In this document: piece by piece, positions 1 through 64,000 of the stretch | How the letters are laid out: the number at the start of each line of letters is the position of its first letter | Position numbering within the stretch: the stretch's first letter is position 1 | From: a virus | Strand: one strand, 5' to 3' | DNA length: 64,000 nucleotides | IMG/VR virus record: IMGVR_UViG_3300045974_000167 | Coordinates: 19,560-83,559 of that record | Made by a program: the position numbers and the translations under genes | The notes under the pieces: model-generated | Database searches by the model: none | What the model was told of the DNA's origin: nothing | What the model saw: only the letters and a program-made list of their open reading frames with translations

Positions 1-1
1 C

Positions 2-2131
2 AATGCCGGGATTGAACTAACCGGGGGAAATAGCCCTACGCTGGGTAGCGCCTATGCCGCCGCCAGTCTCTCTAACTGGGGCGAAGTCATTCTCCGCACA
101 ACCGCACCAGCAGGAGCAGCACTTGCTCAATTCATGCTCCGTGTATCCAGCCATAGTTCTGGTACATGGCAGGTAGATAACGCTTATCTATACCTAGCGG
201 ATCAATCCTCGCTTTCTACCGCCGATAGAAACGCGCTGGATAGTATGGCGGCGGCGCTAGATGACAGCAAGCTTTCTTCCTTAGAGAAAGCCTCCATTGT
301 CCCCGCGTATAAGTCGATGCTGCGGGCGTATTTCGGTACATCTGGGTCTAACGGACTAGCGTATACGGCAGGTCAGTACGCGGCCCCGCATACAATCGCC
401 ACCACCAGCTACACCTCCGCTATCACCACTCTTAAGGCAACTCTAGAGGGGTACGGTCTTAAGTTCGGAACAGTTAATACTGTTGTATGGGACTCCGGAC
501 CCTCCACCGAAGTAGCTTGGACGGCGGATCCCACCCCCACCACCGTCGATGGGCCTGCGCTGCGGGCGCAGTACACCTCTGCCCTTCTGGAAGAGTCGGC
601 ACTTCGGCAATCGATTGCAGACGCGGAGCGCCTAACCCGCCTAGACCTTGCTGGGACTATTACGCAGGTCGGCGGGGACGGGTACCTAACTCCTAGCGAG
701 CGCCGCACAATGCGGTTGATTTACCAGAACACGGTATCTCAGGGTACGGTAATCCTAACTAGGATTGTAACTGAGCTTGACCCCAAGAGTATCCCCTGCG
801 ATCACTCCGCGTATGATTCCGCTTTAACAGCACTAACCACGTATTTGAATGGGTTATCCCCGGATCTACGTGTAGATCCCGCCACTCTTACCGCGCCGCA
901 GCAGGTTGCTAATACTCCTATCACTGATAGGGCCGCGTGGTATAACGCATGGAAGGCATTCCTAGACGGGTTCACGCTGTTACAGACCAACTTCACCAAG
1001 GCGGCGCAGGATACTGCAAATTCTGCCATGGATATTTTATCCGCGATTGGATCGGATAATATCCTGTCTAAAGGTGCAGAAAAACAAGCACTAATTCAGA
1101 TATACCGTGCGGCGCAGAAAGACTATTCTGCGGCGTATTCCATACACCAGAAGTTATCCCCTAATCAATCTTGGGGTGTAAATCTTACAACGGATACCGG
1201 GCCAATGTGCTGGCACACCCCCGCCGGGGATGCTACGCACTGGTTCTATGCCCTAACCCGTATGACCTCCGCTAACCCACAAACCCCGGTGGTTGGTGGT
1301 AGCGCGTATTGGTATGATCTAGGGGTAGCTATTGATAACTCCGTATCCGGTACTCCAGCAGGGGCGTATAATTTATTCAACGTAGCGGGGGCAGACCTCG
1401 TTTCTTACATCGGCAGCACTTTAGGGCTATCAGATCCTCTAGTAGTATGGCCCGCAGGTACGTACGTGCCTGGAAACGAAGCCACCTGGATTACGTATGA
1501 CACCCCGATAGATGGGGCCTTATTACGGCAGAAGTTTGCCACGTTCTATTCTGCACAGGCTAATTTTGAGGCTAGTGTAGATACTATAAAGACTAGCATT
1601 CGTGCGGCGCAGGCTAAGTCCGGTGGTTTAGTCCTCGCTAGTGCATCTAGGTTAGGGTCTGTTAGGGTTGGCAGCGGACTAACAATCGATTCTAACGGGA
1701 TTCTAAGTGCGTTAGGTGGCGGCGGTGGGGGCGGTGACGCTACTACCTTAGGTTCCAAGTACCCGGATGTTTCCGCTACCGCCGATACGATTGCACAGCG
1801 CGATCTAAACGGGTGGTTGTTTGCGGTAGATGTTTCTACTTCGTCTGACGCCCGCCTAAAGTACGATGTAGCATCCATCAAGGGCGCGCTTGATAAGGTG
1901 CTTGCGATGCGCGGCGTGACCTTCACCCGTGTAGGTGACACCCGTAAACAGATGGGGGTTATTGCCCAGGAGATGGAAGAGGTTGCTCCCGAGGTTGTTC
2001 ATACTGACGATGAGGGCATGAAATCTGTTACGTATGGTAACCTTGTAGGGGTGTTGATTGAGGCTGTGAAGGAACAGCAGGCAACCATCGTGCAACTGAT
2101 TGCACAGGTTGATGCCCTGACCAAGAACTAG
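2..2131 (+). CDS. Tail fibre / receptor-binding protein with S74 chaperone domain (5' partial)
   Basis: The reading frame is open to the left edge, so the N-terminus lies outside the window. The visible part has three helical repeats starting with D-x-L-(S/T)-x-x-E-(K/R) (near bases 280, 680 and 1060), a repeat style seen in lambda-J-like host-specificity proteins. A run of glycines (about base 1710) links to a C-terminal intramolecular chaperone domain of the peptidase S74 family: SSDARLKYDV carries the Ser/Lys self-cleavage signature, followed by GVIAQEMEEVAPEVV and a C-terminal coiled coil. Such domains trimerise the fibre and then cut themselves off. The palindrome occurs twice inside the gene. 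The next gene starts two bases after the stop. Confidence 0.85.
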   Translation, partial: NAGIELTGGNSPTLGSAYAAASLSNWGEVILRTTAPAGAALAQFMLRVSSHSSGTWQVDNAYLYLADQSSLSTADRNALDSMAAALDDSKLSSLEKASIVPAYKSMLRAYFGTSGSNGLAYTAGQYAAPHTIATTSYTSAITTLKATLEGYGLKFGTVNTVVWDSGPSTEVAWTADPTPTTVDGPALRAQYTSALLEESALRQSIADAERLTRLDLAGTITQVGGDGYLTPSERRTMRLIYQNTVSQGTVILTRIVTELDPKSIPCDHSAYDSALTALTTYLNGLSPDLRVDPATLTAPQQVANTPITDRAAWYNAWKAFLDGFTLLQTNFTKAAQDTANSAMDILSAIGSDNILSKGAEKQALIQIYRAAQKDYSAAYSIHQKLSPNQSWGVNLTTDTGPMCWHTPAGDATHWFYALTRMTSANPQTPVVGGSAYWYDLGVAIDNSVSGTPAGAYNLFNVAGADLVSYIGSTLGLSDPLVVWPAGTYVPGNEATWITYDTPIDGALLRQKFATFYSAQANFEASVDTIKTSIRAAQAKSGGLVLASASRLGSVRVGSGLTIDSNGILSALGGGGGGGDATTLGSKYPDVSATADTIAQRDLNGWLFAVDVSTSSDARLKYDVASIKGALDKVLAMRGVTFTRVGDTRKQMGVIAQEMEEVAPEVVHTDDEGMKSVTYGNLVGVLIEAVKEQQATIVQLIAQVDALTKN

Positions 2132-2133
2132 CC

Positions 2134-2613
2134 ATGGCACTTCCCGCATCAGGAATACTGAAACTCTCAGATATTATTGCTGAATTCGGTGGGCCGGGGA
2201 ATCTGCGGGCGTATCTGTACGGTGGGACATATGTAACCGTCGCGGACTACGCCCCTAACGTACCGTCCAGCGGGAACATTACCCTTCGTAATTTCTTGGA
2301 CGCGGCAAAGGCAGGAAACCGACTATCCGTAGTCGCTAATCCCAACTACATTGATGGCTTTGGCGTCGGTATATCTGCCCAGAACGTGAACACCGGAGGA
2401 ACTACAATAAGCTCTGACGGCACCGGCCCATTCACGTACGCATGGTCTGTACTCTCCGGTGGAGGGACTATTATCGGGACCGGGGCCGGGGTGTACGTAC
2501 GGGAAAGATTACCATTGTGGGGCATGGATTCAGGACAGATCCAATGCGTAGTTACGGACTCTACCGGGCGTACTGGATCTGCCATAATAGACTACTACCT
2601 AGATAACTCCTAA
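2134..2613 (+). CDS. Virion structural protein with Ig-like C-terminus
   Basis: The N-terminus (MALPASGILKLSDIIAEFGG, then PSSGNITLRNF) is the short motif common to many phage tail or baseplate-associated proteins. The C-terminal half (about residues 65-159) alternates like an Ig/BIG-type beta sandwich, with FTYAWSV and QIQCVVTDSTGRTG matching polycystic-kidney or cadherin-like strand patterns. It follows the fibre gene after two bases and precedes a strong terminator, so it probably closes the late tail operon. A fibre-attached or surface-adhesion role is inferred. Confidence 0.7.
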   Translation: MALPASGILKLSDIIAEFGGPGNLRAYLYGGTYVTVADYAPNVPSSGNITLRNFLDAAKAGNRLSVVANPNYIDGFGVGISAQNVNTGGTTISSDGTGPFTYAWSVLSGGGTIIGTGAGVYVRERLPLWGMDSGQIQCVVTDSTGRTGSAIIDYYLDNS

Positions 2614-2633
2614 CCTTTTGAATTCTCGGCGGG

Positions 2634-2675
2634 GCGGGGACCGGGTAACACCGGCCTTGACCCCGCTATTTTTTT
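2634..2675 (+). terminator. Rho-independent terminator after tail genes
   Basis: GCGGGG (2634-2639) pairs with CCCCGC (2661-2666), enclosing an inner CCGG/CCGG helix, and is followed by seven T residues. It separates the tail operon from the lysis cassette. Confidence 0.8.
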
Positions 2676-2727
2676 GCCCATAAGTAACTGACTGCGATCA
2701 ATTGCAGGAAAATACCCCCCCGGGGGG

Positions 2728-2761
2728 TTGCTAGAACCCACAGTTAATGTAGTATGAGGGG
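2728..2761 (+). promoter_or_regulatory. Promoter of lysis cassette, leaderless layout
   Basis: TTGCTA (2728-2733), a 16-base spacer and TAGTAT (2750-2755) form a sigma70-type promoter whose predicted start falls on or next to the ATG at 2762. A copy of the palindrome (2693-2706) and a C7G6 self-complementary run (2715-2727) lie just upstream. The GAGGGG directly abutting the ATG is too close to act as a normal ribosome binding site. Confidence 0.55.
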
Positions 2762-3124
2762 ATGCTATTATTCAAGCCTGGGGTAGACCTCAATAATTTG
2801 AAGCCTCAGGCGGCGGCTGCTATGACTGTAGCTGCTGGTGTATTTGATTTTTACCGGTCCCACTGCATGGTCACCTCCGTAGGGGACAGCAAGCACGGAA
2901 TTGACTCACTGCATTATAAAGGTCTTGCATTTGATTGCAGACTTGCCTCCCGGTACAACTCGACACTTCAGGGAGTAGACGCCGCCGTCGTAGCTAAACT
3001 TAAGGAGTCTCTGACGGCCCAGTACGATGTTGTTCTTGAGGGTGAGGATACCCCGGGGGCCTCAGGTGCTCACATCCATATTGAGTATGATCCGCTCCAC
3101 GACGGTAAGCCCGTTATTGTCTGA
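2762..3124 (+). CDS. Endolysin, M15-family L,D/D,D-peptidase
   Basis: This 120-residue protein has the M15 zinc-peptidase signature: S49-x-H51-x-x-G54-x-A56-x-D58 gives two zinc ligands, and H104-I-H106 gives the third ligand region. The family cuts peptide cross-bridges in peptidoglycan (D-Ala-D-Ala carboxypeptidase or L-Ala-D-Glu endopeptidase fold). There is no separate cell-wall binding domain and no signal peptide, so export would depend on the holin that follows. The gene starts a transcription unit after a terminator. Two cysteines (C35, C59) could form a disulphide. Confidence 0.88.
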   Translation: MLLFKPGVDLNNLKPQAAAAMTVAAGVFDFYRSHCMVTSVGDSKHGIDSLHYKGLAFDCRLASRYNSTLQGVDAAVVAKLKESLTAQYDVVLEGEDTPGASGAHIHIEYDPLHDGKPVIV

Positions 3125-3131
3125 GGTTCCT

Positions 3132-3377
3132 ATGGCCTGGTTTTTCAATAATGCTAAAGGCAAGCCTGACGCGATGCTAACGTTCGCCATCTTCGGGTTC
3201 TCCGGGGTGATGATCAAGGCCATTCTGAACGGCGTAACCATTGGGACGGTGAACTGCGGAACAATGGACGCCGCCCTTGCCGCCGCCATCCTTGGATCCA
3301 CTCTAGGGGCTTACGTTATCCGCAGGGGGCAGGACAACAAGAAGGAAGTTTCGTTAGCTTCGTTCAAGGCGGAATAA
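3132..3377 (+). CDS. Holin-like membrane protein
   Basis: This protein of 81 residues has two hydrophobic segments (about residues 15-38 and 46-62) and a charged C-terminal tail, as in class II holins. The start is chosen because GAGG (3123-3126) sits five bases before ATG 3132 and the frame directly follows the endolysin stop. Position between endolysin and a membrane coiled-coil protein supports the lysis role; sequence alone does not prove it. Confidence 0.72.
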   Translation: MAWFFNNAKGKPDAMLTFAIFGFSGVMIKAILNGVTIGTVNCGTMDAALAAAILGSTLGAYVIRRGQDNKKEVSLASFKAE

Positions 3378-4108
3378 TGCTAGAGAAGATCAAGCCCTGG
3401 ATTCTTCCCGCCGCCTTACTGGTGGCGGTGGTTTTCTTGGCTGTCAAATTCTCCTCTGCTAACAAGGCCGTGACAGAGGCACAGGCCGCTCTTGAACGCA
3501 TCCAGCTAAAGTTAAATGAGGTTCCTGTCGGTGATCCTGTCGCCCAGGCGAAACTCGATGCCGCGCTCCTACAGATTGAGGCATTGAACAAGCTTGTAAC
3601 CGACTTGAAGAAGGATTTGCCCAAGGGGTCCAAGACTATCTACGTACAGTCTGGGGGCACGGGCGCGGGAACGGTCGGCGGCACCCCTCGACCCCCCGAA
3701 CCTCCTGCGAAGCCTGATGAGCCCGCAAAACCTGCGGTCGAATGCCTACTTGCGGTAGGGGACAAGATGGAGATCACGGTTGCCAATGCGGGCATCGAAA
3801 CCCCCAAGGGCAATCTCGTCTTTACTGGAATTGCCTCGGCTACCCGGCTGTCACCGGAACCTAAGACCGAACTCTTCAAGTCTGAACTGAAATACTCCAC
3901 TGAATTTAGGGAGAGGGAAGCTGAAGTAATGGGTTGGGGCGCAGGGGTCTCACTGGCGGCGGGGAAGTTCGGATGGGCGCTAGGGCCTGCGCTGGCGTTC
4001 CCTCCGGTGAATATCTGGGTAGGTAATCTAGAAACCCTCTTCACTATCAACTTCGGTGGGGACGGCCAATGGGTTACGACGGTCAACGGATTCGTCAGGT
4101 TCAAATGA
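3377..4108 (+). CDS. Membrane-anchored coiled-coil protein, possible spanin
   Basis: An N-terminal hydrophobic helix (residues 8-24) is followed by a heptad-rich region (about 28-80), a Pro/Lys-rich linker (about 100-120) and a glycine-rich beta-like C-terminal domain. The topology resembles an inner-membrane spanin with an added C-terminal domain, and the gene overlaps the holin stop by one base. Spanins are needed only in hosts with an outer membrane, so this role is tentative. A tape or anchor function of another kind is possible. Confidence 0.6.
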   Translation: MLEKIKPWILPAALLVAVVFLAVKFSSANKAVTEAQAALERIQLKLNEVPVGDPVAQAKLDAALLQIEALNKLVTDLKKDLPKGSKTIYVQSGGTGAGTVGGTPRPPEPPAKPDEPAKPAVECLLAVGDKMEITVANAGIETPKGNLVFTGIASATRLSPEPKTELFKSELKYSTEFREREAEVMGWGAGVSLAAGKFGWALGPALAFPPVNIWVGNLETLFTINFGGDGQWVTTVNGFVRFK

Positions 4109-4284
4109 GAGATACGTGGTCGTTGTCTAAGAAGCGATTTCACTTAGATAATTACTGTCCCGGGTGTGGGCACCATTGGGATGTGCATATCCCAGAGGTG
4201 GGGTGTAGGGCGTGGTGTTTGGAGGGGGTCTGTAAATGTCTAAGGACGCAACATCAGGAGACACAACCCCCTACCCGCCCGTAG
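4105..4284 (+). CDS. Small Cys-rich putative zinc protein
   Basis: This is a 59-residue protein with a CPGCGHH cluster and a second cluster around WCLEGVCKC, enough Cys/His to bind one zinc. ATG 4105 overlaps the previous stop by four bases, which fixes the start. Function unknown. Confidence 0.6.
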   Translation: MRDTWSLSKKRFHLDNYCPGCGHHWDVHIPEVGCRAWCLEGVCKCLRTQHQETQPPTRP

Positions 4285-4694
4285 TCGGGTATAGTCGTCC
4301 CATTGGACAGCCACAGGGGCCTACTACCGGGCGCTGGGAGTTGTTAGAGCACGTACGCGGTAAGGATGTATCTCGCGGACGCCGCTGGAACGAAGTGCCC
4401 ATGTGGTACCGGGTACTTGACCGTTTCGGCCTCCCCACACTTTTACTCCTTGGGTTATCCTGGGGGGTGTGGACTGTCGGAAATAATGTTATCGAGCGGT
4501 GGGACAAACAGCAGAAGGAAGTTGCTGCGGCTATGACGCGGCAGGCAGAGGCTACCGGGAGGATAGTAGATAAAATCGATAAGATGGCCGATGACACCCA
4601 CCTTGTAACTGGGATTATCCTTGATAGAATCGGTCGTCCGATGCCCTTCGCTACTATAGGCCCCGCTCCTGAGAAGAAAGAGGACAAGAAGTGA
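4236..4694 (+). CDS. Single-pass membrane protein of the lysis region
   Basis: This protein of 152 residues has one clear transmembrane helix (about residues 67-85) and a following amphipathic, probably coiled, segment. A GGAGGG ribosome binding site lies about 10 bases before ATG 4236. It overlaps the preceding small gene by 49 bases in another frame. It may assist or delay lysis; no family was recognised. Confidence 0.65.
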   Translation: MSKDATSGDTTPYPPVVGYSRPIGQPQGPTTGRWELLEHVRGKDVSRGRRWNEVPMWYRVLDRFGLPTLLLLGLSWGVWTVGNNVIERWDKQQKEVAAAMTRQAEATGRIVDKIDKMADDTHLVTGIILDRIGRPMPFATIGPAPEKKEDKK

Positions 4695-5191
4695 GTTACA
4701 ATCGGACAATCCTACTCATTCTTGGGGGTATACTCTTGTTCTTGGGGGTGGCTGCCGCCGCAGACCCGGATCATTTAGACCTGATTGCTCGGGCGGGGTT
4801 TTGGTACGACCACGGCGCGGCGCTTATGCTGATGTCGGCTGACCTGATTACTTTAGTTATCCTCCTAATCGTTACAATGCTACACCGAGCCAAGTTTACC
4901 CGACTTAGGATTTCTATCGAGAGCAACCGTCTAGAGGTTAAACGTCTTGGCGGCGTAGCCGAGGAGCGGAAGTCCATGCTTGACCGGGTGGAACGGCACA
5001 TTCAGACGTTGAAGGAACGTACCATGCAACTGCGGGCGTGTGATGAAGACCACGAACGCCGGGTTATGTACCTTGAGAACAAGCTCAATCTCGCCCACGA
5101 TAGGGCGGTGGCGCGGCTAGCACTTAGGGGCGATGCATGGAAGGATGATCTTGCGGCAAACCCTGATAATTTCATGCCCAAGACCCCCTGA
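4691..5191 (+). CDS. Two-helix membrane protein with coiled coil
   Basis: It starts with GTG in a four-base overlap with the preceding stop. Two hydrophobic stretches (about residues 6-25 and 38-63) are followed by a long charged coiled coil (about 70-140). It completes the run of four membrane genes after the endolysin. Function is unknown; a spanin or holin-regulator role is conceivable. Confidence 0.65.
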   Translation: MSYNRTILLILGGILLFLGVAAAADPDHLDLIARAGFWYDHGAALMLMSADLITLVILLIVTMLHRAKFTRLRISIESNRLEVKRLGGVAEERKSMLDRVERHIQTLKERTMQLRACDEDHERRVMYLENKLNLAHDRAVARLALRGDAWKDDLAANPDNFMPKTP

Positions 5192-5196
5192 CCGAT

Positions 5197-5210
5197 TGCA
5201 ATCGATTGCA
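5197..5210 (+). repeat. Perfect 14-bp palindrome copy between lysis and fibre genes
   Basis: A perfect TGCAATCGATTGCA lies in the 94-base gap before the next fibre gene. No clear promoter was seen next to it; a weak GGGCC/GGCCC hairpin with a T run (5244-5268) follows. Confidence 0.85.
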
Positions 5211-5285
5211 AAGAATGAGAAGATGACCTCGTGGACTAGGTTTGGGCCTGCGGCCCGCATTGATTTTTAATAACAGGAGATACAC

Positions 5286-5702
5286 ATGGCCGGTAAGACC
5301 AACTATCTTGAGGGACAGTTCCTTAACCTTCTTCTGCGGACCCAGGTTGCCTGGAAGCCCGCCGGAATCTGGGTTGGGCTCTTTACCGCTGCCCCTACTG
5401 ATGCCGGTGGAGGTACTGAGGTAACCATTGGGTCCAATGCCTACGGTCGCGCCGCTGTTACCCAGGCGGATGCTAGCTGGAACGCGCCTGCTGGTACGCC
5501 CCGAGCCACCACGAACGCGATTGCCATCAACTTCGCCACCCCCACTCCTGCTGGCTGGGGCCTCGTCACCCACTTCGGCCTGTTTGATGCTGTCTCTGCT
5601 GGCAACCTACTGTACTGGGCGGCGCTGGGTACCTCCAAGACCATCAACGCCAACGACACGGTTAGCTTCGGGATCGGCACTCTCAGCATCACCGAAGACT
5701 AA
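5286..5702 (+). CDS. Phage minor virion protein (tail-fibre region)
   Basis: This protein of 138 residues resembles a family of small tail-region proteins, with an N-terminal helix, a WVGLFTAAPTDAGGGTE segment and a later GLFDA motif. AGGAGA lies seven bases before ATG 5286. It begins a second block of surface-fibre genes placed after the lysis cassette. Role inferred from context and the recurrent motif. Confidence 0.7.
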   Translation: MAGKTNYLEGQFLNLLLRTQVAWKPAGIWVGLFTAAPTDAGGGTEVTIGSNAYGRAAVTQADASWNAPAGTPRATTNAIAINFATPTPAGWGLVTHFGLFDAVSAGNLLYWAALGTSKTINANDTVSFGIGTLSITED

Positions 5703-5709
5703 GCTCTAA

Positions 5710-6696
5710 ATGCCGATCAAACACGCATTCACCAGCGCGAAAGCGGATGGCGGTGATACTACCGTCGTACGTCCTTCGGACTGGAATGCTGATCACGAAG
5801 TAGATGTCGGCGGTGCGTCCTTGGCTTCTCGCACGGACGGTACAGACCCGGCTGCGCCCGCCGCCGATCATCTACTTATCTACGCTAAGACCGTTGCCGG
5901 AAGGGTGATGCCTAAGTGGATCGGCCCTTCCGGCGTGGACATGATCATCCAGCCCCATCTGGGGACCAACAACGTCAGGATGATCCTCCCCGGTGTCGGT
6001 ACGGCGGTGGGCGCCTCTCCTGGCACCGCCTATTCTCTAGTGTCGGTAGGAATGGCGATCACCTCCGCGCTAATTTCTACTGGTGGCGGCAACTCGATTC
6101 CCGCAATCGCCGCGACGAACCTGCTTACACAGACGAAGCGGGCGGCCCTCTCGACAGGCACCACCATCAACGCCGGGATCTCGGTCTACAGCACGGCGCA
6201 TGAGGTGTGGCGTGGTAACGCGGCTGGGCTGGGCGGGTTCTTCTTCGTCTGCCGCTTCGGCAATAGCGTAAACACCACCAACGGACGCTTGTTCGTTGGC
6301 CTGCGCGATGTAACCACAGCGGCAACCATCGTAGACTACACCGCTGCCGCCACTACTACCCCCGGGCGTATCGGGGTAGCCCGTACCGGTACTGGCAACC
6401 TGTACCTAGTCAACTGCGTATCTGGCACAGCTCCTACAGCTCTAGATTTGGGCGCTAACTTCGCCGTCAACACCGCGCACCTGTACGAGCTGATTCTATT
6501 CGCCAAGCCCAACGATTCAACGGTCTACTACCGAGTAACGAATCTCTCGACAGGTAACTCCGCGACAGGATCCCTGACCACGAACATCCCAGCAGCAACT
6601 TCGTTCCTGTCGCCCATCTGCACCATTGGCTCCATTGCGGCGACCTCCGCGAATACGCTTGATTTAATCAAGCTATATCTTGAGACTGACTTCTAG
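5710..6696 (+). CDS. Tail fibre protein
   Basis: The first 35 residues (MPIKHAFTSAKADGGDT, then VRPSDWNADH) form the recurring N-terminal motif of phage tail-fibre proteins. The rest is a beta-rich, Thr/Ala/Gly-rich domain of about 280 residues resembling a lectin-like or jelly-roll fold. It lies seven bases after the preceding gene. It is likely a receptor-contacting or glycan-binding component. Confidence 0.75.
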   Translation: MPIKHAFTSAKADGGDTTVVRPSDWNADHEVDVGGASLASRTDGTDPAAPAADHLLIYAKTVAGRVMPKWIGPSGVDMIIQPHLGTNNVRMILPGVGTAVGASPGTAYSLVSVGMAITSALISTGGGNSIPAIAATNLLTQTKRAALSTGTTINAGISVYSTAHEVWRGNAAGLGGFFFVCRFGNSVNTTNGRLFVGLRDVTTAATIVDYTAAATTTPGRIGVARTGTGNLYLVNCVSGTAPTALDLGANFAVNTAHLYELILFAKPNDSTVYYRVTNLSTGNSATGSLTTNIPAATSFLSPICTIGSIAATSANTLDLIKLYLETDF

Positions 6697-6704
6697 GGAG
6701 TAAA

Positions 6705-8285
6705 ATGGCTCAGGCGTTCCAGACCGACTTCGTACAGTCGGACGCCTTTGAGGCCGCTGCTCCTTCGGGTGCGCTTGATGGAAGCATCGTTGCGCCTACT
6801 AGTACCGTAACCGGATCTCTTTCCGTAGTAAAAGCACTAACCGGTACGGTTGCGGCGCAGGTTTCTACTGTTTCCGGGTCATTATCTGTAGTAAAGACCC
6901 TCACCGGTACTGTAGCTGCTCAAGTCTCTACTGTAACTGGTGATCTAACTGCTTTTGGTAGTCTAACAGGGGCCGTCGCCGCCGTAACAAGCACGGTTAC
7001 CGGCGATTTATCTGTAGTAAAGACCCTTCAGGGCGCGGTTGTCGCCCCCGCGTCTACTGTCTCCGGAGAGCTAGCTAAAACCGCAGCCCTTGCTGGTGCA
7101 ATCAATTGCACAAGTACGGTGGTCGGCGGTATCTCCCTAGCGGTCAATCTCACCGGTACTGTAACTGGGATCCCTTCAACCGTTTCCGGTACTGTCTCCC
7201 AGGTTGTAAACCTAGCGGGCGCTGTACCCGGGATTACTTCTACCGTAACTGGGTCCGTCAATAAGACGGATACTCTAACCGGTGTAATCGCCGCCCAGGT
7301 AAGTACGGTCGCAGGTGACTTGACCGTCATTTCTTTGACGGCACTAACCGGCAGTATCGCCGCCCCCGCATCAACCGTTACCGGTGAGTTAGCAGTAACT
7401 AAGACTCTCTCCGGGGCGGTTGTCTCTGCTGCCTCAACTGTAGCGGGGTCCATAACTAAGGTCGCCACTCTTACAGGGGCGGTGCCCGCAGTTACGTCCG
7501 TTGTATCCGGGTCACTTGCCTTAGTTAAGGCGTTATCCGGCGCTATTAGTGCCATCACCAGTACCGTTACCGGTTCCCTAACCTCGGTAGGGGACACTCA
7601 ACTAAGCGGAACAATCGCCGCTATTCCCAGTATTGTTACTGGTGATCTAGGCGTAAGTAAGAACCTGACCGGTAGTGTCCCGGCCCAGGTATCTATCGTT
7701 ACCGGTAAACTGACCATCGACCTGCACGGGGCTATAGGCATTGCCCCTTCGGTTGTTACCGGTGAACTGACGGTAGGAAAGAGTCTGTCGGGATCGATCA
7801 TTTCCCCGGCATCTATCGTTAGTGGCGATCTCTATAAGGTAGTCACGTTAGTCGGCAGCATCCCGGGGCAAGTATCTGTTGTCTCCGGTGAACTACTGTC
7901 CTCGTCCACCCTTACTGGGTCAGTATACGGAACTGCCACCGTCGCCGCTGAATTATCGAAGCGGGTTAACCTAGATGGCTTCGTTCTTTGCCCCAGTAGC
8001 GATGTTGCTGGGGAGCTAACTTACGTCGTCAATCTATCCGGCAACGTCGTAGCCCTAGCCACCCTGCTGGGTGAATTGTACGTATCCCAACCGGGCGTTA
8101 GTGTCTCAATCGATATTGGGAAACGTGTCTTAACTATTTACGGGCTGGGGCCGATAGCGGTAGTTAAGACGATATTCCCTACCGCTGACATCAATACTAT
8201 GCGGCCCGCCCACAAGATTTATGCCGCCGAACCCGTGGCAACATGGGTAGTTACTGGCGCTAAGAACAAAACTTTCGTATCATAG
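6705..8285 (+). CDS. Repeat-built fibre protein with 21 tandem repeats
   Basis: About residues 24-460 consist of 21 head-to-tail repeats of 19-23 residues. The pattern is L-x-G-x-(V/I)-x-x-x-x-S-(T/I/V)-V-x-G-x-L-x-V-x-K-x, ending in a non-repeat C-terminus of about 65 residues. Such short beta-forming units are typical of a solenoid or shaft. GGGAG lies before ATG 6705. Repeats near the N-terminus are almost identical at DNA level (GTAGTAAAGACCCT recurs), while later ones have drifted, consistent with growth by duplication. It probably forms a tail spike or fibre shaft. Confidence 0.8.
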   Translation: MAQAFQTDFVQSDAFEAAAPSGALDGSIVAPTSTVTGSLSVVKALTGTVAAQVSTVSGSLSVVKTLTGTVAAQVSTVTGDLTAFGSLTGAVAAVTSTVTGDLSVVKTLQGAVVAPASTVSGELAKTAALAGAINCTSTVVGGISLAVNLTGTVTGIPSTVSGTVSQVVNLAGAVPGITSTVTGSVNKTDTLTGVIAAQVSTVAGDLTVISLTALTGSIAAPASTVTGELAVTKTLSGAVVSAASTVAGSITKVATLTGAVPAVTSVVSGSLALVKALSGAISAITSTVTGSLTSVGDTQLSGTIAAIPSIVTGDLGVSKNLTGSVPAQVSIVTGKLTIDLHGAIGIAPSVVTGELTVGKSLSGSIISPASIVSGDLYKVVTLVGSIPGQVSVVSGELLSSSTLTGSVYGTATVAAELSKRVNLDGFVLCPSSDVAGELTYVVNLSGNVVALATLLGELYVSQPGVSVSIDIGKRVLTIYGLGPIAVVKTIFPTADINTMRPAHKIYAAEPVATWVVTGAKNKTFVS

Positions 8286-8294
8286 AGGGCATAT

Positions 8295-8621
8295 ATGATT
8301 ACCGTGACGATGGATCAGGGCGAGTACAAAAGGATTGAGGTTGATTACCTCGGATCCGGTACCCCGTGGGATGATTTAACAGGTTGCACTATTGAAATGT
8401 CTGGGAAACTCGATATTAAATCTGCAACCGCTGATTTCACGGCGGCGGGCGCTCTAGGAGCGGCTAATTCGGATGGCAAGATTACAAAGTGGGGAGCAGC
8501 GGTACCATCGAACGTAGTGGCAGGTATTTACGAGGTAGCACTCACTCTATCTAAGTCGGGGGCGACGTTCGGCTTTCCACAGATCGAAACGTGTAAGCTG
8601 ATCGTCTTGAAACACGCATGA
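8295..8621 (+). CDS. Beta-sandwich virion protein, BppU-like
   Basis: This protein of 108 residues has predicted beta strands and the pattern of an Ig-like N-terminal baseplate upper-protein domain (YKRIEVDYLGSG, GTPWDDLTGCTIEM, GIYEVALTLS). It closes the fibre block and overlaps the hemerythrin start by four bases. Baseplate or fibre-base role is inferred. Confidence 0.62.
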   Translation: MITVTMDQGEYKRIEVDYLGSGTPWDDLTGCTIEMSGKLDIKSATADFTAAGALGAANSDGKITKWGAAVPSNVVAGIYEVALTLSKSGATFGFPQIETCKLIVLKHA

Positions 8622-9049
8622 TTCCAGAAGAGTTACGAACCGGGCACGAGATCATAGACACACAGCATAACTCAATTCTCACCGAGTTGAATTTGCTCAA
8701 GAAGGTGCTAGACGAAGGGGGTCTTTCAACCCCGGTCGTCTTAGAATTCGTAACATTCTTACGCAACCACTTCACGGACCACTTCACAGATGAAGAGGTC
8801 TTGATGCATAGGTTGAATTATCCAGCGGCTAACTTGCATGTAGACGAACACCTCAAGTTCTTCGATGTGTTCATCCATACGCGAGCTAAGATTCTTGCTA
8901 ACGGTGCCACCACTGAGAACATCGATAACCTAGTAAGTTCATTGAGTGGTTGGCTGACAGATCACATCCTAAGCACTGATGTTTTACTTGCCAGATTCGT
9001 CCGTGGGGAAAAACTGCCCGAAATCCCCATGTATGAGCGCGGATATTAA
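8618..9049 (+). CDS. Bacteriohemerythrin (di-iron O2-binding four-helix protein)
   Basis: The 143-residue protein carries the complete hemerythrin signature. The motif GH-x-x-ID-x-QH places H17. HFTDEEVLM places H55 and E59, H74 and H78 follow four apart, and W-x-x-x-HI-x-x-x-D places H116 and D121. All seven usual iron ligands are present with normal spacing, so a di-iron, oxygen-sensing or oxygen-binding four-helix bundle is expected in the cytoplasm. The gene overlaps the preceding structural gene (ATGA), so it is co-expressed with late genes. A promoter for the next operon follows. Its phage role (oxygen buffering, sensing, iron supply) is unknown. Confidence 0.9.
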   Translation: MIPEELRTGHEIIDTQHNSILTELNLLKKVLDEGGLSTPVVLEFVTFLRNHFTDHFTDEEVLMHRLNYPAANLHVDEHLKFFDVFIHTRAKILANGATTENIDNLVSSLSGWLTDHILSTDVLLARFVRGEKLPEIPMYERGY

Positions 9050-9076
9050 AAATCTGGGCCGCAACGATAAATTTCC

Positions 9077-9105
9077 TTGCGCCCTTTAGTTAATTTCTGT
9101 ACCTT
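9077..9105 (+). promoter_or_regulatory. Promoter of AAA+ ATPase gene
   Basis: TTGCGC (9077-9082), a 17-base spacer and TACCTT (9100-9105) match the window's recurrent TTGnCn-17-TAnnnT pattern. The CAATGGAGTG leader follows. Confidence 0.65.
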
Positions 9106-9148
9106 CTAAATCGTCGGCAACACCTACCCGCCGCCCAATGGAGTGCGC

Positions 9149-10351
9149 TTGTTTGACCTAGCTTTCAAGGCTCGTCTGCCCATTATCGGTGTGCAGACGG
9201 ATGATACCGCTAACTTCGATAAGGTACTCGCGTTTTACGCGGCCCCTAAGAAGGTGGCTTCTCTTGCGGAGAAGCACAAGACGCTAGGTCCGTACCTCTA
9301 CTGGACTGATGATGAGGATCTGGTTACCACGGATACCTACGAGGAATTCCGCGCCGCAGGATTGTCGCTAATAGTCCTTAATTTCGATACTTCCCGCAAG
9401 AATCCACTGATTTTCGACGGAGGCATCCTCCCGACCCCGGATCCTTTAGTCAGGTATCTTCTATCTGATATGCTAGGGGAAGAATGGGTAGAGCCAATCA
9501 TCCCAGGTCTTCGCGGCCTGTCTCTGAAATCCATTAGGGAAGTCCTACTACTTACCCAAGCACGAGTTAATGGAATTACCCTCGCTGAGATCCGGCGCAC
9601 TAGGTCGTCCCTCGTGGGTGGGGCTACCGGACTCTATCTTGAGGATTCTAGCTATGACTTTTACCAGTGGCCGGAACATCTTAGGGCGTGGTTGGAGCTT
9701 AATAAGTCGTATTTTCACAAGGAAACGCACCACAAGCTTGTACCAAGGGGACTTATGTTTAACGGACCTCCCGGTGTGGGGAAGTCCATGGCGGCTAAGG
9801 CCATCGCAAATACGTTTGGTGTACCGCTATACCGATTCGATATCTCAAGCACTCTCGACAAATACATCGGAGTCTCCGAGGGTCGAGTTCAGAACGTTCT
9901 TGATCTCGTCAACCGAGAAGCCCCCTGTGTTCTTCTCCTAGACGAAGTAGAGAAAATCTTCCAGGGTAAGGAGGATTCGGGGGTAATCAATCGACTGTTA
10001 TCTAAGTTACTGTGGTGGCTTGCAGAACATCAGAGCCGGGTGTTCACGGTTATGACCACTAATGATAAGAGTTCGATCCCTCCCGAGTTGTACCGGACAG
10101 GCCGCATCGATAAGGTGATGCCTATCTCCAAGTTGACGTTCAATGAATCCCGTAAGTTTGCGGCGCAGGTGTTCGAGAGTATCCTAGAGATGAAGCCCGC
10201 TCTAGGACAAGTCCCGACGATTACGAAGGCTCTGCAATCGATTGCGCCCGCAGACTATCATCCTGACTTTCCCCTACTAGCCCACGCCGATGTAACGGAG
10301 GTAGTCGTTAACGAAATTAAAAAGCACGGTTGGGACGTTCCCAAAAAATAA
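9149..10351 (+). CDS. AAA+ ATPase, FtsH/Ycf46-like
   Basis: This protein of 400 residues has Walker A GPPGVGKS, Walker B VLLLDEVEK, a sensor-1 TTND and a RTGRID arginine-finger region. An N-terminal domain of about 200 residues is of unknown type. The TTG at 9149 is preferred over GTG 9143 because other genes with the CAATGGAGTG leader start 3-6 bases after it, and GTG 9143 would lie inside the ribosome binding site. The ATPase resembles Ycf46/FtsH-type remodelling ATPases without a protease domain. A palindrome copy lies at 10233-10246. Substrate unknown. Confidence 0.85.
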   Translation: MFDLAFKARLPIIGVQTDDTANFDKVLAFYAAPKKVASLAEKHKTLGPYLYWTDDEDLVTTDTYEEFRAAGLSLIVLNFDTSRKNPLIFDGGILPTPDPLVRYLLSDMLGEEWVEPIIPGLRGLSLKSIREVLLLTQARVNGITLAEIRRTRSSLVGGATGLYLEDSSYDFYQWPEHLRAWLELNKSYFHKETHHKLVPRGLMFNGPPGVGKSMAAKAIANTFGVPLYRFDISSTLDKYIGVSEGRVQNVLDLVNREAPCVLLLDEVEKIFQGKEDSGVINRLLSKLLWWLAEHQSRVFTVMTTNDKSSIPPELYRTGRIDKVMPISKLTFNESRKFAAQVFESILEMKPALGQVPTITKALQSIAPADYHPDFPLLAHADVTEVVVNEIKKHGWDVPKK

Positions 10352-10355
10352 TCGG

Positions 10356-10384
10356 TTGACAAATCTAGGTTGATTTGTTACGGT
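10356..10384 (+). promoter_or_regulatory. Strong sigma70-type promoter
   Basis: TTGACA (10356-10361), 17 bases, then TACGGT (10379-10384). It drives the 10427 gene through the CAATGGAGTGA leader. Confidence 0.85.
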
Positions 10385-10426
10385 GCAAATCGCTGTTGCG
10401 GTACAACCCAAACAATGGAGTGATAC

Positions 10427-11032
10427 TTGAATCCTGCACTTAAGACGGTCGAAGACGTTGAGAAGCACTTTGCTCCCCTCGTTGGGGAGAAGCCGGTGTT
10501 CCGTACGGGGACCGGTCGTCCGTACATCCGCATCGCAAACAAGGGTGATGCCAGCCTTTTCCTCAATGTTGTCCTTGAATCCTTCGAGTACAAGGAGAAG
10601 CCGGTGCGCGGAGTCGTTGCCCGGTTCTTCCAGACAGGGGGGGTGCCTACGTCCTTCGCCCCGCCGCTCAAGGTCCGCGCCGAAGGGAACTTTGAGGGAA
10701 CTAAGCTGTTCCGGCTGTCGAAGCTGAATTTCGCGCTGTGTGATTACGCGCATCCCGCGCCGATCACGGCATGGCACAACCAGAAGGTCACGCTCCAGCT
10801 TGTTGAGTGGCTTCAGGGCGTGGTTCAGTTTGCCTCTGCGACCCCGGTGGGTCCGGAGGTGCTCGCTCAGATCGTAGAGCTGACGATCCCTTCCGCCGAT
10901 AAGGTGTCGGATGCGAAGGAACTGTTCTCTCTCGACCCGTTCGATGGGGACGACAAGAACGCGAAGGCTGTTCCCTCTGAGGGCGATGCCGAAGAGGCTG
11001 ATGAGCCCGACGAGGATGTCGAGGGAGAGTAG
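10427..11032 (+). CDS. Acidic-tailed protein of early replication operon
   Basis: This protein of 201 residues is translated from a TTG positioned as usual after the CAATGGAGTGA leader. The C-terminal 35 residues are very acidic (EADEPDEDVEGE), a pattern common to proteins that contact DNA-binding partners. No family was recognised. It has its own strong promoter and is followed by a hairpin, so it is probably abundant. A DNA-mimic or single-strand binding accessory role is speculation. Confidence 0.75.
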   Translation: MNPALKTVEDVEKHFAPLVGEKPVFRTGTGRPYIRIANKGDASLFLNVVLESFEYKEKPVRGVVARFFQTGGVPTSFAPPLKVRAEGNFEGTKLFRLSKLNFALCDYAHPAPITAWHNQKVTLQLVEWLQGVVQFASATPVGPEVLAQIVELTIPSADKVSDAKELFSLDPFDGDDKNAKAVPSEGDAEEADEPDEDVEGE

Positions 11033-11037
11033 GCCGT

Positions 11038-11082
11038 ACTGAGGGGCTGCCCACGCTGCACCGCCACGCCGCCCCCCTCAGT
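11038..11082 (+). terminator. Long hairpin between operons
   Basis: ACTGAGGGG (11038-11046) pairs perfectly with CCCCTCAGT (11074-11082). No T run follows directly, so it may be an RNA-processing or attenuation structure rather than a classical terminator. The remaining bases to 11133 are C-rich with a second CGGG/CCCG element. Confidence 0.45.
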
Positions 11083-11143
11083 TGCAGCCCCCCGCGCCGG
11101 GTCGGGGCTCCCAAAACCCGGCACTTTCTATTTGAGGGGATAG

Positions 11144-12154
11144 ATGCCCGAAAACGTGATAGTCGTTAAGCCTGTGTATAAACAGATCACGGGCAGCATG
11201 AATTCTGCGGCGCTCCTAGCTCAAATAATTTATTGGCATACCCCCGGCGCTACCGGCGCGACTAAGCTGCGCGTAAAACGCGATGGGGAATTGTGGCTCG
11301 TTAAATCGTGGAAGGATTGGGAAACCGAAATCGGCCTTTCCCGAATGCAGAGCCGTGTAGCTCTTGACAAACTGCGGGCATTGGGGCTTATATTCACCCA
11401 AGTCCACAAGTTTAACAGCACGCCAACGACGTACATCAAGCTCCGGGTAGACATGCTTGATGCGGCCATCGAAAAGGTCAATGATTCCGCCGAAAAGTTA
11501 CCGGTAACCAATCACGGAATGGTTACCAAGGGCCAATCCGATTGGTTACCGGTAACCAATCTTATAACAGAGACTACTAAACAAGAGACTACACATGACA
11601 CTTTGTCCGCAAAATCAGAGAATGTCAAAGAAGCAGTAGAGAAGGAAAATATGGCAACATTAGAAGAGACATTAAAATTTAAGAAAGAACAGGCTGAAAA
11701 AGTTTTAGCGGGAACGAATCCGGCGAAACTCGCTCTACGCTGGAAGAAGCGACTAGCCAAGACATATGGCGGTTATGTGAAAGATTTGACCGGTGCCGAA
11801 ATGGGACAGCTCGGTCTACTCGCTAAGATGATGGGGCCTACGGACACGGCTAAGTACATCGAAAAGACCGTGGATCTCGCGGCTACGAACTGGGAGGAGT
11901 ATGTATTTGAGGTCAGGGCCAAGTACGGGTTAACCACGACACCCGAAAGACCCGTTGTAGGTTTCCTACTGAAGTACCATGATGTTGCTATTCAGATGTT
12001 GCAATCGAGTGCAAAACAGGTTAAGCCTCAGAATGTAACTCCGTTGAAGGCGGAATCTGTTGCCGCGCCTCAAGAAGTGACTAAGACTAAGGTTGACGTA
12101 GCTTCTAAACAAATGGTCGCGGAGGCCCTCGCAAAACTGAAGCAACAGAAATGA
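11144..12154 (+). CDS. Replication initiator (winged helix, DnaD/lambda-O type)
   Basis: This protein of 336 residues has an N-terminal winged-helix region (about residues 20-115), in which SRMQSRVALDKLRALGLI looks like the recognition helix and wing entry. Such N-termini are typical of phage replication initiators that bind an origin inside their own gene. The C-terminal half is helical and Lys/Ala-rich and may recruit the helicase. GAGGGG lies four bases before ATG 11144. The gene holds a dense set of inverted repeats followed by an A-rich strand, a candidate origin. A loader-like gene and DnaB helicase follow. Confidence 0.75.
   Translation: MPENVIVVKPVYKQITGSMNSAALLAQIIYWHTPGATGATKLRVKRDGELWLVKSWKDWETEIGLSRMQSRVALDKLRALGLIFTQVHKFNSTPTTYIKLRVDMLDAAIEKVNDSAEKLPVTNHGMVTKGQSDWLPVTNLITETTKQETTHDTLSAKSENVKEAVEKENMATLEETLKFKKEQAEKVLAGTNPAKLALRWKKRLAKTYGGYVKDLTGAEMGQLGLLAKMMGPTDTAKYIEKTVDLAATNWEEYVFEVRAKYGLTTTPERPVVGFLLKYHDVAIQMLQSSAKQVKPQNVTPLKAESVAAPQEVTKTKVDVASKQMVAEALAKLKQQK
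11497..11710 (+). other. Candidate replication origin inside the initiator gene
   Basis: The 17-base repeat GTTACCGGTAACCAATC occurs at 11497-11513 and 11545-11561. The second copy is part of a perfect 20-bp palindrome ATTGGTTACCGGTAACCAAT (11541-11560), and a partial unit GGTTACC lies between (11521-11527). Immediately downstream the + strand becomes A/G-rich and C/T-poor for about 140 bases (11563-11710). Iterons followed by an asymmetric AT-rich segment within the initiator gene is the lambda origin layout. Function is inferred. Confidence 0.6.
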
Positions 12155-12163
12155 GGAGAAGTC

Positions 12164-12694
12164 ATGCTAAACGCAGAACATCACGACCGACTCATTAAGA
12201 ACTTGGACGCGATTTGCCATACCGCAAACGTGCCCAAGACCTTTATGCAGAAGTCGGCCAAGGAGTTCTGCTCCGGGGTAGAGCTGGATTGGCTCACTCG
12301 CTTCCCTGTTTTCCAGCGAGAGGGCAAAGGTCTTGTGCTTGTTGGTAAGCACGAAACCGCTCCCGATATAAAGATGATGGCAATGGCCGCAACACTCCTG
12401 CGTAACTATATCGACGCCCGTGTCATTACCGTGCAGACGTTGCTTGAGGCTTCCGAGCATCACCATGAGATCCCTGATCCCACGGTGCTGCTCATTCCGA
12501 ACCTGTATGTACGACAGGGCGGAAAGGGAATCCCCTCTTGGAAGATGAGCCTCATCTACGACCTACTCCTGTCCCGCTTCACGGCGGGGAAGGTTACGGT
12601 CGCCTACGTTGAGGATATGAAGGTACTAGCCGCTGATTACGGGGCATTAATGGCGCAGCACTTGAAGTCGGGCTACCTAATCTCCGAAGGGTAG
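12164..12694 (+). CDS. Probable helicase-loader-like protein with degenerate P-loop
   Basis: This protein of 176 residues lies between initiator and replicative helicase, the usual place of a DnaC-type loader. The order of elements resembles a DnaC/IstB ATPase. GKGLVLVGKHETAPDIK stands where Walker A would be but lacks GKT, DPTVLLIPNLYV stands where Walker B would be, and a sensor-like strand KVTVAYVED follows. If this reading is right, it is a catalytically dead loader. AGGAGAA precedes the ATG. Confidence 0.55.
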   Translation: MLNAEHHDRLIKNLDAICHTANVPKTFMQKSAKEFCSGVELDWLTRFPVFQREGKGLVLVGKHETAPDIKMMAMAATLLRNYIDARVITVQTLLEASEHHHEIPDPTVLLIPNLYVRQGGKGIPSWKMSLIYDLLLSRFTAGKVTVAYVEDMKVLAADYGALMAQHLKSGYLISEG

Positions 12695-12698
12695 AACT

Positions 12699-13157
12699 GT
12701 GTCTAAAACTATTGAGCTAACCGGTCTTCGCTTCGGAAGACTGGTGGTGGGAGATTTTGCCGGAATTTCTAAATTTGGGAGTAAACTTTGGGAATGCCTC
12801 TGTGATTGCGGAACAACCAAGATAATCTCGTCCGCAAGCTTGCGGCAAGGTGGTACTGTCTCCTGCGGTTGCAAGATGCGTGAGGGTCGTCCCCCTAAAC
12901 ACGGTAAAACTGGTTCTAAAGTATGGAAAGCATGGGAAGCCATGCTTGACCGTTGCCATAATCCTAAGAACAAGCGGTTCCACGATTACGGAGGGCGTGG
13001 AATCGTCGTATGTTACCGATGGCTAAAGTTTGAAAACTTTTACGAGGATATGTGGGATCCCGCAAAGGGTATGTCCCTAGATAGACTTAATAACGACGGC
13101 AATTACGAACCAAGTAACTGCCGATGGGCTACGGCAAAAACAACAGGCATCGAATAG
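12699..13157 (+). CDS. HNH-type homing endonuclease-like protein
   Basis: This protein of 152 residues begins with GTG four bases after the loader stop. It has the well-known phage architecture: an FGRLVVG entry, a zinc-finger-like CLCDCGTTK...SCGC cluster, then RCHNPKNKRFHDYGGRGI and the terminal SLDRLNNDGNYEPSNCRWA motif. These stand-alone endonucleases cut DNA and spread by repair of the cut. It separates the loader from its helicase, as expected for a mobile intruder. Confidence 0.85.
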   Translation: MSKTIELTGLRFGRLVVGDFAGISKFGSKLWECLCDCGTTKIISSASLRQGGTVSCGCKMREGRPPKHGKTGSKVWKAWEAMLDRCHNPKNKRFHDYGGRGIVVCYRWLKFENFYEDMWDPAKGMSLDRLNNDGNYEPSNCRWATAKTTGIE

Positions 13158-13199
13158 ACGTAAACCCAAACCCTACGCGCCGCGAAAGAAGGTTGCGTA

Positions 13200-14480
13200 A
13201 TGTCTACGTTCATGCTCGGGGCAAAAGCTATAAAGAAATTGGCCCTCGAACAGAATGCTCTTGCGTTCTTCCAGGCGAAATTTTCTCCTCCGATGTTCAA
13301 GGGCGAGAAAGAGCTTGCGCTGCTGGAATTCACAAGAAAGCACTATGACGAGTGCCACACACTCCCAACGATTCAAACTCTGGAAACGAAGTTCCCGGAG
13401 ATCAAGGAGATAGACGTACCCGAACCGTCGATTTACTACGTCAAGCAGATGGAGAAGAGGTTTGGATATGACCTCTTGAGCAAGGCGACGGCGGAAAGCA
13501 GGGATATCTTAAAGAAGGACGACGAAGCTGTTGAAAATGCATGGAAGATTCTGCGGGATGCCCAAAATACTTGGACCCAGCAGAAGTACAGACATAAGAT
13601 CCTAGATGTAAATGTAGACCTGCCCGAATTGCTGCTCACGCAGTACCACGGGAACCTACTGGGATCGGATATGGCCCCCGCATTCTTCGGGTGGCCGTAT
13701 CTAGACGACCTTGGTGGGATTGCCCCTGCCGAGGTTGTTTCTTTTGTGGGCCGTCCTGCTACTGGGAAGTCCTACAAGATGCTGTATTGCGCCCTCCATA
13801 ACTGGAGCAAGCGCCACGAAAACGTGCTGTTTGTGTCGATGGAGATGGGGCACCTGCTCATCGGTCAGCGCGTTGGTGCCATGTATACCAACACGCCCGT
13901 CAAGCAACTGATGGCGGGGGGGTTCTCAAGTCAGACGTTCTTGATGTTCGCTGAGAAGATTACGGATATCAAGAAAGAGCCCGCAAAGTTCTACGTTATC
14001 GACGGTAATCTCGCGGCCAGCGTAGACGATATTTACAACCTCGCACTTCTCCTGAAGTGTAGAATCGTCTTCATCGACGGTGCCTATATGTTGAGGCACC
14101 CGAACCCTAGACTCGATAGGTATACGAAGGTTGCCGAAAACATCGAATGGATCAAGCGTGTCTCGTCGGATAACAAGTTCATTACGTTCTGTTCGTGGCA
14201 GTTTGCCAAGACGGCCGTGACGAAGAAGAAGCAGAAAGGGGCGAAAGAGGGGCTAGAGGATATCGGCTACTCCGATGCGATTGGTCAAATCAGCGCCCTC
14301 GTCATAGGTATCATGCAGGAAGAGGGCGTAGAAACGATAATGAAGCGAAAGCTTGAGTTACTGAAGGGTCGTAACGGTGAAATCGGTTCGTGGGAAATCA
14401 ATTGGAATTTCATGGAGATGGACTTCCAACAGGTAGATGTTAATACCCAAAAAACCTCCGACGAATTGCAGTATGTATGA
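13200..14480 (+). CDS. dnaB: Replicative DNA helicase, DnaB-type (SF4)
   Basis: This protein of 426 residues has an N-terminal helical domain (about 1-140) and a RecA-like C-terminal ATPase domain. Walker A is GRPATGKS (184-191), the H1a/H2 element reads VLFVSMEM, and the strand IVFIDGAYM is Walker B. It unwinds the phage replication fork and normally binds the primase encoded downstream. The ribosome binding site is weak (AAGAAGG). Overlap ATGA with the next gene indicates translational coupling. Confidence 0.88.
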   Translation: MSTFMLGAKAIKKLALEQNALAFFQAKFSPPMFKGEKELALLEFTRKHYDECHTLPTIQTLETKFPEIKEIDVPEPSIYYVKQMEKRFGYDLLSKATAESRDILKKDDEAVENAWKILRDAQNTWTQQKYRHKILDVNVDLPELLLTQYHGNLLGSDMAPAFFGWPYLDDLGGIAPAEVVSFVGRPATGKSYKMLYCALHNWSKRHENVLFVSMEMGHLLIGQRVGAMYTNTPVKQLMAGGFSSQTFLMFAEKITDIKKEPAKFYVIDGNLAASVDDIYNLALLLKCRIVFIDGAYMLRHPNPRLDRYTKVAENIEWIKRVSSDNKFITFCSWQFAKTAVTKKKQKGAKEGLEDIGYSDAIGQISALVIGIMQEEGVETIMKRKLELLKGRNGEIGSWEINWNFMEMDFQQVDVNTQKTSDELQYV

Positions 14481-14701
14481 GCGGAAATCCCTGGACAAAA
14501 CTAGATTCCGCCCCTATAATAAACATACTAACGGTTGAACCCTGTAAGTGTCTAAAATATAAGTACCCGCACGTTCATAAGCCGATTCAGGATAAAGACG
14601 GCGATATCTTCGCGTGGGATGATCAACCGGTAGCGTTACCCCCGGGAATGACCAGCTTCAAATTTAATTTACTCAAACCTTTTAAGGGAATATACAAATG
14701 A
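14477..14701 (+). CDS. Small conserved-looking protein after helicase
   Basis: This protein of 74 residues has a single CKCLKYKYPHVH cluster and is otherwise unrecognised. It overlaps both neighbours by four bases, so it is part of the helicase operon. Confidence 0.6.
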   Translation: MSGNPWTKLDSAPIINILTVEPCKCLKYKYPHVHKPIQDKDGDIFAWDDQPVALPPGMTSFKFNLLKPFKGIYK

Positions 14702-14991
14702 GCGAGCTTGCTGCTGTTCCTGACGTTGAGACTCCTGCCCCGGTTGCAAAGAACCGCGCCCGACTGATGATTGACTTCCTGAGCCCCGAGGATGTGCTTG
14801 AGTTCGTGAGCAAGCTTCGCCTCGCGGGCCACCTCCCCGACGCCGCCAAGGTCTACCAGTCGGATGCGCTGGACTTTCAGGCCCGTAAGATTCAGGGTGT
14901 TGGCCGCAAGCACACCTTCATCCTGCGTAACCCGGATGAGTCCCGCAAGGAGCTGAAGTTCGTGACGAAGAAGGTTCTGGCGGTAGAGTAA
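14698..14991 (+). CDS. Unknown basic protein of replication operon
   Basis: This protein of 97 residues has a disordered N-terminus and a compact basic C-terminal half. Codon use is GC-rich compared with the preceding small gene, as in highly expressed genes here. A terminator follows. Function unknown. Confidence 0.65.
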   Translation: MSELAAVPDVETPAPVAKNRARLMIDFLSPEDVLEFVSKLRLAGHLPDAAKVYQSDALDFQARKIQGVGRKHTFILRNPDESRKELKFVTKKVLAVE

Positions 14992-15009
14992 TGCGGGCCG
15001 GTTGTGCCG

Positions 15010-15048
15010 GGGGAGTCTGCACTTGATTGCAGGCTCCCCTAATCTTTT
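15010..15048 (+). terminator. Terminator whose stem contains a palindrome copy
   Basis: GGGGAGTCTGCA (15010-15021) pairs with TGCAGGCTCCCC (15028-15039) with one G-U pair and a CTTGAT loop, followed by AATCTTTT. The palindrome copy TGCACTTGATTGCA (15018-15031) forms the top of the stem and the loop. Confidence 0.75.
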
Positions 15049-15051
15049 CGT

Positions 15052-15080
15052 TTGACAAATGTAGACTGTTTGACTATCCT
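15052..15080 (+). promoter_or_regulatory. Strong promoter
   Basis: TTGACA (15052-15057), 17 bases, TATCCT (15075-15080). The CCATGGAGGGA leader follows and ATG 15126 lies three bases after it. Confidence 0.88.
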
Positions 15081-15125
15081 GTATTTTGTAACGGCGCGGT
15101 TCGGCCACTAACCCATGGAGGGATT

Positions 15126-15590
15126 ATGACTGTCAAGGTCACTCAGCTTCAGAAGCCCGTTGCTAAGGTGAAGGATTCTCTCAAGTCTGCGGCGCTGTCC
15201 AAGGACACCCGTGCGGCCATCGACCGCCTTTGGGAAATCGAGCAGAAGCTTGCTCCCATGCGGGCACTTCTCAAGGAAGAGAAGAAGATTCGGGAGCATC
15301 TGTCGGAGGTTGCTTCCAACACCGAACGGTTTGACCCCAAGATGCCCGCCATCCTAGAGGGTGATGCTGCCGTCCTTGAATACGGCGCGGCTAGCTCTAC
15401 CCGGGAAATCTCCAACAAGGACGGAGCAATCCAGCTCCTCAAGGAGAAGATGGGCGGCTACGAGAAGCTTCTCGCAATCATCAAGATCAACCTCGGTGAT
15501 CTCGACCAGTACACGACCGAGGAGGAGCGGGCACCCTTCGTCAAGAGTGTTGTCGGCTCTAGAAAGTTTACGACCATCAAGGGGAAGTGA
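15126..15590 (+). CDS. Coiled-coil early protein, unknown
   Basis: This 154-residue helical, charged protein has a coiled-coil centre (about residues 36-62). ATG 15126 is chosen because it stands at the usual place after the CCATGGAGGGATT leader. It has a strong dedicated promoter, suggesting high early expression. No domain recognised. Confidence 0.75.
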   Translation: MTVKVTQLQKPVAKVKDSLKSAALSKDTRAAIDRLWEIEQKLAPMRALLKEEKKIREHLSEVASNTERFDPKMPAILEGDAAVLEYGAASSTREISNKDGAIQLLKEKMGGYEKLLAIIKINLGDLDQYTTEEERAPFVKSVVGSRKFTTIKGK

Positions 15591-15823
15591 TGGCCCTAAT
15601 TTGCATTGAAATCGATGATAAGTTTCTAGAGTTCAAGGCCGCATGTACCCCCCTGCTTAAATCTGGGATGTTGCCACTTGGCACGTATGTGCGTCCCATA
15701 GTCTCCACTATGGTCATTGCAATGGCCGAAAGCATCTACTACATCCGGCAGGGATCCATCTACAAAGTGAAAGACAGGAGCGGAAATGCGCTACAAGAGC
15801 CAAAAGCTGACGATCAAGAATGA
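15590..15823 (+). CDS. Small unknown protein
   Basis: This 77-residue protein has its ATG at 15590 overlapping the previous stop by one base; GTG at 15587 is an alternative. A mixed alpha/beta fold with FLEFKAACTPLL is visible, but no family. Confidence 0.55.
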   Translation: MALICIEIDDKFLEFKAACTPLLKSGMLPLGTYVRPIVSTMVIAMAESIYYIRQGSIYKVKDRSGNALQEPKADDQE

Positions 15824-15968
15824 GAACAAGATCCACGTTACCGATGCGGGAGAGATCACCCTCAAGTGTCCCGCCTGCGGTAAGCGTAAGCCCCTGACCG
15901 CTTTCGGGCTGCGGCAGATGAAGGACGGCTCCGTTCGTAATCAGCCTTGGTGCCGCGAGTGTAGGTGA
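15786..15968 (+). CDS. Small zinc-ribbon protein
   Basis: This is a 60-residue protein with CPACGK and WCRECR, a four-cysteine zinc ribbon found in many phage small proteins. AGGAG lies upstream of ATG 15786. It overlaps the previous gene by 38 bases. Confidence 0.65.
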   Translation: MRYKSQKLTIKNENKIHVTDAGEITLKCPACGKRKPLTAFGLRQMKDGSVRNQPWCRECR

Positions 15969-16162
15969 TGGAAGTCTCGGGGATAGAGGTTTGTAAACAG
16001 AGAACCCCGACCGCCGATAGGCCCATAGCGTTCCATTGCTACCATCTCCAGCCCTGGTCAGCATCCTCTAACTGCCAAACAGAGATATGTTGCCATTGCG
16101 GGAATACTAGGACCGTAAACCACGGGTCGTTCAAGCCAGCATCGATATTAGGTATCATCTAG
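15968..16162 (+). CDS. Small Cys/His-rich protein
   Basis: This 64-residue protein has HCYHLQPWSASSNCQ and ICCHCGNTR, arranged like a treble-clef zinc finger. The ATG overlaps the previous TGA. It is followed by the palindrome and the primase gene. Confidence 0.58.
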   Translation: MEVSGIEVCKQRTPTADRPIAFHCYHLQPWSASSNCQTEICCHCGNTRTVNHGSFKPASILGII

Positions 16163-16164
16163 TC

Positions 16165-16178
16165 TGCAATCAATTGCA
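16165..16178 (+). repeat. Palindrome copy overlapping primase start codon
   Basis: TGCAATCAATTGCA ends on the A of the primase ATG (16178). No ribosome binding site is visible between the previous stop and this ATG, so a protein bound here would cover the start region. Confidence 0.8.
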
Positions 16179-17161
16179 TGAAAAAAGAACTAGTCCTTAA
16201 CCTGATGAAGTCGTTAGGTATGCACGATCCCCTCCCCGTGAACGGGTGGTGGATGGCGCAATGCCCGCTGGCACCTTTTACCCACTCCAAGGGAAAGGAC
16301 ACGCGGCCATCGTTCGGAATGAACATGGAATCCGCTAACTATAACTGCTTTACCTGCGGCAGCGGGAGTGCCACGAAACTTGTGATGTCCCTGGATCTAT
16401 ACTCCAAGGACGACCCAATCCTTTCGGCGCGGTACCACTTCAAGCAAGCTTACGAAGTTCTACAGGGTATAGAGGACTACCTAGAGCCTTTACCCGAGTT
16501 CGGTGCTATAACCCCGAACATGCTAGAGTTTACTCCGTGGCCCGAATGGTGGCTTGAACAGTATCAACCGTGGCATCAGAGCACGACCGCCAAGTGGTAT
16601 CTACATGAGGGGCGTCCTGCGGCGGGCAGTCAGGGAATCCCGGCTGAGATAGCCATCCAGTTCGAGCTACGATACGATTACAAGTACAATCGAATCGTAT
16701 GCCCTTACCGTACCTATACAGGTAAGTTGGCGGGGGCCAGAGGTAGAGCGTGCGATCCAAACGCCACGCTCAAGCACTTCGATTACACCCACGACAAGAT
16801 CAATAATGCTCATGGGGTCTGGTACAACGAACAAGCATTGGAACTTGCGGCCCGCCACCATAAACCCGTAATCGTCGTAGAGGGCCAGTTCGACTGCATG
16901 AGTGTCGCCCGGATTTATCCCTACGTAGTGGCGGGCTTAACTGCCAAGTCTAGCGCCGAAAAGATCACTAAACTGCAAGGTTGTGATGGTGTTGTGACGA
17001 TGCTGGATAATGATGAGACAGGGGAATCGGCCCACATCCGGTACGAAACCCTGCTCCGGAAGCATGTTCCAATTGGGCGTGTTTCGTATCCAAAAGAGTA
17101 CAAAGACCCCGGTTCCCTGCCTCTCGAAGTGCTAGAAAAAGTGCTATCCGATCTTATTTAA
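16178..17161 (+). CDS. DNA primase (CHC2-type zinc finger plus TOPRIM)
   Basis: This 327-residue protein has an N-terminal zinc-binding region with C29, H36, C57 and C60 (CFTCGSGSA) as in bacterial and T7-type primases. In the C-terminal half a TOPRIM domain has VVEGQFDCMS (catalytic Glu) and MLDNDETG (metal-binding DxD). It should make RNA primers for lagging-strand synthesis with the DnaB-type helicase. It is shorter than DnaG, and no helicase-interaction domain is evident. The start codon lies within a palindrome copy and lacks a ribosome binding site. Confidence 0.88.
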   Translation: MKKELVLNLMKSLGMHDPLPVNGWWMAQCPLAPFTHSKGKDTRPSFGMNMESANYNCFTCGSGSATKLVMSLDLYSKDDPILSARYHFKQAYEVLQGIEDYLEPLPEFGAITPNMLEFTPWPEWWLEQYQPWHQSTTAKWYLHEGRPAAGSQGIPAEIAIQFELRYDYKYNRIVCPYRTYTGKLAGARGRACDPNATLKHFDYTHDKINNAHGVWYNEQALELAARHHKPVIVVEGQFDCMSVARIYPYVVAGLTAKSSAEKITKLQGCDGVVTMLDNDETGESAHIRYETLLRKHVPIGRVSYPKEYKDPGSLPLEVLEKVLSDLI

Positions 17162-17164
17162 CCT

Positions 17165-17193
17165 TTGACAATCATAGGTCGTTGTCGTACCGT
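17165..17193 (+). promoter_or_regulatory. Promoter of SSB gene
   Basis: TTGACA (17165-17170), 17 bases, TACCGT (17188-17193), with AAGGGG before the next ATG. Confidence 0.85.
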
Positions 17194-17251
17194 GTCACCT
17201 GTCGCACCAACCCGGATCACCGTAATGGTATCCATATAAAGGGGTAAAACA

Positions 17252-18034
17252 ATGGCTGTGTCTTGGTTAAAGCAGGGCGAAGATTCCGCGAAGCTGCACG
17301 AGCAGGAGAAGGCCGCGCAGATCAAGCGGCAGTCGGAGCAGGGTAAGTCCTTCCGGTTCTGGCTGAAGAAGGGCGACGAGGCCAGCATTTGGTTCGTCGA
17401 TGGCGCCCTCCACACGAAGGGCTACCTGGCCCCGCCCAGGTACTACGAGCATACGGTGTTCTTCAACAACACCTGGGACAACATCGTTTGCCCTCAGCAG
17501 ACGATGCCCAGCGCGAAGGAAGTTTGCCCGATTTGCGAGGGCAAGGACCGTGCGGCGCTGGTCAGCCTGTTCACGGTGATCGATACTAGGCCGTACACCA
17601 CGAAGAACGGAATCACCATCCCGTTCACCCGCAAGCTGTTCGTCGCCAAGCCCACCACGTTCGATATGCTGAACAAGATGGCTATCAAGCGCGGCGGTCT
17701 GACGGGGTGCCGGTTCGATGTTTCCCGTACCGGTGACAAGAGCCCGAACGTCGGAGATGTGTTCGACTTTCAGGAGAAGTCCACGGACGTTGAGGCGCTG
17801 ACCCAGATGTTCACCTCCACCTTCAAGGTGAAGGATAAGCAGTCGGGGTCGGATATTCAGAAGACCGTGAACCTCTGGGAGCCCCTCCCCTACGAGAAGG
17901 AGATCATCTTCCGTACCGGCGATGAGCTTCGTAAGATGGGCTTCGGCGCTCCCACCGGAGGGTCGGGCTTCTCGCAGGACACCTCCCCCGCCGCCGATGC
18001 TGGTAAGGGCGAGGATTACGAGACTCACCTCTAA
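17252..18034 (+). CDS. Single-stranded DNA-binding protein, gp32-like
   Basis: This protein of 260 residues contains H67-x12-C80-x11-C92-x2-C95, almost the spacing of the zinc site in T4 gp32 (His-x12-Cys-x9-Cys-x2-Cys). It also has a basic N-terminus rich in Lys/Gln and an acidic C-terminal tail (DAGKGEDYETHL) typical of SSBs. The strong dedicated promoter and GC-rich, optimal-looking codons fit an abundant protein. It would coat single-stranded DNA and recruit replication and recombination enzymes. Confidence 0.78.
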   Translation: MAVSWLKQGEDSAKLHEQEKAAQIKRQSEQGKSFRFWLKKGDEASIWFVDGALHTKGYLAPPRYYEHTVFFNNTWDNIVCPQQTMPSAKEVCPICEGKDRAALVSLFTVIDTRPYTTKNGITIPFTRKLFVAKPTTFDMLNKMAIKRGGLTGCRFDVSRTGDKSPNVGDVFDFQEKSTDVEALTQMFTSTFKVKDKQSGSDIQKTVNLWEPLPYEKEIIFRTGDELRKMGFGAPTGGSGFSQDTSPAADAGKGEDYETHL

Positions 18035-18045
18035 AACGTAAAGGG

Positions 18046-18100
18046 CCGCGCCGCCCGACCTGTGAGGGTTTCCCCCTAAGCTAACCCAGGCGGCACTTTT
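18046..18100 (+). terminator. Possible attenuator hairpin after SSB gene
   Basis: GCCGCC...CCTG pairs imperfectly with CAGGCGGC, followed by ACTTTT. It may reduce read-through from the SSB gene into the helicase operon. Confidence 0.4.
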
Positions 18101-18112
18101 AATGGAGTAACT

Positions 18113-18283
18113 ATGCCCTTGTACGTTTACGAATGCGAGAAATGCAATCTTGAGGTTGAAGTGCTTGAGAAGGTGAAGCACTATGCACCTGATTGCAAAC
18201 GCTGCGGTAGAGAGATGAAGAAGAAGATTGTTGCTTCTGCGGCCAAGGCGTTTCCAGGCGCTGCATCTTGGAGAAACGATTGA
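18113..18283 (+). CDS. FmdB-type zinc-ribbon protein
   Basis: This 56-residue protein starts MPLYVYECEKC and has a second CKRCG pair, the regulatory/FmdB zinc-ribbon family common in phages and bacteria. The GGAG in AATGGAGTAAC precedes the ATG. It sits between SSB and the repair helicase and overlaps the helicase start by four bases. A DNA- or protein-binding adaptor is likely; the exact role is unknown. Confidence 0.8.
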   Translation: MPLYVYECEKCNLEVEVLEKVKHYAPDCKRCGREMKKKIVASAAKAFPGAASWRND

Positions 18284-19575
18284 TCAATCTGACTGAAATC
18301 CCGTTATGGACGGACGCTATGGCTGTCTATCCATACTCGGAAGGTATGGAGGCGGCGTTCACGTTTGTCTCTACCTACGGTGATGAAGTCAAGATGGCTG
18401 TGCGTAGCGGCAACCATATCCTTGTGCCCCGCCGTGTCGCCCCATTGGGTGGGCATGACAAACGGGTGAGTCGGCCGCTTCCTGCAATCGATTGCAAGAT
18501 GCCGCCTCTGGATGTGGAACAGGCTGGGTGTATTTCTTCCTCGCTGAAACTTCTACAGAACGGGGTTGACCACGTTCTAGAGGCCCCTACCGGGTTCGGC
18601 AAGACCTATATCGGTTCGGCAATCGCGGCGCGACTAGGACAAGCGACCCTGATTGTGGTCCCTAAACAGGACTTGATGGATTCTTGGTACAAGACCCTGA
18701 TCAATCTTGTGGGAGTAACCCCGGATGATATCGGAATCGCCCAAGGCGCTAAACTCGACTACAAAGGCAAACGATTCGTACTCGGCATGGTACAAAGTAT
18801 CATCCGACCCGGCAAGTATGAAGAAGATTTCTACCGATCTTTTGGATTGGTTATCTTCGACGAAACGCATCGTATGGCTGCGGAATGTTTCTCCCGAGCC
18901 TGCATGTTGTTTCCTGGTATGCATAGACTCGGACTTTCCGCCACTCCTAAAAGAAATGATGGAAAAACACCTGTCATTAGTGCCCATATCGGGCCTGTCC
19001 TCGTTAGAGGTGTCACCGTCCCCATGAGCCCGAAAATCCTCGTAGAGAGCACCGGTTGCGGGCTCCCTTCGTGGATGGACAACATCGACCCCGGTAGGAT
19101 GATGGCTGCCTACGGGGCGTTGTCCAAGAATACCCAACGTAACGAAAAGATCGTAGGTTTCACCAAGAATGCCTACGGCAAGGGTCGGACTATAGTGCTC
19201 ATGTCAGACCTCATTTCACACCTAAATCTCCTTAGCAACATGCTGATCCAGGCGGGCATCCCTCCCACGGATATCGGGATGTATACCGGCGAGGTTCAGC
19301 GTGTCCTGCTCAAGCCCAACGCCAACAAGCGGGTAATCCTCGCCACCTATGGAATGTGCTCCGAGGGCACAGACTATCCGCATTGGGATACCCTGATCAT
19401 GGTAACCCCCCGCGCTAACATCAAACAGCCGTTAGGGCGTATTCTACGTAAGAAGGCTGGCAAACCCACCCCCGTTGCCCTCGACCTAGTTGATAGCGGG
19501 CGCATCTTCAAGGGCTTCTACTACAAACGCTTGAAGCAATACCATGAGGTAGGAAGCGAGGTCGTTCAGCTATGA
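18280..19575 (+). CDS. SF2 DNA helicase, UvsW/RecG-like
   Basis: This protein of 431 residues carries SF2 motifs in order: APTGFGKT (I), VIFDETHRM (II, DExH), LSATPKR (III) and QPLGRILRKK (VI). TTG 18280 is preferred because GGAGA lies seven bases upstream and it makes a four-base overlap with the zinc-ribbon gene. The family (T4 UvsW and XPB-like) remodels branched DNA and R-loops during recombination-dependent replication. A perfect palindrome lies at 18483-18496. Confidence 0.87.
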   Translation: MINLTEIPLWTDAMAVYPYSEGMEAAFTFVSTYGDEVKMAVRSGNHILVPRRVAPLGGHDKRVSRPLPAIDCKMPPLDVEQAGCISSSLKLLQNGVDHVLEAPTGFGKTYIGSAIAARLGQATLIVVPKQDLMDSWYKTLINLVGVTPDDIGIAQGAKLDYKGKRFVLGMVQSIIRPGKYEEDFYRSFGLVIFDETHRMAAECFSRACMLFPGMHRLGLSATPKRNDGKTPVISAHIGPVLVRGVTVPMSPKILVESTGCGLPSWMDNIDPGRMMAAYGALSKNTQRNEKIVGFTKNAYGKGRTIVLMSDLISHLNLLSNMLIQAGIPPTDIGMYTGEVQRVLLKPNANKRVILATYGMCSEGTDYPHWDTLIMVTPRANIKQPLGRILRKKAGKPTPVALDLVDSGRIFKGFYYKRLKQYHEVGSEVVQL

Positions 19576-20018
19576 GCAACGATACTCTGACCACCACCAA
19601 GGTTTCTTCGTTTAAGAAGTGGTACGACGCTAACAAGGAAGAATTCGCAAAGAGGCGGCGCGAGAGATACCATGCTGATGAAACTTTCCGGAAGAATGCC
19701 CTCGAAAGGTCAGCCTCTTACCGTAGAGGTAAGAGGGTTGAGGAACGCGGCCTCCCTCCCGGCTATTCTGTTACTCACTCGGATGCTTGCGAGAAACTGG
19801 GCATTGAGGCACCCGTTCTGCGAGCCTGGGCACGAAAGAACTACTACCCCGAACCCTTCCAGGCCAACAAGCGTATCTATTTCACAGAAGGGCAGATAAC
19901 CCTGCTAACGCACTTAGTTGCATTCTTCCAGATGCAGCCACCGCATCGTCGTCTTGGGCCTATTGCTCTAAAGAAACTAGACGAACTTACCTCCTACATC
20001 CACGCGAACTGGAACTAG
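19572..20018 (+). CDS. MerR-like helix-turn-helix protein
   Basis: This protein of 148 residues has a basic N-terminal tail (KRRRERY). Residues about 65-120 (VTHSDACEKLGIEAPVLRAW, then YFTEGQITLL) match the DNA-binding domain of MerR-type regulators. There is no obvious effector domain. Being a DNA-binding protein in an early operon, it is one of several candidates for recognising the dispersed palindrome, though nothing in the sequence proves that. Confidence 0.72.
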   Translation: MSNDTLTTTKVSSFKKWYDANKEEFAKRRRERYHADETFRKNALERSASYRRGKRVEERGLPPGYSVTHSDACEKLGIEAPVLRAWARKNYYPEPFQANKRIYFTEGQITLLTHLVAFFQMQPPHRRLGPIALKKLDELTSYIHANWN

Positions 20019-20019
20019 A

Positions 20020-20490
20020 ATGGCTATCAATATGAAGCCCCCTGCGGGGATTCCGCAGGTGAAATCGGTTGCAAAGTACGACGAACATTTAGCCAAGGCT
20101 GCCACAGAAGAAGAGGCACTAACGGCTAAGGCAATGGCGGCAATCAACCTTCCCAACGAATTCATCCAGCATCTAAAGTCCCCGTCCTCCACCGGTACGG
20201 TGAAGGTTGATCACCTCAAGACTGACTACGGGAAGAAGACCGTAACCCCTGTGGAGGAAACCACTGAGTCGATGGTTGCCCCGCCCATTCCGCTCGATAA
20301 GCTGCACAATCTGGCGGTTGCGGGAAAGATGACTATCAATCTTGGTAACTACGAATCTGCCCAGATCATGGTGTCTCTCACGGTTCCATGCACCAAGGAA
20401 ACCCTAGAGGACGCCTATGCCTACGCCTCTGATTGGGTGTCCGACAAGATCGAGTCTGCTGTTGCCAAGGCGAAGAAGGGTAACTCCTAA
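20020..20490 (+). CDS. Recombination-associated protein of unknown function
   Basis: This protein of 156 residues has a C-terminal half containing INLGNYESAQIMVSLTVPC followed by a helical DAYAYASDWV segment, a motif I associate with phage proteins adjacent to recombinases. It overlaps the recA start by one base, so a RecA-mediator role is plausible but unproven. A degenerate palindrome (TGAAATCGGTTGCA) occurs at 20060-20073. Confidence 0.7.
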   Translation: MAINMKPPAGIPQVKSVAKYDEHLAKAATEEEALTAKAMAAINLPNEFIQHLKSPSSTGTVKVDHLKTDYGKKTVTPVEETTESMVAPPIPLDKLHNLAVAGKMTINLGNYESAQIMVSLTVPCTKETLEDAYAYASDWVSDKIESAVAKAKKGNS

Positions 20491-21704
20491 TGGGTGTTTC
20501 CATCAAGAAGATCGCCGCCGACCCCGCGACATTACCCGTTGAACCCGTAGACCTCTCCCCAATTTCAACCCCCATCCAGGCAAAGCCCGAGAAGAAGAAC
20601 GGCAAAACTCCCGCCCCCGACTCCGCAAATCTAGACCATATTCTTGCGGCGGTACGTAAAGAAAAGGGCGATAAGATTGCCGTCAAAGGTAGCCAGATCC
20701 CCGATGTTGAGAGAATCCATACCGGCGTCTGCGAATTCGACGTAGGAACTGGCGGCGGATTCCCCAAGGGGCGCATCACCATCGTCTACGGTGTCGAATC
20801 CTCGGGCAAGACAAATCTCGCTCTAAAGGCAATCGCTTACATCCAGAAGTATTACCCGCCCGGAAAGAATCGGTGCGCCTTCATCAATCTCGAAGGCACG
20901 TTTGATCCTGCTTGGGCTACTAAAATGGGGGTGGACGTTGACCAGCTTGATGTCATTAATCCGGCATACGGAGAGGAAGCTGTTGACATTACGGATGCGG
21001 TCCTCCGAGCATCCGATCTTGCTATCTGCGTCGTGGACTCAATTGCTGTCATGGTATCAAGCAAGGAAATCGCCAAGTCTGTCGAAACCGCAGACATGGG
21101 AACTTCCGCCATCCTCATCAAGAGACTATGCAACAAGGCTGTCATTGCTCTCGCAGAAGAAGCCAGAAAAGACCACTACCCCGCCCTCGTCCTTATCAAC
21201 CAGCGACGTTTTAAGGTGGGTGTGATGTTCGGGGATCCCGAAACGATGCCCGGGGGCGAGACAATGAAGTTCCTGTCCAGCCTTACCGTGCGACTCTACG
21301 GGAAGAACATTGTAGACAAGAACTACCACCCCGACATTCCCTGCTGGAAGGACACCAGCGTAATCGTCAAGAAGGCCAAGATTCCTGTTACTTCGGCCAA
21401 CTTTGAGTACAAGATGGCGATGATGCCTGTTGGCGATATCGATATCGGGGATACGGACTCTTGGAACTTTGTATCCGGGTACCTCAAGTCCAACGGGACG
21501 CTTGTGAAGGAGAAGGAGGGGTGGCGTATGAAGATGCCCAACCTCAAGCCTGCCATCATGCCCACCCTCGCTGGGTGGGAGGAACAGTACGTCTGTGATC
21601 TTGGCTTCCGTGTGAATTGTCAGCAGGAAGTCGTGAAAATGCTACAGGATAAGAAGTTCACCGTTGCGGAGAAGGAAGAGTCCGCGCCTGCCGTTGATAA
21701 GTGA
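20490..21704 (+). CDS. recA: RecA-like recombinase
   Basis: This protein of 404 residues has a basic/proline-rich N-terminal extension of about 70 residues, then the RecA core: Walker A GVESSGKT (101-108), Walker B-like LAICVVDSIAVM and the loop region NQRRFKVGVMFGDPE with MPGGETMKFLSS, the equivalent of the RecA L2 region. It catalyses strand exchange, working with the SF2 helicase, the nucleases and RuvC encoded nearby. The first residue of the usual GPESSGKT P-loop variation is Val instead of Pro. Confidence 0.9.
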   Translation: MGVSIKKIAADPATLPVEPVDLSPISTPIQAKPEKKNGKTPAPDSANLDHILAAVRKEKGDKIAVKGSQIPDVERIHTGVCEFDVGTGGGFPKGRITIVYGVESSGKTNLALKAIAYIQKYYPPGKNRCAFINLEGTFDPAWATKMGVDVDQLDVINPAYGEEAVDITDAVLRASDLAICVVDSIAVMVSSKEIAKSVETADMGTSAILIKRLCNKAVIALAEEARKDHYPALVLINQRRFKVGVMFGDPETMPGGETMKFLSSLTVRLYGKNIVDKNYHPDIPCWKDTSVIVKKAKIPVTSANFEYKMAMMPVGDIDIGDTDSWNFVSGYLKSNGTLVKEKEGWRMKMPNLKPAIMPTLAGWEEQYVCDLGFRVNCQQEVVKMLQDKKFTVAEKEESAPAVDK

Positions 21705-21711
21705 GGCTGTC

Positions 21712-21876
21712 ATGGTGGAGGGGGAAGTTGCTAGGGAGTATGCGCGGGTTATTTGCGACAAATGCCGGGGGCAGGGATGTGAACCCAACTGGGCCACGCG
21801 CTGTGAGAGGTGTAACGGCGCTGGCTCTATGCTTGTACCGGTGACCAAAGATGAACCCGTATCTAAAACGGCTTGA
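21712..21876 (+). CDS. DnaJ-type zinc-finger peptide
   Basis: This protein of 54 residues has CDKCRGQGC and CERCNGAG, two CxxCxGxG-like units as in DnaJ. GAGG precedes ATG 21712. It overlaps the following nuclease gene by 26 bases. Probably a small zinc-binding accessory protein. Confidence 0.65.
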   Translation: MVEGEVAREYARVICDKCRGQGCEPNWATRCERCNGAGSMLVPVTKDEPVSKTA

Positions 21877-22207
21877 AAAGAGTGGTTCTTCGGGGCATGG
21901 AAAAAAGTCTGAAAAGAGGGTGGCTAAATCCCTAGCCGCCCGACTCACGCCCGCCAGCGGGGCTCTGCGGGGCGCTAAGGGGGACTTTAAGACAGAAGTA
22001 TATCTGTGCGAAGCCAAGAGCACGGTGAAAACTTCTCTCCCGATAGAACTAGCCTGGATGGTTAAAATCTCTGTAGAAGCACTCAATACCGGCAGGGTTC
22101 CTGCGGTCGCCCTTAGTTTCGTGACCCCTGACGGTTCTGCTAAGGCTTACGGTGATTGGGTGGCTATCCCCAAGCATGAATTTCAGCGGTTGACGGAAGA
22201 TAGATGA
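21851..22207 (+). CDS. PD-(D/E)XK nuclease, Holliday-junction-resolvase-like
   Basis: This protein of 118 residues has an early KKSEKRVAKSLAARL helix (catalytic Glu), GAKGDFKTEVYLCEAKST giving the D and E-x-K metal site, and a basic tail. Size and motif order fit an archaeal-Hjc-like resolvase or VRR-NUC nuclease. It overlaps the next nuclease gene by four bases, forming a recombination-nuclease pair. Confidence 0.75.
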   Translation: MNPYLKRLEKSGSSGHGKKSEKRVAKSLAARLTPASGALRGAKGDFKTEVYLCEAKSTVKTSLPIELAWMVKISVEALNTGRVPAVALSFVTPDGSAKAYGDWVAIPKHEFQRLTEDR

Positions 22208-23109
22208 AATTCCTAGAGAACGCTGTGAAGAAGGCCCACGGCCCTACACACAGCATCATCCAAGCGTTGAAGGAACACCTAGGAAAGCCCCTCAAGGCTC
22301 GTTCCCACAAAGAGATCCATGCCTCCGACCTGACCAAAGAGCACTTCTGCCCGCGAGAGGTAGCTCTACTTGATACTCTGATCCTTACCCGTAAGGATCA
22401 GCACGTAGGTACGGCTATGCGGGTGACGTTCGACGTTGGGGAACTAACGGCTAAGGCGTTCACGGACAAGTGGCTGCGCGATAAGGTAGTCGGTGATTGG
22501 TATTGTCTGCGCTGTGCGGCTATGCGTAGGTTTGTGAAGTACCCCGACCCTACCGACTCCACCGGGGGCTGTAGCACTTTGGGCCATTTATGGGAACACA
22601 TGGAGATCCGGTTTAAGGACGAGTATTTCCAGTATTCAGGTGCAATCGATTGCATTCTTGACCTAGGAGCGCCGAAGCTCACGATTGTCGAGCTTAAAAT
22701 CATGGCACCCGAAATGTTCGCCAAGCTTGAGGCCCCGCTTGCCGAGCACCGGATCCGCACCAACCTCTACATGAACCTAGTTGAGAACTCGAAACACCCG
22801 AACAAGGACAAAATCAATACAAAGTGGGCCAAAATCCTGTATATCTCGCGGGGCTACGGGAAGAAGGGGGAATCCGGAGAAGTCCTACCCTTCAAAGAGT
22901 TCGATGTAGAACGCAACGATGATGATTTAGAGACTCCGCTAGGTAAGGCCCTCGCGGTTAAACACTTTAGAGTAACAGGCCAAATTCCTGGGGGCATCTG
23001 CCCTTTTTCCTATTCCCCGGAAGCAAAATCGTGTACGGTGAATAATCAATGCTTTTCCGGAAAGTACCCCCCCGTTAAAGGACTTGACTCCAACGGCGGG
23101 AAGTATTAA
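22204..23109 (+). CDS. Cas4/RecB-like exonuclease with iron-sulphur cysteines
   Basis: This protein of 301 residues has the RecB-family core: YSGAIDCILD (catalytic Asp), TIVELKIM (E-x-K) and a downstream helix with RTNLYMN. Cysteines in HFCPRE (N-terminal) and three near the C-terminus (ICPFS, KSCTV, NQCFS) match the four-Cys Fe-S cluster of Cas4 and AddB-type nucleases. A further Cys-rich insert (CLRCAAM and GGCSTLGHL) may bind zinc. It probably resects DNA ends for RecA. A perfect palindrome lies at 22641-22654, spanning the codons of the catalytic segment. Confidence 0.85.
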   Translation: MKFLENAVKKAHGPTHSIIQALKEHLGKPLKARSHKEIHASDLTKEHFCPREVALLDTLILTRKDQHVGTAMRVTFDVGELTAKAFTDKWLRDKVVGDWYCLRCAAMRRFVKYPDPTDSTGGCSTLGHLWEHMEIRFKDEYFQYSGAIDCILDLGAPKLTIVELKIMAPEMFAKLEAPLAEHRIRTNLYMNLVENSKHPNKDKINTKWAKILYISRGYGKKGESGEVLPFKEFDVERNDDDLETPLGKALAVKHFRVTGQIPGGICPFSYSPEAKSCTVNNQCFSGKYPPVKGLDSNGGKY

Positions 23110-23141
23110 TACATGGGTACAACGATTGAGGCAGGAACCGA

Positions 23142-23681
23142 GTGCCCGTAACGATAACGAAAAAGCTTGTATCGGTGCCATCCGCTACAAGCATCCTGGG
23201 ACGGGTGATGGGTGTTGACCCGTCAACGTACACCGGCATAATTGTACTAGACGGTGATACGGTAGTGTGTCGAAAAGTAATCAATTTCCCCGAAGTAGAG
23301 GGGTATAAGCGGTTGCAACTGATTGCACGGGAGTTTATGAGGTTGGTACGGATGAACACGCCGCGCCATATCTTCATCGAGCAACAGATTTTCGGCGGCA
23401 AGTTCAACCACGCCGTACAGGGTCAAATCAGCGCACTACTCAGAATGTCGTTGTTTGAGTACGGCGAGCCGTGGTACGACGTAACTCCTACCACGCTGAA
23501 GAAGTGGGCGACGGGAAGCGGTAAGGCTGACAAAAAACAGATGAAGTCAGCGGTACTTGCTAAGTGGGGATTTGATTCAAAGAGTGACGACGAAGTAGAT
23601 GCGTATGCAATCGCCCGTCTTGGGCAATTCGTAGTCGGCTCACCGTCGCCTACGATAAAGGGTGTAAATAAAGGAGTGTAG
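23142..23681 (+). CDS. ruvC: RuvC-like Holliday junction resolvase
   Basis: This protein of 179 residues has the RNase-H-fold catalytic set: MGVDPST (first Asp), IFIEQQIFGG (Glu) and DDEVDAYAIARLG (C-terminal acidic pair), with KKQMKSAVLAKWGF matching the usual DNA-contact helix. GTG 23142 follows AGGAA by four bases. It resolves four-way junctions before packaging. A palindrome copy lies at 23314-23327. Confidence 0.87.
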   Translation: MPVTITKKLVSVPSATSILGRVMGVDPSTYTGIIVLDGDTVVCRKVINFPEVEGYKRLQLIAREFMRLVRMNTPRHIFIEQQIFGGKFNHAVQGQISALLRMSLFEYGEPWYDVTPTTLKKWATGSGKADKKQMKSAVLAKWGFDSKSDDEVDAYAIARLGQFVVGSPSPTIKGVNKGV

Positions 23682-23685
23682 AACA

Positions 23686-24444
23686 ATGGATACCAAGGAC
23701 TTCAAGCGCAACTCGTACAAGCTGCTTTCCCCGAAGACCGCGAAGGAGGGCTTCCGCGCCGTAGCCCGCAAGCGCCGTGATGTCAACGTCGCTAGCTCGA
23801 TCCTCAACATCGCGGCTGCGACCAACACCTTCCAGGGTGCCGTTGCAGAGCACATCCACCCCGGCGTTCAGCTTAACGACAAGCTGCGCGGCGCGGCCAA
23901 GCACGCCCTCGGCCCGTGCCTACAGCACGCCGTTGCTCTCGCCAAGGTGCTGAAGGTGAAGGTGCCCTCGTCCCACCGCAAGATCAAGTCGAAGAACACG
24001 GTGACCGGCGGCATCATGGACATCACCCGCCTGGGCGGCGACCTGCTCTACACCTACGTTGCAGCCGTTAACTCTGCTCGCGTAGTCCCCCTCACCGCCG
24101 AGGAGATCGCTGCCCTCCCTGCCCCCAAGCCGGTTGCCGAGGGCAAGAAGGCCAAGGTTGCCAAGACCGACAAGATCGTTGTTGATCCTGTCAACGTCGA
24201 GGTACTCAAGGTTCAGCTTTCCGCCTACCTCGCCGCTGTCTACGAGTTCTCCTGGCTGATGCTGCACGGTCCCGTTGCCGATGTCATGGGCGCGCACATC
24301 GCGCAGATCACGCCGAATCACCCCAAGGGCTTCTTCGACGCTCCCCCGAAGAAGGAGATGCCGAAGGGGTTAGTTCCCCGGAAGAAGAAGGATGCCGCCG
24401 CCGTGGTCGCCAAGGCAGAGGCAAAGAAGGCTGTCAAGGCGTAA
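23686..24444 (+). CDS. Abundant-looking basic protein, unknown
   Basis: This protein of 252 residues has a lysine-rich C-terminal tail and uses GC-rich codons like the SSB gene. A Pro/Lys hinge (about residues 143-168) divides two helical domains. GGAG precedes the ATG. It lies at the end of the recombination operon. No family was recognised; a DNA-binding or architectural role is possible from the charge. Confidence 0.72.
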   Translation: MDTKDFKRNSYKLLSPKTAKEGFRAVARKRRDVNVASSILNIAAATNTFQGAVAEHIHPGVQLNDKLRGAAKHALGPCLQHAVALAKVLKVKVPSSHRKIKSKNTVTGGIMDITRLGGDLLYTYVAAVNSARVVPLTAEEIAALPAPKPVAEGKKAKVAKTDKIVVDPVNVEVLKVQLSAYLAAVYEFSWLMLHGPVADVMGAHIAQITPNHPKGFFDAPPKKEMPKGLVPRKKKDAAAVVAKAEAKKAVKA

Positions 24445-24472
24445 AACAAACCGTCCATCGAGGCTTTTTCGA

Positions 24473-24501
24473 TTGACTTACATGGCGCGGTAATCTACGA
24501 T
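24473..24501 (+). promoter_or_regulatory. Promoter
   Basis: TTGACT (24473-24478), 17 bases, TACGAT (24496-24501), ahead of the 24545 gene. Confidence 0.8.
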
Positions 24502-24544
24502 TCATCCACTTGCGGATTTCCCCGCGCCAACGGAGTGTAAAAAA

Positions 24545-25330
24545 ATGAGCGAAACCCCTGTTTCTGATGTGCAGGCTACGACCGAGGCTCCCCCCGTAGA
24601 GAAGGTTGCCAAGGCCAAGGTGAAGGCGGCTGGCAACTTCATCATGGACACCGCCACCGAGATCGAAACCCTCACCAAGACCAAGGCGCTGAATTACGCC
24701 GACAAGCTTGCCGAGGACATCGACAACAACAGCTTCAAGCTCGGCGGCTGCCTCAAGGTGATCCTCGATAACGGTTGGTTCGAGGGTGCCGAATCGTTCG
24801 GTGAGTTCGTCGCCAACCGGTTCGGGTTTCAGGAGCGTAAGGCCCGCTACCTGATGGAGATTTACGAGAACCTCGTTTCCAAGCAGATTCCTTGGGAGAA
24901 GGTTCAGATCCTAGGGTGGTCGAAGCTGAAGGATCTCGCCAAGCACCTGACGCCAGAGAACGTCGATGAGTGGGTCGCCAAGGCCCAGAACGTGACGGTC
25001 ACCGAGCTTCAGGCGATGCTCAAGGCCACCGCGTCGGACTCCCCCGACAAGACGACTTCGGACACCACCACGCTGAAGTTCAAGTTCAAGAACGACCAGC
25101 TTGAGACTGTTCAGTCGGCGCTGTCGAAGGCGAAGGCCGAGACCAACACCGAGTTCGACAACGTTGCCATCGAGAACATCTGCGCTGGCTACCTCGGCGG
25201 CACGGTCGCCGCTGCGAAGGGCGCTGACCTCAAGACCCAGATGCAGGGCGCTGGGTGGGAGGCTGTCCTGGGAATCTTCGGAGAGCTGTTCCCGAAGGTT
25301 GACCTCACGGTTTCGGTGCAGGACGGGTAG
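24545..25330 (+). CDS. Unknown helical protein with own promoter
   Basis: This protein of 261 residues has a Thr/Lys-rich N-terminus and a helical middle (ESFGEFVANRFGFQERKARY) that looks like a helix-turn-helix embedded in a phage-specific domain. A C-terminal part has alternating polar helices. GC-rich codons and a strong promoter suggest abundance. A terminator follows, so it is monocistronic. Confidence 0.72.
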   Translation: MSETPVSDVQATTEAPPVEKVAKAKVKAAGNFIMDTATEIETLTKTKALNYADKLAEDIDNNSFKLGGCLKVILDNGWFEGAESFGEFVANRFGFQERKARYLMEIYENLVSKQIPWEKVQILGWSKLKDLAKHLTPENVDEWVAKAQNVTVTELQAMLKATASDSPDKTTSDTTTLKFKFKNDQLETVQSALSKAKAETNTEFDNVAIENICAGYLGGTVAAAKGADLKTQMQGAGWEAVLGIFGELFPKVDLTVSVQDG

Positions 25331-25359
25331 ATAGGAACGGGTTACCCGTTGGCAACCAT

Positions 25360-25400
25360 GACCCCACCTGGGAATCCTCCCACGGTGGGGTCTTGTATTT
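25360..25400 (+). terminator. Rho-independent terminator
   Basis: GACCCCACC (25360-25368) pairs with GGTGGGGTC (25384-25392), followed by TTGTATTT. A short perfect palindrome AACGGGTTACCCGTT precedes it. Confidence 0.75.
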
Positions 25401-25418
25401 CACAATGGAGTGTTCCCC

Positions 25419-25703
25419 ATGTTTTTTAATCCCAAGATTATTGTTTTAGAAACGTGGGCCGGTAAGAACGGCTCAGGTGCCGAGATTTGCAACTACCGGT
25501 GTGCGTGTAGAACCTGCGGCGCGTCGTGGACAATGACGGGGCACCCTGATTGGAACATCCGGTGCTTTCAATGCCAAGAGTCTACTTCCCCCGCTAGTTT
25601 CTTCCGTAGACTGAGGGAAGACTTTGCTGCTGGCGAATTCAAGTACGTCCCTAACGTTGATGGCACCAATCATCGCGTGCGTGATGGCTATAATAATCAG
25701 TAA
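25419..25703 (+). CDS. Zinc-ribbon protein
   Basis: This protein of 94 residues has CACRTCG and CFQCQ forming a zinc ribbon, and an aromatic C-terminal part. ATG 25419 is chosen because it follows the CAATGGAGTG leader at normal spacing. Confidence 0.65.
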   Translation: MFFNPKIIVLETWAGKNGSGAEICNYRCACRTCGASWTMTGHPDWNIRCFQCQESTSPASFFRRLREDFAAGEFKYVPNVDGTNHRVRDGYNNQ

Positions 25704-26016
25704 GCAAGCCAAGAAGATTCTGAATCGCTCCGAAGTCCACGTTGAAAAGGTCAAACCGGTCCACAAAACCGGCACCCTCGTCCCCTCTACGAATGACCCT
25801 AATAGTTCCGTATTGGCTGCCCTGTGGGCTCTGCCCGGTCGCCCCGGTCAAACCCTTATGATCGTTAAACGCGCCACCGGTAGAACTTACCGAGTCATCT
25901 GCTACAACCCTGTTACTAGAGTAATGGGCCTAGCCAGTGAAGAACTGGCGGGCCATACCTTCGATGCACCTTACACTGAAGATGCGGAGGCCAGATACAC
26001 GCCACTATGGCGTTGA
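25660..26016 (+). CDS. Membrane-anchored small protein
   Basis: This protein of 118 residues begins with a hydrophobic stretch (MAPIIACVMAIIIS) and has a compact beta-rich remainder. It overlaps the zinc-ribbon gene by 44 bases and has no clear ribosome binding site; ATG 25684 is an alternative start. Function unknown. Confidence 0.5.
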   Translation: MAPIIACVMAIIISKQAKKILNRSEVHVEKVKPVHKTGTLVPSTNDPNSSVLAALWALPGRPGQTLMIVKRATGRTYRVICYNPVTRVMGLASEELAGHTFDAPYTEDAEARYTPLWR

Positions 26017-26017
26017 G

Positions 26018-26064
26018 TGCAACTGATTGCAGGATTTGACAATCCTAGAGTGTTGATGTAATCT
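26018..26064 (+). promoter_or_regulatory. Palindrome plus strong promoter
   Basis: TGCAACTGATTGCA (26018-26031) lies five bases upstream of TTGACA (26036-26041); 17 bases later comes TAATCT (26059-26064), followed by the CCATGGAGGGA leader. This is the clearest operator-next-to-promoter arrangement in the left half. Confidence 0.88.
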
Positions 26065-26086
26065 CCCGAAATCCCATGGAGGGATG

Positions 26087-27025
26087 ATGGAACAAAAAGA
26101 GATGTTCCCTGCGGTAACAGGGAACAGCCCAGCGCACCACTCCCAGGTGATGAGTGCGTTCATCAAGTGCATCCGGCTACGTCGAACCGACGACGCGGTG
26201 TACTGGTTCACGCACTTCAACCACTTCTGGCCGAAGGAACAGTTCCGGCTGACCCGCCGCATCCTGATCTGTTCAGCGGAAGATTGCATCGATGTCCCGG
26301 TGCAGAAGGAGGTCGCGGCGTGGTTTATCGGGGCCATCAATCAGAAGGATAGGACGGCGTGGTATCGTGGCGCTGTCGCCAAGATCCATCTGATTTGCGC
26401 CACACGTAACTGGTGGTGGCAACCGACCGGACGACGCTACGTCGTTCGATGGACGGAGACTGAACGAACACTGGGGCTCCTGCCGGAACTAACTAAGTCC
26501 GAGCTAGTAAAACTCCCTGTCGATTTCGATAAAGAGGGTGTAGCCCTAATTCAGCATATGCTACTCAATGCTGGATTTGAAGATTACAAGGCTAGAGGTG
26601 CATACGCTGCGATGCTTGAAGAGAGAGCGCGCACCACAGAAAATATGTCGGCGCGACTTTCTGCTGGAATCCATCGAAAGTACGCAAAGCTTCTCGGGAA
26701 GGATGAGAATTTCACGGGCCAAGCTCTGTATAAACTTGCCGGGGGAAGTCTTGGGATTAATGCTTACCCTGCAATAAAGGCAGAGGATGTCAGAGATTCC
26801 GTTCATAAGGCCCTAACGCGGTTGAAGAATCCAGAGAAGACGCCTTCATGGACCCACGACGGAATCCATTGCTATGGTAAAGATAGGCGATTTGCAGGCG
26901 TCCTTCGCAGTATGGTTGGATGCTGTAACGCATTTAGCCATTACGGACGCCTTGACCCCGCCGACGAATTCACTGAGGAAATGTATGAGCTCTCCAATGT
27001 CAGCTTCTCCCACAAGCTTCTTTAG
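26087..27025 (+). CDS. Stand-alone RarA/MgsA C-terminal-like protein
   Basis: This protein of 312 residues has an N-terminal stretch HHSQVMSAFIKCIRLRRTDD, then AVYWFTHFNHF, RLTRRILICSAEDC and IDVPVQ. It closely follows the consensus of the C-terminal helical domain of the RarA/MgsA clamp-loader-like ATPase (SAFIKSIRGSDPDAALYWLA...RRL...ASEDIGLADP). The AAA+ part is missing, so it may act on a host or separate phage ATPase at stalled forks. ATG 26087 fits the usual three-base spacing after GGAGGG; ATG 26084 would be too close. Confidence 0.75.
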   Translation: MEQKEMFPAVTGNSPAHHSQVMSAFIKCIRLRRTDDAVYWFTHFNHFWPKEQFRLTRRILICSAEDCIDVPVQKEVAAWFIGAINQKDRTAWYRGAVAKIHLICATRNWWWQPTGRRYVVRWTETERTLGLLPELTKSELVKLPVDFDKEGVALIQHMLLNAGFEDYKARGAYAAMLEERARTTENMSARLSAGIHRKYAKLLGKDENFTGQALYKLAGGSLGINAYPAIKAEDVRDSVHKALTRLKNPEKTPSWTHDGIHCYGKDRRFAGVLRSMVGCCNAFSHYGRLDPADEFTEEMYELSNVSFSHKLL

Positions 27026-27599
27026 GGATGATACAGAAACCCTGTACGTTGTCTCTGCCCATGAGCACGGGGCAACGTCCAAGGCCCTGTTCAGCCCAGA
27101 GGAATTGCACGATTCCCGTGTAGAACGCGCAGGGGAATTGCTCAAGATGGCGGCGGTGCAGGGGGATACTGTCCTAGATGTTGGATGCGGCTATGGCTCG
27201 CTAATTCCACACGTTCCGGCAGGTGTTAAGTATGTGGGGATGGACCCCAATCCAGCTTTTCTCAAAAAGGCAAGCGAGGATTACCCATCTACCTTGTTTA
27301 TCCACTCTGGGATTCCCCTGGCCGATAACATACCACCACCACTCTGCGATTACGTCGTTAGTCTCGGAGTTGCGTGTCACCTCATGTCCGGTGTCGCGTC
27401 CCTTGTTTGGTACGCTCATAAGCTCCAGTTAATGGCCCGTAAGGGCATCATTATCGAGATTCAAACACCAGCGTACAACGGCTCCTTCACCAAGTTTAGC
27501 ACGGAAGAGATCGTGCAGGCATTCTGCCAACGCATAAAAGCAGAGAATACACTATCCCACCCGAAGGATAGCGCCTCGACTTACCTGTTCTTCCTATGA
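26985..27599 (+). CDS. Class I SAM-dependent methyltransferase
   Basis: This protein of 204 residues has the SAM-binding motif TVLDVGCGYGSLIPH and a following acidic loop residue (GMDPNP), as in UbiE/COQ5-like methyltransferases. GAGGAA lies five bases before ATG 26985, giving a 41-base overlap with the preceding gene. It is followed directly by an MT-A70 enzyme. No nucleic-acid target motif is visible, so the acceptor is unknown; sugar or small-molecule methylation would fit the glycan genes downstream. Confidence 0.8.
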   Translation: MSSPMSASPTSFFRDDTETLYVVSAHEHGATSKALFSPEELHDSRVERAGELLKMAAVQGDTVLDVGCGYGSLIPHVPAGVKYVGMDPNPAFLKKASEDYPSTLFIHSGIPLADNIPPPLCDYVVSLGVACHLMSGVASLVWYAHKLQLMARKGIIIEIQTPAYNGSFTKFSTEEIVQAFCQRIKAENTLSHPKDSASTYLFFL

Positions 27600-28198
27600 G
27601 CGTCCTAATCGTTAAAGCCTCACCCATCGAAAAGAAGTACAAGACAATTGCTGCCGATCCCCCGTGGGCTGAACACGGCGGCGGCAAGGTGCAGCGGGGG
27701 GCTGACCGGCACTATGACCTGATGAAAACTGCTGAGATTGCGGCGTTTGGTATGCGCGTGCAACTGATTGCAGATAAGGACGCCCACCTCTACCTTTGGG
27801 CCACGAACAACCACCTAGAGGATGCTCTATCCATCCTCCCCGCGTGGGGATTCAAGTTCGTGACAATGATTACGTGGGTCAAGGAAGGTAAACCCGGCCT
27901 GGGTCAATACTTCCGTGGACTTACTGAGCATTGCATCTTCGCCAAGCGCGGACAACCCACCTACCGCGTCGGAATCAACGGCAAGAGGGCACAAGGGCTT
28001 ACTGCACTTCTAGATGAAGGTCGCGGCCTCTGGTTCAAGGCCAAACGTGGCAAGCACTCTGAGAAACCTGCCCAGTTATACACTTGGGCACGTTCCGTTA
28101 GCCACGGACCCTACCTTGAAATGTTCGCCCGTGTCGCCCGCCCAGGTTGGGATAGCTGGGGAATCGAGGCCCCCACTTCTACCAAGGTCAATCTATGA
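27596..28198 (+). CDS. MT-A70-family adenine methyltransferase
   Basis: This protein of 200 residues has the diagnostic DPPW motif (ADPPWAEHGGG), then WATNNHLEDAL, ITWVKEGKPGLGQYFRGLTEH and a terminal GPYLEMFARVARPGWDSWG. It is the m6A methyltransferase family used by phages to methylate DNA and escape restriction. It overlaps the preceding and following genes by four bases. A palindrome copy lies at 27759-27772. Confidence 0.88.
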   Translation: MSVLIVKASPIEKKYKTIAADPPWAEHGGGKVQRGADRHYDLMKTAEIAAFGMRVQLIADKDAHLYLWATNNHLEDALSILPAWGFKFVTMITWVKEGKPGLGQYFRGLTEHCIFAKRGQPTYRVGINGKRAQGLTALLDEGRGLWFKAKRGKHSEKPAQLYTWARSVSHGPYLEMFARVARPGWDSWGIEAPTSTKVNL

Positions 28199-28941
28199 AC
28201 AAGAACGAGATTTACACGGCTAATCAACCACTCTGTCTGGGTGGGCAGATTTATATGTGGAACCGGTATGCCAACGTTGGGCATATGGTTCACATGCCGG
28301 ATGCCCAATTCACCAAGGGCGGGCACATGAGCCGTATCGATTTCCTGGCCCCGGACGGGAAAGTGCAGCCAATGATCTTTCCCCTCAAGGACCGGTTCCT
28401 GACCCCCGTGAACGAGTGCCTACTGCACGAACAGGATAAGACTTTCAGGAAATTCTTTGGGACTATCCGTGCTCTGTACGCCAAGTTCTACTATTTCAAG
28501 ACCTACGAAGAAAAGCTGTATAGCCTTATCGAAGTATTAGACGGAACCTTGTTTTCCAAGCCAGTCAACCTAGCCACGTTGAATTCCTATCTCTGGAATT
28601 GGGTAGCGGAAGAAGTCGGTATCCGCAACGGCATCGAGCAGCATTACACCACCAAGCTAGGATTCGTGCGGCCCGATGACCCCTCCGAATGGGTGGCGAT
28701 GATGGGCGCTGCAATCGGTTGCAAGCTCTACCTCGGCGGCGGCACGGCAGCCAACGCCTACTTGAAGAAGGAACATTTCTCCAATAGGGGTATGGACTTC
28801 ATCTCCCAGGACTATAAGATGAAGCCATACCGTAGGACTAAGAGTCACATCAACGATAACGCTATGGTGTCAATCTTAGATCCTCTATTCATTGGGGGAC
28901 CGAACCTTGTCCAAGAACTTGTTGGAGTACCGGCTTGGTAG
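28195..28941 (+). CDS. WbqC-like protein
   Basis: This protein of 248 residues follows the WbqC-like pattern: an N-terminal QIYMWNRYANVGHMVHM, DAQFTKGGHMSRIDF, a long helical middle, and the C-terminal YLGGGTAANAYLKKEHFSNRG signature. The family is usually found among sugar or nucleotide-sugar modification genes and is thought to transfer acyl groups. Beside two methyltransferases and a glycosyltransferase it suggests a modified-sugar or modified-base pathway. A degenerate palindrome is at 28710-28723. Confidence 0.78.
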   Translation: MNKNEIYTANQPLCLGGQIYMWNRYANVGHMVHMPDAQFTKGGHMSRIDFLAPDGKVQPMIFPLKDRFLTPVNECLLHEQDKTFRKFFGTIRALYAKFYYFKTYEEKLYSLIEVLDGTLFSKPVNLATLNSYLWNWVAEEVGIRNGIEQHYTTKLGFVRPDDPSEWVAMMGAAIGCKLYLGGGTAANAYLKKEHFSNRGMDFISQDYKMKPYRRTKSHINDNAMVSILDPLFIGGPNLVQELVGVPAW

Positions 28942-29170
28942 TTTCTTTGAACGATTCTGGTGCATTGTTTTCGGCCAACATCGCTACACAGAGAAAGCGC
29001 AGACATTCCCGGGCCGTAGGAAGACTTGGATTGGTCAAGATAACTACGTAGTTGACCCGGGGTTTATCGCTTCTTGGGAACAGTGTATTTACTGCGGAAA
29101 GCAGATTAACAAATCCTTCAGAGAGATAGAGTCGATTAACGACCCCTCTTACGAGCCCCCTAGACTATGA
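28892..29170 (+). CDS. Small protein with CxxC motif, uncertain start
   Basis: This protein of up to 92 residues ends in a YCGK-containing segment (CIYCGKQINKSF). Only TTG starts are available (28892, 28907, 28919, 28922), all inside the WbqC-like gene's end, and none has a convincing ribosome binding site. Translation probably couples to the upstream gene. Confidence 0.5.
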   Translation: MGDRTLSKNLLEYRLGSFFERFWCIVFGQHRYTEKAQTFPGRRKTWIGQDNYVVDPGFIASWEQCIYCGKQINKSFREIESINDPSYEPPRL

Positions 29171-29412
29171 CCAAGAGACATTTTCTAGAAGCCGCGATGC
29201 GTAGGGGGTACGCTCGCGTATACGTCTACGGTGAAACTTTGCCTAGACTGCTTTCATGGGACTTGGGTATGCCCGTGGAATTGAATAGTATGGGTATCAA
29301 GATGACCGTGATTCAAAACGACCTTCCAACTGAGATCGAGATCCCGTGGGACTCTATCTCTTCCATGGTAGCTCAGGATAGCGAGAGGTACCCGGAGGAT
29401 CTCAATGAGTAG
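29167..29412 (+). CDS. Unknown small protein
   Basis: This protein of 81 residues with mixed alpha/beta character overlaps the previous stop by four bases. It looks like a ClpXP adaptor or stringent-starvation-type SspB N-terminal fragment (MTKRHFLEAAMRRGYARVYV), but the match is too weak to assign. Confidence 0.6.
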   Translation: MTKRHFLEAAMRRGYARVYVYGETLPRLLSWDLGMPVELNSMGIKMTVIQNDLPTEIEIPWDSISSMVAQDSERYPEDLNE

Positions 29413-29602
29413 CCTGATGGACTACCTCGACGCCCACGCTAATTTAGTGTATCTGCTACTCGGGCTGTGGTTATTAGCTTTCTTTGCCATGTGGTCGTTG
29501 GGGACATACCGGAAGCGCCGTAGGAGCCATCGGCATATCCTGCCGGGTCACACAAACGCTGTAGAGAAGACCGACGAAATCTGGTTGGATAAACTCAAAT
29601 AG
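29405..29602 (+). CDS. Single-pass membrane protein
   Basis: This protein of 65 residues has a strong hydrophobic helix (about residues 13-33) followed by a basic cytoplasmic tail. GGAGGATCTCA precedes the ATG. Function unknown. Confidence 0.65.
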   Translation: MSSLMDYLDAHANLVYLLLGLWLLAFFAMWSLGTYRKRRRSHRHILPGHTNAVEKTDEIWLDKLK

Positions 29603-29610
29603 GGGGCGTA

Positions 29611-29856
29611 ATGTTTGTGAAGCGGAAGTTTGAACTAGCTTGGATTGAGGGAAACCCTGAAACGGGTCTGACGGTGGCGCGGAGGGAGTTTATCCTTGCT
29701 GGCGAAACCTTACAGATTAAGACGGAGGGCGGGATAGTTACCCTTGTGGTAACTTCTATCGGCGGGGATAAGCCCGTTGATGATAAAAAGGTGATGCAAA
29801 TCGTCACAGATCACATCATTGCCACCGACCCAAGCCCCTCCCCAAGCAAGCATTAG
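29611..29856 (+). CDS. Unknown small beta-rich protein
   Basis: This protein of 81 residues has a strand-rich N-terminal part and a short Pro/Ser tail. The preceding GGGGGC serves as ribosome binding site. A terminator follows, ending this operon. Confidence 0.6.
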   Translation: MFVKRKFELAWIEGNPETGLTVARREFILAGETLQIKTEGGIVTLVVTSIGGDKPVDDKKVMQIVTDHIIATDPSPSPSKH

Positions 29857-29882
29857 AATCTAACCACAAGATAACATTAGAG

Positions 29883-29918
29883 AAACCCACAGGGACTTCG
29901 ACCCTTGTGGGTTTTTTT
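29883..29918 (+). terminator. Rho-independent terminator
   Basis: AAACCCACA (29883-29891) pairs with TGTGGGTTT (29906-29914) with a GGG/CCC extension inside, followed by seven T residues. It ends the operon that starts at 26.0 kb. Confidence 0.9.
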
Positions 29919-29928
29919 ATGTTTGGAC

Positions 29929-29958
29929 TTGAAGCCAACGGTAAATACCATGTATATT
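29929..29958 (+). promoter_or_regulatory. Weak promoter candidate
   Basis: TTGAAG (29929-29934), an 18-base spacer and TATATT (29953-29958) lie just after the terminator. Confidence 0.45.
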
Positions 29959-29985
29959 CGAGGGCCTGGAGGAATCATTCTACCT

Positions 29986-30264
29986 ATGGACAATTTTAGC
30001 GCACCACCTCCGAAGCCTGGCGACGGACTGAGCACCGTCTACCGAATCGGCGGCAAGCACCCCGGATTCAAGAAGTGTCGCCATTGCGGCGTAGCCGGAT
30101 ACGTTACAGAGCCGACTATTACGAAGGCACTCCGTAAGGGTCTAGAAGACGCCAAGTTTCAGATCGTTAGTGTTGCAAAGAAAGGTGAGCGTGAGGGTAC
30201 TTTCAACGTCATGCTCCGTCCGCTGATGAACATGCTTAGGTCGAAAGGAATGGTTGTTCGCTAA
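29986..30264 (+). CDS. Small unknown protein with one CxxC
   Basis: This protein of 92 residues contains FKKCRHCGVAGYV. GGAGGA is 12-13 bases before ATG 29986, a rather long gap; an in-frame ATG at 29950 is an alternative that would start before the predicted transcription start. Function unknown. Confidence 0.55.
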   Translation: MDNFSAPPPKPGDGLSTVYRIGGKHPGFKKCRHCGVAGYVTEPTITKALRKGLEDAKFQIVSVAKKGEREGTFNVMLRPLMNMLRSKGMVVR

Positions 30265-30476
30265 TGGGATTCGCTACGTGCGGTAAAAGACTGCGGGCCG
30301 AATTAATCAAGCGCGGAGTCTCGGAGGCTACGTTCTCTTGGACTTCTGGAATTCCCCAAGGGGTTAAATCTGTCGAGAACACCCCTGAAGTTAGGAAATA
30401 TCTCCAGAATTTTAACATCAAGATCGATGATGTCGGCTGCGTCTGCCACGACAGCGGGGTCTGCGATTACAAATGA
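30264..30476 (+). CDS. Small protein, unknown
   Basis: This protein of 70 residues starts in a one-base overlap with the previous stop and ends with a Cys-rich VGCVCHDSGVCDY segment that could bind a metal. No family recognised. Confidence 0.58.
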   Translation: MGFATCGKRLRAELIKRGVSEATFSWTSGIPQGVKSVENTPEVRKYLQNFNIKIDDVGCVCHDSGVCDYK

Positions 30477-30480
30477 ACGC

Positions 30481-30516
30481 TGGTCAATGGTTCACTCCTA
30501 GTTTTATAATCTGACC
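30481..30516 (+). promoter_or_regulatory. Leaderless promoter of HNH gene
   Basis: TGGTCA (30481-30486), 18 bases, and a perfect TATAAT (30505-30510) end six bases before ATG 30517, leaving no room for a ribosome binding site. Confidence 0.7.
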
Positions 30517-31053
30517 ATGCCTTACGCCGACCCGGTAAAACGTAGAGAAGCGAATCGTCTTTGGGCGCGTAAATACCGCGAAAACAATAGAGAACTTGTT
30601 AATGCTGCGGCCAAAGAATACTACCACTCCAACCCCGCTTATCGTGCCAGGGCCATACAACTAGCAACCGCTAGGCAAGAATCTAACCCAGAAGCTAAAC
30701 GCGCCAGCGGCCAACGCTATTATCAGAATCATAAAGTAACACTTCGTAGTTACTACAAATCATGGACAAATACTCCTGATGGAAGACGTATTCGTAGGGA
30801 ACTAGAACAACGTAGACACGCATTAAAAACCGGTGCTCCCGGTGAGTTTACCAAGGAACAGTGGTTACAAAGAAAAAGCCTTTGGGGTGGAAAATGTTGG
30901 CTAAACTTGAATGGGTGCGCGTCCGTGGCAGGCTCTATTGACCATGTAATACCGCTTTCTAAGGGTGGAACCAATTGGCCCGCTAACTTGCGACCGGCTT
31001 GCCGAAGTTGCAATAGCAAGAAGAATGCACAGGATTGGCGGAAATATGTCTAA
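30517..31053 (+). CDS. HNH endonuclease
   Basis: This protein of 178 residues has a long basic helical N-terminus rich in Arg/Tyr/Asn and a C-terminal HNH nuclease: GSIDHVIPLSKGGTNWPANLRPACRSCNSKK has the paired His, Asn and zinc cysteines (with the upstream GGKCW). It has its own leaderless promoter and its stop overlaps the glycosyltransferase start by eight bases, consistent with insertion of a homing gene into the operon. Confidence 0.88.
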   Translation: MPYADPVKRREANRLWARKYRENNRELVNAAAKEYYHSNPAYRARAIQLATARQESNPEAKRASGQRYYQNHKVTLRSYYKSWTNTPDGRRIRRELEQRRHALKTGAPGEFTKEQWLQRKSLWGGKCWLNLNGCASVAGSIDHVIPLSKGGTNWPANLRPACRSCNSKKNAQDWRKYV

Positions 31054-32533
31054 CAGATTCCTAGTGGTTCCAACCATCGGACTCTGGAAATCACTCGCCA
31101 CCGATAGCTCGTTCGTCTTTATGATGAACACAGTTCGGAGGCTCATAGCACGAGGTAACTATGCCTACGTCGTCCTCCCCCGTGACATCGACATGGAGAA
31201 CGTGCCCAAGATTCCAGGGGTCATGTACTTTGTATGCGACGTACCTGCGAGGGCGCTCGACACGCAGATGGGAATCGTGGATCAAGCATTCATTTCAAAC
31301 ACCTTCGGGTTCCAGTACGGAAAGTACGTGGTTGACGCTGGGATTGTTCTGCACGGCTCTCAGGTACTACCACTCAAGGCCGCCGTCCATCCTAGAGGGC
31401 CTTTTGACTGTTTTCCTGTCTTTTGTCTTGAGCAGGGTGTTAGTTGGATTGATACTGCTCCTGGGTACGAGCCTGGAAGATATGATGAAGAACTGATGAT
31501 CCTGGGGGCCTCGTATTCCTACCTCTGCTGCGTATCCAAAAAAGACCTAGGGAGTTCTCTAGAAAAGGCCCGCCACTTCAACCTTAGCCATCAACAGTTC
31601 AACATTCTTAGGGAAAATGCCTTCGCGGGTGCGGCCCCTGTAGACGTACCCCTTATGCAATCGATTGCAGCGGAGACCAAGAAGAACGACACCACCACCC
31701 TGCTCTACGCCGCCAGAACAAACAAGACCAAACACCCTGAAGATATCGTCGAAATCTTCGATGCCCTATACAAACAGAATGAGCCCATCAACATTACTTA
31801 CGTCACTCAGACTTCACCTCTCAAGTTTGATGTCATCACTAAGAGGCGTCATCTCTTTGATGAGCGTGGATATATTGAGCCCCGTACGAGTTGCGGCCCG
31901 ATGGATTTCTACAAAGAAGCCGCCAAATCCCACGTTTACCTCTGCTGGTCGGATAGCGAGAGCTTCAATGCCTCTGCTGTTGAGGCTTCTCTTCTGGGTT
32001 GCGTGTATATGTGTCACGACACTAAGCCTCATCGTGATCTATATGATGGTGATCTGGGTGGGGACGTATTTTGGCTCCGCGACAAGGTGGACGCCATAGA
32101 GAAAGTGCGCTGGGTCATCCACCACTACGAAGAAGCTTACAAGATGCAGGCTCCCCTGCGGCAGAAATTCCTCGACCGCCAGATCGAAGGCGACCTCTCC
32201 AAGCACATCCATGAGAAAACCATCGAGTTTCATCGAGCTAACGTCAAAGGGACGCCCGGTAAGCTTTATTACTATAAGCTTGCGGAAAGTGCAGAACTTA
32301 CGAAAATTATCGATGGTTGTCTGTCGAATTGGGCAGATGAAACTATCGGCCTTGAGGATGTTCTTGTTTCCTTAGAATCCCACGGCGACGCCTTCTCGAC
32401 AGACAACCTATATCGAGCCATTTCACGAGTGATGCCGGTGAACTGGAACTTGCATCAAATGATGAAGCTGCACTATAACCTCCTCGACACCTGCGACAGC
32501 CGGTACCCCCGGTATAGGATCAAGAATGACTGA
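31046..32533 (+). CDS. GT-B glycosyltransferase
   Basis: This protein of 495 residues has an N-terminal Rossmann-like start (NRFLVVPTIGLWKSL) and a C-terminal domain with LLYAARTNKTKHPEDIVEIF and FYKEAAKSHVYLCWSDSESF...SAVEASLLGC, the donor-binding pattern of group-4 glycosyltransferases (E-x7-E region). No membrane segment is seen, so it acts in the cytoplasm, perhaps on phage DNA or a nucleotide. It lies between methyltransferase, WbqC and ParB genes. A perfect palindrome is at 31656-31669. Confidence 0.82.
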   Translation: MSNRFLVVPTIGLWKSLATDSSFVFMMNTVRRLIARGNYAYVVLPRDIDMENVPKIPGVMYFVCDVPARALDTQMGIVDQAFISNTFGFQYGKYVVDAGIVLHGSQVLPLKAAVHPRGPFDCFPVFCLEQGVSWIDTAPGYEPGRYDEELMILGASYSYLCCVSKKDLGSSLEKARHFNLSHQQFNILRENAFAGAAPVDVPLMQSIAAETKKNDTTTLLYAARTNKTKHPEDIVEIFDALYKQNEPINITYVTQTSPLKFDVITKRRHLFDERGYIEPRTSCGPMDFYKEAAKSHVYLCWSDSESFNASAVEASLLGCVYMCHDTKPHRDLYDGDLGGDVFWLRDKVDAIEKVRWVIHHYEEAYKMQAPLRQKFLDRQIEGDLSKHIHEKTIEFHRANVKGTPGKLYYYKLAESAELTKIIDGCLSNWADETIGLEDVLVSLESHGDAFSTDNLYRAISRVMPVNWNLHQMMKLHYNLLDTCDSRYPRYRIKND

Positions 32534-33257
32534 GCCTCTGAACAAAGAGAATGTGATGCGGGTGCCCATCGATTCCATCGAGCCGAACGATTGGAATCCT
32601 AACCAGATGCCCTCCCACCTGTTCAACGAGCTATCCCACGACATCGAAGAGGAGGGGATGGATCAGCCGGTAGTCGTGATTGAACGCGACGGCAAACGCA
32701 TCATCGTTGACGGCGAGCACCGTTACAGGGCCTCCAAAGCTGCCGGAAGAACGGACATCCTGATCTCTGTCCGCGACTACTCGGACGACGAGGCGAAAAT
32801 CCGGACAGTACGTAGAAACATGATTCACGGCACGACTGACCCCGCCAAGTTCACGAAACTCGTCATGGACTTGAACAATCGCGGCCTGCCTATCGATGAG
32901 ATTAAGCGGCGCATGGCTACCCCTGACAAGGAATTTATGAAGATGTACCAGGGGAACACCGCCGACAAATCCAAGAAAGCAGCCGAAGTCATTGCTGATG
33001 CTGAGAAGGGGGTTGCCCAGACCTTCCTCGTCGTCAACTTGTCCCAGATGATCAGGGATATCGTTGCCAAGTTCGGGGAAACCATCCAGCAGGGGTTCAT
33101 CGCCTTCTCCTACAAGGGACAGACTCACATGCTGATTTCGATGGACCCCAAACTCCACAAGGCTATGGTTGCCTTCAAATCGGCGGCGGAAGAGGATAAA
33201 CTGACTCAGGAACAAATCTCTGAGCGTCTAGCTAATGCTCTGATGAAGGCGTCGTAA
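32526..33257 (+). CDS. ParB-like nuclease/CTPase-domain protein
   Basis: This protein of 243 residues has a ParB N-terminal fold: VPIDSIEPNDWNPN, HDIEEEGMDQPVVVIER and the IVDGEHRYRASKAAG box. The helical C-terminal half (about 120-243) contains no clear DNA-binding helix-turn-helix. Phage relatives act as nucleases, partition or transcription factors. Being a DNA-binding type protein, it is a candidate reader of the dispersed palindrome, without direct evidence. It overlaps the preceding gene by eight bases. Confidence 0.85.
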   Translation: MTEPLNKENVMRVPIDSIEPNDWNPNQMPSHLFNELSHDIEEEGMDQPVVVIERDGKRIIVDGEHRYRASKAAGRTDILISVRDYSDDEAKIRTVRRNMIHGTTDPAKFTKLVMDLNNRGLPIDEIKRRMATPDKEFMKMYQGNTADKSKKAAEVIADAEKGVAQTFLVVNLSQMIRDIVAKFGETIQQGFIAFSYKGQTHMLISMDPKLHKAMVAFKSAAEEDKLTQEQISERLANALMKAS

Positions 33258-34003
33258 TGACCGTCAAGTTCAACTCCCCATTCACCCCCAAGGTGATGCC
33301 AAAGATTGAGGATCTTCCCGGTGCCAAACCGGTTGACCTCAAGAAGCATAAGCGTACTGCCTCAGGGGAACTGCGGCGCGAACCCGCTGCGACCTCGGAA
33401 CGTCAGAAGGCTAAGGTAGAGGTCGAGGTAGCTGTTGAACGTGCGATTAAGACTGGCGAAATCGTCGTGCGGGAGAAGGGTGCAATCGTTGACACGACTG
33501 ACCCTGAGCTTAGAGAACACTTTGGTCGTATGTTGTTCATGGGGGCTACCCAAGACCTCATCTGCGAAGTCCTAAAGATCCAGCGGGACACCTACCGCCG
33601 ACTCAAGCGGCTGCACCTTGAATCCGTCGTAGAATCCCTTGCCGAAACCGGCGTGATGGGGATGGTTGCCCTCTCCTTCGACAAGATGGAGATGGCGTCT
33701 ACCAAAACCCTGCAACTCATCAACTCCCTTGGGGTATCGGAGAAGGACCGCGCCGACCTCATTGGTGCTGTCCGACTCTTAAAGGATATCGAAAACGATA
33801 AGGTGTCGATGCTCGTCAAGACGGGGGCAATCAAGGTGAAGAAGCGGGCCGAAATCTCCGCGCACCTTGAAGTTCTCTCCGGTAGCTCTCAGCCGCTCCT
33901 AACCGGTGAAAAGGCGCAGCAGGTTATGGTCAGGGTAATGGCCGACCTCGTTGATGCTATCGAGGACGACGATGAATCTGACGGCGGCGAAGAGAGCGAT
34001 TAG
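33257..34003 (+). CDS. terS: Probable small terminase subunit
   Basis: This protein of 248 residues has a disordered basic N-terminus, a helix-turn-helix-like segment (LREHFGRMLFMGATQDLICE, then VLKIQRDTYRRLKRLH) and helical oligomerisation region, ending in a very acidic tail (DAIEDDDESDGGEESD). It directly precedes and overlaps the large terminase gene by 32 bases, the classic position. It would recognise the packaging site. Confidence 0.72.
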   Translation: MTVKFNSPFTPKVMPKIEDLPGAKPVDLKKHKRTASGELRREPAATSERQKAKVEVEVAVERAIKTGEIVVREKGAIVDTTDPELREHFGRMLFMGATQDLICEVLKIQRDTYRRLKRLHLESVVESLAETGVMGMVALSFDKMEMASTKTLQLINSLGVSEKDRADLIGAVRLLKDIENDKVSMLVKTGAIKVKKRAEISAHLEVLSGSSQPLLTGEKAQQVMVRVMADLVDAIEDDDESDGGEESD

Positions 34004-35792
34004 AGATGTAGCGCCGGAATACCGGCGTCACATGATGCTGTGCATCGAGGATGCGCTGCGGGGAGACAACCGCGCCCTCTCGAAGTACAAGCACATGCCC
34101 GTGGACGTTCGTACGTTCATCGAGGCTGATTATTACATGCAGTCTGTGACCGCTACCGGGCAGAAAATCATCTACCCGGAAGTGATGAAGCATCTCGTAG
34201 AAATCAATGAAGGTGACTACGACGAGGTTGTGCTAACAGGGGGCATCGGTGCTGCAAAATCCACTATTGGCGTCTATACTCAGGCGTATCAGCTCTACTT
34301 ACTTAGTTGTATGGCTGATCCTCAAGGTTACTTCGGCCTCGATCCCTCTTCCGAGATTGTCATCGTCTTCCAATCTCTTTCCAAGACGTTAGCGGAAGAG
34401 GTTGACTATGACCGGTTCCGGTCGATGGTGGAACGTACTCAATACTTCCAAGAGAAGTTCCCCCACAACAAATTCGTTGAGAACCAACTAGAGTTCCCGA
34501 ACCGCATCATCGTAAAACCAATCTCTGGTTTAGAGACAGGCGCAATCAGCCAAAACGTCATCGGGGGGATGATCGATGAAGTTAACTTCATGGCCGTTGT
34601 GGAAAAGTCTAAGATGGCGGATGGCGGTACTTACGACCAAGCGACTGCTCTTTACAATTCGATTGCACGCCGCCGTAAGTCGCGCTTCCTCAAAGCTGGG
34701 CGAATGCCTGGGCGACTTTGCTTGGTATCTTCTCGTCGTACTCCCGGTCAGTTTACGGATAAGAAAGAGGAAGAGGCTAAGTCCAACCCCAAGATTTACG
34801 TATATGACAAGCGTGTCTGGGAGATTAAGCCCCCCGGAACCTTCTCCAACGAAAGATTCCATATTTTTATCGGGGACGGAGCCCGACAGCCCCGGGTAAT
34901 TGCGGACGGGGAGATTATCTCAGAAGATGATCGGCACCTTATCGATGCCATCCCCATCGAGTTCAGGGCAGACTTCACCGATGACATCACCAAAGCCCTG
35001 CGTGATATTGCCGGTAAGAGCACGCTTGCCATACATCCGTTCATGCCTCGGCGGGAGGATGTGGCTGCTAACTTCGGGCGTCGTCCTAGCGTCTTCACGG
35101 TAGAGGTTTTCAACCAGCAGGGATTGAAACTTAGGATTCGGGATAACCTAGTTATTCGTAATCCTGATTGCCCCCGCTGGGTTCACATCGACTTAGGTAT
35201 TAGCAGCGACTCGGCGGGCCTCGTTATTGCTCACGTTCCTAAGTTCATGGAGATGAAAAGAGGGGAGGGTACAGAATACCTCCCCGTGATAGAGGTAGAT
35301 GGTGCCTTAGAGATTCCCCCTCCTCCGGGTAAGCGTGGGGAGATCGATTTCGCGGGCATCCGCCGAATCCTCTACAAGCTCCGGGACATGGGAATGCAGA
35401 TCAAGTGGGTCAGTCTTGACTCGTTCCAATCCACCGACACGATGCAGATCCTTAGAAGGAACGGGTTTATCGTAGGCTATCAATCGATAGATACGACTAA
35501 CGTGCCGTATGATTTAACGAAACAAGCCCTGTACGACCATCGGGTCATTGCCCCAGCCCATGAGAAACTGGTAAAAGAATTAGTGTCTCTAGAACGAGAC
35601 TTTAGGCGTGGGAAGGTAGACCACCCAGCCAAGGGGTCCAAGGATATCGCGGACTCGCTAGCTGGGGTTATTTTTGGCCTGAGTATGAGGCGTGATGTCT
35701 GGGCTCAACACCGTATTCCGCTATCCCAGGCAGTTTCAATCGCGTCCCATATCAATGACCATGAAGACTCAAGGAGTATCCCCCGTGAATAG
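33972..35792 (+). CDS. terL: Large terminase subunit (packaging ATPase and nuclease)
   Basis: This protein of 606 residues has a P-loop LTGGIGAAKST (90-98) and an EIVIVFQSLS strand nearby. The C-terminal nuclease has RNase-H-like acidic residues in WVHIDLGISSDSAG, KWVSLDSFQS and KDIADSLAGV. ATG 33972 follows GAGGA and gives a 32-base overlap with the small subunit. It cuts concatemers and pumps DNA into the procapsid. The P-loop GAAKS variant is known in other phage terminases. Confidence 0.93.
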   Translation: MNLTAAKRAIRDVAPEYRRHMMLCIEDALRGDNRALSKYKHMPVDVRTFIEADYYMQSVTATGQKIIYPEVMKHLVEINEGDYDEVVLTGGIGAAKSTIGVYTQAYQLYLLSCMADPQGYFGLDPSSEIVIVFQSLSKTLAEEVDYDRFRSMVERTQYFQEKFPHNKFVENQLEFPNRIIVKPISGLETGAISQNVIGGMIDEVNFMAVVEKSKMADGGTYDQATALYNSIARRRKSRFLKAGRMPGRLCLVSSRRTPGQFTDKKEEEAKSNPKIYVYDKRVWEIKPPGTFSNERFHIFIGDGARQPRVIADGEIISEDDRHLIDAIPIEFRADFTDDITKALRDIAGKSTLAIHPFMPRREDVAANFGRRPSVFTVEVFNQQGLKLRIRDNLVIRNPDCPRWVHIDLGISSDSAGLVIAHVPKFMEMKRGEGTEYLPVIEVDGALEIPPPPGKRGEIDFAGIRRILYKLRDMGMQIKWVSLDSFQSTDTMQILRRNGFIVGYQSIDTTNVPYDLTKQALYDHRVIAPAHEKLVKELVSLERDFRRGKVDHPAKGSKDIADSLAGVIFGLSMRRDVWAQHRIPLSQAVSIASHINDHEDSRSIPRE

Positions 35793-36435
35793 TGGGAATA
35801 ATTGTTTAGGGCGAACTGTTCTAGTCATTGGGGCACATCCCGACGATTTGGAAATGAATGCCGGTGGGACAATCCATAAACTAATCCAATCTGGAGCAGT
35901 GGTATCCACTACAGTTTTAGCTAGCCATACCACCTTCAATGGTGATAGATTACTCGAATCAAACCGCGCCCAAATCAAATTGGGTATCGTCGGGATGGAG
36001 TTTGCTGGAGGGATTGACACTAAATTAGCTGATTCTAAGGCCATGTTAATTGATCTTCTTGATAGTAAGATAAAGATCATCAAACCGGATACAGTCATCA
36101 CCCATTTTCACGCTGATACGCATCAAGATCATGCCGCCTGCTACGATATCGTAATGGCGGCAGCGCGTTGTGTACCAAACATCCTGCTGTTCAAGCCGAC
36201 GTTTCCATCAGGCAGACCCGACATCCCGTTTCACCCTAACTTCATCAGCAAGCTCTCCGACGAGAATATGATCGCTAAGATTTCTGCCATGAGCGAGTTC
36301 GTATCTCAGCGTAATAAATACGGAGAGGATAAGTGGCTTGAATCCCTTAAGTCTACTGCGGCGGGCGATGCTTGGACGTATGGTGGCTTCCACGGGTATG
36401 CGGAAATCTTTCAAGTCTCACGTTTAATGGGGTAG
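35785..36435 (+). CDS. PIG-L-family deacetylase
   Basis: This protein of 216 residues has the zinc site AHPDDLEMNAGG (HPDD plus E) and ITHFHADTHQDHAACYD (HxDxHQDH), as in N-acetylglucosaminyl-phosphatidylinositol and mycothiol-type deacetylases. GTG 35785 is chosen because AAGGAG lies eight bases before it; ATG 35761 would lie deep inside the terminase gene. It would remove an acetyl group from an amino-sugar, pointing to a sugar-modification pathway with the nearby glycosyltransferase and WbqC genes. Confidence 0.85.
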   Translation: MNSGNNCLGRTVLVIGAHPDDLEMNAGGTIHKLIQSGAVVSTTVLASHTTFNGDRLLESNRAQIKLGIVGMEFAGGIDTKLADSKAMLIDLLDSKIKIIKPDTVITHFHADTHQDHAACYDIVMAAARCVPNILLFKPTFPSGRPDIPFHPNFISKLSDENMIAKISAMSEFVSQRNKYGEDKWLESLKSTAAGDAWTYGGFHGYAEIFQVSRLMG

Positions 36436-36449
36436 TGCAATCAATTGCA
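36436..36449 (+). repeat. Palindrome copy between PIG-L and next gene
   Basis: TGCAATCAATTGCA starts with the base after the PIG-L stop and ends just before the GGAGGG ribosome binding site of the next gene. Confidence 0.85.
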
Positions 36450-36459
36450 CGGAGGGCGT

Positions 36460-36909
36460 GTGGGAGTAACCTTAAGAACACAAAAATCTGAACGTCCGGT
36501 TGAGAGCCTGACGTTAGATGAAGCGATTGCTGAAAGGCAACGCTTAGTTAAAACTACGATGGACGCGCAGGATGAACTCAGCGACCGAAATCGTATCGGA
36601 ACCGATGGAAAAAGGATCTCTGCCCACGACTACTGGGCGTGGCACCGTACTGTATCGAAGGTAGTCCGCGACAATCAACACCGCATGGGTTTACTGCGTG
36701 AACACATCAGAAAGATGCGGCAGCGTTCGTCTGTCGCAGAGGCCAAGGTTGAGGACGTAACTGATCGGGGCCTACTCAAATCAGCATACGAACTGCTCTG
36801 CACGCTTGCTAGAGAAGATGTTGATTTTGATGCTCACGAACAGGCTCTCATGGACGTTATCCGAGAACGCATCCAGGGAACCTCACCAGTTAATGGAGGT
36901 CGTAAATGA
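36460..36909 (+). CDS. Coiled-coil protein, unknown
   Basis: This protein of 149 residues is highly charged and helical. GTG 36460 lies three bases after GGAGGG. It overlaps the thymidylate kinase gene by four bases, so it is co-expressed with it. Confidence 0.68.
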   Translation: MGVTLRTQKSERPVESLTLDEAIAERQRLVKTTMDAQDELSDRNRIGTDGKRISAHDYWAWHRTVSKVVRDNQHRMGLLREHIRKMRQRSSVAEAKVEDVTDRGLLKSAYELLCTLAREDVDFDAHEQALMDVIRERIQGTSPVNGGRK

Positions 36910-37610
36910 TTTTCGTGCTTGAGGGGTTGGATGGGTGTGGCAAGGGGACACAAGCCGAAATTCTAATCAAGAGTCTGCTGAAAACAGATCCGACAACCGG
37001 ACTAGTAAAGTTTCCCGACTACACGACGCCCATCGGGAGACTGTTGCAGGATTGGATGCACGGAATGATCGGGGTCTGTGCAACCGACGAAGCACCCATC
37101 GTTCCCCTTCCCGGCCAGAGCGCACTCGCCCTACAGGCTATTCTCCTAGCAAACAAGACGGAGCAGGCCGACCTCTTGTGGGGTTATAAAACCATCGGAA
37201 ACCTCGTAGTAGACCGGTACTGGCAGTCGGGCGTTGCCTACGGTGCGGGCGTTGATGGTTTGGACTACGATTACATGGTCCGAATCAATAGAGGACTACC
37301 CGCCGCCGATATCAACTTCCTTATCAATATCCCTGTCTCAGTAGCTTTAGAACGTCAGGCTTTACGCGGCCGTAAGGATATCTACGAAGGCCGTCGTGAT
37401 GCGCGTGATGCGATGGAGCGGTGCAACACCGCGTACGTCCAGTTGTGGGCTAGAATGGCAAATCGTGATCCCACTGCTTGGGTAGTAGTTGATGGAACTC
37501 GTCCCCGTGATGAAGTGGCAGCCATGATTCTCGCGGAAGTAATGGCGTTCAAACAAGCACGAGATCCTAGCTGGCTGGCCGACGACTCTCATCCAGTTAG
37601 TGCGATTTGA
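36906..37610 (+). CDS. tmk: Thymidylate (dNMP) kinase
   Basis: This protein of 234 residues has the P-loop EGLDGCGKGTQAE, VVDRYWQSGVAY (the DRY motif) and a LID-like RRDARDAMERC segment. It phosphorylates dTMP, or a modified dNMP, for phage DNA synthesis. Some 60 bases before the stop a 17-base repeat (CAAGCACGAGATCCTAG, 37554-37570) lies inside the coding region and repeats after the stop. Confidence 0.85.
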   Translation: MIFVLEGLDGCGKGTQAEILIKSLLKTDPTTGLVKFPDYTTPIGRLLQDWMHGMIGVCATDEAPIVPLPGQSALALQAILLANKTEQADLLWGYKTIGNLVVDRYWQSGVAYGAGVDGLDYDYMVRINRGLPAADINFLINIPVSVALERQALRGRKDIYEGRRDARDAMERCNTAYVQLWARMANRDPTAWVVVDGTRPRDEVAAMILAEVMAFKQARDPSWLADDSHPVSAI

Positions 37611-37628
37611 CCAAGCACGAGATCCTAG
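37554..37628 (+). repeat. 17-base direct repeat flanking the end of tmk
   Basis: CAAGCACGAGATCCTAG is identical at 37554-37570 and 37612-37628. It belongs to the dispersed ACGAGA family. The first copy is within tmk, the second lies two bases after its stop, as if the last part of the gene had been duplicated or recombined. Confidence 0.9.
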
Positions 37629-37654
37629 ACATCTAGCTAGCAAGGACACGAGAC

Positions 37655-38131
37655 ATGGCTATCCACGGACTAGCAGCGAGACCCTCCCCCACCCCCATCC
37701 GGGATCCCGTAGTAGTAGAGAGACTGCCTAGTACGGAGAAGGACATCAAGTCTCCCTTCCGCGCAACTCCTGGCTCCGCTGGCCTAGATTGGTCCCTTCC
37801 TAGGGACGTTTCCATCTGGCCCGGACAGACCTTGGTTATTCCCTCAGGATTCAAGATCGAGATCCCGCATGGACTCGTCGGCCTGATGCGTACGAGGTCA
37901 TCCTCACGTAAGCGAGGGCTGTCCGTGGATGGCACCATCGATAGCGATTACCGTGGCGAGGTAGGAATCAGCCTAAGAAATCTTACGACTGAGCCTATCT
38001 GTGTTAAGCGAGGAGAAAGAATCGCCCAGATGGTAATCGTAGATGCCCACCTATATATCAATGTAATCGAGGGGCATGTTAATATGAACACCGTCCGAGG
38101 CGAGGGCGGCTTCGGCTCGACGGGGGTATAA
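37655..38131 (+). CDS. dut: dUTPase
   Basis: This protein of 158 residues carries all five trimeric dUTPase motifs: PGSAGLDWSL, MRTRSSSRKRGLSV, DSDYRGEVGISLRN, RGERIAQMVI and RGEGGFGSTG. It hydrolyses dUTP to dUMP, preventing uracil incorporation and feeding thymidylate synthesis. The gene follows the kinase after 44 bases that hold the ACGAGA repeat. Confidence 0.95.
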   Translation: MAIHGLAARPSPTPIRDPVVVERLPSTEKDIKSPFRATPGSAGLDWSLPRDVSIWPGQTLVIPSGFKIEIPHGLVGLMRTRSSSRKRGLSVDGTIDSDYRGEVGISLRNLTTEPICVKRGERIAQMVIVDAHLYINVIEGHVNMNTVRGEGGFGSTGV

Positions 38132-38135
38132 CCTA

Positions 38136-38172
38136 TTGATTTTAGGGGAGTACCTGTGCTATACCAACCCGT
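38136..38172 (+). promoter_or_regulatory. Leaderless promoter of second HNH gene
   Basis: TTGATT (38136-38141), 18 bases, TATACC (38160-38165), then ATG 38173 seven bases later without a ribosome binding site. Confidence 0.6.
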
Positions 38173-38664
38173 ATGAGGGAACTACAAATCTCAAAGGGTT
38201 GTACCGCTTTAGTAGATGACGAAGATTTTGAGTTAGTTTCAAAATGGAGATGGTCGTATTGTAAGGGGTACGCCGTTAGGCGAGAGCGTTACGGGCCTCG
38301 TAAAGAGAACCGAGCCAAGTGGATATACCTACATAGATTCGTGTTGGGGCTCACGGATAACTCTGGATTATCCACCGATCATATAAATCGTAACCGTTTA
38401 GACTGTAGAAAAGAGAATCTACGATTAGTTTCTCACAGAGAAAATTGTCTCAACACCCCCAAGAAAACATACAAGCACGGAGCGTCCTCTAAATACAAAG
38501 GAGTTTCTTTCAACAAGAAACTTAAGAAATGGCGCGCTAGAGTGTACGAGCATGGAAAAGAAATGCTGGTTGGGAATTTCCTAACTGAAGACGAGGCCGC
38601 ATTAGCGTATAATGCTATGGTTACGAAGCTGCGTGGTAATCTAGCCACGCTAAACGCGGTTTAA
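38173..38664 (+). CDS. HNH homing endonuclease with AP2-type C-terminus
   Basis: This protein of 163 residues combines an HNH core (LHRFVLGLTD, then STDHINRNRLDCRKENLRLV) with a C-terminal AP2-like DNA-binding domain (SKYKGVSFNKKLKKWRARV, then FLTEDEAALAYN). Codon use is A/T-rich compared with dut upstream, a sign of separate origin. It sits between dUTPase and a structural-type gene with its own leaderless promoter. Confidence 0.9.
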   Translation: MRELQISKGCTALVDDEDFELVSKWRWSYCKGYAVRRERYGPRKENRAKWIYLHRFVLGLTDNSGLSTDHINRNRLDCRKENLRLVSHRENCLNTPKKTYKHGASSKYKGVSFNKKLKKWRARVYEHGKEMLVGNFLTEDEAALAYNAMVTKLRGNLATLNAV

Positions 38665-38673
38665 GGAGAGACA

Positions 38674-38961
38674 ATGGGATTCGTTCTTGGTGGGACAAAC
38701 GTAGTCCAGGCTATTACTGCCAGCAGCGCCGTCGTTACCGGCGTCAAGTCTGGGCAGCCGTACCTTGTTACCTCTACTACAGATTGCTACCTTGCAATCG
38801 GTGGGGCGGCGGCGCTTAATGCCGGTATCTTCATCCCTGCTAAGTACCCGCAGGTGCTACGCTTCGGCTCAGACCTTGGTGCAGCTAACGTCGATCTCCG
38901 TGTAATCGGAACTACTGGGTACATTCATCTGAACCCTGGTAAAGAGATCGGCAACGACTAG
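38674..38961 (+). CDS. Small virion-type protein
   Basis: This protein of 95 residues with a beta-rich fold contains the VTSTTDCYLAIGGAAA pattern frequently seen in small phage structural or decoration proteins. AAGGAGA precedes ATG 38674. Followed directly by a palindrome and a strong terminator. Confidence 0.65.
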   Translation: MGFVLGGTNVVQAITASSAVVTGVKSGQPYLVTSTTDCYLAIGGAAALNAGIFIPAKYPQVLRFGSDLGAANVDLRVIGTTGYIHLNPGKEIGND

Positions 38962-38962
38962 C

Positions 38963-39018
38963 TGCAACTGATTGCAGGACGGACGCCCCAAAATGTAGGG
39001 GTGTCCGTCTTTCGTTTT
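38963..39018 (+). terminator. Palindrome plus rho-independent terminator
   Basis: TGCAACTGATTGCA (38963-38976) is followed by GACGGACGCCCC (38978-38989) pairing with GGGGTGTCCGTC (38998-39009) and TTTCGTTTT. This closes the left half and starts the accessory region. Confidence 0.88.
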
Positions 39019-39038
39019 GCAGAACGTTGTGCGATGCT
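39015..39038 (+). promoter_or_regulatory. Class B accessory promoter
   Basis: TTTTGCAGAACG followed by TGC-GATGCT (GATGCT at 39033-39038) matches the GCAGAACG...TGnTAnnnT pattern shared by several accessory units. The CCATGGAGGGA leader follows. Confidence 0.55.
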
Positions 39039-39079
39039 CACCATCTCACGACGCCCGCACACCCATGGAGGGATTATTA

Positions 39080-39340
39080 GTGATTGACCTTATTCGCGGT
39101 ACCATGCTGGCGGCGATTGCCAACCGCCGTACAGGTACTTTCTCCTGGCCCGACGACTATTGCTGCTCAGAGAAGTGGTACTACTGGGTCCATGTTACCT
39201 GGGTAGACGACTGGAATCGTGAAGGTCGTGTAACTGAATGCATCGAGTTCCTGCTCAAGTGGCTTGATAGCGATGCCAACATCCAGCGGGCGCTCGATAA
39301 GGCCATCGAGTGGAAGGCCAAGTGGGGTACTGATACATGA
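39080..39340 (+). CDS. Unknown protein
   Basis: This protein of 86 residues is tryptophan-rich (DYCCSEKWYYWVHVTWVDDW). GTG 39080 lies seven bases after the leader's GGAGGG. Function unknown. Confidence 0.58.
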   Translation: MIDLIRGTMLAAIANRRTGTFSWPDDYCCSEKWYYWVHVTWVDDWNREGRVTECIEFLLKWLDSDANIQRALDKAIEWKAKWGTDT

Positions 39341-39531
39341 CCGAACCCAAGACTGACGAACTCGTTGGACCCTTCAAGATCAAGAAGACTGAACACGAAC
39401 GGGGGGAACCGGCCTGGGAGCGTATGGCTAACAACGTCGCCCGAAACTTCGTCGGGGGCATGGATGAATGCAAGACCTGCGGGCGTCCTCGCGTGCAGCG
39501 GTACTGCTGCACTTTCTGCGGGGGCGAGTGA
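39337..39531 (+). CDS. Zinc-ribbon protein
   Basis: This protein of 64 residues ends in CKTCGRPRVQRYCCTFCGG, a four-Cys ribbon. It overlaps both neighbours by a few bases. Confidence 0.62.
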   Translation: MTEPKTDELVGPFKIKKTEHERGEPAWERMANNVARNFVGGMDECKTCGRPRVQRYCCTFCGGE

Positions 39532-39881
39532 TGAGCATCAAGGACATGGAAGTCCCCTTCGGGTTCAACCAGGGGCATCGCACCGATACATTCGTTGCCA
39601 TTAGAGAACTGGGATTCAATTCCATGGGGGCGTTCGTAGTCAACGGCTACAGTACCCCGCCGCCTGAGCCCAGAGGAACGTTCTTCACCTCTATCCCGAT
39701 TAGCAAGAAGGAATACCGCGAGAAGCATCCTACCCAGGCGGGATTTCACCTTACTAGGCTAAGAATCATCTTCTACGATGATTGGGGTGAGAGGTACAGC
39801 ATCTACGCCGCCCCGGCAATCTTGAAGCAGCTTGCATACGAGTGCGTTATTAACGGTATTCCGGAGACAGCGGGGGGCTAA
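39531..39881 (+). CDS. Unknown protein
   Basis: This protein of 116 residues is aromatic-rich. The ATG overlaps the preceding stop. No family recognised. Confidence 0.6.
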   Translation: MSIKDMEVPFGFNQGHRTDTFVAIRELGFNSMGAFVVNGYSTPPPEPRGTFFTSIPISKKEYREKHPTQAGFHLTRLRIIFYDDWGERYSIYAAPAILKQLAYECVINGIPETAGG

Positions 39882-40279
39882 TGAACCTAGGATTCACCGG
39901 TACCCGTGAAGGGATGAGCCAACGGCAGAAACTTGCCCTTGGGGAACTCCTTGACGGTAGATACAGTATGAACATCGGTGACTTCCATCACGGGGACTGT
40001 CAAGGCGCGGATACCCAGGCGCACTTGATTGCAAAATCCCGGGGATGGAACATCATCATCCACCCGCCCGACCAGACCTACGCCAGAGCATACAACACAG
40101 GGTTCTCCTCCATTCGTATGCCCATGCCGTTCCTGGCTAGAAACCACAACATTGTCGATGAATGTAGTGCATTAATCGCGGCCCCGCGAACCGAGAAGGA
40201 AGAGTTAAGAAGTGGTACATGGGCCACCATCCGCTATGCTTGGAAACAGGGCAAGACCGTCGTAATCCTCAACCCGTAG
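39881..40279 (+). CDS. SLOG-domain (YspA/DprA-like) protein
   Basis: This protein of 132 residues shows a nucleotide-binding SLOG Rossmann fold: LGFTGTREGMSQRQ, the central HHGDCQGADTQAHLIAKSRG (GGxxGxD-like phosphate loop) and FLARNHNIVDECSALIAAP, then a final strand KTVVILNP. SLOG proteins bind nucleotide derivatives such as ADP-ribose-type signals. In a phage it could sense or neutralise a defence signal, which is speculation. A palindrome variant is at 40020-40033. Confidence 0.75.
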   Translation: MNLGFTGTREGMSQRQKLALGELLDGRYSMNIGDFHHGDCQGADTQAHLIAKSRGWNIIIHPPDQTYARAYNTGFSSIRMPMPFLARNHNIVDECSALIAAPRTEKEELRSGTWATIRYAWKQGKTVVILNP

Positions 40280-40295
40280 TCAATGGAGTGACCAG

Positions 40296-40523
40296 ATGGG
40301 CAATGACTTCCCGAACGACCTCGTTGGTTCTTGGGCTACCTACCTTACCGCTTCCAAGGGCGAAGTCCCGTGCAAGATTCGCGGCGCACACGCTACGAAG
40401 GGTGATACCTACTTGGTGGTCGAGATTGCTTCCGGCCCCAACAAGGGCGAGCTTGTGACCGTCCCCGCCTTCCGCATCAAGATCGGATTGTCTGACGAGG
40501 CGCGAGCCATCCTCACCAAATAA
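40296..40523 (+). CDS. Unknown small protein
   Basis: This protein of 75 residues, beta-rich with alternating hydrophobics (GDTYLVVEIASGPNKGELVT), resembles an SH3-like barrel. It uses the CAATGGAGTGA leader. Confidence 0.6.
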   Translation: MGNDFPNDLVGSWATYLTASKGEVPCKIRGAHATKGDTYLVVEIASGPNKGELVTVPAFRIKIGLSDEARAILTK

Positions 40524-40525
40524 AC

Positions 40526-40554
40526 TTGTCAAACGTAGCGTGACCTGCTACAAC
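40526..40554 (+). promoter_or_regulatory. Promoter
   Basis: TTGTCA (40526-40531), 17 bases, TACAAC (40549-40554), preceded by TGC at the extended -10 position, then the CCATGGAGGGA leader. Confidence 0.8.
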
Positions 40555-40589
40555 ACAATCTGACGTTGCACACAATCCATGGAGGGACG

Positions 40590-40982
40590 ATGTTCTTTTC
40601 GATGCTCGACAGGTACAAGGACCGGATGGGGGACTACAATGCCCCCCCGCCTAACTTCAAGGAAGTCACTGCTGACGAGTTTGCGAAAATACCCCATCTT
40701 AGTGGGGTGCCGGACAAGCTCGAATACCGGCAGATTATCCTCACAGACAACCGTAGCCCTCTGATTGACGGGGTGTTGCATTGGTACAACGACGGTCACG
40801 GGTGGATGATCAATCAAGTGTACTGGAACAAGGAAAAGTCCCAGTTCGAGTACACGCTGCGCTTCTACACCTTCTCTATTTGCGAGCACGACTTCGGCAA
40901 GGACGAAGGTACCGCGATGTTTGAGCACAAGTTCACCTGCAAGAAGTGCGGCTATACGTACGGATACGACTCAAGCGGATAA
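40590..40982 (+). CDS. Unknown protein with C-terminal zinc ribbon
   Basis: This protein of 130 residues ends with CEHDFG...FTCKKCGYTYGY, a ribbon after an aromatic domain. ATG 40590 follows the leader GGAGGGACG. Confidence 0.65.
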   Translation: MFFSMLDRYKDRMGDYNAPPPNFKEVTADEFAKIPHLSGVPDKLEYRQIILTDNRSPLIDGVLHWYNDGHGWMINQVYWNKEKSQFEYTLRFYTFSICEHDFGKDEGTAMFEHKFTCKKCGYTYGYDSSG

Positions 40983-41002
40983 CCAACACAAAGGGGTGCG
41001 TC

Positions 41003-41272
41003 TTGAACAAAGAGAGCCGAGCCCTGTGGTTTCTCGTCGGTGCGATAGCAATCATTCTTCTAGAGGTCGGCGGCGCGGCTGTAGCCATGGGGACGTATGA
41101 CCCTCCTCCTGCTACCGCAGACTACGGAAGAAACATCGGACGAGAGGTAGTGGTCTACATCGATGAGCATGTCCCCGGCAACAAGCCGGTAGTTAAATAC
41201 TCCGGTTGCCGCCCTGAGGGGCTCGCATTCCGGCGCAAGCCACCCGAAACCACAAAGGCTAAGAACAAGTAA
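41003..41272 (+). CDS. Single-pass membrane protein
   Basis: This protein of 89 residues has an N-terminal transmembrane helix (about residues 6-28) and a polar C-terminus. The TTG start follows AAGGGGTG at six bases. Function unknown. Confidence 0.6.
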   Translation: MNKESRALWFLVGAIAIILLEVGGAAVAMGTYDPPPATADYGRNIGREVVVYIDEHVPGNKPVVKYSGCRPEGLAFRRKPPETTKAKNK

Positions 41273-41472
41273 TGTCGGATAACTTACCGTTCGGAAGTGA
41301 CGGACCCATCCGTAAGATCATCTCCAAGGAACCCTTCATCGACAAGATGTTCAAGATTGAACGCTTTCGGGTCAAGTTAGAGTGCGGTCATACCGTGTTT
41401 CGGCGGAAGCGGATGTTCCCCAAGGGTACCTTCATCAAGTGTGAGAAGTGCCCAGGCACGAAGGATCTATGA
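41272..41472 (+). CDS. Small zinc-binding protein
   Basis: This protein of 66 residues is basic, with LECGHTVFRRKRMFPKG and CEKCPG forming a C-H-C-C site. It overlaps the previous stop by one base. Confidence 0.62.
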   Translation: MSDNLPFGSDGPIRKIISKEPFIDKMFKIERFRVKLECGHTVFRRKRMFPKGTFIKCEKCPGTKDL

Positions 41473-41696
41473 AACCCTGCACCCATTCTGCGATGGAAGC
41501 GCGTGAGGCATACGCAGTTGGCGTGTGCCCAAACTGTCTTGAGGCAGATATTGCCTTTCTGCGGGCTGCACTAGCGGACAAGGAAATGGAGATCGACGTT
41601 CTGCGGCGCTACGGAAACAAAGACTGTACTAGACAGGCGGATGAGGAGATAGCTAAGACTCGCGTAGAGAACTTGCGTGCCCGCTTCGGGAGGTAG
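41469..41696 (+). CDS. Small Cys-rich helical protein
   Basis: This protein of 75 residues has CTHSAMEAREAYAVGVCPNC and a coiled-coil tail. The four-base overlap with the previous gene fixes the start. Confidence 0.6.
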   Translation: MKPCTHSAMEAREAYAVGVCPNCLEADIAFLRAALADKEMEIDVLRRYGNKDCTRQADEEIAKTRVENLRARFGR

Positions 41697-41702
41697 GGAC
41701 TT

Positions 41703-41858
41703 ATGACCACCAAAGCTAGGCCCCTCGTTACCAAGGTTCGTTGTATGTGGTGTCCTGCTGGGCATGGAGGAAAGAATACTGTTCTGTGTAAGCACTGCGG
41801 GAACACCGGGTTAACCGACCATGTTCCTTCGTGGAATAAGGCAAAAGGTAAAAAATGA
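41703..41858 (+). CDS. Small zinc-ribbon protein
   Basis: This 51-residue protein has CMWCPAGHGG and CKHCGNTG. GGGAGG precedes ATG 41703 at nine bases and the stop overlaps the next start (ATGA). Confidence 0.65.
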   Translation: MTTKARPLVTKVRCMWCPAGHGGKNTVLCKHCGNTGLTDHVPSWNKAKGKK

Positions 41859-42070
41859 AAACGCATATCGAGCTTCCGGAAGTGAACGAGTATTTCTGCC
41901 GTTCTATTCCGTATGGAACCCAAGCCCATATCTCCTACGAGCAGTTCCTAGCTACCGTAAACAAGGGATCCATCAGCGGGCGACTGTCCAGCCGCCCCAG
42001 CAGCAACGTCATAGTACCCTACTGCATCACTTGTCTTAGGCTGGCGAAGGCTCGATGCTACTCTAGCTGA
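41855..42070 (+). CDS. Unknown small protein
   Basis: This protein of 71 residues ends with a Cys-rich PYCITCLRLAKARCYSS. No family recognised. Confidence 0.55.
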   Translation: MKTHIELPEVNEYFCRSIPYGTQAHISYEQFLATVNKGSISGRLSSRPSSNVIVPYCITCLRLAKARCYSS

Positions 42071-42155
42071 CACGCCCCAAATGATACTTCGCACTCCCAA
42101 GGGAAATGTGCGAATGTCAAATCATTGATGCGGTGAAACCCCATGGAGGGATTTA

Positions 42156-42512
42156 ATGCTGACATACGCTGGGATGTCGTTCATGCCCCACCCACGGGGC
42201 GGGTACATGAAGTACATCTGCGAATCCCCGTCTGGGAATTCCTATACTCTGTCCCTAGACCCCAACTGGAAGGGGGCACGTTGTTCCTGCCCTGGAGCGA
42301 TTCATCATCACGACCGGGTGTGTAAGCACGTTAGAGCATTCAACGAGATGATGGCCTCCAATAACATGAATACCGCTGTAGCTGTGGCGGCAATCATGCA
42401 GCACGAGACTATGGATAATGTTAGCGAGGAGGCCAGCGAGATTAGTGACATTTCCAATACCAATCGCCCCGCCCCTGTGGTAAGTGACTACCTCAAGAAG
42501 TTGGGATTCTAA
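42156..42512 (+). CDS. SWIM-type zinc-finger protein
   Basis: This protein of 118 residues has CSCPGAIHHHDRVCKHVRAF, the C-x-C-x(n)-C-x-H pattern of SWIM zinc fingers, preceded by typical strands (YTLSLDP). SWIM domains bind DNA or proteins. It follows the CCATGGAGGGA leader and lies just before the tRNA cluster. The upstream gap carries an inverted repeat TTCGCAC...GTGCGAA (42082-42115). Confidence 0.75.
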   Translation: MLTYAGMSFMPHPRGGYMKYICESPSGNSYTLSLDPNWKGARCSCPGAIHHHDRVCKHVRAFNEMMASNNMNTAVAVAAIMQHETMDNVSEEASEISDISNTNRPAPVVSDYLKKLGF

Positions 42513-42517
42513 CTCAC

Positions 42518-42599
42518 GGTGTCCTGGCGGAAATGGTAGACGCGCTAGCCTTAGGAGCTAGTGCCGAAAGGCGTGAGGGTTCGATTCCCTCGGACACTA
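42518..42599 (+). tRNA. tRNA-Leu (anticodon TAG)
   Basis: A full cloverleaf with long variable arm. Acceptor GGTGTCC pairs with GGACACT, and the anticodon loop CTTAGGA gives TAG (42552-42554), reading CUA. CCA is not encoded. Confidence 0.92.
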
Positions 42600-42605
42600 C
42601 TTCAC

Positions 42606-42687
42606 GGGACTGTGGCGAAACTGGTAGACGCATGGGACTTAAAATCCCCCGCCGAAAGGCATCCCGGTTCGATTCCGGGCAGTCCTA
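42606..42687 (+). tRNA. tRNA-Leu (anticodon TAA)
   Basis: The acceptor GGGACTG pairs with CAGTCCT. The loop CTTAAAA gives anticodon TAA (42640-42642), reading UUA. Long variable arm; CCA is not encoded. Confidence 0.92.
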
Positions 42688-42691
42688 TCTT

Positions 42692-42767
42692 GCCTCCATA
42701 GCTCAGTTGGTAGAGCAGCGGGCTTTTAACCCGTTGGTCGTAGGTTCAAATCCTACTGGGGGTACCA
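42692..42767 (+). tRNA. tRNA-Lys (anticodon TTT)
   Basis: The loop CTTTTAA gives anticodon TTT (42725-42727), reading AAA. The acceptor is slightly imperfect with two G-U pairs. CCA is encoded. Confidence 0.92.
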
Positions 42768-42773
42768 TTTTTC

Positions 42774-42848
42774 AGTCCCTTAGCTCAGAGGTAGAGCGAG
42801 GCCCTTACAAGGCTTAGGTCGTCGGTTCGATCCCGACAGGGGCTACCA
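42774..42848 (+). tRNA. tRNA-Val (anticodon TAC)
   Basis: The loop CTTACAA gives anticodon TAC (42806-42808), reading GUA. The acceptor AGTCCCT pairs with AGGGGCT. CCA is encoded. Confidence 0.92.
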
Positions 42849-42850
42849 GT

Positions 42851-42864
42851 TGCAATCGATTGCA
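42851..42864 (+). repeat. Perfect palindrome copy after tRNA cluster
   Basis: A perfect TGCAATCGATTGCA lies three bases after the last tRNA. Confidence 0.88.
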
Positions 42865-42900
42865 GATGTAGGTTAATAGTAGTCAAACCGGTGAGAACAT

Positions 42901-43224
42901 ATGGGGGTCACCTTGATTCGTGTGATAGATAAACCCGTAGTTGTCGATGAACCCGCCGTAGTTGCACAGTCCTCCGTACATTACGACGAGCCCTCCGAGG
43001 ATATCCCAGCACACCCCTGCACGCATAATAACCTCATGCGTGTCAAGATGTTCGCTGGAGAATCTGTAGAGGAAGTAGAGGAAAAGGTCAATGCGTGGCT
43101 TTTTAAGCACTTCATTGTCAGCCCCCTCGCTATCAAGATGTCGGCGCGTCCTGGGATGATTGCTGTCCTGATTCAATACGAGTACGACCACGTTCCCAAG
43201 AAGAAGGGCGAGGATGAGGACTGA
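42901..43224 (+). CDS. Unknown acidic/basic mixed protein
   Basis: This protein of 107 residues has a ferredoxin-like alternation (RVKMFAGESVEEVEEKVNAW). GGTGAG precedes ATG 42901. No function known. Confidence 0.62.
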   Translation: MGVTLIRVIDKPVVVDEPAVVAQSSVHYDEPSEDIPAHPCTHNNLMRVKMFAGESVEEVEEKVNAWLFKHFIVSPLAIKMSARPGMIAVLIQYEYDHVPKKKGEDED

Positions 43225-43240
43225 CGCCCCAAACGGCGGC

Positions 43241-43269
43241 TTGCACCCCGGAGATACATCCTCTATTGT
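43241..43269 (+). promoter_or_regulatory. Class A promoter
   Basis: TTGCAC (43241-43246), 17 bases, TATTGT (43264-43269), preceded by the ACGCCCCAAA motif and followed by the CCATGGAGGGA leader. Confidence 0.75.
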
Positions 43270-43306
43270 CGCATCATCGACACGGCGCAAACACCATGGA
43301 GGGAAA

Positions 43307-43516
43307 ATGCCAGAACCGATGAAGCTCTCGATTAACATTGACGCGCAGGTTCGTCAGTTGGGGGAGCGGGAGTTTGAATGCTCTGTCGTGCTCACAGGTG
43401 ACACCGGCAAGCCGCATCCCGTGCTAGTTACGCGGCGCGGCGGTTCTGCTGGACAGGCTCTTTCGATTGCTGTATCTTGGGCGTTCGACTACGTTAAGAC
43501 CATGGAGGGAACATGA
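43307..43516 (+). CDS. Unknown small protein
   Basis: This protein of 69 residues has beta strands (FECSVVLTGDTGKPHPVLVT) ending in a helix. Leader-dependent start at ATG 43307. Confidence 0.6.
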   Translation: MPEPMKLSINIDAQVRQLGEREFECSVVLTGDTGKPHPVLVTRRGGSAGQALSIAVSWAFDYVKTMEGT

Positions 43517-43728
43517 ACGTTGCTACCTTTGCTGGGTTGTTCACGAATGCGAAGAGGATTGTCTCGCTGATCGGCGTCACCGAGAACAGGATTGATACCG
43601 CCGCCCGACTTCGGAAGATCGCAGGTGACGACCTTCTGATGCTTGACCTGTGCAGGGCGATTGATTCCCTGGACCTGCACCTTCGTACCGCTGGTAATAC
43701 CGACCTTGAAATTACCGTGAAGGAATAA
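43513..43728 (+). CDS. Unknown small helical protein
   Basis: This protein of 71 residues is helical. Its own CCATGGAGGGAAC leader lies inside the end of the previous gene, so it can be translated independently. Confidence 0.62.
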   Translation: MNVATFAGLFTNAKRIVSLIGVTENRIDTAARLRKIAGDDLLMLDLCRAIDSLDLHLRTAGNTDLEITVKE

Positions 43729-43734
43729 CCTTAA

Positions 43735-44094
43735 GGGGGCGAATTAGATTCGACAGATAACGCCAACATGAGATGCGTGCCGTGGTTGGTCAGCAGGCCA
43801 CGTAAAAAGCCGACCAAACGATCAAAGGCCAACGAGCCGATGGTCAGCCTCCGCGCCGTAGCTTAAGCGCGTAGGTTGCGGGGACTACGTGAGCCCCGCC
43901 GTTCTACCGGAAGATCACCCTTGTACCGGCTAGGGCGTAATTACAGGGTGCGGACCTAGGGATTAGAGGCTCGACTAGGAATGCTGTGCAAGAGAGTCCA
44001 TTGTCTGTAACCTGCCCAGGTCTACAGGGACACGCACGTAGTATCTGATGGAAACGTTGTTTGGACCGGGGTGCAATTCCCCGCGCCTCCACCA
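43735..44094 (+). ncRNA. ssrA: tmRNA (transfer-messenger RNA), phage-encoded
   Basis: The 5' end GGGGGCG pairs with CGCCTCC before ACCA at the 3' end, forming the alanine-tRNA-like acceptor. GAATTAGATTCGACAG matches the conserved 5' region, and GGCCACGTAAAAAGCCGACC matches the PK1 region of bacterial tmRNA. The reading frame starting at GCC 43828 encodes the tag ANEPMVSLRAVA and ends in TAA (43864-43866), in the same GCTTAA context as E. coli. The tag ends in AVA rather than LAA. It would rescue stalled ribosomes and tag proteins with a phage-specific peptide. Confidence 0.92.
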
Positions 44095-44099
44095 ATACG

Positions 44100-44247
44100 T
44101 TAGGGGTGGCCCTGCAAAACAGGGCATCGTAAAACCCCCCAGTAGGGTGCGACGCCCTACCTTTACACGGGTCGATGCCTCCTAAGACCCATTCAAATAA
44201 CTCTGGAGGCTTTTAATATGTTCATAGGGACAGGCCACGGCGACTAA
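44100..44247 (+). ncRNA. Structured region after tmRNA with nine-codon ORF
   Basis: Three consecutive hairpins (GCCCTG/CAGGGC near 44110, GTAGGG/CCCTAC near 44153, GGGTC/GACCC at 44169-44190) follow the tmRNA. The last loop presents GCCTCC (44177-44182), complementary to GGAGGC (44205-44210), the ribosome binding site of a nine-codon ORF at 44218-44247 (MFIGTGHGD). This could be a switchable leader. The remaining bases to 44330 show no gene. Confidence 0.4.
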
Positions 44248-44336
44248 TCTACAGCCAATCCGCCTCCCAAAATGCAGAGAGTGGGCCGCTCCGCAGCCAC
44301 TTTAATTACTGGGGAGCTACTTTTCATGGAGGAACG

Positions 44337-44528
44337 ATGGCCGCGCCTATATATCTGAACAAAGACGGGTACTTAGTTAATATGTACGACTGTACCCCTT
44401 GCCCCAAGTGTAAGGACACGCACAGATACCCGTTTCCGCATGTAAATCCTGAGTGTTGTTGCGATGATTGCGGGTTCCGAGAACCTTGGATTCGGTCTAA
44501 CGGACGGCCCGACCCGGAGGAAGTGTGA
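44337..44528 (+). CDS. Small double zinc-ribbon protein
   Basis: This protein of 63 residues has CTPCPKCKDTHRY and CCCDDCGF, a two-knuckle zinc site. GGAGGAACG precedes ATG 44337. Confidence 0.65.
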   Translation: MAAPIYLNKDGYLVNMYDCTPCPKCKDTHRYPFPHVNPECCCDDCGFREPWIRSNGRPDPEEV

Positions 44529-44788
44529 GTGACCCTCACGGCTGTACCGAAGAATCTCCGTGCAGCAACCCCGCGTTGCGTTGGGTTCACTCCGACCGCT
44601 GCCAGATCGGATGCCTGGGTCGCACGGTGAAGGGGCTGAGAGAATTAGCCCGCTCCATCGAGAAGGAACGTAACTCGTTGCTGATAGCTCTACGGGATGC
44701 GTGTATCGGCCACGCTGATGATTGCAAGTGCGCGGGCTGTGCGCTCGCTTTCGCTCCCACCGGGGCACCAGATAAGGAGAAGCCGTGA
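44525..44788 (+). CDS. Small Cys-rich protein
   Basis: This protein of 87 residues has scattered Cys/His (HSDRCQIGCLG and HADDCKCAGC) and a helical middle. GTG start in four-base overlap. Confidence 0.6.
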   Translation: MSDPHGCTEESPCSNPALRWVHSDRCQIGCLGRTVKGLRELARSIEKERNSLLIALRDACIGHADDCKCAGCALAFAPTGAPDKEKP

Positions 44789-45087
44789 GCATCAACGGAA
44801 ACTGCGGTATCTGCGGCGATGAGGTCGTCACAAAGGGACATGCCCAAGTGAGCGAATACTGCGAACGACACGGAGTACACAAGTCAACCTGCATGGATTG
44901 CCCAAACGAAGAGATCAAGCGATTGACCGCCGAGCTTGTCCGTTTTCGTGCAGTTCTGACGAATTCCCTGCGGTTCGCAGGGCACATTGGGAATTGCGAT
45001 TGGGCAGCTAGCACTTGCTCTTGCGGCTACCTAACGTGGAGGACAGACCGCTATCTAGTCCTGACCGGAAACGACGGATCCCGCTAG
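44785..45087 (+). CDS. Cys-rich protein
   Basis: This protein of 100 residues has CGICGDE, CERHGVHKSTCMDC and CDWAASTCSCG clusters, probably two zinc sites. GTG start in overlap with the previous gene. Confidence 0.62.
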   Translation: MSINGNCGICGDEVVTKGHAQVSEYCERHGVHKSTCMDCPNEEIKRLTAELVRFRAVLTNSLRFAGHIGNCDWAASTCSCGYLTWRTDRYLVLTGNDGSR

Positions 45088-45125
45088 CGCAACTGATTGC
45101 AAACCATAGAAACATGCTGTATTGT
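45088..45125 (+). promoter_or_regulatory. Class A promoter built into palindrome
   Basis: In CGCAACTGATTGCA (45088-45101) the right half supplies the -35 box TTGCAA (45097-45102). Seventeen bases later is TATTGT (45120-45125), followed by CAAATCATTG. It fires into a gene-free region. Confidence 0.82.
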
Positions 45126-45540
45126 CAAATCATTGATTGACGGATTCGCCGCGAGAGCATTTCCGAATGCCTCGTTCGCGGGGCAGGGGCCGCTGACCCC
45201 CTGCCCATTATTTACGCTGGGTCATCCCCGAAGGGTGGCGAATGGGCCGGGATAAACCGGGGCGGTGTTAACACTTCCATTCCTCTGGTAAGGAGGAAAT
45301 GCCAACCGAATCAACGGCAGCGTAGCAATCTGGTATTCGGCGGGCGCAGCGAGCCCTTGTGCTCGTTTGCGGTCCTGCTAGGGGCGAGGTTAAGGGGGCT
45401 AGCACTCCTGTTGCCGACCTGCCGGATACCGTTATCTTGGGCACAACGCCCAAGGCGGCGTAGGGCTGTACGTATCCCTCCCCCGGGGCATCGGGCAAGA
45501 GGCATCCGGCATAGCCGTGAACGGCCCTACGCCGCCCATA
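45126..45540 (+). ncRNA. Candidate structured noncoding RNA, about 410 bases
   Basis: No convincing gene lies between this promoter's start and the next promoter. The sequence is GC-rich and densely self-complementary. It has a CGCGAG...CTCGTTCGCG-type stem near 45150, GGGCAGGGG/CCCCCTGCCC near 45185, and CTTGGGC-ACAAC-GCCCAAG (45437-45455). It also has a perfect 13-bp stem GGCGGCGTAGGGC (45454-45466)/GCCCTACGCCGCC (45524-45536) enclosing further hairpins. The location next to tRNAs and tmRNA resembles large ornate phage RNAs (GOLLD, ROOL), but size and sequence do not identify it. A short ATG run at 45299 (MPTESTAA) with AGGAGG is also present. Confidence 0.6.
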
Positions 45541-45543
45541 GAT

Positions 45544-45581
45544 TGAAACTGATTGCAACCCGCAGAACGATGCGGTAACGT
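45544..45581 (+). promoter_or_regulatory. Class A promoter with degenerate palindrome
   Basis: TGAAACTGATTGCA (45544-45557) provides TTGCAA (45553-45558); after 17 bases comes TAACGT (45576-45581) and CAAACTATCG, then the CCATGGAGGGA leader. Confidence 0.8.
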
Positions 45582-45609
45582 CAAACTATCGACGGTCCAT
45601 GGAGGGATT

Positions 45610-45843
45610 GTGCTATCTGAATACGAAAAGCGGGATTACGTCAAGCTCAACGGAACCCGTTGTCCCTACTGCGGGGACGACGATGTTGGCACCTTCCCCC
45701 AGGAAGCGACAGAGGGTCCACGCAAACCTAGCGACCCCCTGGGGTATTGCGACCCGGACGGTTCGCTTAGAATCCTCGCCATGTGCGGCTGCGGCAAGAG
45801 GTGGTACGACGTTTATCGACTCCACACCCTAGAGGAGACATGA
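45610..45843 (+). CDS. Zinc-ribbon protein
   Basis: This protein of 77 residues has CPYCGDDDVG and MCGCGKRWYDVY. GTG 45610 stands at the usual place after CCATGGAGGGATT. Confidence 0.65.
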   Translation: MLSEYEKRDYVKLNGTRCPYCGDDDVGTFPQEATEGPRKPSDPLGYCDPDGSLRILAMCGCGKRWYDVYRLHTLEET

Positions 45844-46043
45844 TGCCCACAAAAATCATTGGGAAGGCGAAAGTCAGCGGCGGCGCAAAGGCGCTTGCTG
45901 TGGTCGAGTACATGATGGCATTGAACCGACTTACTCGTCTTGCTGACGAGATTGAGCGCGGGATGCACGGTTATCTGCCCGGAGGTGTCCTTGGGGATAT
46001 CGCCAAGGACATCCGCACAGTTCTCGAACATAAGGTGCCCTAA
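45843..46043 (+). CDS. Unknown small helical protein
   Basis: This protein of 66 residues; ATG 45843 lies five bases after GAGGAG (ATG 45840 is an alternative). No family recognised. Confidence 0.6.
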   Translation: MPTKIIGKAKVSGGAKALAVVEYMMALNRLTRLADEIERGMHGYLPGGVLGDIAKDIRTVLEHKVP

Positions 46044-46279
46044 TGACCAAGAAACCGGATCTCGTTGAGGTGTGTTCCCGGCTTGAGGGGGAGTTGAAGA
46101 CGGCTCAGATGCTCCACCACCAAGCGGTGTCCGCGCTTATGAAGGTTAGAAATGACCTGCGTAACGCCGAGGAGCGCGTGGAGTTGAAGGAATCCCGCAT
46201 CGTTTCACGAGATAACGAGATAGCCAGATTGCAGAAGGTCATCGTCAACATGGCAAAGACCATGTTCAAAGATGCGTAG
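46043..46279 (+). CDS. Coiled-coil protein
   Basis: This protein of 78 residues is almost wholly a charged coiled coil. One-base overlap with the previous gene. Confidence 0.62.
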   Translation: MTKKPDLVEVCSRLEGELKTAQMLHHQAVSALMKVRNDLRNAEERVELKESRIVSRDNEIARLQKVIVNMAKTMFKDA

Positions 46280-46281
46280 CT

Positions 46282-46536
46282 ATGGGTGAGTGCGTCGGAT
46301 GCGGCTTTTGCTGCAAGAAAGCCATGTGCTCGTTGGGCGTCCACTTGTACGGCATCCATAAAGTATGTCCATCTCTAGTGTTTGAAAACGGGGGGTACTG
46401 GTGTTTGACCGCGAGATCATCAAGCACATTCAGGAAGGAATTGTACGTGGGGGAGGGATGTTGTGCCGGTCTGAACACGGACAGGTTGATAATCATCAGA
46501 GCAAGGAATTCCTCACTCACTTCATCCGCGCTATGA
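46282..46536 (+). CDS. YkgJ-like cysteine-cluster protein
   Basis: This protein of 84 residues has the CVGCGFCCKKAMC start, CPSL, WCLTA and GEGCCAGLN, the cysteine arrangement of YkgJ-type metal-cluster proteins. A second, longer member is encoded at 61918. Function in phages is unknown. Confidence 0.65.
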   Translation: MGECVGCGFCCKKAMCSLGVHLYGIHKVCPSLVFENGGYWCLTARSSSTFRKELYVGEGCCAGLNTDRLIIIRARNSSLTSSAL

Positions 46537-46682
46537 TGGGGATGGCATCAGGGGATGCTGTTGCTCTTGCCATCTATAGCGCCGCCGACCGGTGCGGAAT
46601 GACCAAGAATGAAGCGCATGATCTTGTTAACCACGTTCTACGTAGTCGTAGGTCTGAGTTTCCTCCGGGGTTTATGCCGTAG
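46458..46682 (+). CDS. Unknown small protein overlapping YkgJ gene
   Basis: This protein of about 74 residues; the helical part HFIRAMMGMASGDAVALAIY looks protein-like. ATG 46458 directly follows GGAGGG; GTG 46401 is an alternative that would overlap the upstream gene by 136 bases. Both frames look coding, so the overlap may be real. Confidence 0.5.
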   Translation: MLCRSEHGQVDNHQSKEFLTHFIRAMMGMASGDAVALAIYSAADRCGMTKNEAHDLVNHVLRSRRSEFPPGFMP

Positions 46683-46683
46683 A

Positions 46684-46721
46684 TGAAATCGGTTGCACTC
46701 TGTAGAAACATACCGTATTGT
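46684..46721 (+). promoter_or_regulatory. Class A promoter with degenerate palindrome
   Basis: TGAAATCGGTTGCA (46684-46697) supplies TTGCAC (46693-46698); 17 bases later TATTGT (46716-46721) and CAAATCATTG, then the leader. Nearly identical to the promoter at 45088. Confidence 0.82.
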
Positions 46722-46758
46722 CAAATCATTGCGGCGGTAACAACCCATGGAGGGAACG

Positions 46759-46956
46759 ATGTCTAAAATCCGATGGACGGAAGAGATAAAGAAGTCGGTC
46801 AGGACTCGCATCAAGCGCGGAACTTCCCCCAAGGAACTGAAGCGGAGTTTCTCCGCGATGGTGGATTCCATGTCCTCGCCGGTTTCTGAGGTGGAGTCGC
46901 TCAGGGCGGAACTGCGGCGGCTGCGTGCCCAGCTAAAGTCCAATCCCCGGCCCTAG
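46759..46956 (+). CDS. Small basic helix-turn-helix/coiled-coil protein
   Basis: This protein of 65 residues begins IRWTEEIKKSVRTRIKRGTS, which resembles a transposase-like helix-turn-helix, and ends in a coiled coil. Leader CCATGGAGGGAACG gives ATG 46759. Confidence 0.6.
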   Translation: MSKIRWTEEIKKSVRTRIKRGTSPKELKRSFSAMVDSMSSPVSEVESLRAELRRLRAQLKSNPRP

Positions 46957-46965
46957 GGGTTGCTC

Positions 46966-47268
46966 ATGCTCTCACTCAAAGAGGTGCATGAAGTCAACCT
47001 CGTAGTTCTCAACAACCACTTCGCCCCAGATTTATGTGAGTCGTTGTTCGGCCCGCTGGAATGGGACGAATCCATCATCATGCTGTCCCCGGAGGATAAG
47101 CGTGACGTACTTGACTTGCTTGTGGAGATGGGCGTTTTCCCTTCCAAGGGTCAGGCCCGAAAGAACTGGAAGGGATCGGTCACGATTCCTTCTGGCTTCA
47201 GCGATTTTGCGGGCATCGGGAAGATGAGGCGTAGGTTAACGATATGGAACCCAATGGAGGAAACATGA
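46966..47268 (+). CDS. Unknown protein
   Basis: This protein of 100 residues; ATG 46966 is preferred over TTG 46960 (GGGG upstream). Ends in overlap with the next gene. Confidence 0.58.
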   Translation: MLSLKEVHEVNLVVLNNHFAPDLCESLFGPLEWDESIIMLSPEDKRDVLDLLVEMGVFPSKGQARKNWKGSVTIPSGFSDFAGIGKMRRRLTIWNPMEET

Positions 47269-47474
47269 CGACTGTTGTGAAACCGGAGAAGAGGGCAAAG
47301 GTTCGGCTCGTCGGCGTTGATGGTAACGCCTTCATGCTTATCGGCGTCTGCCGTCAGGCTGGAAAGCGCGCCGGATACACCCCTGAGCAGATCACGGCAT
47401 TTCAGGAAGAGGCGATGTCTGGAGATTACGATCACGTTATCCAGACTTGCATGGATTGGTTCGAGGTTTCGTAA
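47265..47474 (+). CDS. Unknown small protein
   Basis: This protein of 69 residues has a VRLVGVDGNAFMLIGVCRQA start resembling small phage proteins with an ACT-like fold. GGAGGAAAC precedes the ATG. An ACGAGA repeat lies one base after the stop. Confidence 0.65.
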   Translation: MTTVVKPEKRAKVRLVGVDGNAFMLIGVCRQAGKRAGYTPEQITAFQEEAMSGDYDHVIQTCMDWFEVS

Positions 47475-47538
47475 AGCACGAGATCCTGGCGAGCTGGCAG
47501 GAGAGCCCTAGATAGCGTAGTAACTCGAAAGGAATAGT

Positions 47539-47961
47539 ATGCCCGCAGTAGCAAAGATTACTCATCAAGAAGTGCTCCTTGCCCTCAAGAATGTTGGGGC
47601 GTGTGAAGGTCTGCGTAACCAGTTCGTTCGCCGGGTTAAAACGATGGGATTTAAGCGGGCGTATGAATCCCTGATTAAGCGGGTAGGCGGGCGGTACGAG
47701 AAGTACATCAAGTTCGTTAACAGCCCCGACTTTTTCACCAAGCACATGAGCGAGTACACCACAATCGGTAAGCACCAATGGGCGCTGTATGACATCGCAA
47801 CAATCATCGCTAGGATCATTAATCAGGCGGGGATTAAGCGGCCAGATACTTACAACCCCGGCAACGTTAAGAGCATCCTAAAGCACTTCCCGCCCGCCAC
47901 CATGGAGAAGTTGCTGAAGAAGCTCGCTACCGACAAGAACTTGGTTAGGCGGTGGTGGTAG
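47539..47961 (+). CDS. Unknown basic protein
   Basis: This protein of 140 residues is basic and helical. AAAGGAA precedes the ATG. It lies between an ACGAGA repeat and a palindrome. Confidence 0.65.
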   Translation: MPAVAKITHQEVLLALKNVGACEGLRNQFVRRVKTMGFKRAYESLIKRVGGRYEKYIKFVNSPDFFTKHMSEYTTIGKHQWALYDIATIIARIINQAGIKRPDTYNPGNVKSILKHFPPATMEKLLKKLATDKNLVRRWW

Positions 47962-47963
47962 CC

Positions 47964-48019
47964 TGCAATCGATTGCAAAGATGATTGTGCTTGTCAAACG
48001 TAGAATCATGTGCGACCAT
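47964..48019 (+). promoter_or_regulatory. Palindrome and promoter
   Basis: A perfect TGCAATCGATTGCA (47964-47977) lies 13 bases before TTGTCA (47991-47996), followed by 17 bases and GACCAT (48014-48019), then CCATGGAGGGA. Confidence 0.72.
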
Positions 48020-48062
48020 GCACCATCAACGACGCACCAACGGTCCATGGAGGGACTAACCG

Positions 48063-48518
48063 ATGGGCAAAGTCATCATCTTGCAGGGCGTTCCCGGCTC
48101 TGGGAAGTCCACCTACCAGCGCCAGTTCTACCCCGACGCGGAAGTGTTCTCCGCCGACCACTACTTCACGGCTGGGGGACAGTACGACTTCAACCCCAAG
48201 ATGCTGCCCCACGCTCACGGGATGTGCCTGCGCGGGTTCATCAACTGGTGCAAGTCGAACTCGATGTTGAGCAAGAACGTCGCCATCGTGGACAACACGA
48301 ACACCACGGTCACAGAGATCGCACCGTACATGGCGGTGGCGGCGGCGTACAACCACGATGCCGAGATATTCGCCATGATGGTTGCCCCCGAGATCGCCGC
48401 CAAGCGGAACATCCACGGTGTCTCGCAGGGCGCGGTCGAGGGCATGGCACAACGCATCGTCGCCTCACACAAGCAACTGCCCCCCTGGTGGAAGCTCACC
48501 GTCTTCACGGAGTCATAA
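48063..48518 (+). CDS. P-loop kinase (polynucleotide-kinase-like)
   Basis: This protein of 151 residues has GVPGSGKST (about residues 9-17), EVFSADHYF, VAIVDNTNTT and HGVSQGAVEGMAQRI with a final LPPWW, the pattern of small AAA_33/NEDD4BP2-like P-loop kinases. Relatives phosphorylate nucleic-acid ends or small molecules. It starts a transcription unit. Confidence 0.78.
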   Translation: MGKVIILQGVPGSGKSTYQRQFYPDAEVFSADHYFTAGGQYDFNPKMLPHAHGMCLRGFINWCKSNSMLSKNVAIVDNTNTTVTEIAPYMAVAAAYNHDAEIFAMMVAPEIAAKRNIHGVSQGAVEGMAQRIVASHKQLPPWWKLTVFTES

Positions 48519-48519
48519 C

Positions 48520-48774
48520 ATGGGACGCCACCGCAAACTGACGATGCGCGAACAGATCGAGGATCAGCGGCTCACCATCCACGATCTACAGGTCACCCGT
48601 GACCGGCTCTGGCACGCCATCCACGAGAACCTGAGTAACTACCCCAACAACGAGGGCTCGATTCGTTTGAGGGCGGTTATGAACGAGAATGCCTACTGTT
48701 CCTGCGGGCGCAGGGCTAGTTGCTGGGCGAACGGAACCGGACCCAAGATGTGTGAAACCTGTGCTTGTTCCTAG
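48520..48774 (+). CDS. Unknown protein with Cys cluster
   Basis: This protein of 84 residues has a charged helical N-terminus and C-terminal YCSCGRRASCW plus CETCACS. One base separates it from the kinase. Confidence 0.6.
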   Translation: MGRHRKLTMREQIEDQRLTIHDLQVTRDRLWHAIHENLSNYPNNEGSIRLRAVMNENAYCSCGRRASCWANGTGPKMCETCACS

Positions 48775-48782
48775 GGAGAACC

Positions 48783-48965
48783 ATGGTTGCTACCTTTTCA
48801 GTCGAAGTCGAGTATGACCCCGCGCTTCTGAACATCCGCGAGGTGAAGGAAGTTCTCAACAAACTGATTGAGAATGCCACTCAGGACGGCGGCGACCTCA
48901 TGGATGGCATCGCCTCCATTAGTGGATTTACCCACGAAACCCCGAACAGGAAGGTCGGTGGTTAG
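48783..48965 (+). CDS. Unknown small protein
   Basis: This 60-residue protein has an alternating VATFSVEVEYDP strand and a helix. GGGAG precedes ATG 48783. Confidence 0.58.
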   Translation: MVATFSVEVEYDPALLNIREVKEVLNKLIENATQDGGDLMDGIASISGFTHETPNRKVGG

Positions 48966-49172
48966 GTGCCCTTTTACACCCTCAATATCGATGGAAAGAC
49001 CATCACCAGTTGGGAAACCCCCAAATACTCTTGTGGCGAGGTAAGTACAGAACCCAACCTCTGTCTAAGTTCTGGGTATATCTGCACCCGCAGGAAAGGT
49101 CACAGCGGTGATCATATCGCTCGCGGACCCAAGCGACAGCTAATTGAACGCTGGCCCCGACGCCCCATTTGA
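48966..49172 (+). CDS. Small Cys/His protein
   Basis: This protein of 68 residues, from a GTG start, contains CTRRKGHSGDHIA, a short motif recurrent in phage small proteins that may bind zinc. Confidence 0.58.
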   Translation: MPFYTLNIDGKTITSWETPKYSCGEVSTEPNLCLSSGYICTRRKGHSGDHIARGPKRQLIERWPRRPI

Positions 49173-49199
49173 AACCATGTGCAATGCAGCATAACCTGC

Positions 49200-49205
49200 T
49201 ACATT
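49200..49205 (+). promoter_or_regulatory. Class B promoter (-10 TACATT)
   Basis: ACGCCCCATT, then a TGCAATGCA remnant and CCTGC-TACATT (extended -10), followed by a GGAGGATTCAC leader. Confidence 0.5.
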
Positions 49206-49243
49206 TGCACCATGACGTTGCACCCACAACACGGAGGATTCAC

Positions 49244-49561
49244 ATGGAAACGAACGGACTTGGTGGACACGCTGCTGGACAGGAATACCACGCGCAGGAA
49301 CGCACGCTCCGCGTCTACTGGGACGATGATCGGCTGGACAAGATCACTCGCCTTCGCCTCCTGAGCGATCCCTGCTGTAGCTGGTGGGATGTCAAATACT
49401 GTCACGGCGTTCTCGCAGATGGTACGCTGGTGAATGTAACCCTTCCATTCTCACAGTTACGGAAGGGCGGCATCAACGCTCAGATCATCAAGTACGCCCG
49501 GGAGGACAAGGTGTTCGCCAAGGGCCTGGGTGTCTTCGACGCGATTTCCACTCTCTGCTAG
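49244..49561 (+). CDS. Unknown protein
   Basis: This protein of 105 residues, beta-rich. The CGGAGGATTCAC leader is shared with the gene at 51871. Confidence 0.62.
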   Translation: METNGLGGHAAGQEYHAQERTLRVYWDDDRLDKITRLRLLSDPCCSWWDVKYCHGVLADGTLVNVTLPFSQLRKGGINAQIIKYAREDKVFAKGLGVFDAISTLC

Positions 49562-49570
49562 AGGTTAGCC

Positions 49571-49753
49571 ATGTTCAAGATTCTTGCTGCGGTGCTGGTT
49601 GCTTGTTCGTTGATCGGATGCGGCTCGGAAGTCGAGGAACCCGCCCCCCCTACTCCTGAGGTTGTAGTTGTCCGTGAGGTCTGCACAGTCTATCTCCTCC
49701 CTGACGGTGGCGTGGTTTGTAAGTGCGAACCCAAGCCCCTGGTGACTCCATGA
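49571..49753 (+). CDS. Small predicted lipoprotein
   Basis: This protein of 60 residues has a signal peptide (MFKILAAVLVACSLIGCGS) with lipobox LIGC; cleavage before C17 would leave a 44-residue acidic lipoprotein. Phage lipoproteins often block superinfection. AGAGGTTAGCC precedes the ATG. Confidence 0.75.
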   Translation: MFKILAAVLVACSLIGCGSEVEEPAPPTPEVVVVREVCTVYLLPDGGVVCKCEPKPLVTP

Positions 49754-50073
49754 AGGTAGAAATCTGCTGGACGGATTGGCGGGATGCCAACGAACCCTCG
49801 TATCTTGTGGAGTGCGAGGTGTCTCCGGGTGAACCTGCTTCTCGGGATTGCCCCGGGGCAGACCCCGAGGTCGAGATCCTAGCGGTGTGGGAGGATAGCC
49901 CTAGAAAGGTAGGGGAACCGCGAGTTAAGGTCTTCCGGAAGGACATCGAAGAGTACCTCGACGCCAACCCAGACGAGATTTACGACGACGCCGTGTGCGA
50001 AGCTGACGACAAAGACGCAGGACTGCGTTCTGCCGCTGACGACCTCAGAAGCGATGAGGCAAGGGGAAAGTAA
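49750..50073 (+). CDS. Unknown acidic protein
   Basis: This protein of 107 residues is very acidic at the C-terminus. Four-base overlap with the lipoprotein gene. No family recognised. Confidence 0.6.
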   Translation: MKVEICWTDWRDANEPSYLVECEVSPGEPASRDCPGADPEVEILAVWEDSPRKVGEPRVKVFRKDIEEYLDANPDEIYDDAVCEADDKDAGLRSAADDLRSDEARGK

Positions 50074-50435
50074 TGGCTCTGAAAATCAGCATCATGGAGG
50101 ATGAGGCGTTCCGCAAGGAATTGCAGAAGTTTTGCCAGGAACAGTTGCGGCCCATCGCCAGGGAGGAAATCGCCAAGATTCTCACTCCCGGCTATGCCAA
50201 GGAAGAACTGACGAAATACATCAAGGGCGAACTTACCAAGAAGGCTCTAGATGAACTTCGTTGGAACATCTACCACAACATCAAGAACACGGATGCGTTC
50301 CGAGAGGAGATGAAGAAACACATCACGGAATACATCAAGTACGAGCGTAGCGCCGCCGATATGACGCTGCAAGGCAAGCTCGATGAACGCATCAAGAATC
50401 TGATCCACATAACCCTGCGGGAGATGTTCAAGTGA
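50073..50435 (+). CDS. Unknown helical protein
   Basis: This protein of 120 residues consists of charged amphipathic helices. One-base overlap with the previous gene. Confidence 0.65.
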   Translation: MALKISIMEDEAFRKELQKFCQEQLRPIAREEIAKILTPGYAKEELTKYIKGELTKKALDELRWNIYHNIKNTDAFREEMKKHITEYIKYERSAADMTLQGKLDERIKNLIHITLREMFK

Positions 50436-50608
50436 AGACCTACCAAGTGACCCTCGACATCAACACTAATGAAGTAGAGCCGCCGCAGAATTGGGATTGG
50501 GTAACCCTGCTCGATCTAGACGTAGCCAAGGGTGAGGGGGTAGACGTTGCAGATGTGCAACTGATTGCAGACGATAGTGACTGCCCAGGAGAAGGGACGA
50601 ACGAGTAA
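50432..50608 (+). CDS. Unknown small acidic protein
   Basis: This protein of 58 residues, from a GTG start overlapping the previous stop. The palindrome TGCAACTGATTGCA (50556-50569) is read through as codons for VQLIA. Confidence 0.55.
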   Translation: MKTYQVTLDINTNEVEPPQNWDWVTLLDLDVAKGEGVDVADVQLIADDSDCPGEGTNE

Positions 50609-50635
50609 CGACGCCCCAAATGTTCCGCACACGTT

Positions 50636-50649
50636 TGCAGGATGTTCTG
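50636..50649 (+). repeat. Degenerate palindrome with promoter-like context
   Basis: CGCACACGTTTGCA follows ACGCCCCAAATGTTC, and is followed by TGTTCTGACATCAT and an extended TGGAGG leader. Confidence 0.55.
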
Positions 50650-50695
50650 ACATCATGCATCAATGACGACGCGGAAACACCCCCTGGAGGCCAAA

Positions 50696-50842
50696 ATGCC
50701 GGTGCCGACCGTTGAGGAAACGAAGTCTGGTACGAAGGTTGTTCCCTTCTTCTGCTGCCCCATGGTGACGCTCACGATGTTGAGCGGGCGACCCCTGGCG
50801 CACACGGATGCGTGCCCGAACAACCCCAAGAACAAGCGGTAA
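50696..50842 (+). CDS. Small Cys-containing protein
   Basis: This 48-residue protein has FFCCP and DACPNN. CTGGAGGCCAAA precedes ATG 50696. Its stop lies 26 bases before the next gene. Confidence 0.55.
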   Translation: MPVPTVEETKSGTKVVPFFCCPMVTLTMLSGRPLAHTDACPNNPKNKR

Positions 50843-50867
50843 CTCGCTGCACCCCATGGAGGGACAC

Positions 50868-51290
50868 ATGACGCTCGCAGAGAAAAAGGCGAAGATCCAG
50901 CACCTTCTCGCCACGAACAACACCGCAGTCGAGGTCGCTCTGACCCGGCTCCTTGCTCGTCAGACGAGTGATGAGCGGTACAGCCACACGACCGTCCACG
51001 CCAACAACCGTGGGTTCAGCGGGCGCGATGCCGAGTTCGGCACCTCTCTCGCGGAATGGATCAACAAGGGACACTCCCTTTCCTACCGCCAGATGATCTA
51101 CGGCCGCAAGATGGTGATGAAGTATTGGCGGCAACTGATCGAAGAGGCTGATGCCCGCACCCCCGGCTGGGCTGATCCCGTCGCCATGGACGACTTCGAC
51201 GGTGTGCAGGTCGAGCTTGACGCCGAGGCCGCGTTGGAGGCGCAGGCCGAACTCGCGTACATGAAGATGCACGGCAGCGACCCCTTCTAG
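50868..51290 (+). CDS. Unknown conserved-type protein
   Basis: This protein of 140 residues has the THTTVHANNRGFSGRDAEFG-type core (SHTTVHANNRGFSGRD) with LSYRQMIYGRKMVMKYWRQL, a motif pattern seen in small proteins of plasmids and phages of unknown function. Leader CCATGGAGGGACAC. Confidence 0.65.
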   Translation: MTLAEKKAKIQHLLATNNTAVEVALTRLLARQTSDERYSHTTVHANNRGFSGRDAEFGTSLAEWINKGHSLSYRQMIYGRKMVMKYWRQLIEEADARTPGWADPVAMDDFDGVQVELDAEAALEAQAELAYMKMHGSDPF

Positions 51291-51308
51291 GCTTTTGGGC
51301 GGCGTGCC

Positions 51309-51339
51309 CCTTGCCATCCCTGCGGGGTCTATGGCAAGG
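51309..51339 (+). repeat. Nine-base hairpin
   Basis: CCTTGCCAT (51309-51317) pairs with ATGGCAAGG (51331-51339), without a T run, directly upstream of a strong ribosome binding site. Confidence 0.6.
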
Positions 51340-51353
51340 AGAAAGGAGGTGCG

Positions 51354-51428
51354 GTGAGTGTAGAACTACTGCTGCTAATAGTTCTAGCCATGACAATTGG
51401 ACGAGCCCTGAATTCAAAGCGGAAGTAA
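51354..51428 (+). CDS. Tiny membrane peptide (24 residues)
   Basis: AAAGGAGGTG, a near-perfect ribosome binding site, precedes GTG 51354. The product MSVELLLLIVLAMTIGRALN plus SKRK has one hydrophobic helix and a basic tail, a typical small membrane toxin or regulator layout. Confidence 0.55.
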   Translation: MSVELLLLIVLAMTIGRALNSKRK

Positions 51429-51470
51429 CGACAACCCCTTTGATACATTCTCCGTTCAAGTCTGCTGTGC

Positions 51471-51476
51471 GATGAT
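51471..51476 (+). promoter_or_regulatory. Class B promoter (-10 GATGAT)
   Basis: TCTGCTGTGC-GATGAT matches other accessory promoters in the -10 region; the CCATGGAGGGA leader follows. Confidence 0.45.
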
Positions 51477-51514
51477 GCACCATCAACGACGTACCCACAC
51501 CCCATGGAGGGATT

Positions 51515-51802
51515 ATGAGCAACCCCATCGAAGCGATCATCAACAAGATCCAAAGCGAAATCGAATACGCGAACGATGCAATCGATGAGGCAAGGCTCGA
51601 AGCACGGTTCGATCCCCTGATTCCCAAGGCGGAACGCGCCGACACCTGCAAGCGCGCCCGCATCGACGGCATCGAGGGAACGATCAAGCACTACGACCGG
51701 CTCAAGTCGATGAACCGGATGCGGCTGAATCAGGCAGCCAACCACTTCCTCAAGTCGGCCGGATTCAACTGGGACGCGACCGCCTCCAAGTCGCGGTCGT
51801 AA
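51515..51802 (+). CDS. Unknown helical protein
   Basis: This protein of 95 residues is charged and helical with basic C-terminus. Leader CCATGGAGGGATT. Confidence 0.62.
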   Translation: MSNPIEAIINKIQSEIEYANDAIDEARLEARFDPLIPKAERADTCKRARIDGIEGTIKHYDRLKSMNRMRLNQAANHFLKSAGFNWDATASKSRS

Positions 51803-51870
51803 CGCAAACGACCTGGGGTAAGTCGCTAAACTGCCCCTGCCTTTCCAACCCACACAGCGGAGGATTCACA

Positions 51871-52212
51871 ATGACGATCACCATGAAGAACTGGCTCGTG
51901 ACGGCGCGTGATCTTGGCGAGGAGAATCCCTACCTCGCCCCGGAATGCCGCAAGTCGGCGGCGTGCCTGAGCGGGCAGATCACCCACCACCCGGAGTTGG
52001 TGATCACGAAGGACGAGAACCGAGTCACGACCTCCTCCATCGTCAATGTCGATGGACGCATCGTGACGACGTTCTCCGGGCGCAAGTACAAGCTGTACGG
52101 TCGTCCCGACCCCCGCTTCATGGAGTTCCTCGGCAGCAAGGAACTGCCCTATAACCCCCGCAACCCGCTGGCACCGCTGGTCGGTGCCGGTTTCATCGCC
52201 ATCGGAGGCTGA
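51871..52212 (+). CDS. Unknown protein
   Basis: This protein of 113 residues, beta-rich middle (VITKDENRVTTSSIVNVDGR). CGGAGGATTCACA leader. Confidence 0.62.
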   Translation: MTITMKNWLVTARDLGEENPYLAPECRKSAACLSGQITHHPELVITKDENRVTTSSIVNVDGRIVTTFSGRKYKLYGRPDPRFMEFLGSKELPYNPRNPLAPLVGAGFIAIGG

Positions 52213-52213
52213 C

Positions 52214-52561
52214 ATGGGATTCACGACCATCGCAACGACCGCAGACGGTAGCCGCTACATCGTCAAGTACCACGACGGCGTTTCGTGTGTGGTGTGGGGC
52301 GAGATGTCCGGGTATCGCGGACTCAAGACCAAGCACCAGGGCACGATGTCCCTGCGTGTCGCAGATGTCACCCTCGCCACCATCGAGATGACGCCCATCA
52401 TCGTGGAGGAACTGCTCCAACAGTACCTCCGGTCGGAACAGAAGAAGGGCAAGTACATCGCGTGGCGTGGGCGTCGTTACTCCATCTATAACTCCGAAGC
52501 GGAGTTCCTGAAGTACATGGCGATGCGTGCTGCCACCCGCAACATCCAGGGTCGGTACTAG
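52214..52561 (+). CDS. Unknown protein
   Basis: This protein of 115 residues, beta then alpha. It lies one base after the previous gene, and an ACGAGA repeat follows the stop directly. Confidence 0.62.
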   Translation: MGFTTIATTADGSRYIVKYHDGVSCVVWGEMSGYRGLKTKHQGTMSLRVADVTLATIEMTPIIVEELLQQYLRSEQKKGKYIAWRGRRYSIYNSEAEFLKYMAMRAATRNIQGRY

Positions 52562-52619
52562 TACGAGATTATGGGGAGCTGGCAGGAGAGAACTAGAAAG
52601 GCTAGTGCAACTGATTGCA
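52562..52619 (+). repeat. ACGAGA-family repeat plus palindrome
   Basis: TACGAGATTATGGGGAGCTG begins on the base after the stop, continues as GCAGGAGAGAACTAGAAAG, and is followed by TGCAACTGATTGCA (52606-52619). The rest of the gap to 52806 holds a class B-like -10 GACCAT (52706-52711) and the CAATGGAGTGA leader. Confidence 0.75.
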
Positions 52620-52806
52620 GTGAGTAAGGGCGGCGGCAGTAAGGAAGGGTGAAAATGCAGCACAAACGACCCTTCTGATACGTTGTAACGCACAGAATGT
52701 TGTGCGACCATGCATCATCGGTTGACGCGGAAACTGCCGGGGGGTACGGATTGGCCGTAATCCAACGGTATTGACCGAGAGCTTGACCGACCAATGGAGT
52801 GACACA

Positions 52807-53406
52807 ATGACGACCGAGATCAAGAAGCCCCGCAAGTCGAAGAAGATCGCCGCCGAGAACGTCGCTGCCGCCGAGGTTGCCGCCCCGGTGGACGCTCTCA
52901 CCCCCGAGGTCACCACCGTCGAGGCAGTCGCCGCCGTCGAGGTCGCTCCCGCCGCAGAGCCGACCCCGATGCCCGACCCCTGGAAGCTGTTCGATGAGGT
53001 GCCGTACGGGGGCGCGGACAAGAAGATCCCGGTCCTGGCGACGGCGATCAACGACGAGAACCGCGAGTACGTGCTCCGCGAGCTGATGAACGCGGTCCTG
53101 GCCGTCACCGGCCCCCGCGACGGGATGTCCTCCTCGCTGGACCGCCGCGCCTTCCACGCCGGAGTGCGGACGTACATCCCCGAGGGGCACTACAAGCGGG
53201 CGCCCCTCCAGGCCGTGAAGCCGCTCGACGAGGAAATCTACGTCGCCCGCGTCGGCAGCCGCATCCTCGACACCATCAACGAGAAGAAGCTCCCGCTGTC
53301 CGGGGGCCTCAACTCCCACGAGAACGCGCAGGTCCGCATCGGCGCTCTCTACGAGGCGCTCGTTTCGGTCGCCGCGTCGAAGGGCCTGATCTTCGCCGCC
53401 CAGTAA
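52807..53406 (+). CDS. Ala/Glu-rich protein, unknown
   Basis: This protein of 199 residues has a Lys/Ala-rich disordered N-terminus (about 1-55) and a folded helical C-terminus. GC-rich codons with preferred endings suggest high expression. Leader CAATGGAGTGA; strong terminator follows. Confidence 0.7.
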   Translation: MTTEIKKPRKSKKIAAENVAAAEVAAPVDALTPEVTTVEAVAAVEVAPAAEPTPMPDPWKLFDEVPYGGADKKIPVLATAINDENREYVLRELMNAVLAVTGPRDGMSSSLDRRAFHAGVRTYIPEGHYKRAPLQAVKPLDEEIYVARVGSRILDTINEKKLPLSGGLNSHENAQVRIGALYEALVSVAASKGLIFAAQ

Positions 53407-53427
53407 CACCTGAGTACGAGACTCCCG

Positions 53428-53466
53428 CGCTCCCGCACCCATACAACGGTGCGGGGGCGTTCTTTT
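53428..53466 (+). terminator. Rho-independent terminator
   Basis: GCTCCCGCACC (53429-53439) pairs with GGTGCGGGGGC (53448-53458), followed by TCTTTTT. The stretch to 53803 holds no supported gene, only a degenerate palindrome and a promoter-like element. Confidence 0.88.
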
Positions 53467-53695
53467 TGGCTAGTTAGCAGGTGAGATAGACTAGAAATTC
53501 CCGGCCCGCGTCACCCCGTTAAGCTAGTAGACCATTATTGATACGAGGCTCGTACAAGCACGCAAAAACCCTACCCGCTACCCCCCCACCACCCCGACCC
53601 GCCAAAGGTCACCATGAGGCTCCTGCGCGTTCTAATAGGAATCCTAATTGCCCCCTCTGACCTCACTTCCGACCTAGAGCGTTTCTGCAATCGTG

Positions 53696-53765
53696 TGCAA
53701 AGTATAGGGGGCAGTACGCACGCCCCAAATGTTCCCACCCACCCCACAGAATGCCCTGCTACGGT
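53696..53765 (+). promoter_or_regulatory. Degenerate palindrome and class B promoter
   Basis: TGCAATCGTGTGCA (53696-53709), the ACGCCCCAAATGTTC motif, then GAATGCCCTGC-TACGGT (-10 at 53760-53765) and the CAATGGAGTGA leader. Confidence 0.55.
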
Positions 53766-53803
53766 TGACCATCAACGCCGTATTCAACCAATGGAGTGAC
53801 CCA

Positions 53804-54025
53804 ATGGCGAACAAGATGAATCACCGGCACGGCGGCGGCAGGCGGAACGAGGGAAAGTCGGAAGTCGATCTTCGCTTCCTCCTTCGTCCCGAGCCCCTGG
53901 CACTCGATCAGATCACCGAGGGTCTGGACGACGCCTTCATCGATTCCGAGATGTTCGACACCGGATGCTGCGCGGAGTGCGAGGACATGGCCCGCCGCTA
54001 CTCCACCGACAACAACGAGGGATGA
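53804..54025 (+). CDS. Unknown small protein
   Basis: This protein of 73 residues, basic N-terminus (HRHGGGRRN), acidic end with CCAECED. CAATGGAGTGA leader. Confidence 0.58.
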   Translation: MANKMNHRHGGGRRNEGKSEVDLRFLLRPEPLALDQITEGLDDAFIDSEMFDTGCCAECEDMARRYSTDNNEG

Positions 54026-54026
54026 A

Positions 54027-54212
54027 ATGAACGAGCACGAGACTCCAGCACATGCACCACACACGGACGGACAGCTAGTGAGGTGCCCCAAGTGCAAGGG
54101 TCTGAGCACCGTGCAGGGTACGCACATCAGAACGTACTGCTGTTGCAGCAAGTCGCCGCCAGAGGGCAGTCTCATGGTACCCTACAACCGAACCCCCATC
54201 CGGAGGAAGTAA
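54027..54212 (+). CDS. Small zinc-ribbon protein
   Basis: This protein of 61 residues has CPKCKGLSTVQGTH and YCCCS. One-base gap to the previous gene. Confidence 0.62.
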   Translation: MNEHETPAHAPHTDGQLVRCPKCKGLSTVQGTHIRTYCCCSKSPPEGSLMVPYNRTPIRRK

Positions 54213-54350
54213 ATGCACGGACGAGAGATGTGCGAACGCCACGAACCCGACATGAGGAAGTGTCGGTTCTGCACGGATTTCACCAAGGAACCGTGCTACA
54301 AGCCCAAGCTCATTGATCCTCCAAAGGACAAGACCAATGGACGACCCTAA
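54213..54350 (+). CDS. Small Cys-rich protein
   Basis: This 45-residue protein has MCERHEPDMRKCRFC, a C-x2-H and C-x2-C set. CGGAGGAAGTAA precedes the ATG; it overlaps the next gene by 14 bases. Confidence 0.6.
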   Translation: MHGREMCERHEPDMRKCRFCTDFTKEPCYKPKLIDPPKDKTNGRP

Positions 54351-54582
54351 GTACATCTACATCGACACCCATGAGGCAGGCCCAGACTTCTTCATCTTCC
54401 CTAACTGGTACGACCACAAGCGGGTGGCTGAGTTTGTGGGCGGGGAAGTGCTGAGTGCTGGATTCGTGTGTTTCAACGTGCCCAAGCCATTCTGTCATGG
54501 GAAGTCTACTTCTCTGAACGTCGGAGCTACCGAGTTCGCCACGAAATACTTGAGGAAGAGGTACGGGATCAACGAGGACTAA
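54337..54582 (+). CDS. Unknown protein
   Basis: This protein of 81 residues has aromatic-rich strands (YIYIDTHEAGPDFFIFPNWY). AAGGAC precedes the ATG. Confidence 0.6.
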   Translation: MDDPKYIYIDTHEAGPDFFIFPNWYDHKRVAEFVGGEVLSAGFVCFNVPKPFCHGKSTSLNVGATEFATKYLRKRYGINED

Positions 54583-54595
54583 CACCCCAAAATCC

Positions 54596-54626
54596 TGCAC
54601 ACGATTGCAGAACGGCGTGTTACCTT
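54596..54626 (+). promoter_or_regulatory. Class B promoter overlapped by palindrome
   Basis: TGCACACGATTGCA (54596-54609) ends 11 bases before the extended -10 TG-T-TACCTT (TACCTT 54621-54626). The ACACCCCAAA motif precedes it. Confidence 0.7.
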
Positions 54627-54664
54627 GACCATACGGCAATGACGCCGTGGGAAACGGAGAGACA

Positions 54665-54937
54665 ATGGCACGGTACTTCATCGACCACAAGACGGGGCTG
54701 ATCACGGAGATCACCCTGGACGACATCGCCCCCGCCGGTCCCTGGCAACTCGCGGCCTGCGAAATGCGGGAAGTCCAGGCCCTCAGGAACGACGAGTTCT
54801 GCCTGACCGACCAGGGTGTGCTCCTCCGTGACGACGCGGGACAGATCATCGACGGGCTCCACATCGTCCTCAACCGCTACGGGGTTGGGACGACCTACGG
54901 ATACCCCGAAGAGAACCTCATCGAGTTCTTCAACTAG
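54665..54937 (+). CDS. Unknown acidic protein
   Basis: This protein of 90 residues; ATG 54665 follows ACGGAGAGACA. An ACGAGA repeat (54938) starts on the base after the stop. Confidence 0.6.
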   Translation: MARYFIDHKTGLITEITLDDIAPAGPWQLAACEMREVQALRNDEFCLTDQGVLLRDDAGQIIDGLHIVLNRYGVGTTYGYPEENLIEFFN

Positions 54938-54990
54938 TACGAGATTCCAGCGCATTACGCGCATACGACCCACTAGCTAGGGAGGCAACA

Positions 54991-55302
54991 GTGCTGAGAA
55001 TCGACTTCGCAGAGCGTTGTGCATGGCGAGCCATGTACCTCTCGTACACCAAACACGACAAGTCCGGATACAAGTGGCAGCACCAGTTCTTCCACATCGG
55101 ATTCGACCCCAACCAGAATAGCGGGAGGCCGCAGATTTTCGGCGGCGCGTGGGGGCTGGCCTGGAGATTCAATATCCCCCACATCCGTTGGAACATGAAG
55201 ATGAACAGCATCACACGCTTCCTCTACCGCTGGCAAAGCAACATCCTGTTCCGCCTCGACGGACGCTTCAAGTGCTGGCCTGGGCAGACCCCCCGCCCCT
55301 AA
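54991..55302 (+). CDS. Unknown Trp/Arg-rich protein
   Basis: This protein of 103 residues is basic and aromatic-rich. GGGAGG lies six bases before the GTG start. Confidence 0.6.
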   Translation: MLRIDFAERCAWRAMYLSYTKHDKSGYKWQHQFFHIGFDPNQNSGRPQIFGGAWGLAWRFNIPHIRWNMKMNSITRFLYRWQSNILFRLDGRFKCWPGQTPRP

Positions 55303-55306
55303 ATCC

Positions 55307-55348
55307 CGCAAACGATTGCAAGACGGTCTTAGACCGCCCTGTTACTGT
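55307..55348 (+). promoter_or_regulatory. Palindrome variant and class B promoter
   Basis: CGCAAACGATTGCA (55307-55320), then an inserted spacer and CCCTG-T-TACTGT (55343-55348). Confidence 0.5.
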
Positions 55349-55388
55349 GACTGTGCCGCAACCACGCGGCACCAACGGAGGCACAGAC

Positions 55389-55625
55389 ATGAGCAACTAC
55401 TGCGTCGAAACCTACCACGCCAGGCTGTCCGACTCGGTGATCACGGACATGGACGGAGACACGGCAGAGGAACTGAACGACGAAACGCTCGCCTACGCGA
55501 ACGAGCTGTTTGAGGCAGCCAAGGCGAACTGCCCGCCCGACGAATACTGCGAGGTTTGGGTTGCCCGCTTCCGGCCCAACCTGCCCGCCCAGCCTGTCTA
55601 CATCTTCACCTCCCTGGTGCATTAG
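55389..55625 (+). CDS. Unknown protein
   Basis: This protein of 78 residues, acidic N-terminal half and aromatic C-terminus. ACGGAGGCACAGAC precedes the ATG. Confidence 0.58.
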   Translation: MSNYCVETYHARLSDSVITDMDGDTAEELNDETLAYANELFEAAKANCPPDEYCEVWVARFRPNLPAQPVYIFTSLVH

Positions 55626-55650
55626 ACCGGGGATCGACGCCCCAAACGTC

Positions 55651-55681
55651 TGCACACGATTGCAGACCGCCGTGTTACGGT
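55651..55681 (+). promoter_or_regulatory. Class B promoter overlapped by palindrome
   Basis: TGCACACGATTGCA (55651-55664) and TG-T-TACGGT (TACGGT 55676-55681), preceded by ACGCCCCAAACG. Confidence 0.7.
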
Positions 55682-55722
55682 GACTCTGCCGCACTTGCGG
55701 CCACCAACGCTGGAGACACGCA

Positions 55723-55920
55723 ATGGACACCATCACGCTGACCCGGCACGAAGCTGACCATGTGGTTGCGGCCCTCGCCACCCTGCACGCCATCTTGGGG
55801 AAGAACTACGAAACCGGCCACCCCAACGCCGAAGAGGACAGGAAGTGGGTGGCGGGCATCCTCCAGAACTTCAACGAGAAACTCGGAAACACCACCGTTT
55901 CCTGGCTGAACATCGAGTAA
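55723..55920 (+). CDS. Small helical protein
   Basis: This protein of 65 residues is helical. CTGGAGACACGC precedes the ATG. Confidence 0.6.
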   Translation: MDTITLTRHEADHVVAALATLHAILGKNYETGHPNAEEDRKWVAGILQNFNEKLGNTTVSWLNIE

Positions 55921-55963
55921 CAGACCGAACACCGAACGACGCGCCAACCAATGGAGTGACCCC

Positions 55964-56203
55964 ATGGCCTACGACGCCCAGAAAGATGTCCTCGTTCACG
56001 CCTTCCCCAAGTTCCAGACCGCCGACGGACACATCGAGATCGGAGTCTACAAGTACAACGGCGCGGCCCCCAAGATCAGGATGCACGCCGTCACGGTGTC
56101 CAAGTCCACGGGCAAAGAGTACAGGAACTCCATCGGCAACATGACCCGAGCCCAGTTCGAGTTGTTCGTCGGACTGTCCCCCGAGATCCTCAACAAGCTG
56201 TAG
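55964..56203 (+). CDS. Unknown protein
   Basis: This protein of 79 residues, beta-rich, with CAATGGAGTGA leader. Confidence 0.6.
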   Translation: MAYDAQKDVLVHAFPKFQTADGHIEIGVYKYNGAAPKIRMHAVTVSKSTGKEYRNSIGNMTRAQFELFVGLSPEILNKL

Positions 56204-56249
56204 AAAAAGAACCCCAAATCGGCGGCGCGTCTGCTGCTGCGAGGTAGAC

Positions 56250-56510
56250 ATGAGATTCCATATCAATCCCTCCTACGCCCCAGGTCGTAGACTCTGGCTA
56301 GAGGTCACCCAAGACAGATTCTTCACCGAGGATGAGTACCGCCTCTTCTGGATGCTCAACAAACTGTCCATCTGGCACGGACAGGACAAGCACGGCGCGA
56401 ACTACAAATCGTGGGAATTTGCTCCAGATATGGAGCCTGCCGTGCGGCGCGTCCTCGAATACCTGAGATACGAGGAAGGAGACTTTGAACTGATCCCTCA
56501 GACCTACTAG
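56250..56510 (+). CDS. Unknown protein
   Basis: This protein of 86 residues, aromatic and charged. Weak ribosome binding site (CGAGGTAGAC). An ATCGAGATT variant of the ACGAGA repeat follows the stop directly. Confidence 0.58.
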   Translation: MRFHINPSYAPGRRLWLEVTQDRFFTEDEYRLFWMLNKLSIWHGQDKHGANYKSWEFAPDMEPAVRRVLEYLRYEEGDFELIPQTY

Positions 56511-56530
56511 ATCGAGATTCACACCCGCCC

Positions 56531-56565
56531 GCCCCCCTATGCTTGCACAGATAGGGGGCTTTTCA
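56531..56565 (+). terminator. Rho-independent terminator
   Basis: GCCCCCCTAT (56531-56540) pairs with ATAGGGGGC (56551-56559), followed by TTTTC. It closes the accessory operons and opens the gene-poor region. Confidence 0.88.
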
Positions 56566-57130
56566 CGTTAGTATCTAGCAAAAATCGGCGGCGGCGTCTG
56601 GTCCCCTTAGTATAGAAGATATAGAGGACAATAGGAGGGCTAATAGGGATACTAAAACTAGGGAAGCAATAGGTGGAATAGACCTGTAATCTCGATCACT
56701 TAGGTCTACCCTTTAGACAGTCCAGAATCTCCATAAATCCACCCAATCTAGCTAAAAAGCTGCCTCTTGCTCACTCAAAATCCTAAAAAGTCGAGACAAG
56801 ATTGGGTCGGGCACGAGACTATGGCGAGCTAGCGAGCACAGACAGAAAGATAGATCGAGACTCTAGCAAGCAGGCTGGAATAGATAGATAGACGAGCAAG
56901 TGGGAGGGCAGCAAGGCAAGAAAGGTAAGAAAGGCAAGACTGGGCTTGGCTCTCCCTCCCTATAGGAGATTGCGCTCTGAAAAGTTGAGAAAGTGTAGTT
57001 AGCGTTCAGACCCCTTGTTTTTAGTAGTGTAGAAAACACGATTTAGTAGCAAGACTGCTCCAACCATGCGCCGCCGATTCTCTACTCGTGCAGAAAGACG
57101 AGAGTGGTTGGAATGAACTACCCAAATGTT
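56566..57130 (+). other. Gene-poor purine-rich repeat region, left part
   Basis: No gene was found. The + strand is purine-rich with GATAG, AAGGCAAG and TAGATAGATAGA runs. Two ACGAGA-family repeats lie at 56811-56853 and 56853-56912. An AGACCT/AGGTCT stem is near 56681-56706. Confidence 0.6.
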
Positions 57131-57131
57131 C

Positions 57132-57162
57132 TGCAATCAATTGCAGAACGCCCTGCTATGCT
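57132..57162 (+). promoter_or_regulatory. Class B promoter overlapped by palindrome
   Basis: TGCAATCAATTGCA (57132-57145), GAACGCCCTGC and -10 TATGCT (57157-57162). Confidence 0.7.
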
Positions 57163-57201
57163 CCTTCCATGACGTACCACCCAAACGACGGAGACACTTC
57201 A

Positions 57202-57390
57202 ATGCGGACCTACTTCATGGTGTACGACGCAAGCGGCAACATGGTCATCGCCTGCTCCGACTGTGTGGAGCGGCACCTGCCGAGCGCGATGTGCGTCGAG
57301 ACACTGTTCACCCTGGACGACATCGACCACATCCACCAGACGAACCGCCCGATGTTCTCCAAGCCCGCCCGCCGCAGCGAGAGCAACTAA
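57202..57390 (+). CDS. Unknown small protein
   Basis: This protein of 62 residues; ATG 57202 follows ACGGAGACACTTCA. It contains a CSDC pair and is followed at one base by a small membrane gene. Confidence 0.6.
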   Translation: MRTYFMVYDASGNMVIACSDCVERHLPSAMCVETLFTLDDIDHIHQTNRPMFSKPARRSESN

Positions 57391-57391
57391 C

Positions 57392-57508
57392 ATGACCGGC
57401 ATGGACGACGCCATCTTCTTCTCCATCTGGTTCACAGCCGGAATCACGATGATGGGACTTATCTCCGGAGGATTCCGAGTCATCACCCGCCGCACCTTCT
57501 GGAGATGA
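57392..57508 (+). CDS. Small membrane protein (38 residues)
   Basis: The product has a hydrophobic helix (about residues 8-25) and a basic C-terminus (RVITRRTFWR). Translation is probably coupled to the preceding gene. Confidence 0.55.
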   Translation: MTGMDDAIFFSIWFTAGITMMGLISGGFRVITRRTFWR

Positions 57509-57542
57509 CATGATCCACAAGTACGGCTGTTAAGCAAAATGC

Positions 57543-57566
57543 CCTCGCCCACCGTGGCGGGCTTTT
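57543..57566 (+). terminator. Terminator hairpin
   Basis: GCCCTCGCC pairs with GGCGGGC across CACCGT, followed by TTTTC. A palindrome copy (57568-57581) follows. Confidence 0.6.
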
Positions 57567-57581
57567 CTGCAACTGATTGCA

Positions 57582-58343
57582 GACAGCACGAGACTCTAGG
57601 TGGCTGGGAGGAAAGAAAGATAGGAAGGCTGGTACCCAGTACGAGACTATGGCTAGCTGGGTAGGAGTAGCAAGAAAGATAGAAGGAGCAGCAAAGCAAG
57701 ACAAGAAAGGAAAGCAAGAAAGAAGTAGAAAGACTGGAAAGACGAGAAAGAAAGACAGCAGGAGAAAGACGAGAGTGAGATCGAGACTATGGCTGGGTAG
57801 GTAGGTGAGCATAGCGAGGTAAGGCAGGCTGGGCGAGCGAGGCTGGACAAGACCGTTTTTTCAAAATCGACCGACCTGCTCTGTCTACTTTGCGTCGGCA
57901 CGCCTTTTTCCCGTGCCAAAACGAACGCCCCTTTCCGTGTCGTGTGCGTTCGGTACGTGTCCCGTGTCTTTTGCCCCACCCAACATGACCCATCTGTTTT
58001 CATGCACTTACCTCGTTTCTTGCGTGTACCATGCGTCTTTTGCCCCAACCATGCCCCACCCCCCCGCGCCCCTTGACGTTCCAACATGTTGAAATCACTG
58101 CAAACGATTGCGCCCGTGTTTCGGCACGGTCGCTGCAATGACTCCGGAATGTCGTTGTTGAATCTTCGGTCCCGCCGCTGAAAATCGGACCTGCGAACGA
58201 CCGACCCGGCCCCCGGCAATCGACCCGAAACCCGAAAAAACGTTCTCGGAACGTGCCTTTGCGGTGTTTCGGCATACCCCAACGGATCGACCGTTGAACC
58301 TTGAACGGCGACCGAAACCCGTTGTATCCATACGGAAAATCAA
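57582..58343 (+). other. Repeat and low-complexity region, right part
   Basis: No gene is supported. ACGAGA-family repeats lie at 57586-57630, 57640-57688 and 57780-57822 within an A/G-only-like tract to about 57850. Beyond it the composition switches to pyrimidine-rich with two copies of a GTCTTTTGCCCCA(A/C)CC unit (near 57966 and 58030) and a palindrome variant (58099-58112). An apparent promoter TTGAAC-18-TATCCA (58301-58330) leads to the next gene. Confidence 0.55.
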
Positions 58344-59150
58344 ATGAAAATCTCGAAATCGGAACGTCGCGCCCGCCTCGTTGCCTCGAACGCCGCTCTG
58401 CATGCTGCGGCGGTCGCTGCGGTCGTTGCGGACCCCGAATCTCCCGAAACCGAATCCATCCTCATGATGAACGCCGGCGCCGATGTTCCGCCGGTCACGC
58501 CTGCGGATGTCGCTGCGGCGTCCGCTGATGCCCCGCCATGCGACGCACCGGTCGCGGTCGATGCTCCGGCCCCGGACGCCCCTGCGGACGCCCCTGCGGT
58601 ACCGGTGCGCTCCGACGTTCGATACTCCGCGCCTCGACTGTCGATGCCGGTCGGAACCCTGATTCCGGTCGGTGCGAATCACACCGGTACCCGCGGCATC
58701 TCCCGGCGGTACCTGTACGCGATTCCCGGCGGTGACTTCCTCGCGACCGGTGATTCCCGCCTCCCCTCGTCCCTCGAATCCATCGACCTTGCCCTGTCGA
58801 TGATCGACGACGCTGCGACGCTGATCGAACGCACCGATTCGACCACGTTCGCACCGACGGTCGATGCCTGCGGCTTGCGGTACGGTGCGTCACCGCGCCA
58901 TGCAACGACACACGCCGCGATGCGACTTGATGCGCATGACTTCGCGGTCTCGTTCACGGCCCGCGTGATCGATTCGGTCCCGCCCGGACTGCGGCCCGCC
59001 TCGTGCCATTCGGTCCTGTCGCGCCTCCCCGGCGCACGGTCGAACCACGCCGATGCGTCGGCCCGCCTCTCCTTCGTTCGTACCATCGCGGTGAACGTTC
59101 GGACGCTTCTCGCTGCTGACGCTGCGGCCGTGACCGCTCCGACGGTCTAA
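58344..59150 (+). CDS. GC-rich Ala/Pro-rich protein of foreign composition
   Basis: This protein of 268 residues has a basic start, an Ala/Asp/Pro-rich segment (about 50-95) and a folded C-terminal part. The gene is rich in CGN and TCG codons, unlike its neighbours, with high CpG. It has no clear ribosome binding site and a very short leader after its promoter. A strong terminator follows. It looks like a self-contained acquired unit (moron). Function unknown. Confidence 0.68.
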   Translation: MKISKSERRARLVASNAALHAAAVAAVVADPESPETESILMMNAGADVPPVTPADVAAASADAPPCDAPVAVDAPAPDAPADAPAVPVRSDVRYSAPRLSMPVGTLIPVGANHTGTRGISRRYLYAIPGGDFLATGDSRLPSSLESIDLALSMIDDAATLIERTDSTTFAPTVDACGLRYGASPRHATTHAAMRLDAHDFAVSFTARVIDSVPPGLRPASCHSVLSRLPGARSNHADASARLSFVRTIAVNVRTLLAADAAAVTAPTV

Positions 59151-59158
59151 CGTGACTT

Positions 59159-59214
59159 GACCGACGGTTGTGCATGCCTTCCATGACATGCGCAACCGTC
59201 GGTCTTATTTTTTT
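59159..59214 (+). terminator. Very strong rho-independent terminator
   Basis: GACCGACGGTTGTGCATG (59159-59176) pairs with CATGCGCAACCGTCGGTC (59187-59204), one G-U pair, followed by TTATTTTTTT. Confidence 0.95.
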
Positions 59215-59298
59215 CGCCCGTTGGGATGTGCTCACATGAGGGGGGATATTTTGGTGTGATTTGACAAACGGGAATCTGACTTCCCACGCAAGCGGTTG

Positions 59299-59352
59299 CG
59301 GGAGGGGAAATGTTTAGGGTGAGGGGAACAGGGTGGGGGGTCGTTGGGGGAC
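59299..59352 (+). other. G-rich tract, possible G-quadruplex
   Basis: The + strand has repeated G runs; GGG-tga-GGGG-aaca-GGG-t-GGGGGG (59317-59340) meets the four-run quadruplex pattern with short loops. It lies between a terminator and the 59399 promoter. No gene lies between 59215 and 59472. Confidence 0.5.
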
Positions 59353-59398
59353 AGGAGGAAAAATTTTAGGGGCTCCTTTTCGACTTAGATGAAATGAA

Positions 59399-59427
59399 TT
59401 GACAAATGTAGGGTGCTTCGGTAATGT
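59399..59427 (+). promoter_or_regulatory. Strong promoter of right-end operon
   Basis: TTGACA (59399-59404), 17 bases, TAATGT (59422-59427). It can drive the whole glycosyltransferase operon. Confidence 0.88.
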
Positions 59428-59472
59428 TGTTTCCTGATTTCGGCGGTGCAATCCCAATCATGGAGGCTCCTA

Positions 59473-59655
59473 ATGTCTGACCCTGTTGACAGGATGTGCG
59501 AGTGTGGGCACCTTGAATCCCGGCATGGCTACACCTCGTCTGGGCAGTTTACTTGTAACGACCCCCTGTGTATGTGCAGGGTGAACTTCAAGCCTGTAGA
59601 GGTTGCTCACGTTGCTCTATCCGGCTCGATTGTGGGCAAGGGTTCGATGAAGTAA
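59473..59655 (+). CDS. Small zinc-binding protein
   Basis: This 60-residue protein has MCECGHLESRHGYTS and CNDPLCMCR. ATGGAGGCTCCTA precedes ATG 59473. Confidence 0.65.
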   Translation: MSDPVDRMCECGHLESRHGYTSSGQFTCNDPLCMCRVNFKPVEVAHVALSGSIVGKGSMK

Positions 59656-59686
59656 TCCTGTTGTAAGAAGCCTCAATGGAGTGAGG

Positions 59687-59941
59687 ATGGACCGTTCGGC
59701 TATCAATGGGGAATTCGCTCGACATAGAGTCGTGGCGGGTTCCCCTTTTACTACTGACTTCGCGTTGGAAGAAATCTACAGGGCGTGGGTGGAGCTTTCT
59801 AAACCTACTGACTGTTGGATTGGGTATGACCTAGACAACGAACACAAACGGATAATCTCCGTTGTGAGGAAAGAGGCTGAGGATGAAGGAGAAGGAGTCG
59901 GCCTACGAAGCGTTGATGGTGGCGAAGCATTATGTGGGTAA
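59687..59941 (+). CDS. Unknown protein
   Basis: This protein of 84 residues; ATG 59687 follows the CAATGGAGTGAGG leader. No family recognised. Confidence 0.6.
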   Translation: MDRSAINGEFARHRVVAGSPFTTDFALEEIYRAWVELSKPTDCWIGYDLDNEHKRIISVVRKEAEDEGEGVGLRSVDGGEALCG

Positions 59942-60080
59942 GGGGTGCGGGGATAACTCTTGCCTACTCGTTAGACCTACTGGAATGGCTACGAATGGCG
60001 GGTGCCGGTGTGCGAACCGGCCTGCGGTGTTCTCCGCGCTGTGCAGGCTATTCCGCGCAAGCATGGAGGAGAATTCGTGA
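59883..60080 (+). CDS. Small Cys-rich protein
   Basis: This protein of 65 residues has KGCGDNSC and GGCRC. It overlaps the previous gene by 59 bases and the next by four. Confidence 0.58.
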   Translation: MKEKESAYEALMVAKHYVGKGCGDNSCLLVRPTGMATNGGCRCANRPAVFSALCRLFRASMEENS

Positions 60081-60700
60081 AAGTCGTCGTCGGGGTTCCT
60101 GCGGGGGATAGAGTCCACACAGAGTTTGTGGTGTGCCTGGGGGATATGCTGCTCTATACGGCTAAGGCATTACCTGACCTGGAATTAGAGCTTCGGATGC
60201 AGATGAGTTCGCTCGTCGCGTTTAATCGTAATGAGCTTGCGAAATATGCTCTAGAGCAGAAGGCCGACTACCTCCTGTTTATTGATTCGGATATGGAGTT
60301 TCCTCCGTATGCGCTGAATCGGATTTTGGATGAAGCCTTAGGCGGGGAGTATGAAATCCTTGGGTACAACTACACGCAGCGGGGGCCACCGTTCCAGGGA
60401 TTAGCTCTTGATCTTGCTGGAAAGCAGGTGGAACACGGCAAGTGGGTGATTGAAGTTTCTAGGTTGCCTACCGGATTTATGTTGATTAATCTGGGTGTTT
60501 TTGCCAAATTGAAATCACCGTATTTCCACCATCCGATTGAGGACGGACATATCGTTTCAGAGGATTATGCGTTCTGCGACGATGCACGAAAGGCTGGAAT
60601 CAGACTTTGGATGGACGCGGATATGTCTAGGGAGATTAGGCATATCGGAACTGCATATACACGGTGGGTTTCGGGGTTAGGGTGCCAGAATGAGTTTTGA
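60077..60700 (+). CDS. GT-A glycosyltransferase-like protein
   Basis: This protein of 207 residues has a GT-A core with LLFIDSDMEFPPYALNRI (DxD metal site), an acceptor-side PTGFMLIN and SEDYAFCDDARKAGIRLWMD as in family-2-like enzymes. GTG 60077 follows GGAGGAGA. It is the first of three consecutive glycosyltransferase genes. Confidence 0.8.
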   Translation: MKVVVGVPAGDRVHTEFVVCLGDMLLYTAKALPDLELELRMQMSSLVAFNRNELAKYALEQKADYLLFIDSDMEFPPYALNRILDEALGGEYEILGYNYTQRGPPFQGLALDLAGKQVEHGKWVIEVSRLPTGFMLINLGVFAKLKSPYFHHPIEDGHIVSEDYAFCDDARKAGIRLWMDADMSREIRHIGTAYTRWVSGLGCQNEF

Positions 60701-61313
60701 TATTGTTCAGGTGGTTGTGCCTACGCGGGGGAATCCACGAGCTGAAGTAGTTTCCTCTATTGAGAGGGTTTGTCGGCGTAGCCTTGCTCCCAAATACTTG
60801 ATTGGGAATGCGGGTGCAGCGGAAACGAAGGCCCGTGCGGTTAAGTGGTTCATGGAGGAATGCGTTGCGGATAGATTAATCATCGTGGACGACGACATTA
60901 TCGTGCCGCCCAATTTCTTGGATTTAGCGTGCAGGGATGCCGATATAGTCGCAGCGATTTGTCCGGTATGGGTGGTGGGGACTAAGCAGGTGCCGTTCTA
61001 CAATGCCTACCGTGCGGTGCAGGGTGGATACGCGCACGCGGAGATTAATCTAAAGGGAATGCAGGAGGTAGATGCTGTTGGAGGAGGCGCTCTTTGTCTG
61101 ACTCGGAAAGTCCTTGCCGACCTAAAGCCTGTGTTCACGGATAAGTACGACGAGTGGGGAGTGCTTGCTCTGGGGGAAGATTTCCACTTTTGCCAAAGGG
61201 CTAAGGCTAAGGGCTATAAGGTGTGGGCGGATTTCAGTATCCGATGCGAACACATCAAGACCGTACTTCTAGAGGACTACGCCATCCGCGTGATTAAGGG
61301 GTTGCAGCCATGA
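60690..61313 (+). CDS. GT-A glycosyltransferase-like protein
   Basis: This protein of 207 residues starts VQVVVPTRGNPRAE, with LIIVDDDIIVPP (DxD-like) and LGEDFHFCQRAKAKGYKVWA. It is a clear paralogue of the next gene (shared PTRGNPR, EVDAVGG and EDFHFC motifs). It overlaps its neighbours by 11 and 4 bases. Confidence 0.82.
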   Translation: MSFDIVQVVVPTRGNPRAEVVSSIERVCRRSLAPKYLIGNAGAAETKARAVKWFMEECVADRLIIVDDDIIVPPNFLDLACRDADIVAAICPVWVVGTKQVPFYNAYRAVQGGYAHAEINLKGMQEVDAVGGGALCLTRKVLADLKPVFTDKYDEWGVLALGEDFHFCQRAKAKGYKVWADFSIRCEHIKTVLLEDYAIRVIKGLQP

Positions 61314-61921
61314 CGGTACAAGTAGTCATTCCTACGAGGGGAAATCCCCGCGTAGAGACTGTTGCCTCTATTGAAAATATTTGCAGGGGCAAGACCCCCC
61401 CGCACTACGTAGGGGGCTCGATGGGTGCAGCAGAGACAAAGAGTCGGATTGTTCAATGGTTTCTGCTAAAGACGAATGCCTCGCACTTAATCATCTTAGA
61501 TGATGACGTTATTCCTCCAACGAATTTCTTGAGTCTCGCAGAACGGGGAGTTGAGATAGTAGCAGGAGCAGTACCACTATTCGGTGCTCACTCCGCAAGG
61601 GTTCCGTTCGATGCTGTTTATAGGAGAAATGCCGCTGGAACCTATATTCCCGTAGAAGCCGGATTAACTGGAATGCATGAAGTAGACGCAGTAGGAGGAG
61701 CTTCTATCTGTATTGCTCGCCACGTTCTGGTAGATGTGCGGCCCGCCTTTACCGATGTGTACGACGAAGACGGAAGGGCGGTTATCAGTGAGGACTTCCA
61801 TTTCTGTCAGCTAGCCAAGGCGAAGGGATATAAAATCTGGGCCGACTTCGATGTCCGGTGTGAACACGTTAAGCAAATGCCGTTGTCGGACATGGCGATG
61901 CGCGTGCGAGCGAACCCGTGA
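61310..61921 (+). CDS. GT-A glycosyltransferase-like protein
   Basis: This protein of 203 residues has VQVVIPTRGNPRVE, LIILDDDVIPPTN, EVDAVGGASICIA and SEDFHFCQLAKAKGYKIWAD. Paralogue of the preceding gene by tandem duplication and divergence. Confidence 0.82.
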   Translation: MTVQVVIPTRGNPRVETVASIENICRGKTPPHYVGGSMGAAETKSRIVQWFLLKTNASHLIILDDDVIPPTNFLSLAERGVEIVAGAVPLFGAHSARVPFDAVYRRNAAGTYIPVEAGLTGMHEVDAVGGASICIARHVLVDVRPAFTDVYDEDGRAVISEDFHFCQLAKAKGYKIWADFDVRCEHVKQMPLSDMAMRVRANP

Positions 61922-62259
61922 GTGATTGCTCTATTCCTTGTACCGGTCGATGTTGTGAGATGTTGGCACTACCGTTTCTCATGGAGGAATACAAACAATC
62001 TTATGAGAACTGGCTGGCGGGTCGGCCCCACCTAAAAGATATCTGGATTATCTACCCGATGCTGAAACCGCCACCAGAGAAACTCTATAAAGAACTTCTC
62101 GATACAGTCGGAGGCGATCCATATAAGCTTGTCTCCTTCCACTACGGATGCAAGCACTTAACAGAGGATAAGAAGTGTAGCATCTACGATGCTAGACCTC
62201 AGATGTGCAGGACGTTCCCAGATGATCATCCTTGCCAGTTTTGCGGAGTAACAGCATGA
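61918..62259 (+). CDS. YkgJ-family cysteine-cluster protein
   Basis: This protein of 113 residues has an N-terminal CSIPCTGRCCEML and a C-terminal CKHLTEDKKCSIYDARPQMC...PCQFC, the YkgJ (CxxCxxCC) pattern thought to bind a metal or Fe-S cluster. GTG start overlaps the glycosyltransferase stop. Confidence 0.8.
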   Translation: MSDCSIPCTGRCCEMLALPFLMEEYKQSYENWLAGRPHLKDIWIIYPMLKPPPEKLYKELLDTVGGDPYKLVSFHYGCKHLTEDKKCSIYDARPQMCRTFPDDHPCQFCGVTA

Positions 62260-62354
62260 AGAAGGCTCTGATTTACGCGGCGTGGTTTCTGGCGGGATTC
62301 TTCATCGGGCCTATCCTTGCCTATTTCGGAATTATGAGTCTCTGGAGGCCGTAA
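62256..62354 (+). CDS. Small membrane peptide (32 residues)
   Basis: The 32-residue product is nearly all one hydrophobic helix (KKALIYAAWFLAGFFIGPIL) with short charged ends. Four-base overlap with the previous gene and one-base with the next supports translation. Confidence 0.62.
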   Translation: MKKALIYAAWFLAGFFIGPILAYFGIMSLWRP

Positions 62355-62662
62355 TGACATTAGGAAAAAATCTTGGAACGGTCGGCGGGCACAACTGGTA
62401 CCGTCTACCGTCCAAGTTCGTAGAACGGTTGTGGTGTACCCGCTGCGGGTGTCTTGCCGAGGGCGACTTGCTCTGGGCAATGAATCTGAAGTTAACCCGC
62501 TGGGATTGGCAGTTCACACTACCCGGGAATCCTGTAAAGGTGATTAAGAGTTCCGAGGATGTTCCTAAATGCCCCAACGGTGTTGGGTACAACCAGACCA
62601 CGCTCATGCGGGAGCAGGGACTACAGAAACTAGAGCGTCAGGCCAAGGGAGAAATCGAATGA
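62354..62662 (+). CDS. Unknown Cys/Trp-containing protein
   Basis: This protein of 102 residues has WCTRCGCLAEGDLLW and a basic tail. The ATG overlaps the previous stop by one base. Confidence 0.62.
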   Translation: MTLGKNLGTVGGHNWYRLPSKFVERLWCTRCGCLAEGDLLWAMNLKLTRWDWQFTLPGNPVKVIKSSEDVPKCPNGVGYNQTTLMREQGLQKLERQAKGEIE

Positions 62663-63084
62663 TTGAAAAGAACACCATCAATTTCTGCGGAAGGCCCTTG
62701 CTCGATTGGGAACCCGGCGACGAACAGTTCAAGAAGATTTTGAAGATTACGTATGATAAGGGCTGCGAACATTACATCGCCAAGCCCAGCGATACTATTA
62801 TCTTCCTAATGCGGAAGGTGAAGGAACTTGGCAATCAATTGCACGACGTAGAGGCTACCCCTATGTCGGAGTGGGCGGCTACTCTCGCGGCTGCGAAGGA
62901 GAACGTGGAGGGAACGGCGGCTTTGTTACATGAGGCCGAGAAGCGTATTGCGAAACTGGAGGCGATGATTCCGCAGTATGCACCGGAACCTCCAACGCAT
63001 TGCCATTGTCCCCGTAGCGTTCCTCTAACGCAAGATCAGAAACGATGCTCTTGGTGTTGGTTACCTCGTAAGGAAAAGACCTAA
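62659..63084 (+). CDS. Unknown coiled-coil protein with zinc motif
   Basis: This protein of 141 residues has a coiled-coil centre (about 75-110) and a C-terminal HCHCPRSVPLTQDQKRCSWC metal site. Four-base overlap with the previous gene; a palindrome variant (62830-62843) lies within. Confidence 0.65.
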   Translation: MIEKNTINFCGRPLLDWEPGDEQFKKILKITYDKGCEHYIAKPSDTIIFLMRKVKELGNQLHDVEATPMSEWAATLAAAKENVEGTAALLHEAEKRIAKLEAMIPQYAPEPPTHCHCPRSVPLTQDQKRCSWCWLPRKEKT

Positions 63085-64000
63085 TGCGCGAGTGTGTGGA
63101 GTGTGGGCATATTACGTGTTCTCACCTAGCTGAGTTTGAACAGCTACAGGCCAATGCGTTAGAGGGCCTGCGTGATCGCGTTAAGCAGGCAGAGCAGGAT
63201 GCGCGTGCGGCGGGGTATAGGGCGCATGATTTCCCTGCCGTGGCTGCGGAACGTGACGTTCTCCGCGCCCGCGTGGCTGAGGTCGAGCGGGACTTGGCAA
63301 GCGAAGTGCGGCAGCACGGGGAAACGGCTGCGAGCTATTTCGATGCCCGCGCCGAGTCCGAGAGGCTGCGGGCGGCGCTGCGGGCGGTCCTCGACACGCA
63401 CGATGCCTGGGACGCCGCCGAGGTTGAGAGGTTCTCGCAGGAGAGCCTGTCGCGCCGGATGGTCCGGTGCGAAGCGTTCTACGGGGCGAAGAAGGAGGCC
63501 CGCGCCGCGCTGGCCGAGGCCGAGGCGGGGAGGCTGCGGGCGCAGGTCGATTCCTGGGAAGCTGGCTGGCACAAGAAGCACGGGGAGGTCGTTCGGTTGA
63601 CGGAGGTGCTGCGGGACGTTTTCGACTCCGGCTACATCCCGCACGACTACGCAACCTGTGACGAGAACAGGTCCGTCAACGCGGATCGAGCGTGCCTCGC
63701 GTGCAGGACCCGCGCCGCCCTCGCCGCCGATCCGGTAGCGGAGGGCGGGGACGCGCCGTGGAGGTGCCCCATCTGCGAGAACGGCACGCTAATTGCGCCG
63801 TGGAACTGCGTGTGCAACGGGATTGCCCCCACCGCTCCGGTGCCAAGCGCCCCTGACCCCGAGGACGTTCCTGTCACTCGCCCCTGGAAGGATGCCAGCC
63901 CAGACTTCCAGTCAGGTTATCGGGCCGGGTGGGCTGACCGGGAGGCGGACATCTTGTGCGGCATCGACAGGGTAGCGCCCCCGGTGCCGAGCGGGCCGCG
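63084..64000 (+). CDS. Long coiled-coil zinc-containing protein (3' partial)
   Basis: The frame starting MRECVECGHITCSHLAEF at 63084 stays open to the window edge, at least 305 residues. It has an N-terminal Cys/His knuckle, a long Ala/Arg/Glu-rich coiled coil (about 20-170) and Cys clusters (ACLACR, CPICENG, CVCNG). From about 63200 the DNA is much more GC-rich than before, so the gene is probably a recent fusion or transfer. Function unknown. Confidence 0.75.
   Translation, partial: MRECVECGHITCSHLAEFEQLQANALEGLRDRVKQAEQDARAAGYRAHDFPAVAAERDVLRARVAEVERDLASEVRQHGETAASYFDARAESERLRAALRAVLDTHDAWDAAEVERFSQESLSRRMVRCEAFYGAKKEARAALAEAEAGRLRAQVDSWEAGWHKKHGEVVRLTEVLRDVFDSGYIPHDYATCDENRSVNADRACLACRTRAALAADPVAEGGDAPWRCPICENGTLIAPWNCVCNGIAPTAPVPSAPDPEDVPVTRPWKDASPDFQSGYRAGWADREADILCGIDRVAPPVPSGP

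Follow-up and report, generated by a model that had tools for sequence, protein, structure and literature searches.

A short palindrome, TGCAA-N4-TTGCA in consensus, is distributed at nearly even intervals over the genome analysed here and over the genomes of related phages; in the reading that we tentatively favour, while granting that it may well be wrong, these palindromes are the sites of a phage-encoded, dimeric helix-turn-helix organiser protein that has an additional operator role near promoters. The model is based on the observed sites, the selection acting on them, their even spacing, their presence throughout the clade, their association with one module, and centre differences between phages of the same host. 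The network probably amounts to a genome-wide control system, so far undescribed, of a large phage family; a literature search for the palindrome sequence itself retrieved unrelated papers only and no prior description, and phage records searched for near-identity to the window's first 24 kb gave no match.

Palindrome sites in the window and its record

The window, the whole stretch of 64,000 nt that was analysed, contains 39 matches to TGCAATCGATTGCA at up to three mismatches, spanning positions 606-62843, against a mean of 2.21 (maximum 5) in 100 dinucleotide shuffles; the estimate of about 39 copies, far above chance, in the preliminary description is thus borne out. Codon-preserving shuffles (n = 20; plus-strand ORFs of at least 100 aa only), which had been set beforehand as the refuting test, gave a mean of 0.75 and a maximum of 3, against 17 real sites in ORFs. 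The remaining 19.5 kb of the record contain six further matches. A symmetric weight matrix identified 47 sites in the 83.6 kb record and none in the reversed sequence; these sites are spaced more regularly than random ones (CV 0.71, P 0.011). Two window matches, at 20828 and 33481, do not reach the matrix threshold and could be chance occurrences, and four weaker sites (49170, 50112, 50626, 61372) were recovered by the matrix only. The palindrome sites of the window, each with strand given as ".", are:

606..619 (.), GGCAATCGATTGCA, 1 mismatch
2091..2104 (.), TGCAACTGATTGCA, 2 mismatches
2693..2706 (.), TGCGATCAATTGCA
2926..2939 (.), TGCATTTGATTGCA
5197..5210 (.), exact, shortly after the stop codon at 5191
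7097..7110 (.), TGCAATCAATTGCA, intragenic
10233..10246 (.), TGCAATCGATTGCG, intragenic
12000..12013 (.), TGCAATCGAGTGCA, intragenic
15018..15031 (.), TGCACTTGATTGCA, ~20 bp upstream of TTTGACA
16165..16178 (.), TGCAATCAATTGCA, last base is the A of the primase start codon
18184..18197 (.), TGCACCTGATTGCA
18483..18496 (.), exact
20060..20073 (.), TGAAATCGGTTGCA
22641..22654 (.), exact, within the exonuclease gene
23314..23327 (.), TGCAACTGATTGCA, within the RuvC-like gene
26018..26031 (.), TGCAACTGATTGCA, intergenic
27759..27772 (.), TGCAACTGATTGCA, intragenic
28710..28723 (.), TGCAATCGGTTGCA, intragenic
31656..31669 (.), exact, intragenic
36436..36449 (.), TGCAATCAATTGCA, immediately 3' of a stop codon
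38963..38976 (.), TGCAACTGATTGCA, immediately 3' of a stop codon
40020..40033 (.), CGCACTTGATTGCA
42851..42864 (.), exact, 3 nt 3' of tRNA-Val
45088..45101 (.), CGCAACTGATTGCA, 3' of a stop codon
45544..45557 (.), TGAAACTGATTGCA
46684..46697 (.), TGAAATCGGTTGCA
47964..47977 (.), exact, immediately 3' of a stop codon
50556..50569 (.), TGCAACTGATTGCA
52606..52619 (.), TGCAACTGATTGCA
53686..53699 (.), TGCAATCGTGTGCA
54596..54609 (.), TGCACACGATTGCA, flanks repeated
55307..55320 (.), CGCAAACGATTGCA, flanks repeated
55651..55664 (.), TGCACACGATTGCA, flanks repeated
57132..57145 (.), TGCAATCAATTGCA, flanks repeated
57568..57581 (.), TGCAACTGATTGCA
58099..58112 (.), TGCAAACGATTGCG
62830..62843 (.), GGCAATCAATTGCA

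The variants had been described as keeping the dyad; in the window, however, many copies have an imperfect one with an asymmetric centre (CTGA, TCAA, ACGA), and the downstream half-site is better preserved than the upstream one. The proposed overlap with promoters in the accessory region is upheld only faintly: a consensus promoter scan of 42000-59500 yielded three candidates (6.9 in shuffles), none of them on a site; of the 47 record sites, 7 have a -35-like hexamer no more than 45 nt away (2.7 expected). Summed over 26 genomes, 180 sites lie near such hexamers where 67 are expected, and in some relatives the sites are enriched beside promoters; in VHS1/Ares1 the layout runs terminator, site, 8 nt, TTTACA, 17 nt, TATATT.

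Distribution and conservation among related phages

Counting by matrix in related phages, as the preliminary description had proposed, located the network in all 34 examined phage records that share the helicase/primase/UvsX/RuvC module, with 16-57 sites each and 1,297 in total (0-5 in reversed-sequence controls). The carriers include the Stenotrophomonas phages DLP5, DLP3 and Summit as well as Rhizobium, Rhodobacter, Vibrio and Aeromonas phages; the network is absent from the unrelated phages tested, two of which infect the same Rhodobacter host. A first simple dyad search had suggested that G013, G018 and VHS1 were without it; iterative matrices revealed weaker or shifted versions in these three. 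The consensus TGCAA-N4-TTGCA is found in nearly all genomes, and mismatch rates of the two half-sites are alike in most. Most sites are located inside genes; they are spaced more evenly than random in 33 of 34 records (CV 0.39-0.71; random ~0.95), at roughly even intervals of 1.7-3.9 kb over whole genomes. The module that accompanies the network is marked in the window by its recombinase:

20490..21704 (+), UvsX/RecA-like recombinase of the replication-recombination module

In relatives, the sites are under strong purifying selection. Between DLP5 and DLP3 (85% identical), 33 of 34 aligned sites are still sites and 28 of the 34 are unchanged, compared to 20% for random or flanking 14-mers; five of the six differing sites are altered solely in the central 4 bp.

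Candidate readers, proposed function and alternatives

Three proteins encoded in the window were considered as readers of the sites:

24545..25330 (+), candidate reader 1, 261 aa, phrog_17202 (function unknown)
19572..20018 (+), candidate reader 2, MerR-type winged-helix protein of 148 aa, gene flanked by those of the helicase and UvsX
32526..33257 (+), candidate reader 3 (less likely), ParB N-terminal domain protein

We infer that the product of w24545 is the most likely reader, followed by the MerR/RacA-like w19572; both genes sit in the recombination operon. The w24545 product, which combines a helical domain (residues 32-164) with a C-terminal domain, is the only unexplained HTH-like protein present in every genome, with a homologue in each genome searched for it; the preliminary description had not named it. 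In DLP5, the counterparts of the three candidates are the w24545 homologue at 47761-48564, the MerR-like gp059 and the ParB-like gp114. Its fold weakly matches Spo0J (probability 0.28), DUF3102 and "chromosome partitioning" phage proteins; a fold search in PDB gave no strong match, and the ParB HTH and KorB profiles (PF17762, PF08535) gave no match to the record at E ≤ 10. For w19572, all 18 family members match MerR_1 (best 1.9e-11), and the model resembles DNA-bound RacA (5i44; probability 0.99, rmsd 1.9). The MerR-like reader suggested earlier is plausible; as sole reader it is weakened by its absence from seven phages with 26-54 sites each (G016, G017, G018, Y1_11, TM16, RcZahn, RcDurkin), among them the subgroup of Rhizobium Y1_11/TM16 and Rhodobacter phages, in which the network persists; nor do the distances of the MerR-like protein track motif distances after phylogeny is removed. 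The ParB-like reader, also named in the preliminary description, does have a ParB N-terminal domain (PF02195, 3.6e-13), but it is missing from several network-bearing phages (G001, G009, G013, G021, VHS1 and others) and is rejected as a universal reader. Motif-protein covariation (Mantel) singles out no reader, with partial r of 0.16 for w24545, -0.07 for MerR, 0.28 for the AAA ATPase and 0.29 for TerL.

In the organiser model, each subunit of the putative phage-encoded helix-turn-helix dimer would read one TGCAA half-site, with the 4-bp centre tuned to the individual phage. The near-even sites would let this protein seed nucleoprotein complexes over the whole genome, which would organise the putatively extrachromosomal phage genome and help to maintain it; a minority of sites lie beside promoters, and there this protein would act as an operator-bound regulator, presumably a repressor, in a manner likened to KorB on plasmid RK2 or to a RacA/ParB-type DNA organiser. 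Lysogens of DLP5 (PMC5834331) and of VHS1 (PMC3148565) keep the phage genome extrachromosomally; the maintenance role may not hold for all members, since some clade phages, such as R21Y (PMC10671443), are described as lytic. A more far-reaching version, possible but doubtful, envisages a clade of 80-120 kb phages with a phage-encoded nucleoid system that packs, maintains and silences the genome in lytic growth and plasmid-like lysogeny; its reader would be a dimeric HTH protein, so far uncharacterised, that the recombination operon encodes, and the spacing of sites every 2-3 kb, rather than their nearness to genes, would be the selected property.

Alternatively, a lysogeny repressor could occupy all sites, blocking promoters at a few and stopping elongating RNA polymerase elsewhere, and thereby silence one very long prophage operon in the manner of L5 stoperators, with palindromic sites. 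The 20-60 dispersed sites per genome would suit this explanation, as would the location of nearly all genes on one strand, the enrichment beside promoters and, in DLP5, between genes (9 of 36 sites vs. 1.8 expected), the temperate lifestyle of DLP5 and VHS1 (PMC5834331, PMC3148565), and a motif drift that follows phylogeny as in Cluster A phages (PMC6550527). It is nevertheless unlikely, as stoperators lack a dyad and must follow the direction of transcription (PMC6550527, PMC9283540), whereas here the centre can flip (DLP5/DLP3 site 39626) and neither G012 nor G014 shows an orientation bias; moreover, the clade includes phages described as lytic, and the candidate genes lie in the recombination operon, not in a separate repressor locus. 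Less likely still, the palindromes could load or position a protein of the module without regulatory function, for example by marking restart points or guiding recombination-dependent replication; the helicase/primase/SSB/UvsX/exonuclease/RuvC module occurs together with the network in every record, spacing is even at ~2-3 kb, and lytic and temperate members both have sites, but a 14-bp dyad implies that a dimer binds double-stranded DNA, Chi-like or primase sites are no palindromes, and the fixed promoter geometry in Vibrio phages would be left unexplained.

The site centres bear on two further explanations. Among Rhodobacter phages, RcDurkin has the centre TCGA in 45 of 54 sites, vs. TCAA/TTAA in RcZahn; among Rhizobium phages, I4/L338C have CNNG vs. 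CANA in Y1_11/TM16. Because the centre is not constant among phages that share a host genus, the reader is probably encoded by the phage and not by the host; a host regulator, nucleoid protein or modification enzyme, which would account for a TGCAA half-site common to phages of very different Proteobacteria, is very improbable, also because unrelated phages on the same host lack the sites. Slimmer yet is the chance of an RNA-level element, in which UGCAA-N4-UUGCA would form transcript hairpins with a 5-bp stem and a tetraloop, often placed shortly before the Shine-Dalgarno sequence. In DLP5 and RcZahn, several sites end 11-16 nt upstream of a start codon, and centre orientation in this genome is one-sided (CTGA 12:0); yet stem mismatches are seldom G-U, the centre flips from TCAA to TTGA between close relatives, most sites are intragenic, and orientation is unbiased or weakly biased in most genomes (DLP3 and Summit were ignored in this test due to unreliable gene calls). 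A hairpin as the main function is rejected on the missing G-U bias and the flipping centre, and a universal orientation with transcription on the unbiased genomes. The orientation bias of this genome, which G007 (38:4) and RcZahn (12:1) share, speaks against the organiser model, as a symmetric dimer does not explain it.

In many hosts and despite deep divergence, tailed phages can thus keep a genome-wide, evenly spaced network of putative protein sites that is linked to one replication module. Should its reader be identified, the network would provide a tractable model for DNA organisation and silencing in phage-plasmids, a way into the immunity of phages of Stenotrophomonas, Vibrio and Rhizobium, and a sequence signature for assigning metagenomic contigs to the clade; the choice between stoperator and chromatin-like organiser is directly testable with the isolated phages DLP5, VHS1 and RcDurkin.

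Comparison with known site networks

Cluster A stoperators (L5, Bxb1; PMC6550527, PMC9283540) share with the palindrome network tens of short, dispersed protein-binding sites, few of them at promoters, and a motif that drifts with phylogeny; the 20-30 or more dispersed sites per genome, some in promoters, that characterise L5 are also found here. L5 stoperators, however, are asymmetric sites that a monomer reads; they follow the direction of transcription and typically occupy short intergenic gaps (PMC6550527, PMC9283540), whereas the phage palindromes have a dyad instead of lacking one, are mostly intragenic and evenly spaced, and in most genomes are not oriented with transcription (this genome, G007 and RcZahn show a bias). 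Since the sites are palindromes with a flippable centre, they are not an L5-type stoperator set; of the earlier proposal, a genome-wide network of protein-binding sites that combines operator and DNA-organisation traits is well supported by selection, even spacing and promoter enrichment in some relatives, and the L5 analogy is not.

KorB, a ParB-type HTH protein of the partition family that silences genes at a distance, acts on palindromic O_B sites of the extrachromosomal replicon RK2 (PMC11790492); dispersed palindromes are likewise found here, on a replicon that is extrachromosomal in DLP5 and VHS1 lysogens (PMC5834331, PMC3148565) and may be so in this phage. Unlike the KorB system, the phage network has 16-57 sites per genome, and the best candidate reader has neither a detectable ParB/KorB HTH profile match (PF17762, PF08535), the resemblance of w24545 being a weak one of fold, nor a fused ParB N domain; a protein with the ParB N-terminal (CTPase/nuclease) domain is encoded separately by w32526.

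RacA of Bacillus recognises a 14-bp GC-rich palindrome with many chromosomal copies, and organises and anchors DNA. The MerR-type winged helix of w19572 is close to that of RacA; w19572 differs by its N-terminal basic helices and by not occurring wherever the sites do (seven phages lack it), and the phage palindrome differs from the RacA site in sequence. The chromosomal sites of Noc/ParB are dispersed palindromes of 14-16 bp, on which dimeric HTH readers build nucleoprotein complexes; ParB sites are clustered near the origin, whereas the phage sites are spread evenly over the entire genome.

Excess, spacing, and conservation of the palindromic sites

The record comprises 83,559 bases, with the window at bases 19560-83559; allowing up to three mismatches to TGCAATCGATTGCA, 39 copies were found in the window against 2.21 expected (maximum 5 in 100 dinucleotide shuffles), in agreement with the roughly 39 copies, far above chance, of the preliminary description, and six more lie in the 19.5 kb to the left of the window. 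Codon-preserving shuffles, proposed there as a check, did not reproduce the frequency within genes (17 sites observed; mean 0.75, maximum 3 after synonymous-codon shuffling). The excess is real, and codon usage is not its cause. One exact site lies 2 nt after a four-tRNA cluster (Leu-TAG, Leu-TAA, Lys-TTT, Val-TAC; window 42518-42848).

The UvsX-like protein (20490-21704), used as query, retrieved 25 viral contigs; its named relatives in phage records belong to the Stenotrophomonas phages DLP5, DLP3, and Summit and to several Rhizobium, Rhodobacter, and Vibrio phages. The weight-matrix count in related phages, likewise suggested earlier, found the network in all 34 records (16-57 sites each, 1,297 in total; 0-5 in reversed sequence); the symmetric per-genome matrices were refined and counted on the same genomes, a concern that the reversed-sequence control limits without removing, gene calls were mechanical except for DLP5, and several records are fragments. 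RcDurkin, Aeromonas HJ05, and Rhizobium L338C, chosen solely by homology to the 24545-25330 protein, contain 29, 16, and 47 perfect TGCAA-N4-TTGCA sites, respectively (control 0). The network was not found in the four unrelated phages tested, RcTitan (0), RcSalem (1), N4 (0), and P1 (5; control 4); RcTitan and RcSalem share an identical Rhodobacter host strain with the network-bearing RcDurkin and RcZahn.

Neighboring sites are spaced more evenly than random in 33 of the 34 records (CV 0.39-0.71 vs. ~0.95, with P<=0.012 in those tested); only G020, a 34-kb fragment, departs from this (CV 1.15). Between DLP5 and DLP3 (84.6% identity over aligned parts), 33 of 34 aligned DLP5 sites are still sites and 28 are unchanged at all 14 positions, compared with 20% of random or flanking 14-mers; five of the six differing sites are altered solely in the central four bases, in one case by reversal (TCAA to TTGA), and one (73273) is lost. 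Between DLP5 and Summit (90.9% identity), 33 of 34 sites are kept, 32 of them unchanged, vs. 38-42% of controls. This pattern shows that the half-sites are under selection and the orientation of the center is not. Across the clade the TGCAA/TTGCA half-site is near-constant, and variation falls in the center:

Central four bases by genome (G and L codes, records of relatives)
TCAA: DLP5, Summit, most soil contigs
TCGA with CTGA and TCAA: genome under study
TCGA: RcDurkin
TTAA: Vibrio phages, G015, G018
CNNG: Rhizobium I4/L338C, Aeromonas HJ05
CANA: Rhizobium Y1_11/TM16
TAAA: G022
GCGC/GCGA: L027/L030
CGAAATTAATTTCG: G020/L025

Asymmetric centers run nearly one way relative to transcription in the genome under study (CTGA, 12:0), G007 (TCAA, 38:4), and RcZahn (TCAA, 12:1); in the other clade genomes this bias is absent or weak.

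Promoters and start-associated elements

The majority of sites are intragenic; in DLP5, 9 of 36 are intergenic against an expectation of 1.8, and several of these lie 11-16 nt upstream of a start codon, immediately 5' of the Shine-Dalgarno sequence. A subset in Vibrio phages VHS1 and Ares1 follows the fixed order terminator, site, 8 nt, TTTACA, 17 nt, TATATT-like hexamer. Summed over 26 genomes, a -35-like hexamer occurs within 45 nt of 180 sites vs. 67 at random positions; such hexamers are distant from most sites. The overlap with promoters previously described for the accessory region is only weakly supported, because a consensus scan in the window supported no promoter at the sites. Sites 54596, 55307, 55651, and 57132 (region 53686-58112) share flanks, CCC(A/T)AAA..C before the palindrome and GA.C..C..TGTTAC or TGCTAT after it, and form repeated promoter-like cassettes ahead of small accessory genes.

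Two further repeats lie close to start codons, all on the + strand:

CATGGAGGG, +, 13 copies in the record, mostly 3-6 nt upstream of ATG/GTG: window 15114, 26075, 39064, 40578, 42142, 43295, 43501, 45598, 46746, 48046, 50855, 51503; one left of the window
CAATGGAGTG, +, 9 copies in the record: window 9136, 10413, 25403, 40281, 52792, 53789, 55949, 59674; one left of the window

The former could be an extended ribosome-binding sequence or a start-associated one, and the latter looks like its sister element. Adjacent genes at 60690-61313 and 61310-61921, whose products have similar N-termini (VVVPTRGNPR/VVIPTRGNPR), are apparently a tandem duplication, and the protein at 38173-38664, with HNH and AP2 domains, is a probable homing endonuclease.

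Candidate readers and competing explanations

Centers differ among phages sharing a host genus, which argues that the protein reading the sites is phage-encoded; a host-protein target is disfavored since centers and sites differ among phages of the same host, as is an RNA hairpin, since the center flips between relatives. Any universal reader is expected in all of the genomes. Helicase, primase, gp32-like SSB, UvsX, exonuclease, RuvC-like resolvase, DnaB, an AAA ATPase, TerL, and the 24545-25330 protein occur in all or nearly all; a replication-recombination site is a rival reading of the network. Three candidates were compared:

24545-25330: phrog_17202, no known function
19572-20018: MerR-like protein
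32526-33257: ParB-like protein

For the first, a confident all-helical domain is predicted (residues 32-164, pLDDT ~95), by eye resembling a ParB DNA-binding domain in its helix-turn-helix-like arrangement; fold searches weakly matched Spo0J (probability 0.28), weak matches among viral models were to phage proteins with a DUF3102 domain and to a single "chromosome partitioning protein," and the Pfam HTH_ParB and KorB profiles gave no match. The MerR-like protein is a true MerR-type winged helix (MerR_1 matched by 18 of 18 homologs), and its model fits DNA-bound RacA (probability 0.99, rmsd 1.9). RacA organizes the Bacillus chromosome by binding a 14-bp palindrome. The MerR-like protein, proposed earlier as a candidate reader, is missing from seven phages with 26-54 sites (G016, G017, G018, Y1_11, TM16, RcZahn, RcDurkin). 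The ParB-like candidate falls away as a universal reader, its gene being missing from network-bearing G001, G009, G013, G021, VHS1, and others. A ParB-N-domain gene occurs in G006, G007, G012, G015, and RHph_I4 as tandem double or triple copies or enlarged (528-577 aa). Motif distances compared with protein distances single out no reader; we rank the 24545 protein first, the MerR-like protein second, and some unrecognized protein third.

The DLP5 prophage is maintained plasmid-like (PMC5834331), and in VHS1 lysogens the phage genome is extrachromosomal (PMC3148565). With a dimeric phage protein bound at intervals of 2-3 kb, such a replicon could be compacted and maintained; near promoters, the bound protein could repress or tune transcription. 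The presence of the sites, their selection, their spacing, and their link to the clade are direct results of the analysis, and binding, organization, and repression are inferences. A pure repressor or stoperator network is a rival reading.

Comparison with known systems

The searched literature yielded these sequences in no phage context, and palindromes go unmentioned in the DLP3 paper; the network is filed under dispersed binding-site networks, a known kind. Its closest phage parallel, already mentioned in the preliminary description, is the stoperators of Cluster A mycobacteriophages, which lack dyad symmetry and whose orientation follows transcription (PMC6550527, PMC9283540); both traits were tested in the network and neither was found. 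The proposed phage protein would resemble KorB, a member of the ParB family with a role in long-range gene silencing on RK2 (PMC11790492), and in site architecture KorB/O_B and RacA are closer to the network than the Cluster A stoperators.

Follow-up and report, generated by a model that had tools for sequence, protein, structure and literature searches.

GOLLD and ROOL build RNA-only cages. Both are large RNAs of phages whose function is unknown, and the expression of GOLLD increases during lysis (PMC12286853). Here we analysed a phage region of about 410 nt (positions 45126-45540) that an initial annotation had described as a gene-free, multi-hairpin RNA with a regulated promoter of its own, lying beside tRNAs and a tmRNA and perhaps belonging to an undescribed class. 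All positions refer to the window, which is the whole stretch of 64,000 nt that was analysed and which corresponds to positions 19560-83559 within the 83,559-bp IMG/VR virus record IMGVR_UViG_3300045974_000167. The promoter context of this locus, its lack of a coding signal and the strand-specific statistics of its fold give good support to an independent gene for a structured non-coding RNA outside Rfam.

The phage and the setting of the region

The terminase large subunit of the phage showed 53% identity to those of the Stenotrophomonas phages DLP_5 and Summit and 63% identity to that of another IMG/VR record (L041), and a second conserved phage protein showed 63% identity to its DLP_5 counterpart. 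Since both DLP3, which lysogenises stably, and DLP5, which was obtained as a phagemid, are temperate (PMC7326821), this kinship suggests that the phage is probably a member of a temperate phage-plasmid group. Relatives within this phage group, recognised by their terminase, were also seen on a phage-sized contig of a Burkholderiaceae MAG (L037, JAHDXY010000001.1, 95,965 bp) and on a contig of Roseococcus pinisoli (L040, 667,684 bp), the latter being long enough that it may hold an integrated phage copy. At the megablast level, no record of the phage collection matched the window between 36 and 60 kb, and the stretch from 41 to 50 kb is highly variable and accessory, with few proteins that have counterparts in the relatives fetched. 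The following features set the scene for the region.

42518-42848, + strand: four tRNAs (Leu, Leu, Lys and Val)
43735-44094, + strand: tmRNA (Rfam RF00023, 107.6 bits)
45133-45540, + strand: putative structured non-coding RNA gene, its +1 placed near 45131-45134 from the position of the -10 box and its 3′ end likewise predicted

The island of tRNAs and tmRNA lies 1-2.6 kb upstream of the RNA region and is indeed its neighbour, as first described. The tmRNA was missed by ARAGORN and found by Rfam; its tag frame, read by eye from the alignment, is ANEPMVSLRAVA followed by a stop (43828-43866).

Searches for known families and homologs

At the gathering score, Rfam 15 (4227 families, including GOLLD, ROOL, RNase P, 6S, group I and II introns, riboswitches and rRNA pieces) matched the tRNAs and the tmRNA in the window, and none of its families matched the region itself. 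At E≤10 nothing credible appeared in the region, where the only match was to EBER1 (13 bits, E 4.4, cutoff 50).

No DNA homolog was found in 50,697 phages and 72,556 plasmids or in 369 genomes of the class of the Burkholderiaceae MAG, all of which gave only short GC-rich chance matches, nor in about 50 full records of relatives or at their loci with a word size of 7; the collections searched may lack near-identical records, and missing homologs are not proof of uniqueness. The best DNA match, 80% over 40 nt in L024, covered only the stretch of hairpin II (see below) within an apparent coding region and was rejected. Covariance models of domains III, IV and VI, each built from a single sequence, gave no credible match outside the locus in the 47 records searched, among which an 18-bit match in L156 was rejected as lying antisense within an apparent coding region. 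Indirect scans of IMG/VR, made with the region's translated frames as degenerate DNA probes and with the neighbouring proteins, and reaching close relatives only, returned nothing. The RNA is an orphan, known here from a single sequence, and a single sequence can look structured.

Promoters on either side of the region

Two promoters of one family flank the region.

45097-45125, + strand: promoter before the RNA region, with a -35 box TTGCAA (45097-45102), a 17-nt spacer and a -10 box TATTGT (45120-45125), followed by CAAATCATTG
45553-45581, + strand: next promoter, of the same family, predicted to drive the gene at 45610-45843 via the ATGGAGG at 45599

The family has five members, all located between 42 and 47 kb (42089, 43241, 45097, 45553 and 46693), which have TTGCAnn...AGAAACATnCnGTATTGTCAAATCATTG in common; the pattern of the five copies, which extend over 42089-46755 of the window, can be written TTGCAn-AGAAACAT-GTATTGTCAAATCATTG. 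The copy at 45097 has the top score of the family (47 bits, the five sites spanning 37-47 bits), while the sixth-best site in the window reached 10.7 bits and the top score from five shuffles was 18.8; the matrix was trained on these same five sites, which inflates their own scores, although the gap to the remaining sites is still large.

A ribosome-site signature, (CC)CATGGAGGGA, stands ahead of many genes of this phage, and its ATGGAGG form occurs 22 times in the window, mostly followed by a start codon. Four of the five promoter copies lead to ATGGAGG and a start codon within 45-60 nt. The promoter at 45097 is the sole copy with no ATGGAGG ribosome site downstream, and the copy at 45553 begins 13 nt past the RNA region. 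The initial annotation had placed a strong promoter ahead of the region and a new one right after it, and both were recovered, the former as the best member of the family. Within the sequence, nothing speaks more clearly for what would be a non-coding transcript than this order of promoter, no gene, promoter and gene.

The same transcript might instead be a cis-acting 5′ leader or attenuator, which would read from 45097 into the operon at 45610 and control it through its fold or through RNase cleavage. Long structured leaders occur commonly, the RNA is on the same strand as the gene, no strong terminator was found at the 3′ end of the RNA or between it and the 45610 gene, and a mini-ORF with a sequestered Shine-Dalgarno sequence at 45289 (see below) could be the sensor. 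However, the RNA and the gene are separated by a full promoter that belongs to this family and is followed by a ribosome site of its own, and the region matches no riboswitch or leader family in Rfam. We consider a leader unlikely.

Predicted architecture of the RNA

The predicted fold of the putative RNA gene consists of independent units, namely hairpins I and II, domains III and IV, hairpin V and domain VI.

45147-45180, + strand: hairpin I, with pair probabilities of 0.94-0.97
45181-45206, + strand: hairpin II, of 9 bp (8 GC) followed by ATTATTTA, a weak look-alike of an intrinsic terminator (hairpins I and II together, z -3.0)
45212-45325, + strand: domain III, multi-branched, with an 8-bp closing stem and five inner hairpins (z -2.4)
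45289-45325, + strand: UAAGGAGG-AA-AUG and the 8-codon mini-ORF MPTESTAA, with the Shine-Dalgarno sequence inside a hairpin
45332-45430, + strand: domain IV, with a 13-bp stem GGTATTCGGCGGG/CCTGCCGGATACC around a branched junction (z -3.3)
45398-45404, + strand: hairpin loop GCUAGCA in domain IV, containing the self-complementary GCUAGC
45436-45454, + strand: hairpin V, CTTGGGC/GCCCAAG
45454-45536, + strand: domain VI, with a perfect 13-bp stem 45454-45466/45524-45536 (16 nt at 94%; hairpin V and domain VI together, z -5.7)

The perfect 13-bp stem that had been taken to close the whole RNA is real, but it encloses only the last 83 nt, that is, domain VI. In domain III, the Shine-Dalgarno sequence UAAGGAGG is perfect and lies 2 nt ahead of the AUG of MPTESTAA, a spacing too short for an efficient start, and TAAGGAGG is present twice in the window; the mini-ORF with its Shine-Dalgarno sequence is probably incidental. 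As leads only, the buried UAAGGAGG could pair with 16S rRNA, and the GCUAGC loop, for which we estimate a chance occurrence of about 10%, is a possible kissing-loop dimer site.

Hairpin II, listed together with ATTATTTA as terminator-like, would allow for a functional RNA of only about 75-80 nt, in which hairpin I is followed by hairpin II and transcription ends there, near 45214, by intrinsic termination, the remainder being untranscribed or incidental. The U-run is interrupted, however, and sites of this kind are no more frequent than in shuffles (8 in a 16-kb region against 13.7), while the 333 nt that follow hairpin II fold more significantly (z -4.4) and contain no gene. So short an RNA appears improbable to us.

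Statistics of the fold

Over its full length of 415 nt, the region 45126-45540 folds at -200.5 kcal/mol with a z of -4.0, and 54% of its + strand bases are paired at p>0.9, compared with 20% both in shuffles and on the minus strand; by the same measure, the tmRNA reached 49% and part of the terminase gene 28%. In fold definition the region ranks first among 641 + strand windows covering the whole 83.6-kb record, and in a scan of 1636 windows with the energy corrected for composition by regression it belonged to the three most extreme loci. The many hairpins of the initial annotation hold up in the full-length fold, on which the claim of structure rests since in a 200-nt window scan the region was less conspicuous and not strongly distinctive (z -2.6). 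The other two extreme loci were found at window positions 13492-13992 and from record position 5150 onward (window -14408), and the locus at 13592 falls within a DnaB-like helicase gene.

Inverted repeats can also act as DNA hairpins or protein sites, and the perfect 13-bp repeat, the other palindromes and a minus strand that likewise folds better than shuffles (z -3.1) would fit a DNA-level element serving in replication, packaging or recombination. Against this, a dedicated promoter points at the region, the fold is well defined on one strand only, and domain IV needs G-U pairs, which the complementary strand cannot form, so that it is stable on the + strand only (z -3.3 against -0.7). Because of this strand-specific definition and the destabilisation of domain IV on the complement, we conclude from the modelled folds that the + strand RNA, not the DNA, is what the sequence appears to be shaped for, and we regard a DNA-level element as quite improbable.

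Absence of a coding signal

The six frames of the region scored -0.10 to -0.21 in a codon model for which 37 long ORFs of the phage had served as training set, whereas most neighbouring genes scored about 0 to +0.32 in frame; the frames of the tmRNA and of most tRNAs were negative, like those of the region. Its GC content per codon position is flat (0.61/0.61/0.63), whereas in phage genes it drops at position 2. A + frame stays open for about 145 codons (45141-45575) and a minus-strand ORF of 96 aa is present, but the length of the + frame was equalled in 8% of shuffles, 28 of its 145 residues are Arg, it has no ATG, GTG or TTG before 45357 and no start with a ribosome site, and it gave no Pfam, PHROG or tblastn match. 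With no conserved protein frame running through it, the region is gene-free as the initial annotation had read it, and a protein gene or a decayed remnant of one was rejected as extremely improbable, the coding signal being absent in codon score, in GC by position and in family searches.

A dispersed palindrome over the -35 box

The promoter at 45097 overlaps a palindrome.

45089-45100, + strand: palindrome GCAACTGATTGC, overlapping the -35 box, one of 26 GCAAYNNRTTGC copies in the record

The promoter had been described as controlled by this palindrome. The palindrome is present over the -35 box, but control specific to the RNA does not follow, as the motif is dispersed across the genome and the phage group. 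Indeed, GCAAYNNRTTGC occurs 23 times in the window, against 0.25 expected (for example at 607, 2092, 5198, 10234, 23315, 26019, 38964, 45089 and 50557), usually inside TGCAATYRATTGCA and about once per 3 kb, with many copies located within ORFs. It was found in 26 of the 29 records tested, with many copies in most (32 in DLP5, and 39, 30, 28 and 52 in the relatives G014, G017, G024 and G038), while a control pattern had 0-1 copies in nearly all phage records. The core of the palindrome is genome-specific, since the exact GCAATTAATTGC has 28-29 copies in G024 and G017 and the present phage carries GCAATCGATTGC/GCAACTGATTGC. A dedicated repressor palindrome for the RNA was rejected, given that the motif is one of 26 dispersed copies and is common to most of the relatives tested.

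The palindrome has the look of a repressor site of the stoperator type, or else of a ParB site dispersed through the genomes of a temperate phage-plasmid group. Searching the literature for its exact words brought up only papers on other subjects. A protein with a ParB_N domain is encoded upstream of the terminase, at window positions 32526-33257 (Pfam PF02195, E 3.6e-13), and is a candidate binder of the palindrome, which is possibly of more interest than the RNA itself.

A proposed role for the RNA

The region has its own promoter, no protein-coding ORF and a fold beyond chance, as large structured non-coding RNAs of phages do in general, and we favour the view that it is a free-standing, trans-acting structured non-coding RNA gene of about 400 nt. 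The phage would transcribe the RNA in early or lytic growth along with the accessory operons that lie close to the tRNA/tmRNA island, co-expression being suggested by the promoter type common to both, and the RNA would be silent in lysogeny if the palindrome over its -35 box is a lysogeny repressor site. Once folded, it would work in trans, as RNA or as a ribonucleoprotein particle; it might dimerise via the GCUAGC loop and might touch the translation machinery, as its tRNA and tmRNA neighbours do. We infer both the role in trans and the link to the ribosome from the neighbourhood only.

A more specific and rather doubtful proposal is that this RNA could represent, as the earliest example to be noticed, a new class of large structured RNAs in phages, unrelated in sequence to GOLLD, ROOL and OLE, which would be repressed in lysogeny and would self-associate into a lytic RNA particle by means of the GCUAGC loop and perhaps other loops. 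If true, an RNA of about 400 nt that is unrelated to GOLLD and ROOL yet shares their tRNA-island setting would mean that phages repeatedly recruit large structured RNAs, and, being small, it would be more convenient to study; the value of the proposal depends on a demonstrated transcript and on relatives being found.

Comparison with known large RNAs

The RNA shares an island with the tmRNA, is similar to it in length and has a similarly well-defined single-sequence fold, but the region does not match RF00023 and the true tmRNA of the phage is the one at 43735-44094. In OLE, a large structured RNA of bacteria, a symmetric palindromic loop makes kissing contacts from one chain to another (PMC12286853), and the GCUAGC loop would be a candidate counterpart here. 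The region has no Rfam match to OLE, however, and OLE is about 600 nt long and comes mostly from Bacillota extremophiles and anaerobes (PMC12054373).

GOLLD is phage-borne, tRNA-associated and large (PMC12286853), as is the present RNA, but its members often exceed 800 nt, against about 410 nt here, the region has no Rfam match to it even at E≤10, and its conserved 3′ region was not detected in the RNA region. ROOL is likewise a large structured RNA of phages and prophages that often lies beside tRNA islands (PMC12286853); it is longer, however, its conserved pseudoknotted fold is backed by many sequences, compared with one sequence here, and the region does not match it in Rfam even at E≤10. 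The initial annotation had likened the locus to GOLLD and ROOL while judging by eye that it did not match them, and the search with the Rfam covariance models agreed with that judgement. What stands is the resemblance in setting, since a large multi-hairpin RNA lies here, as in those systems, on a phage genome near a tRNA island.
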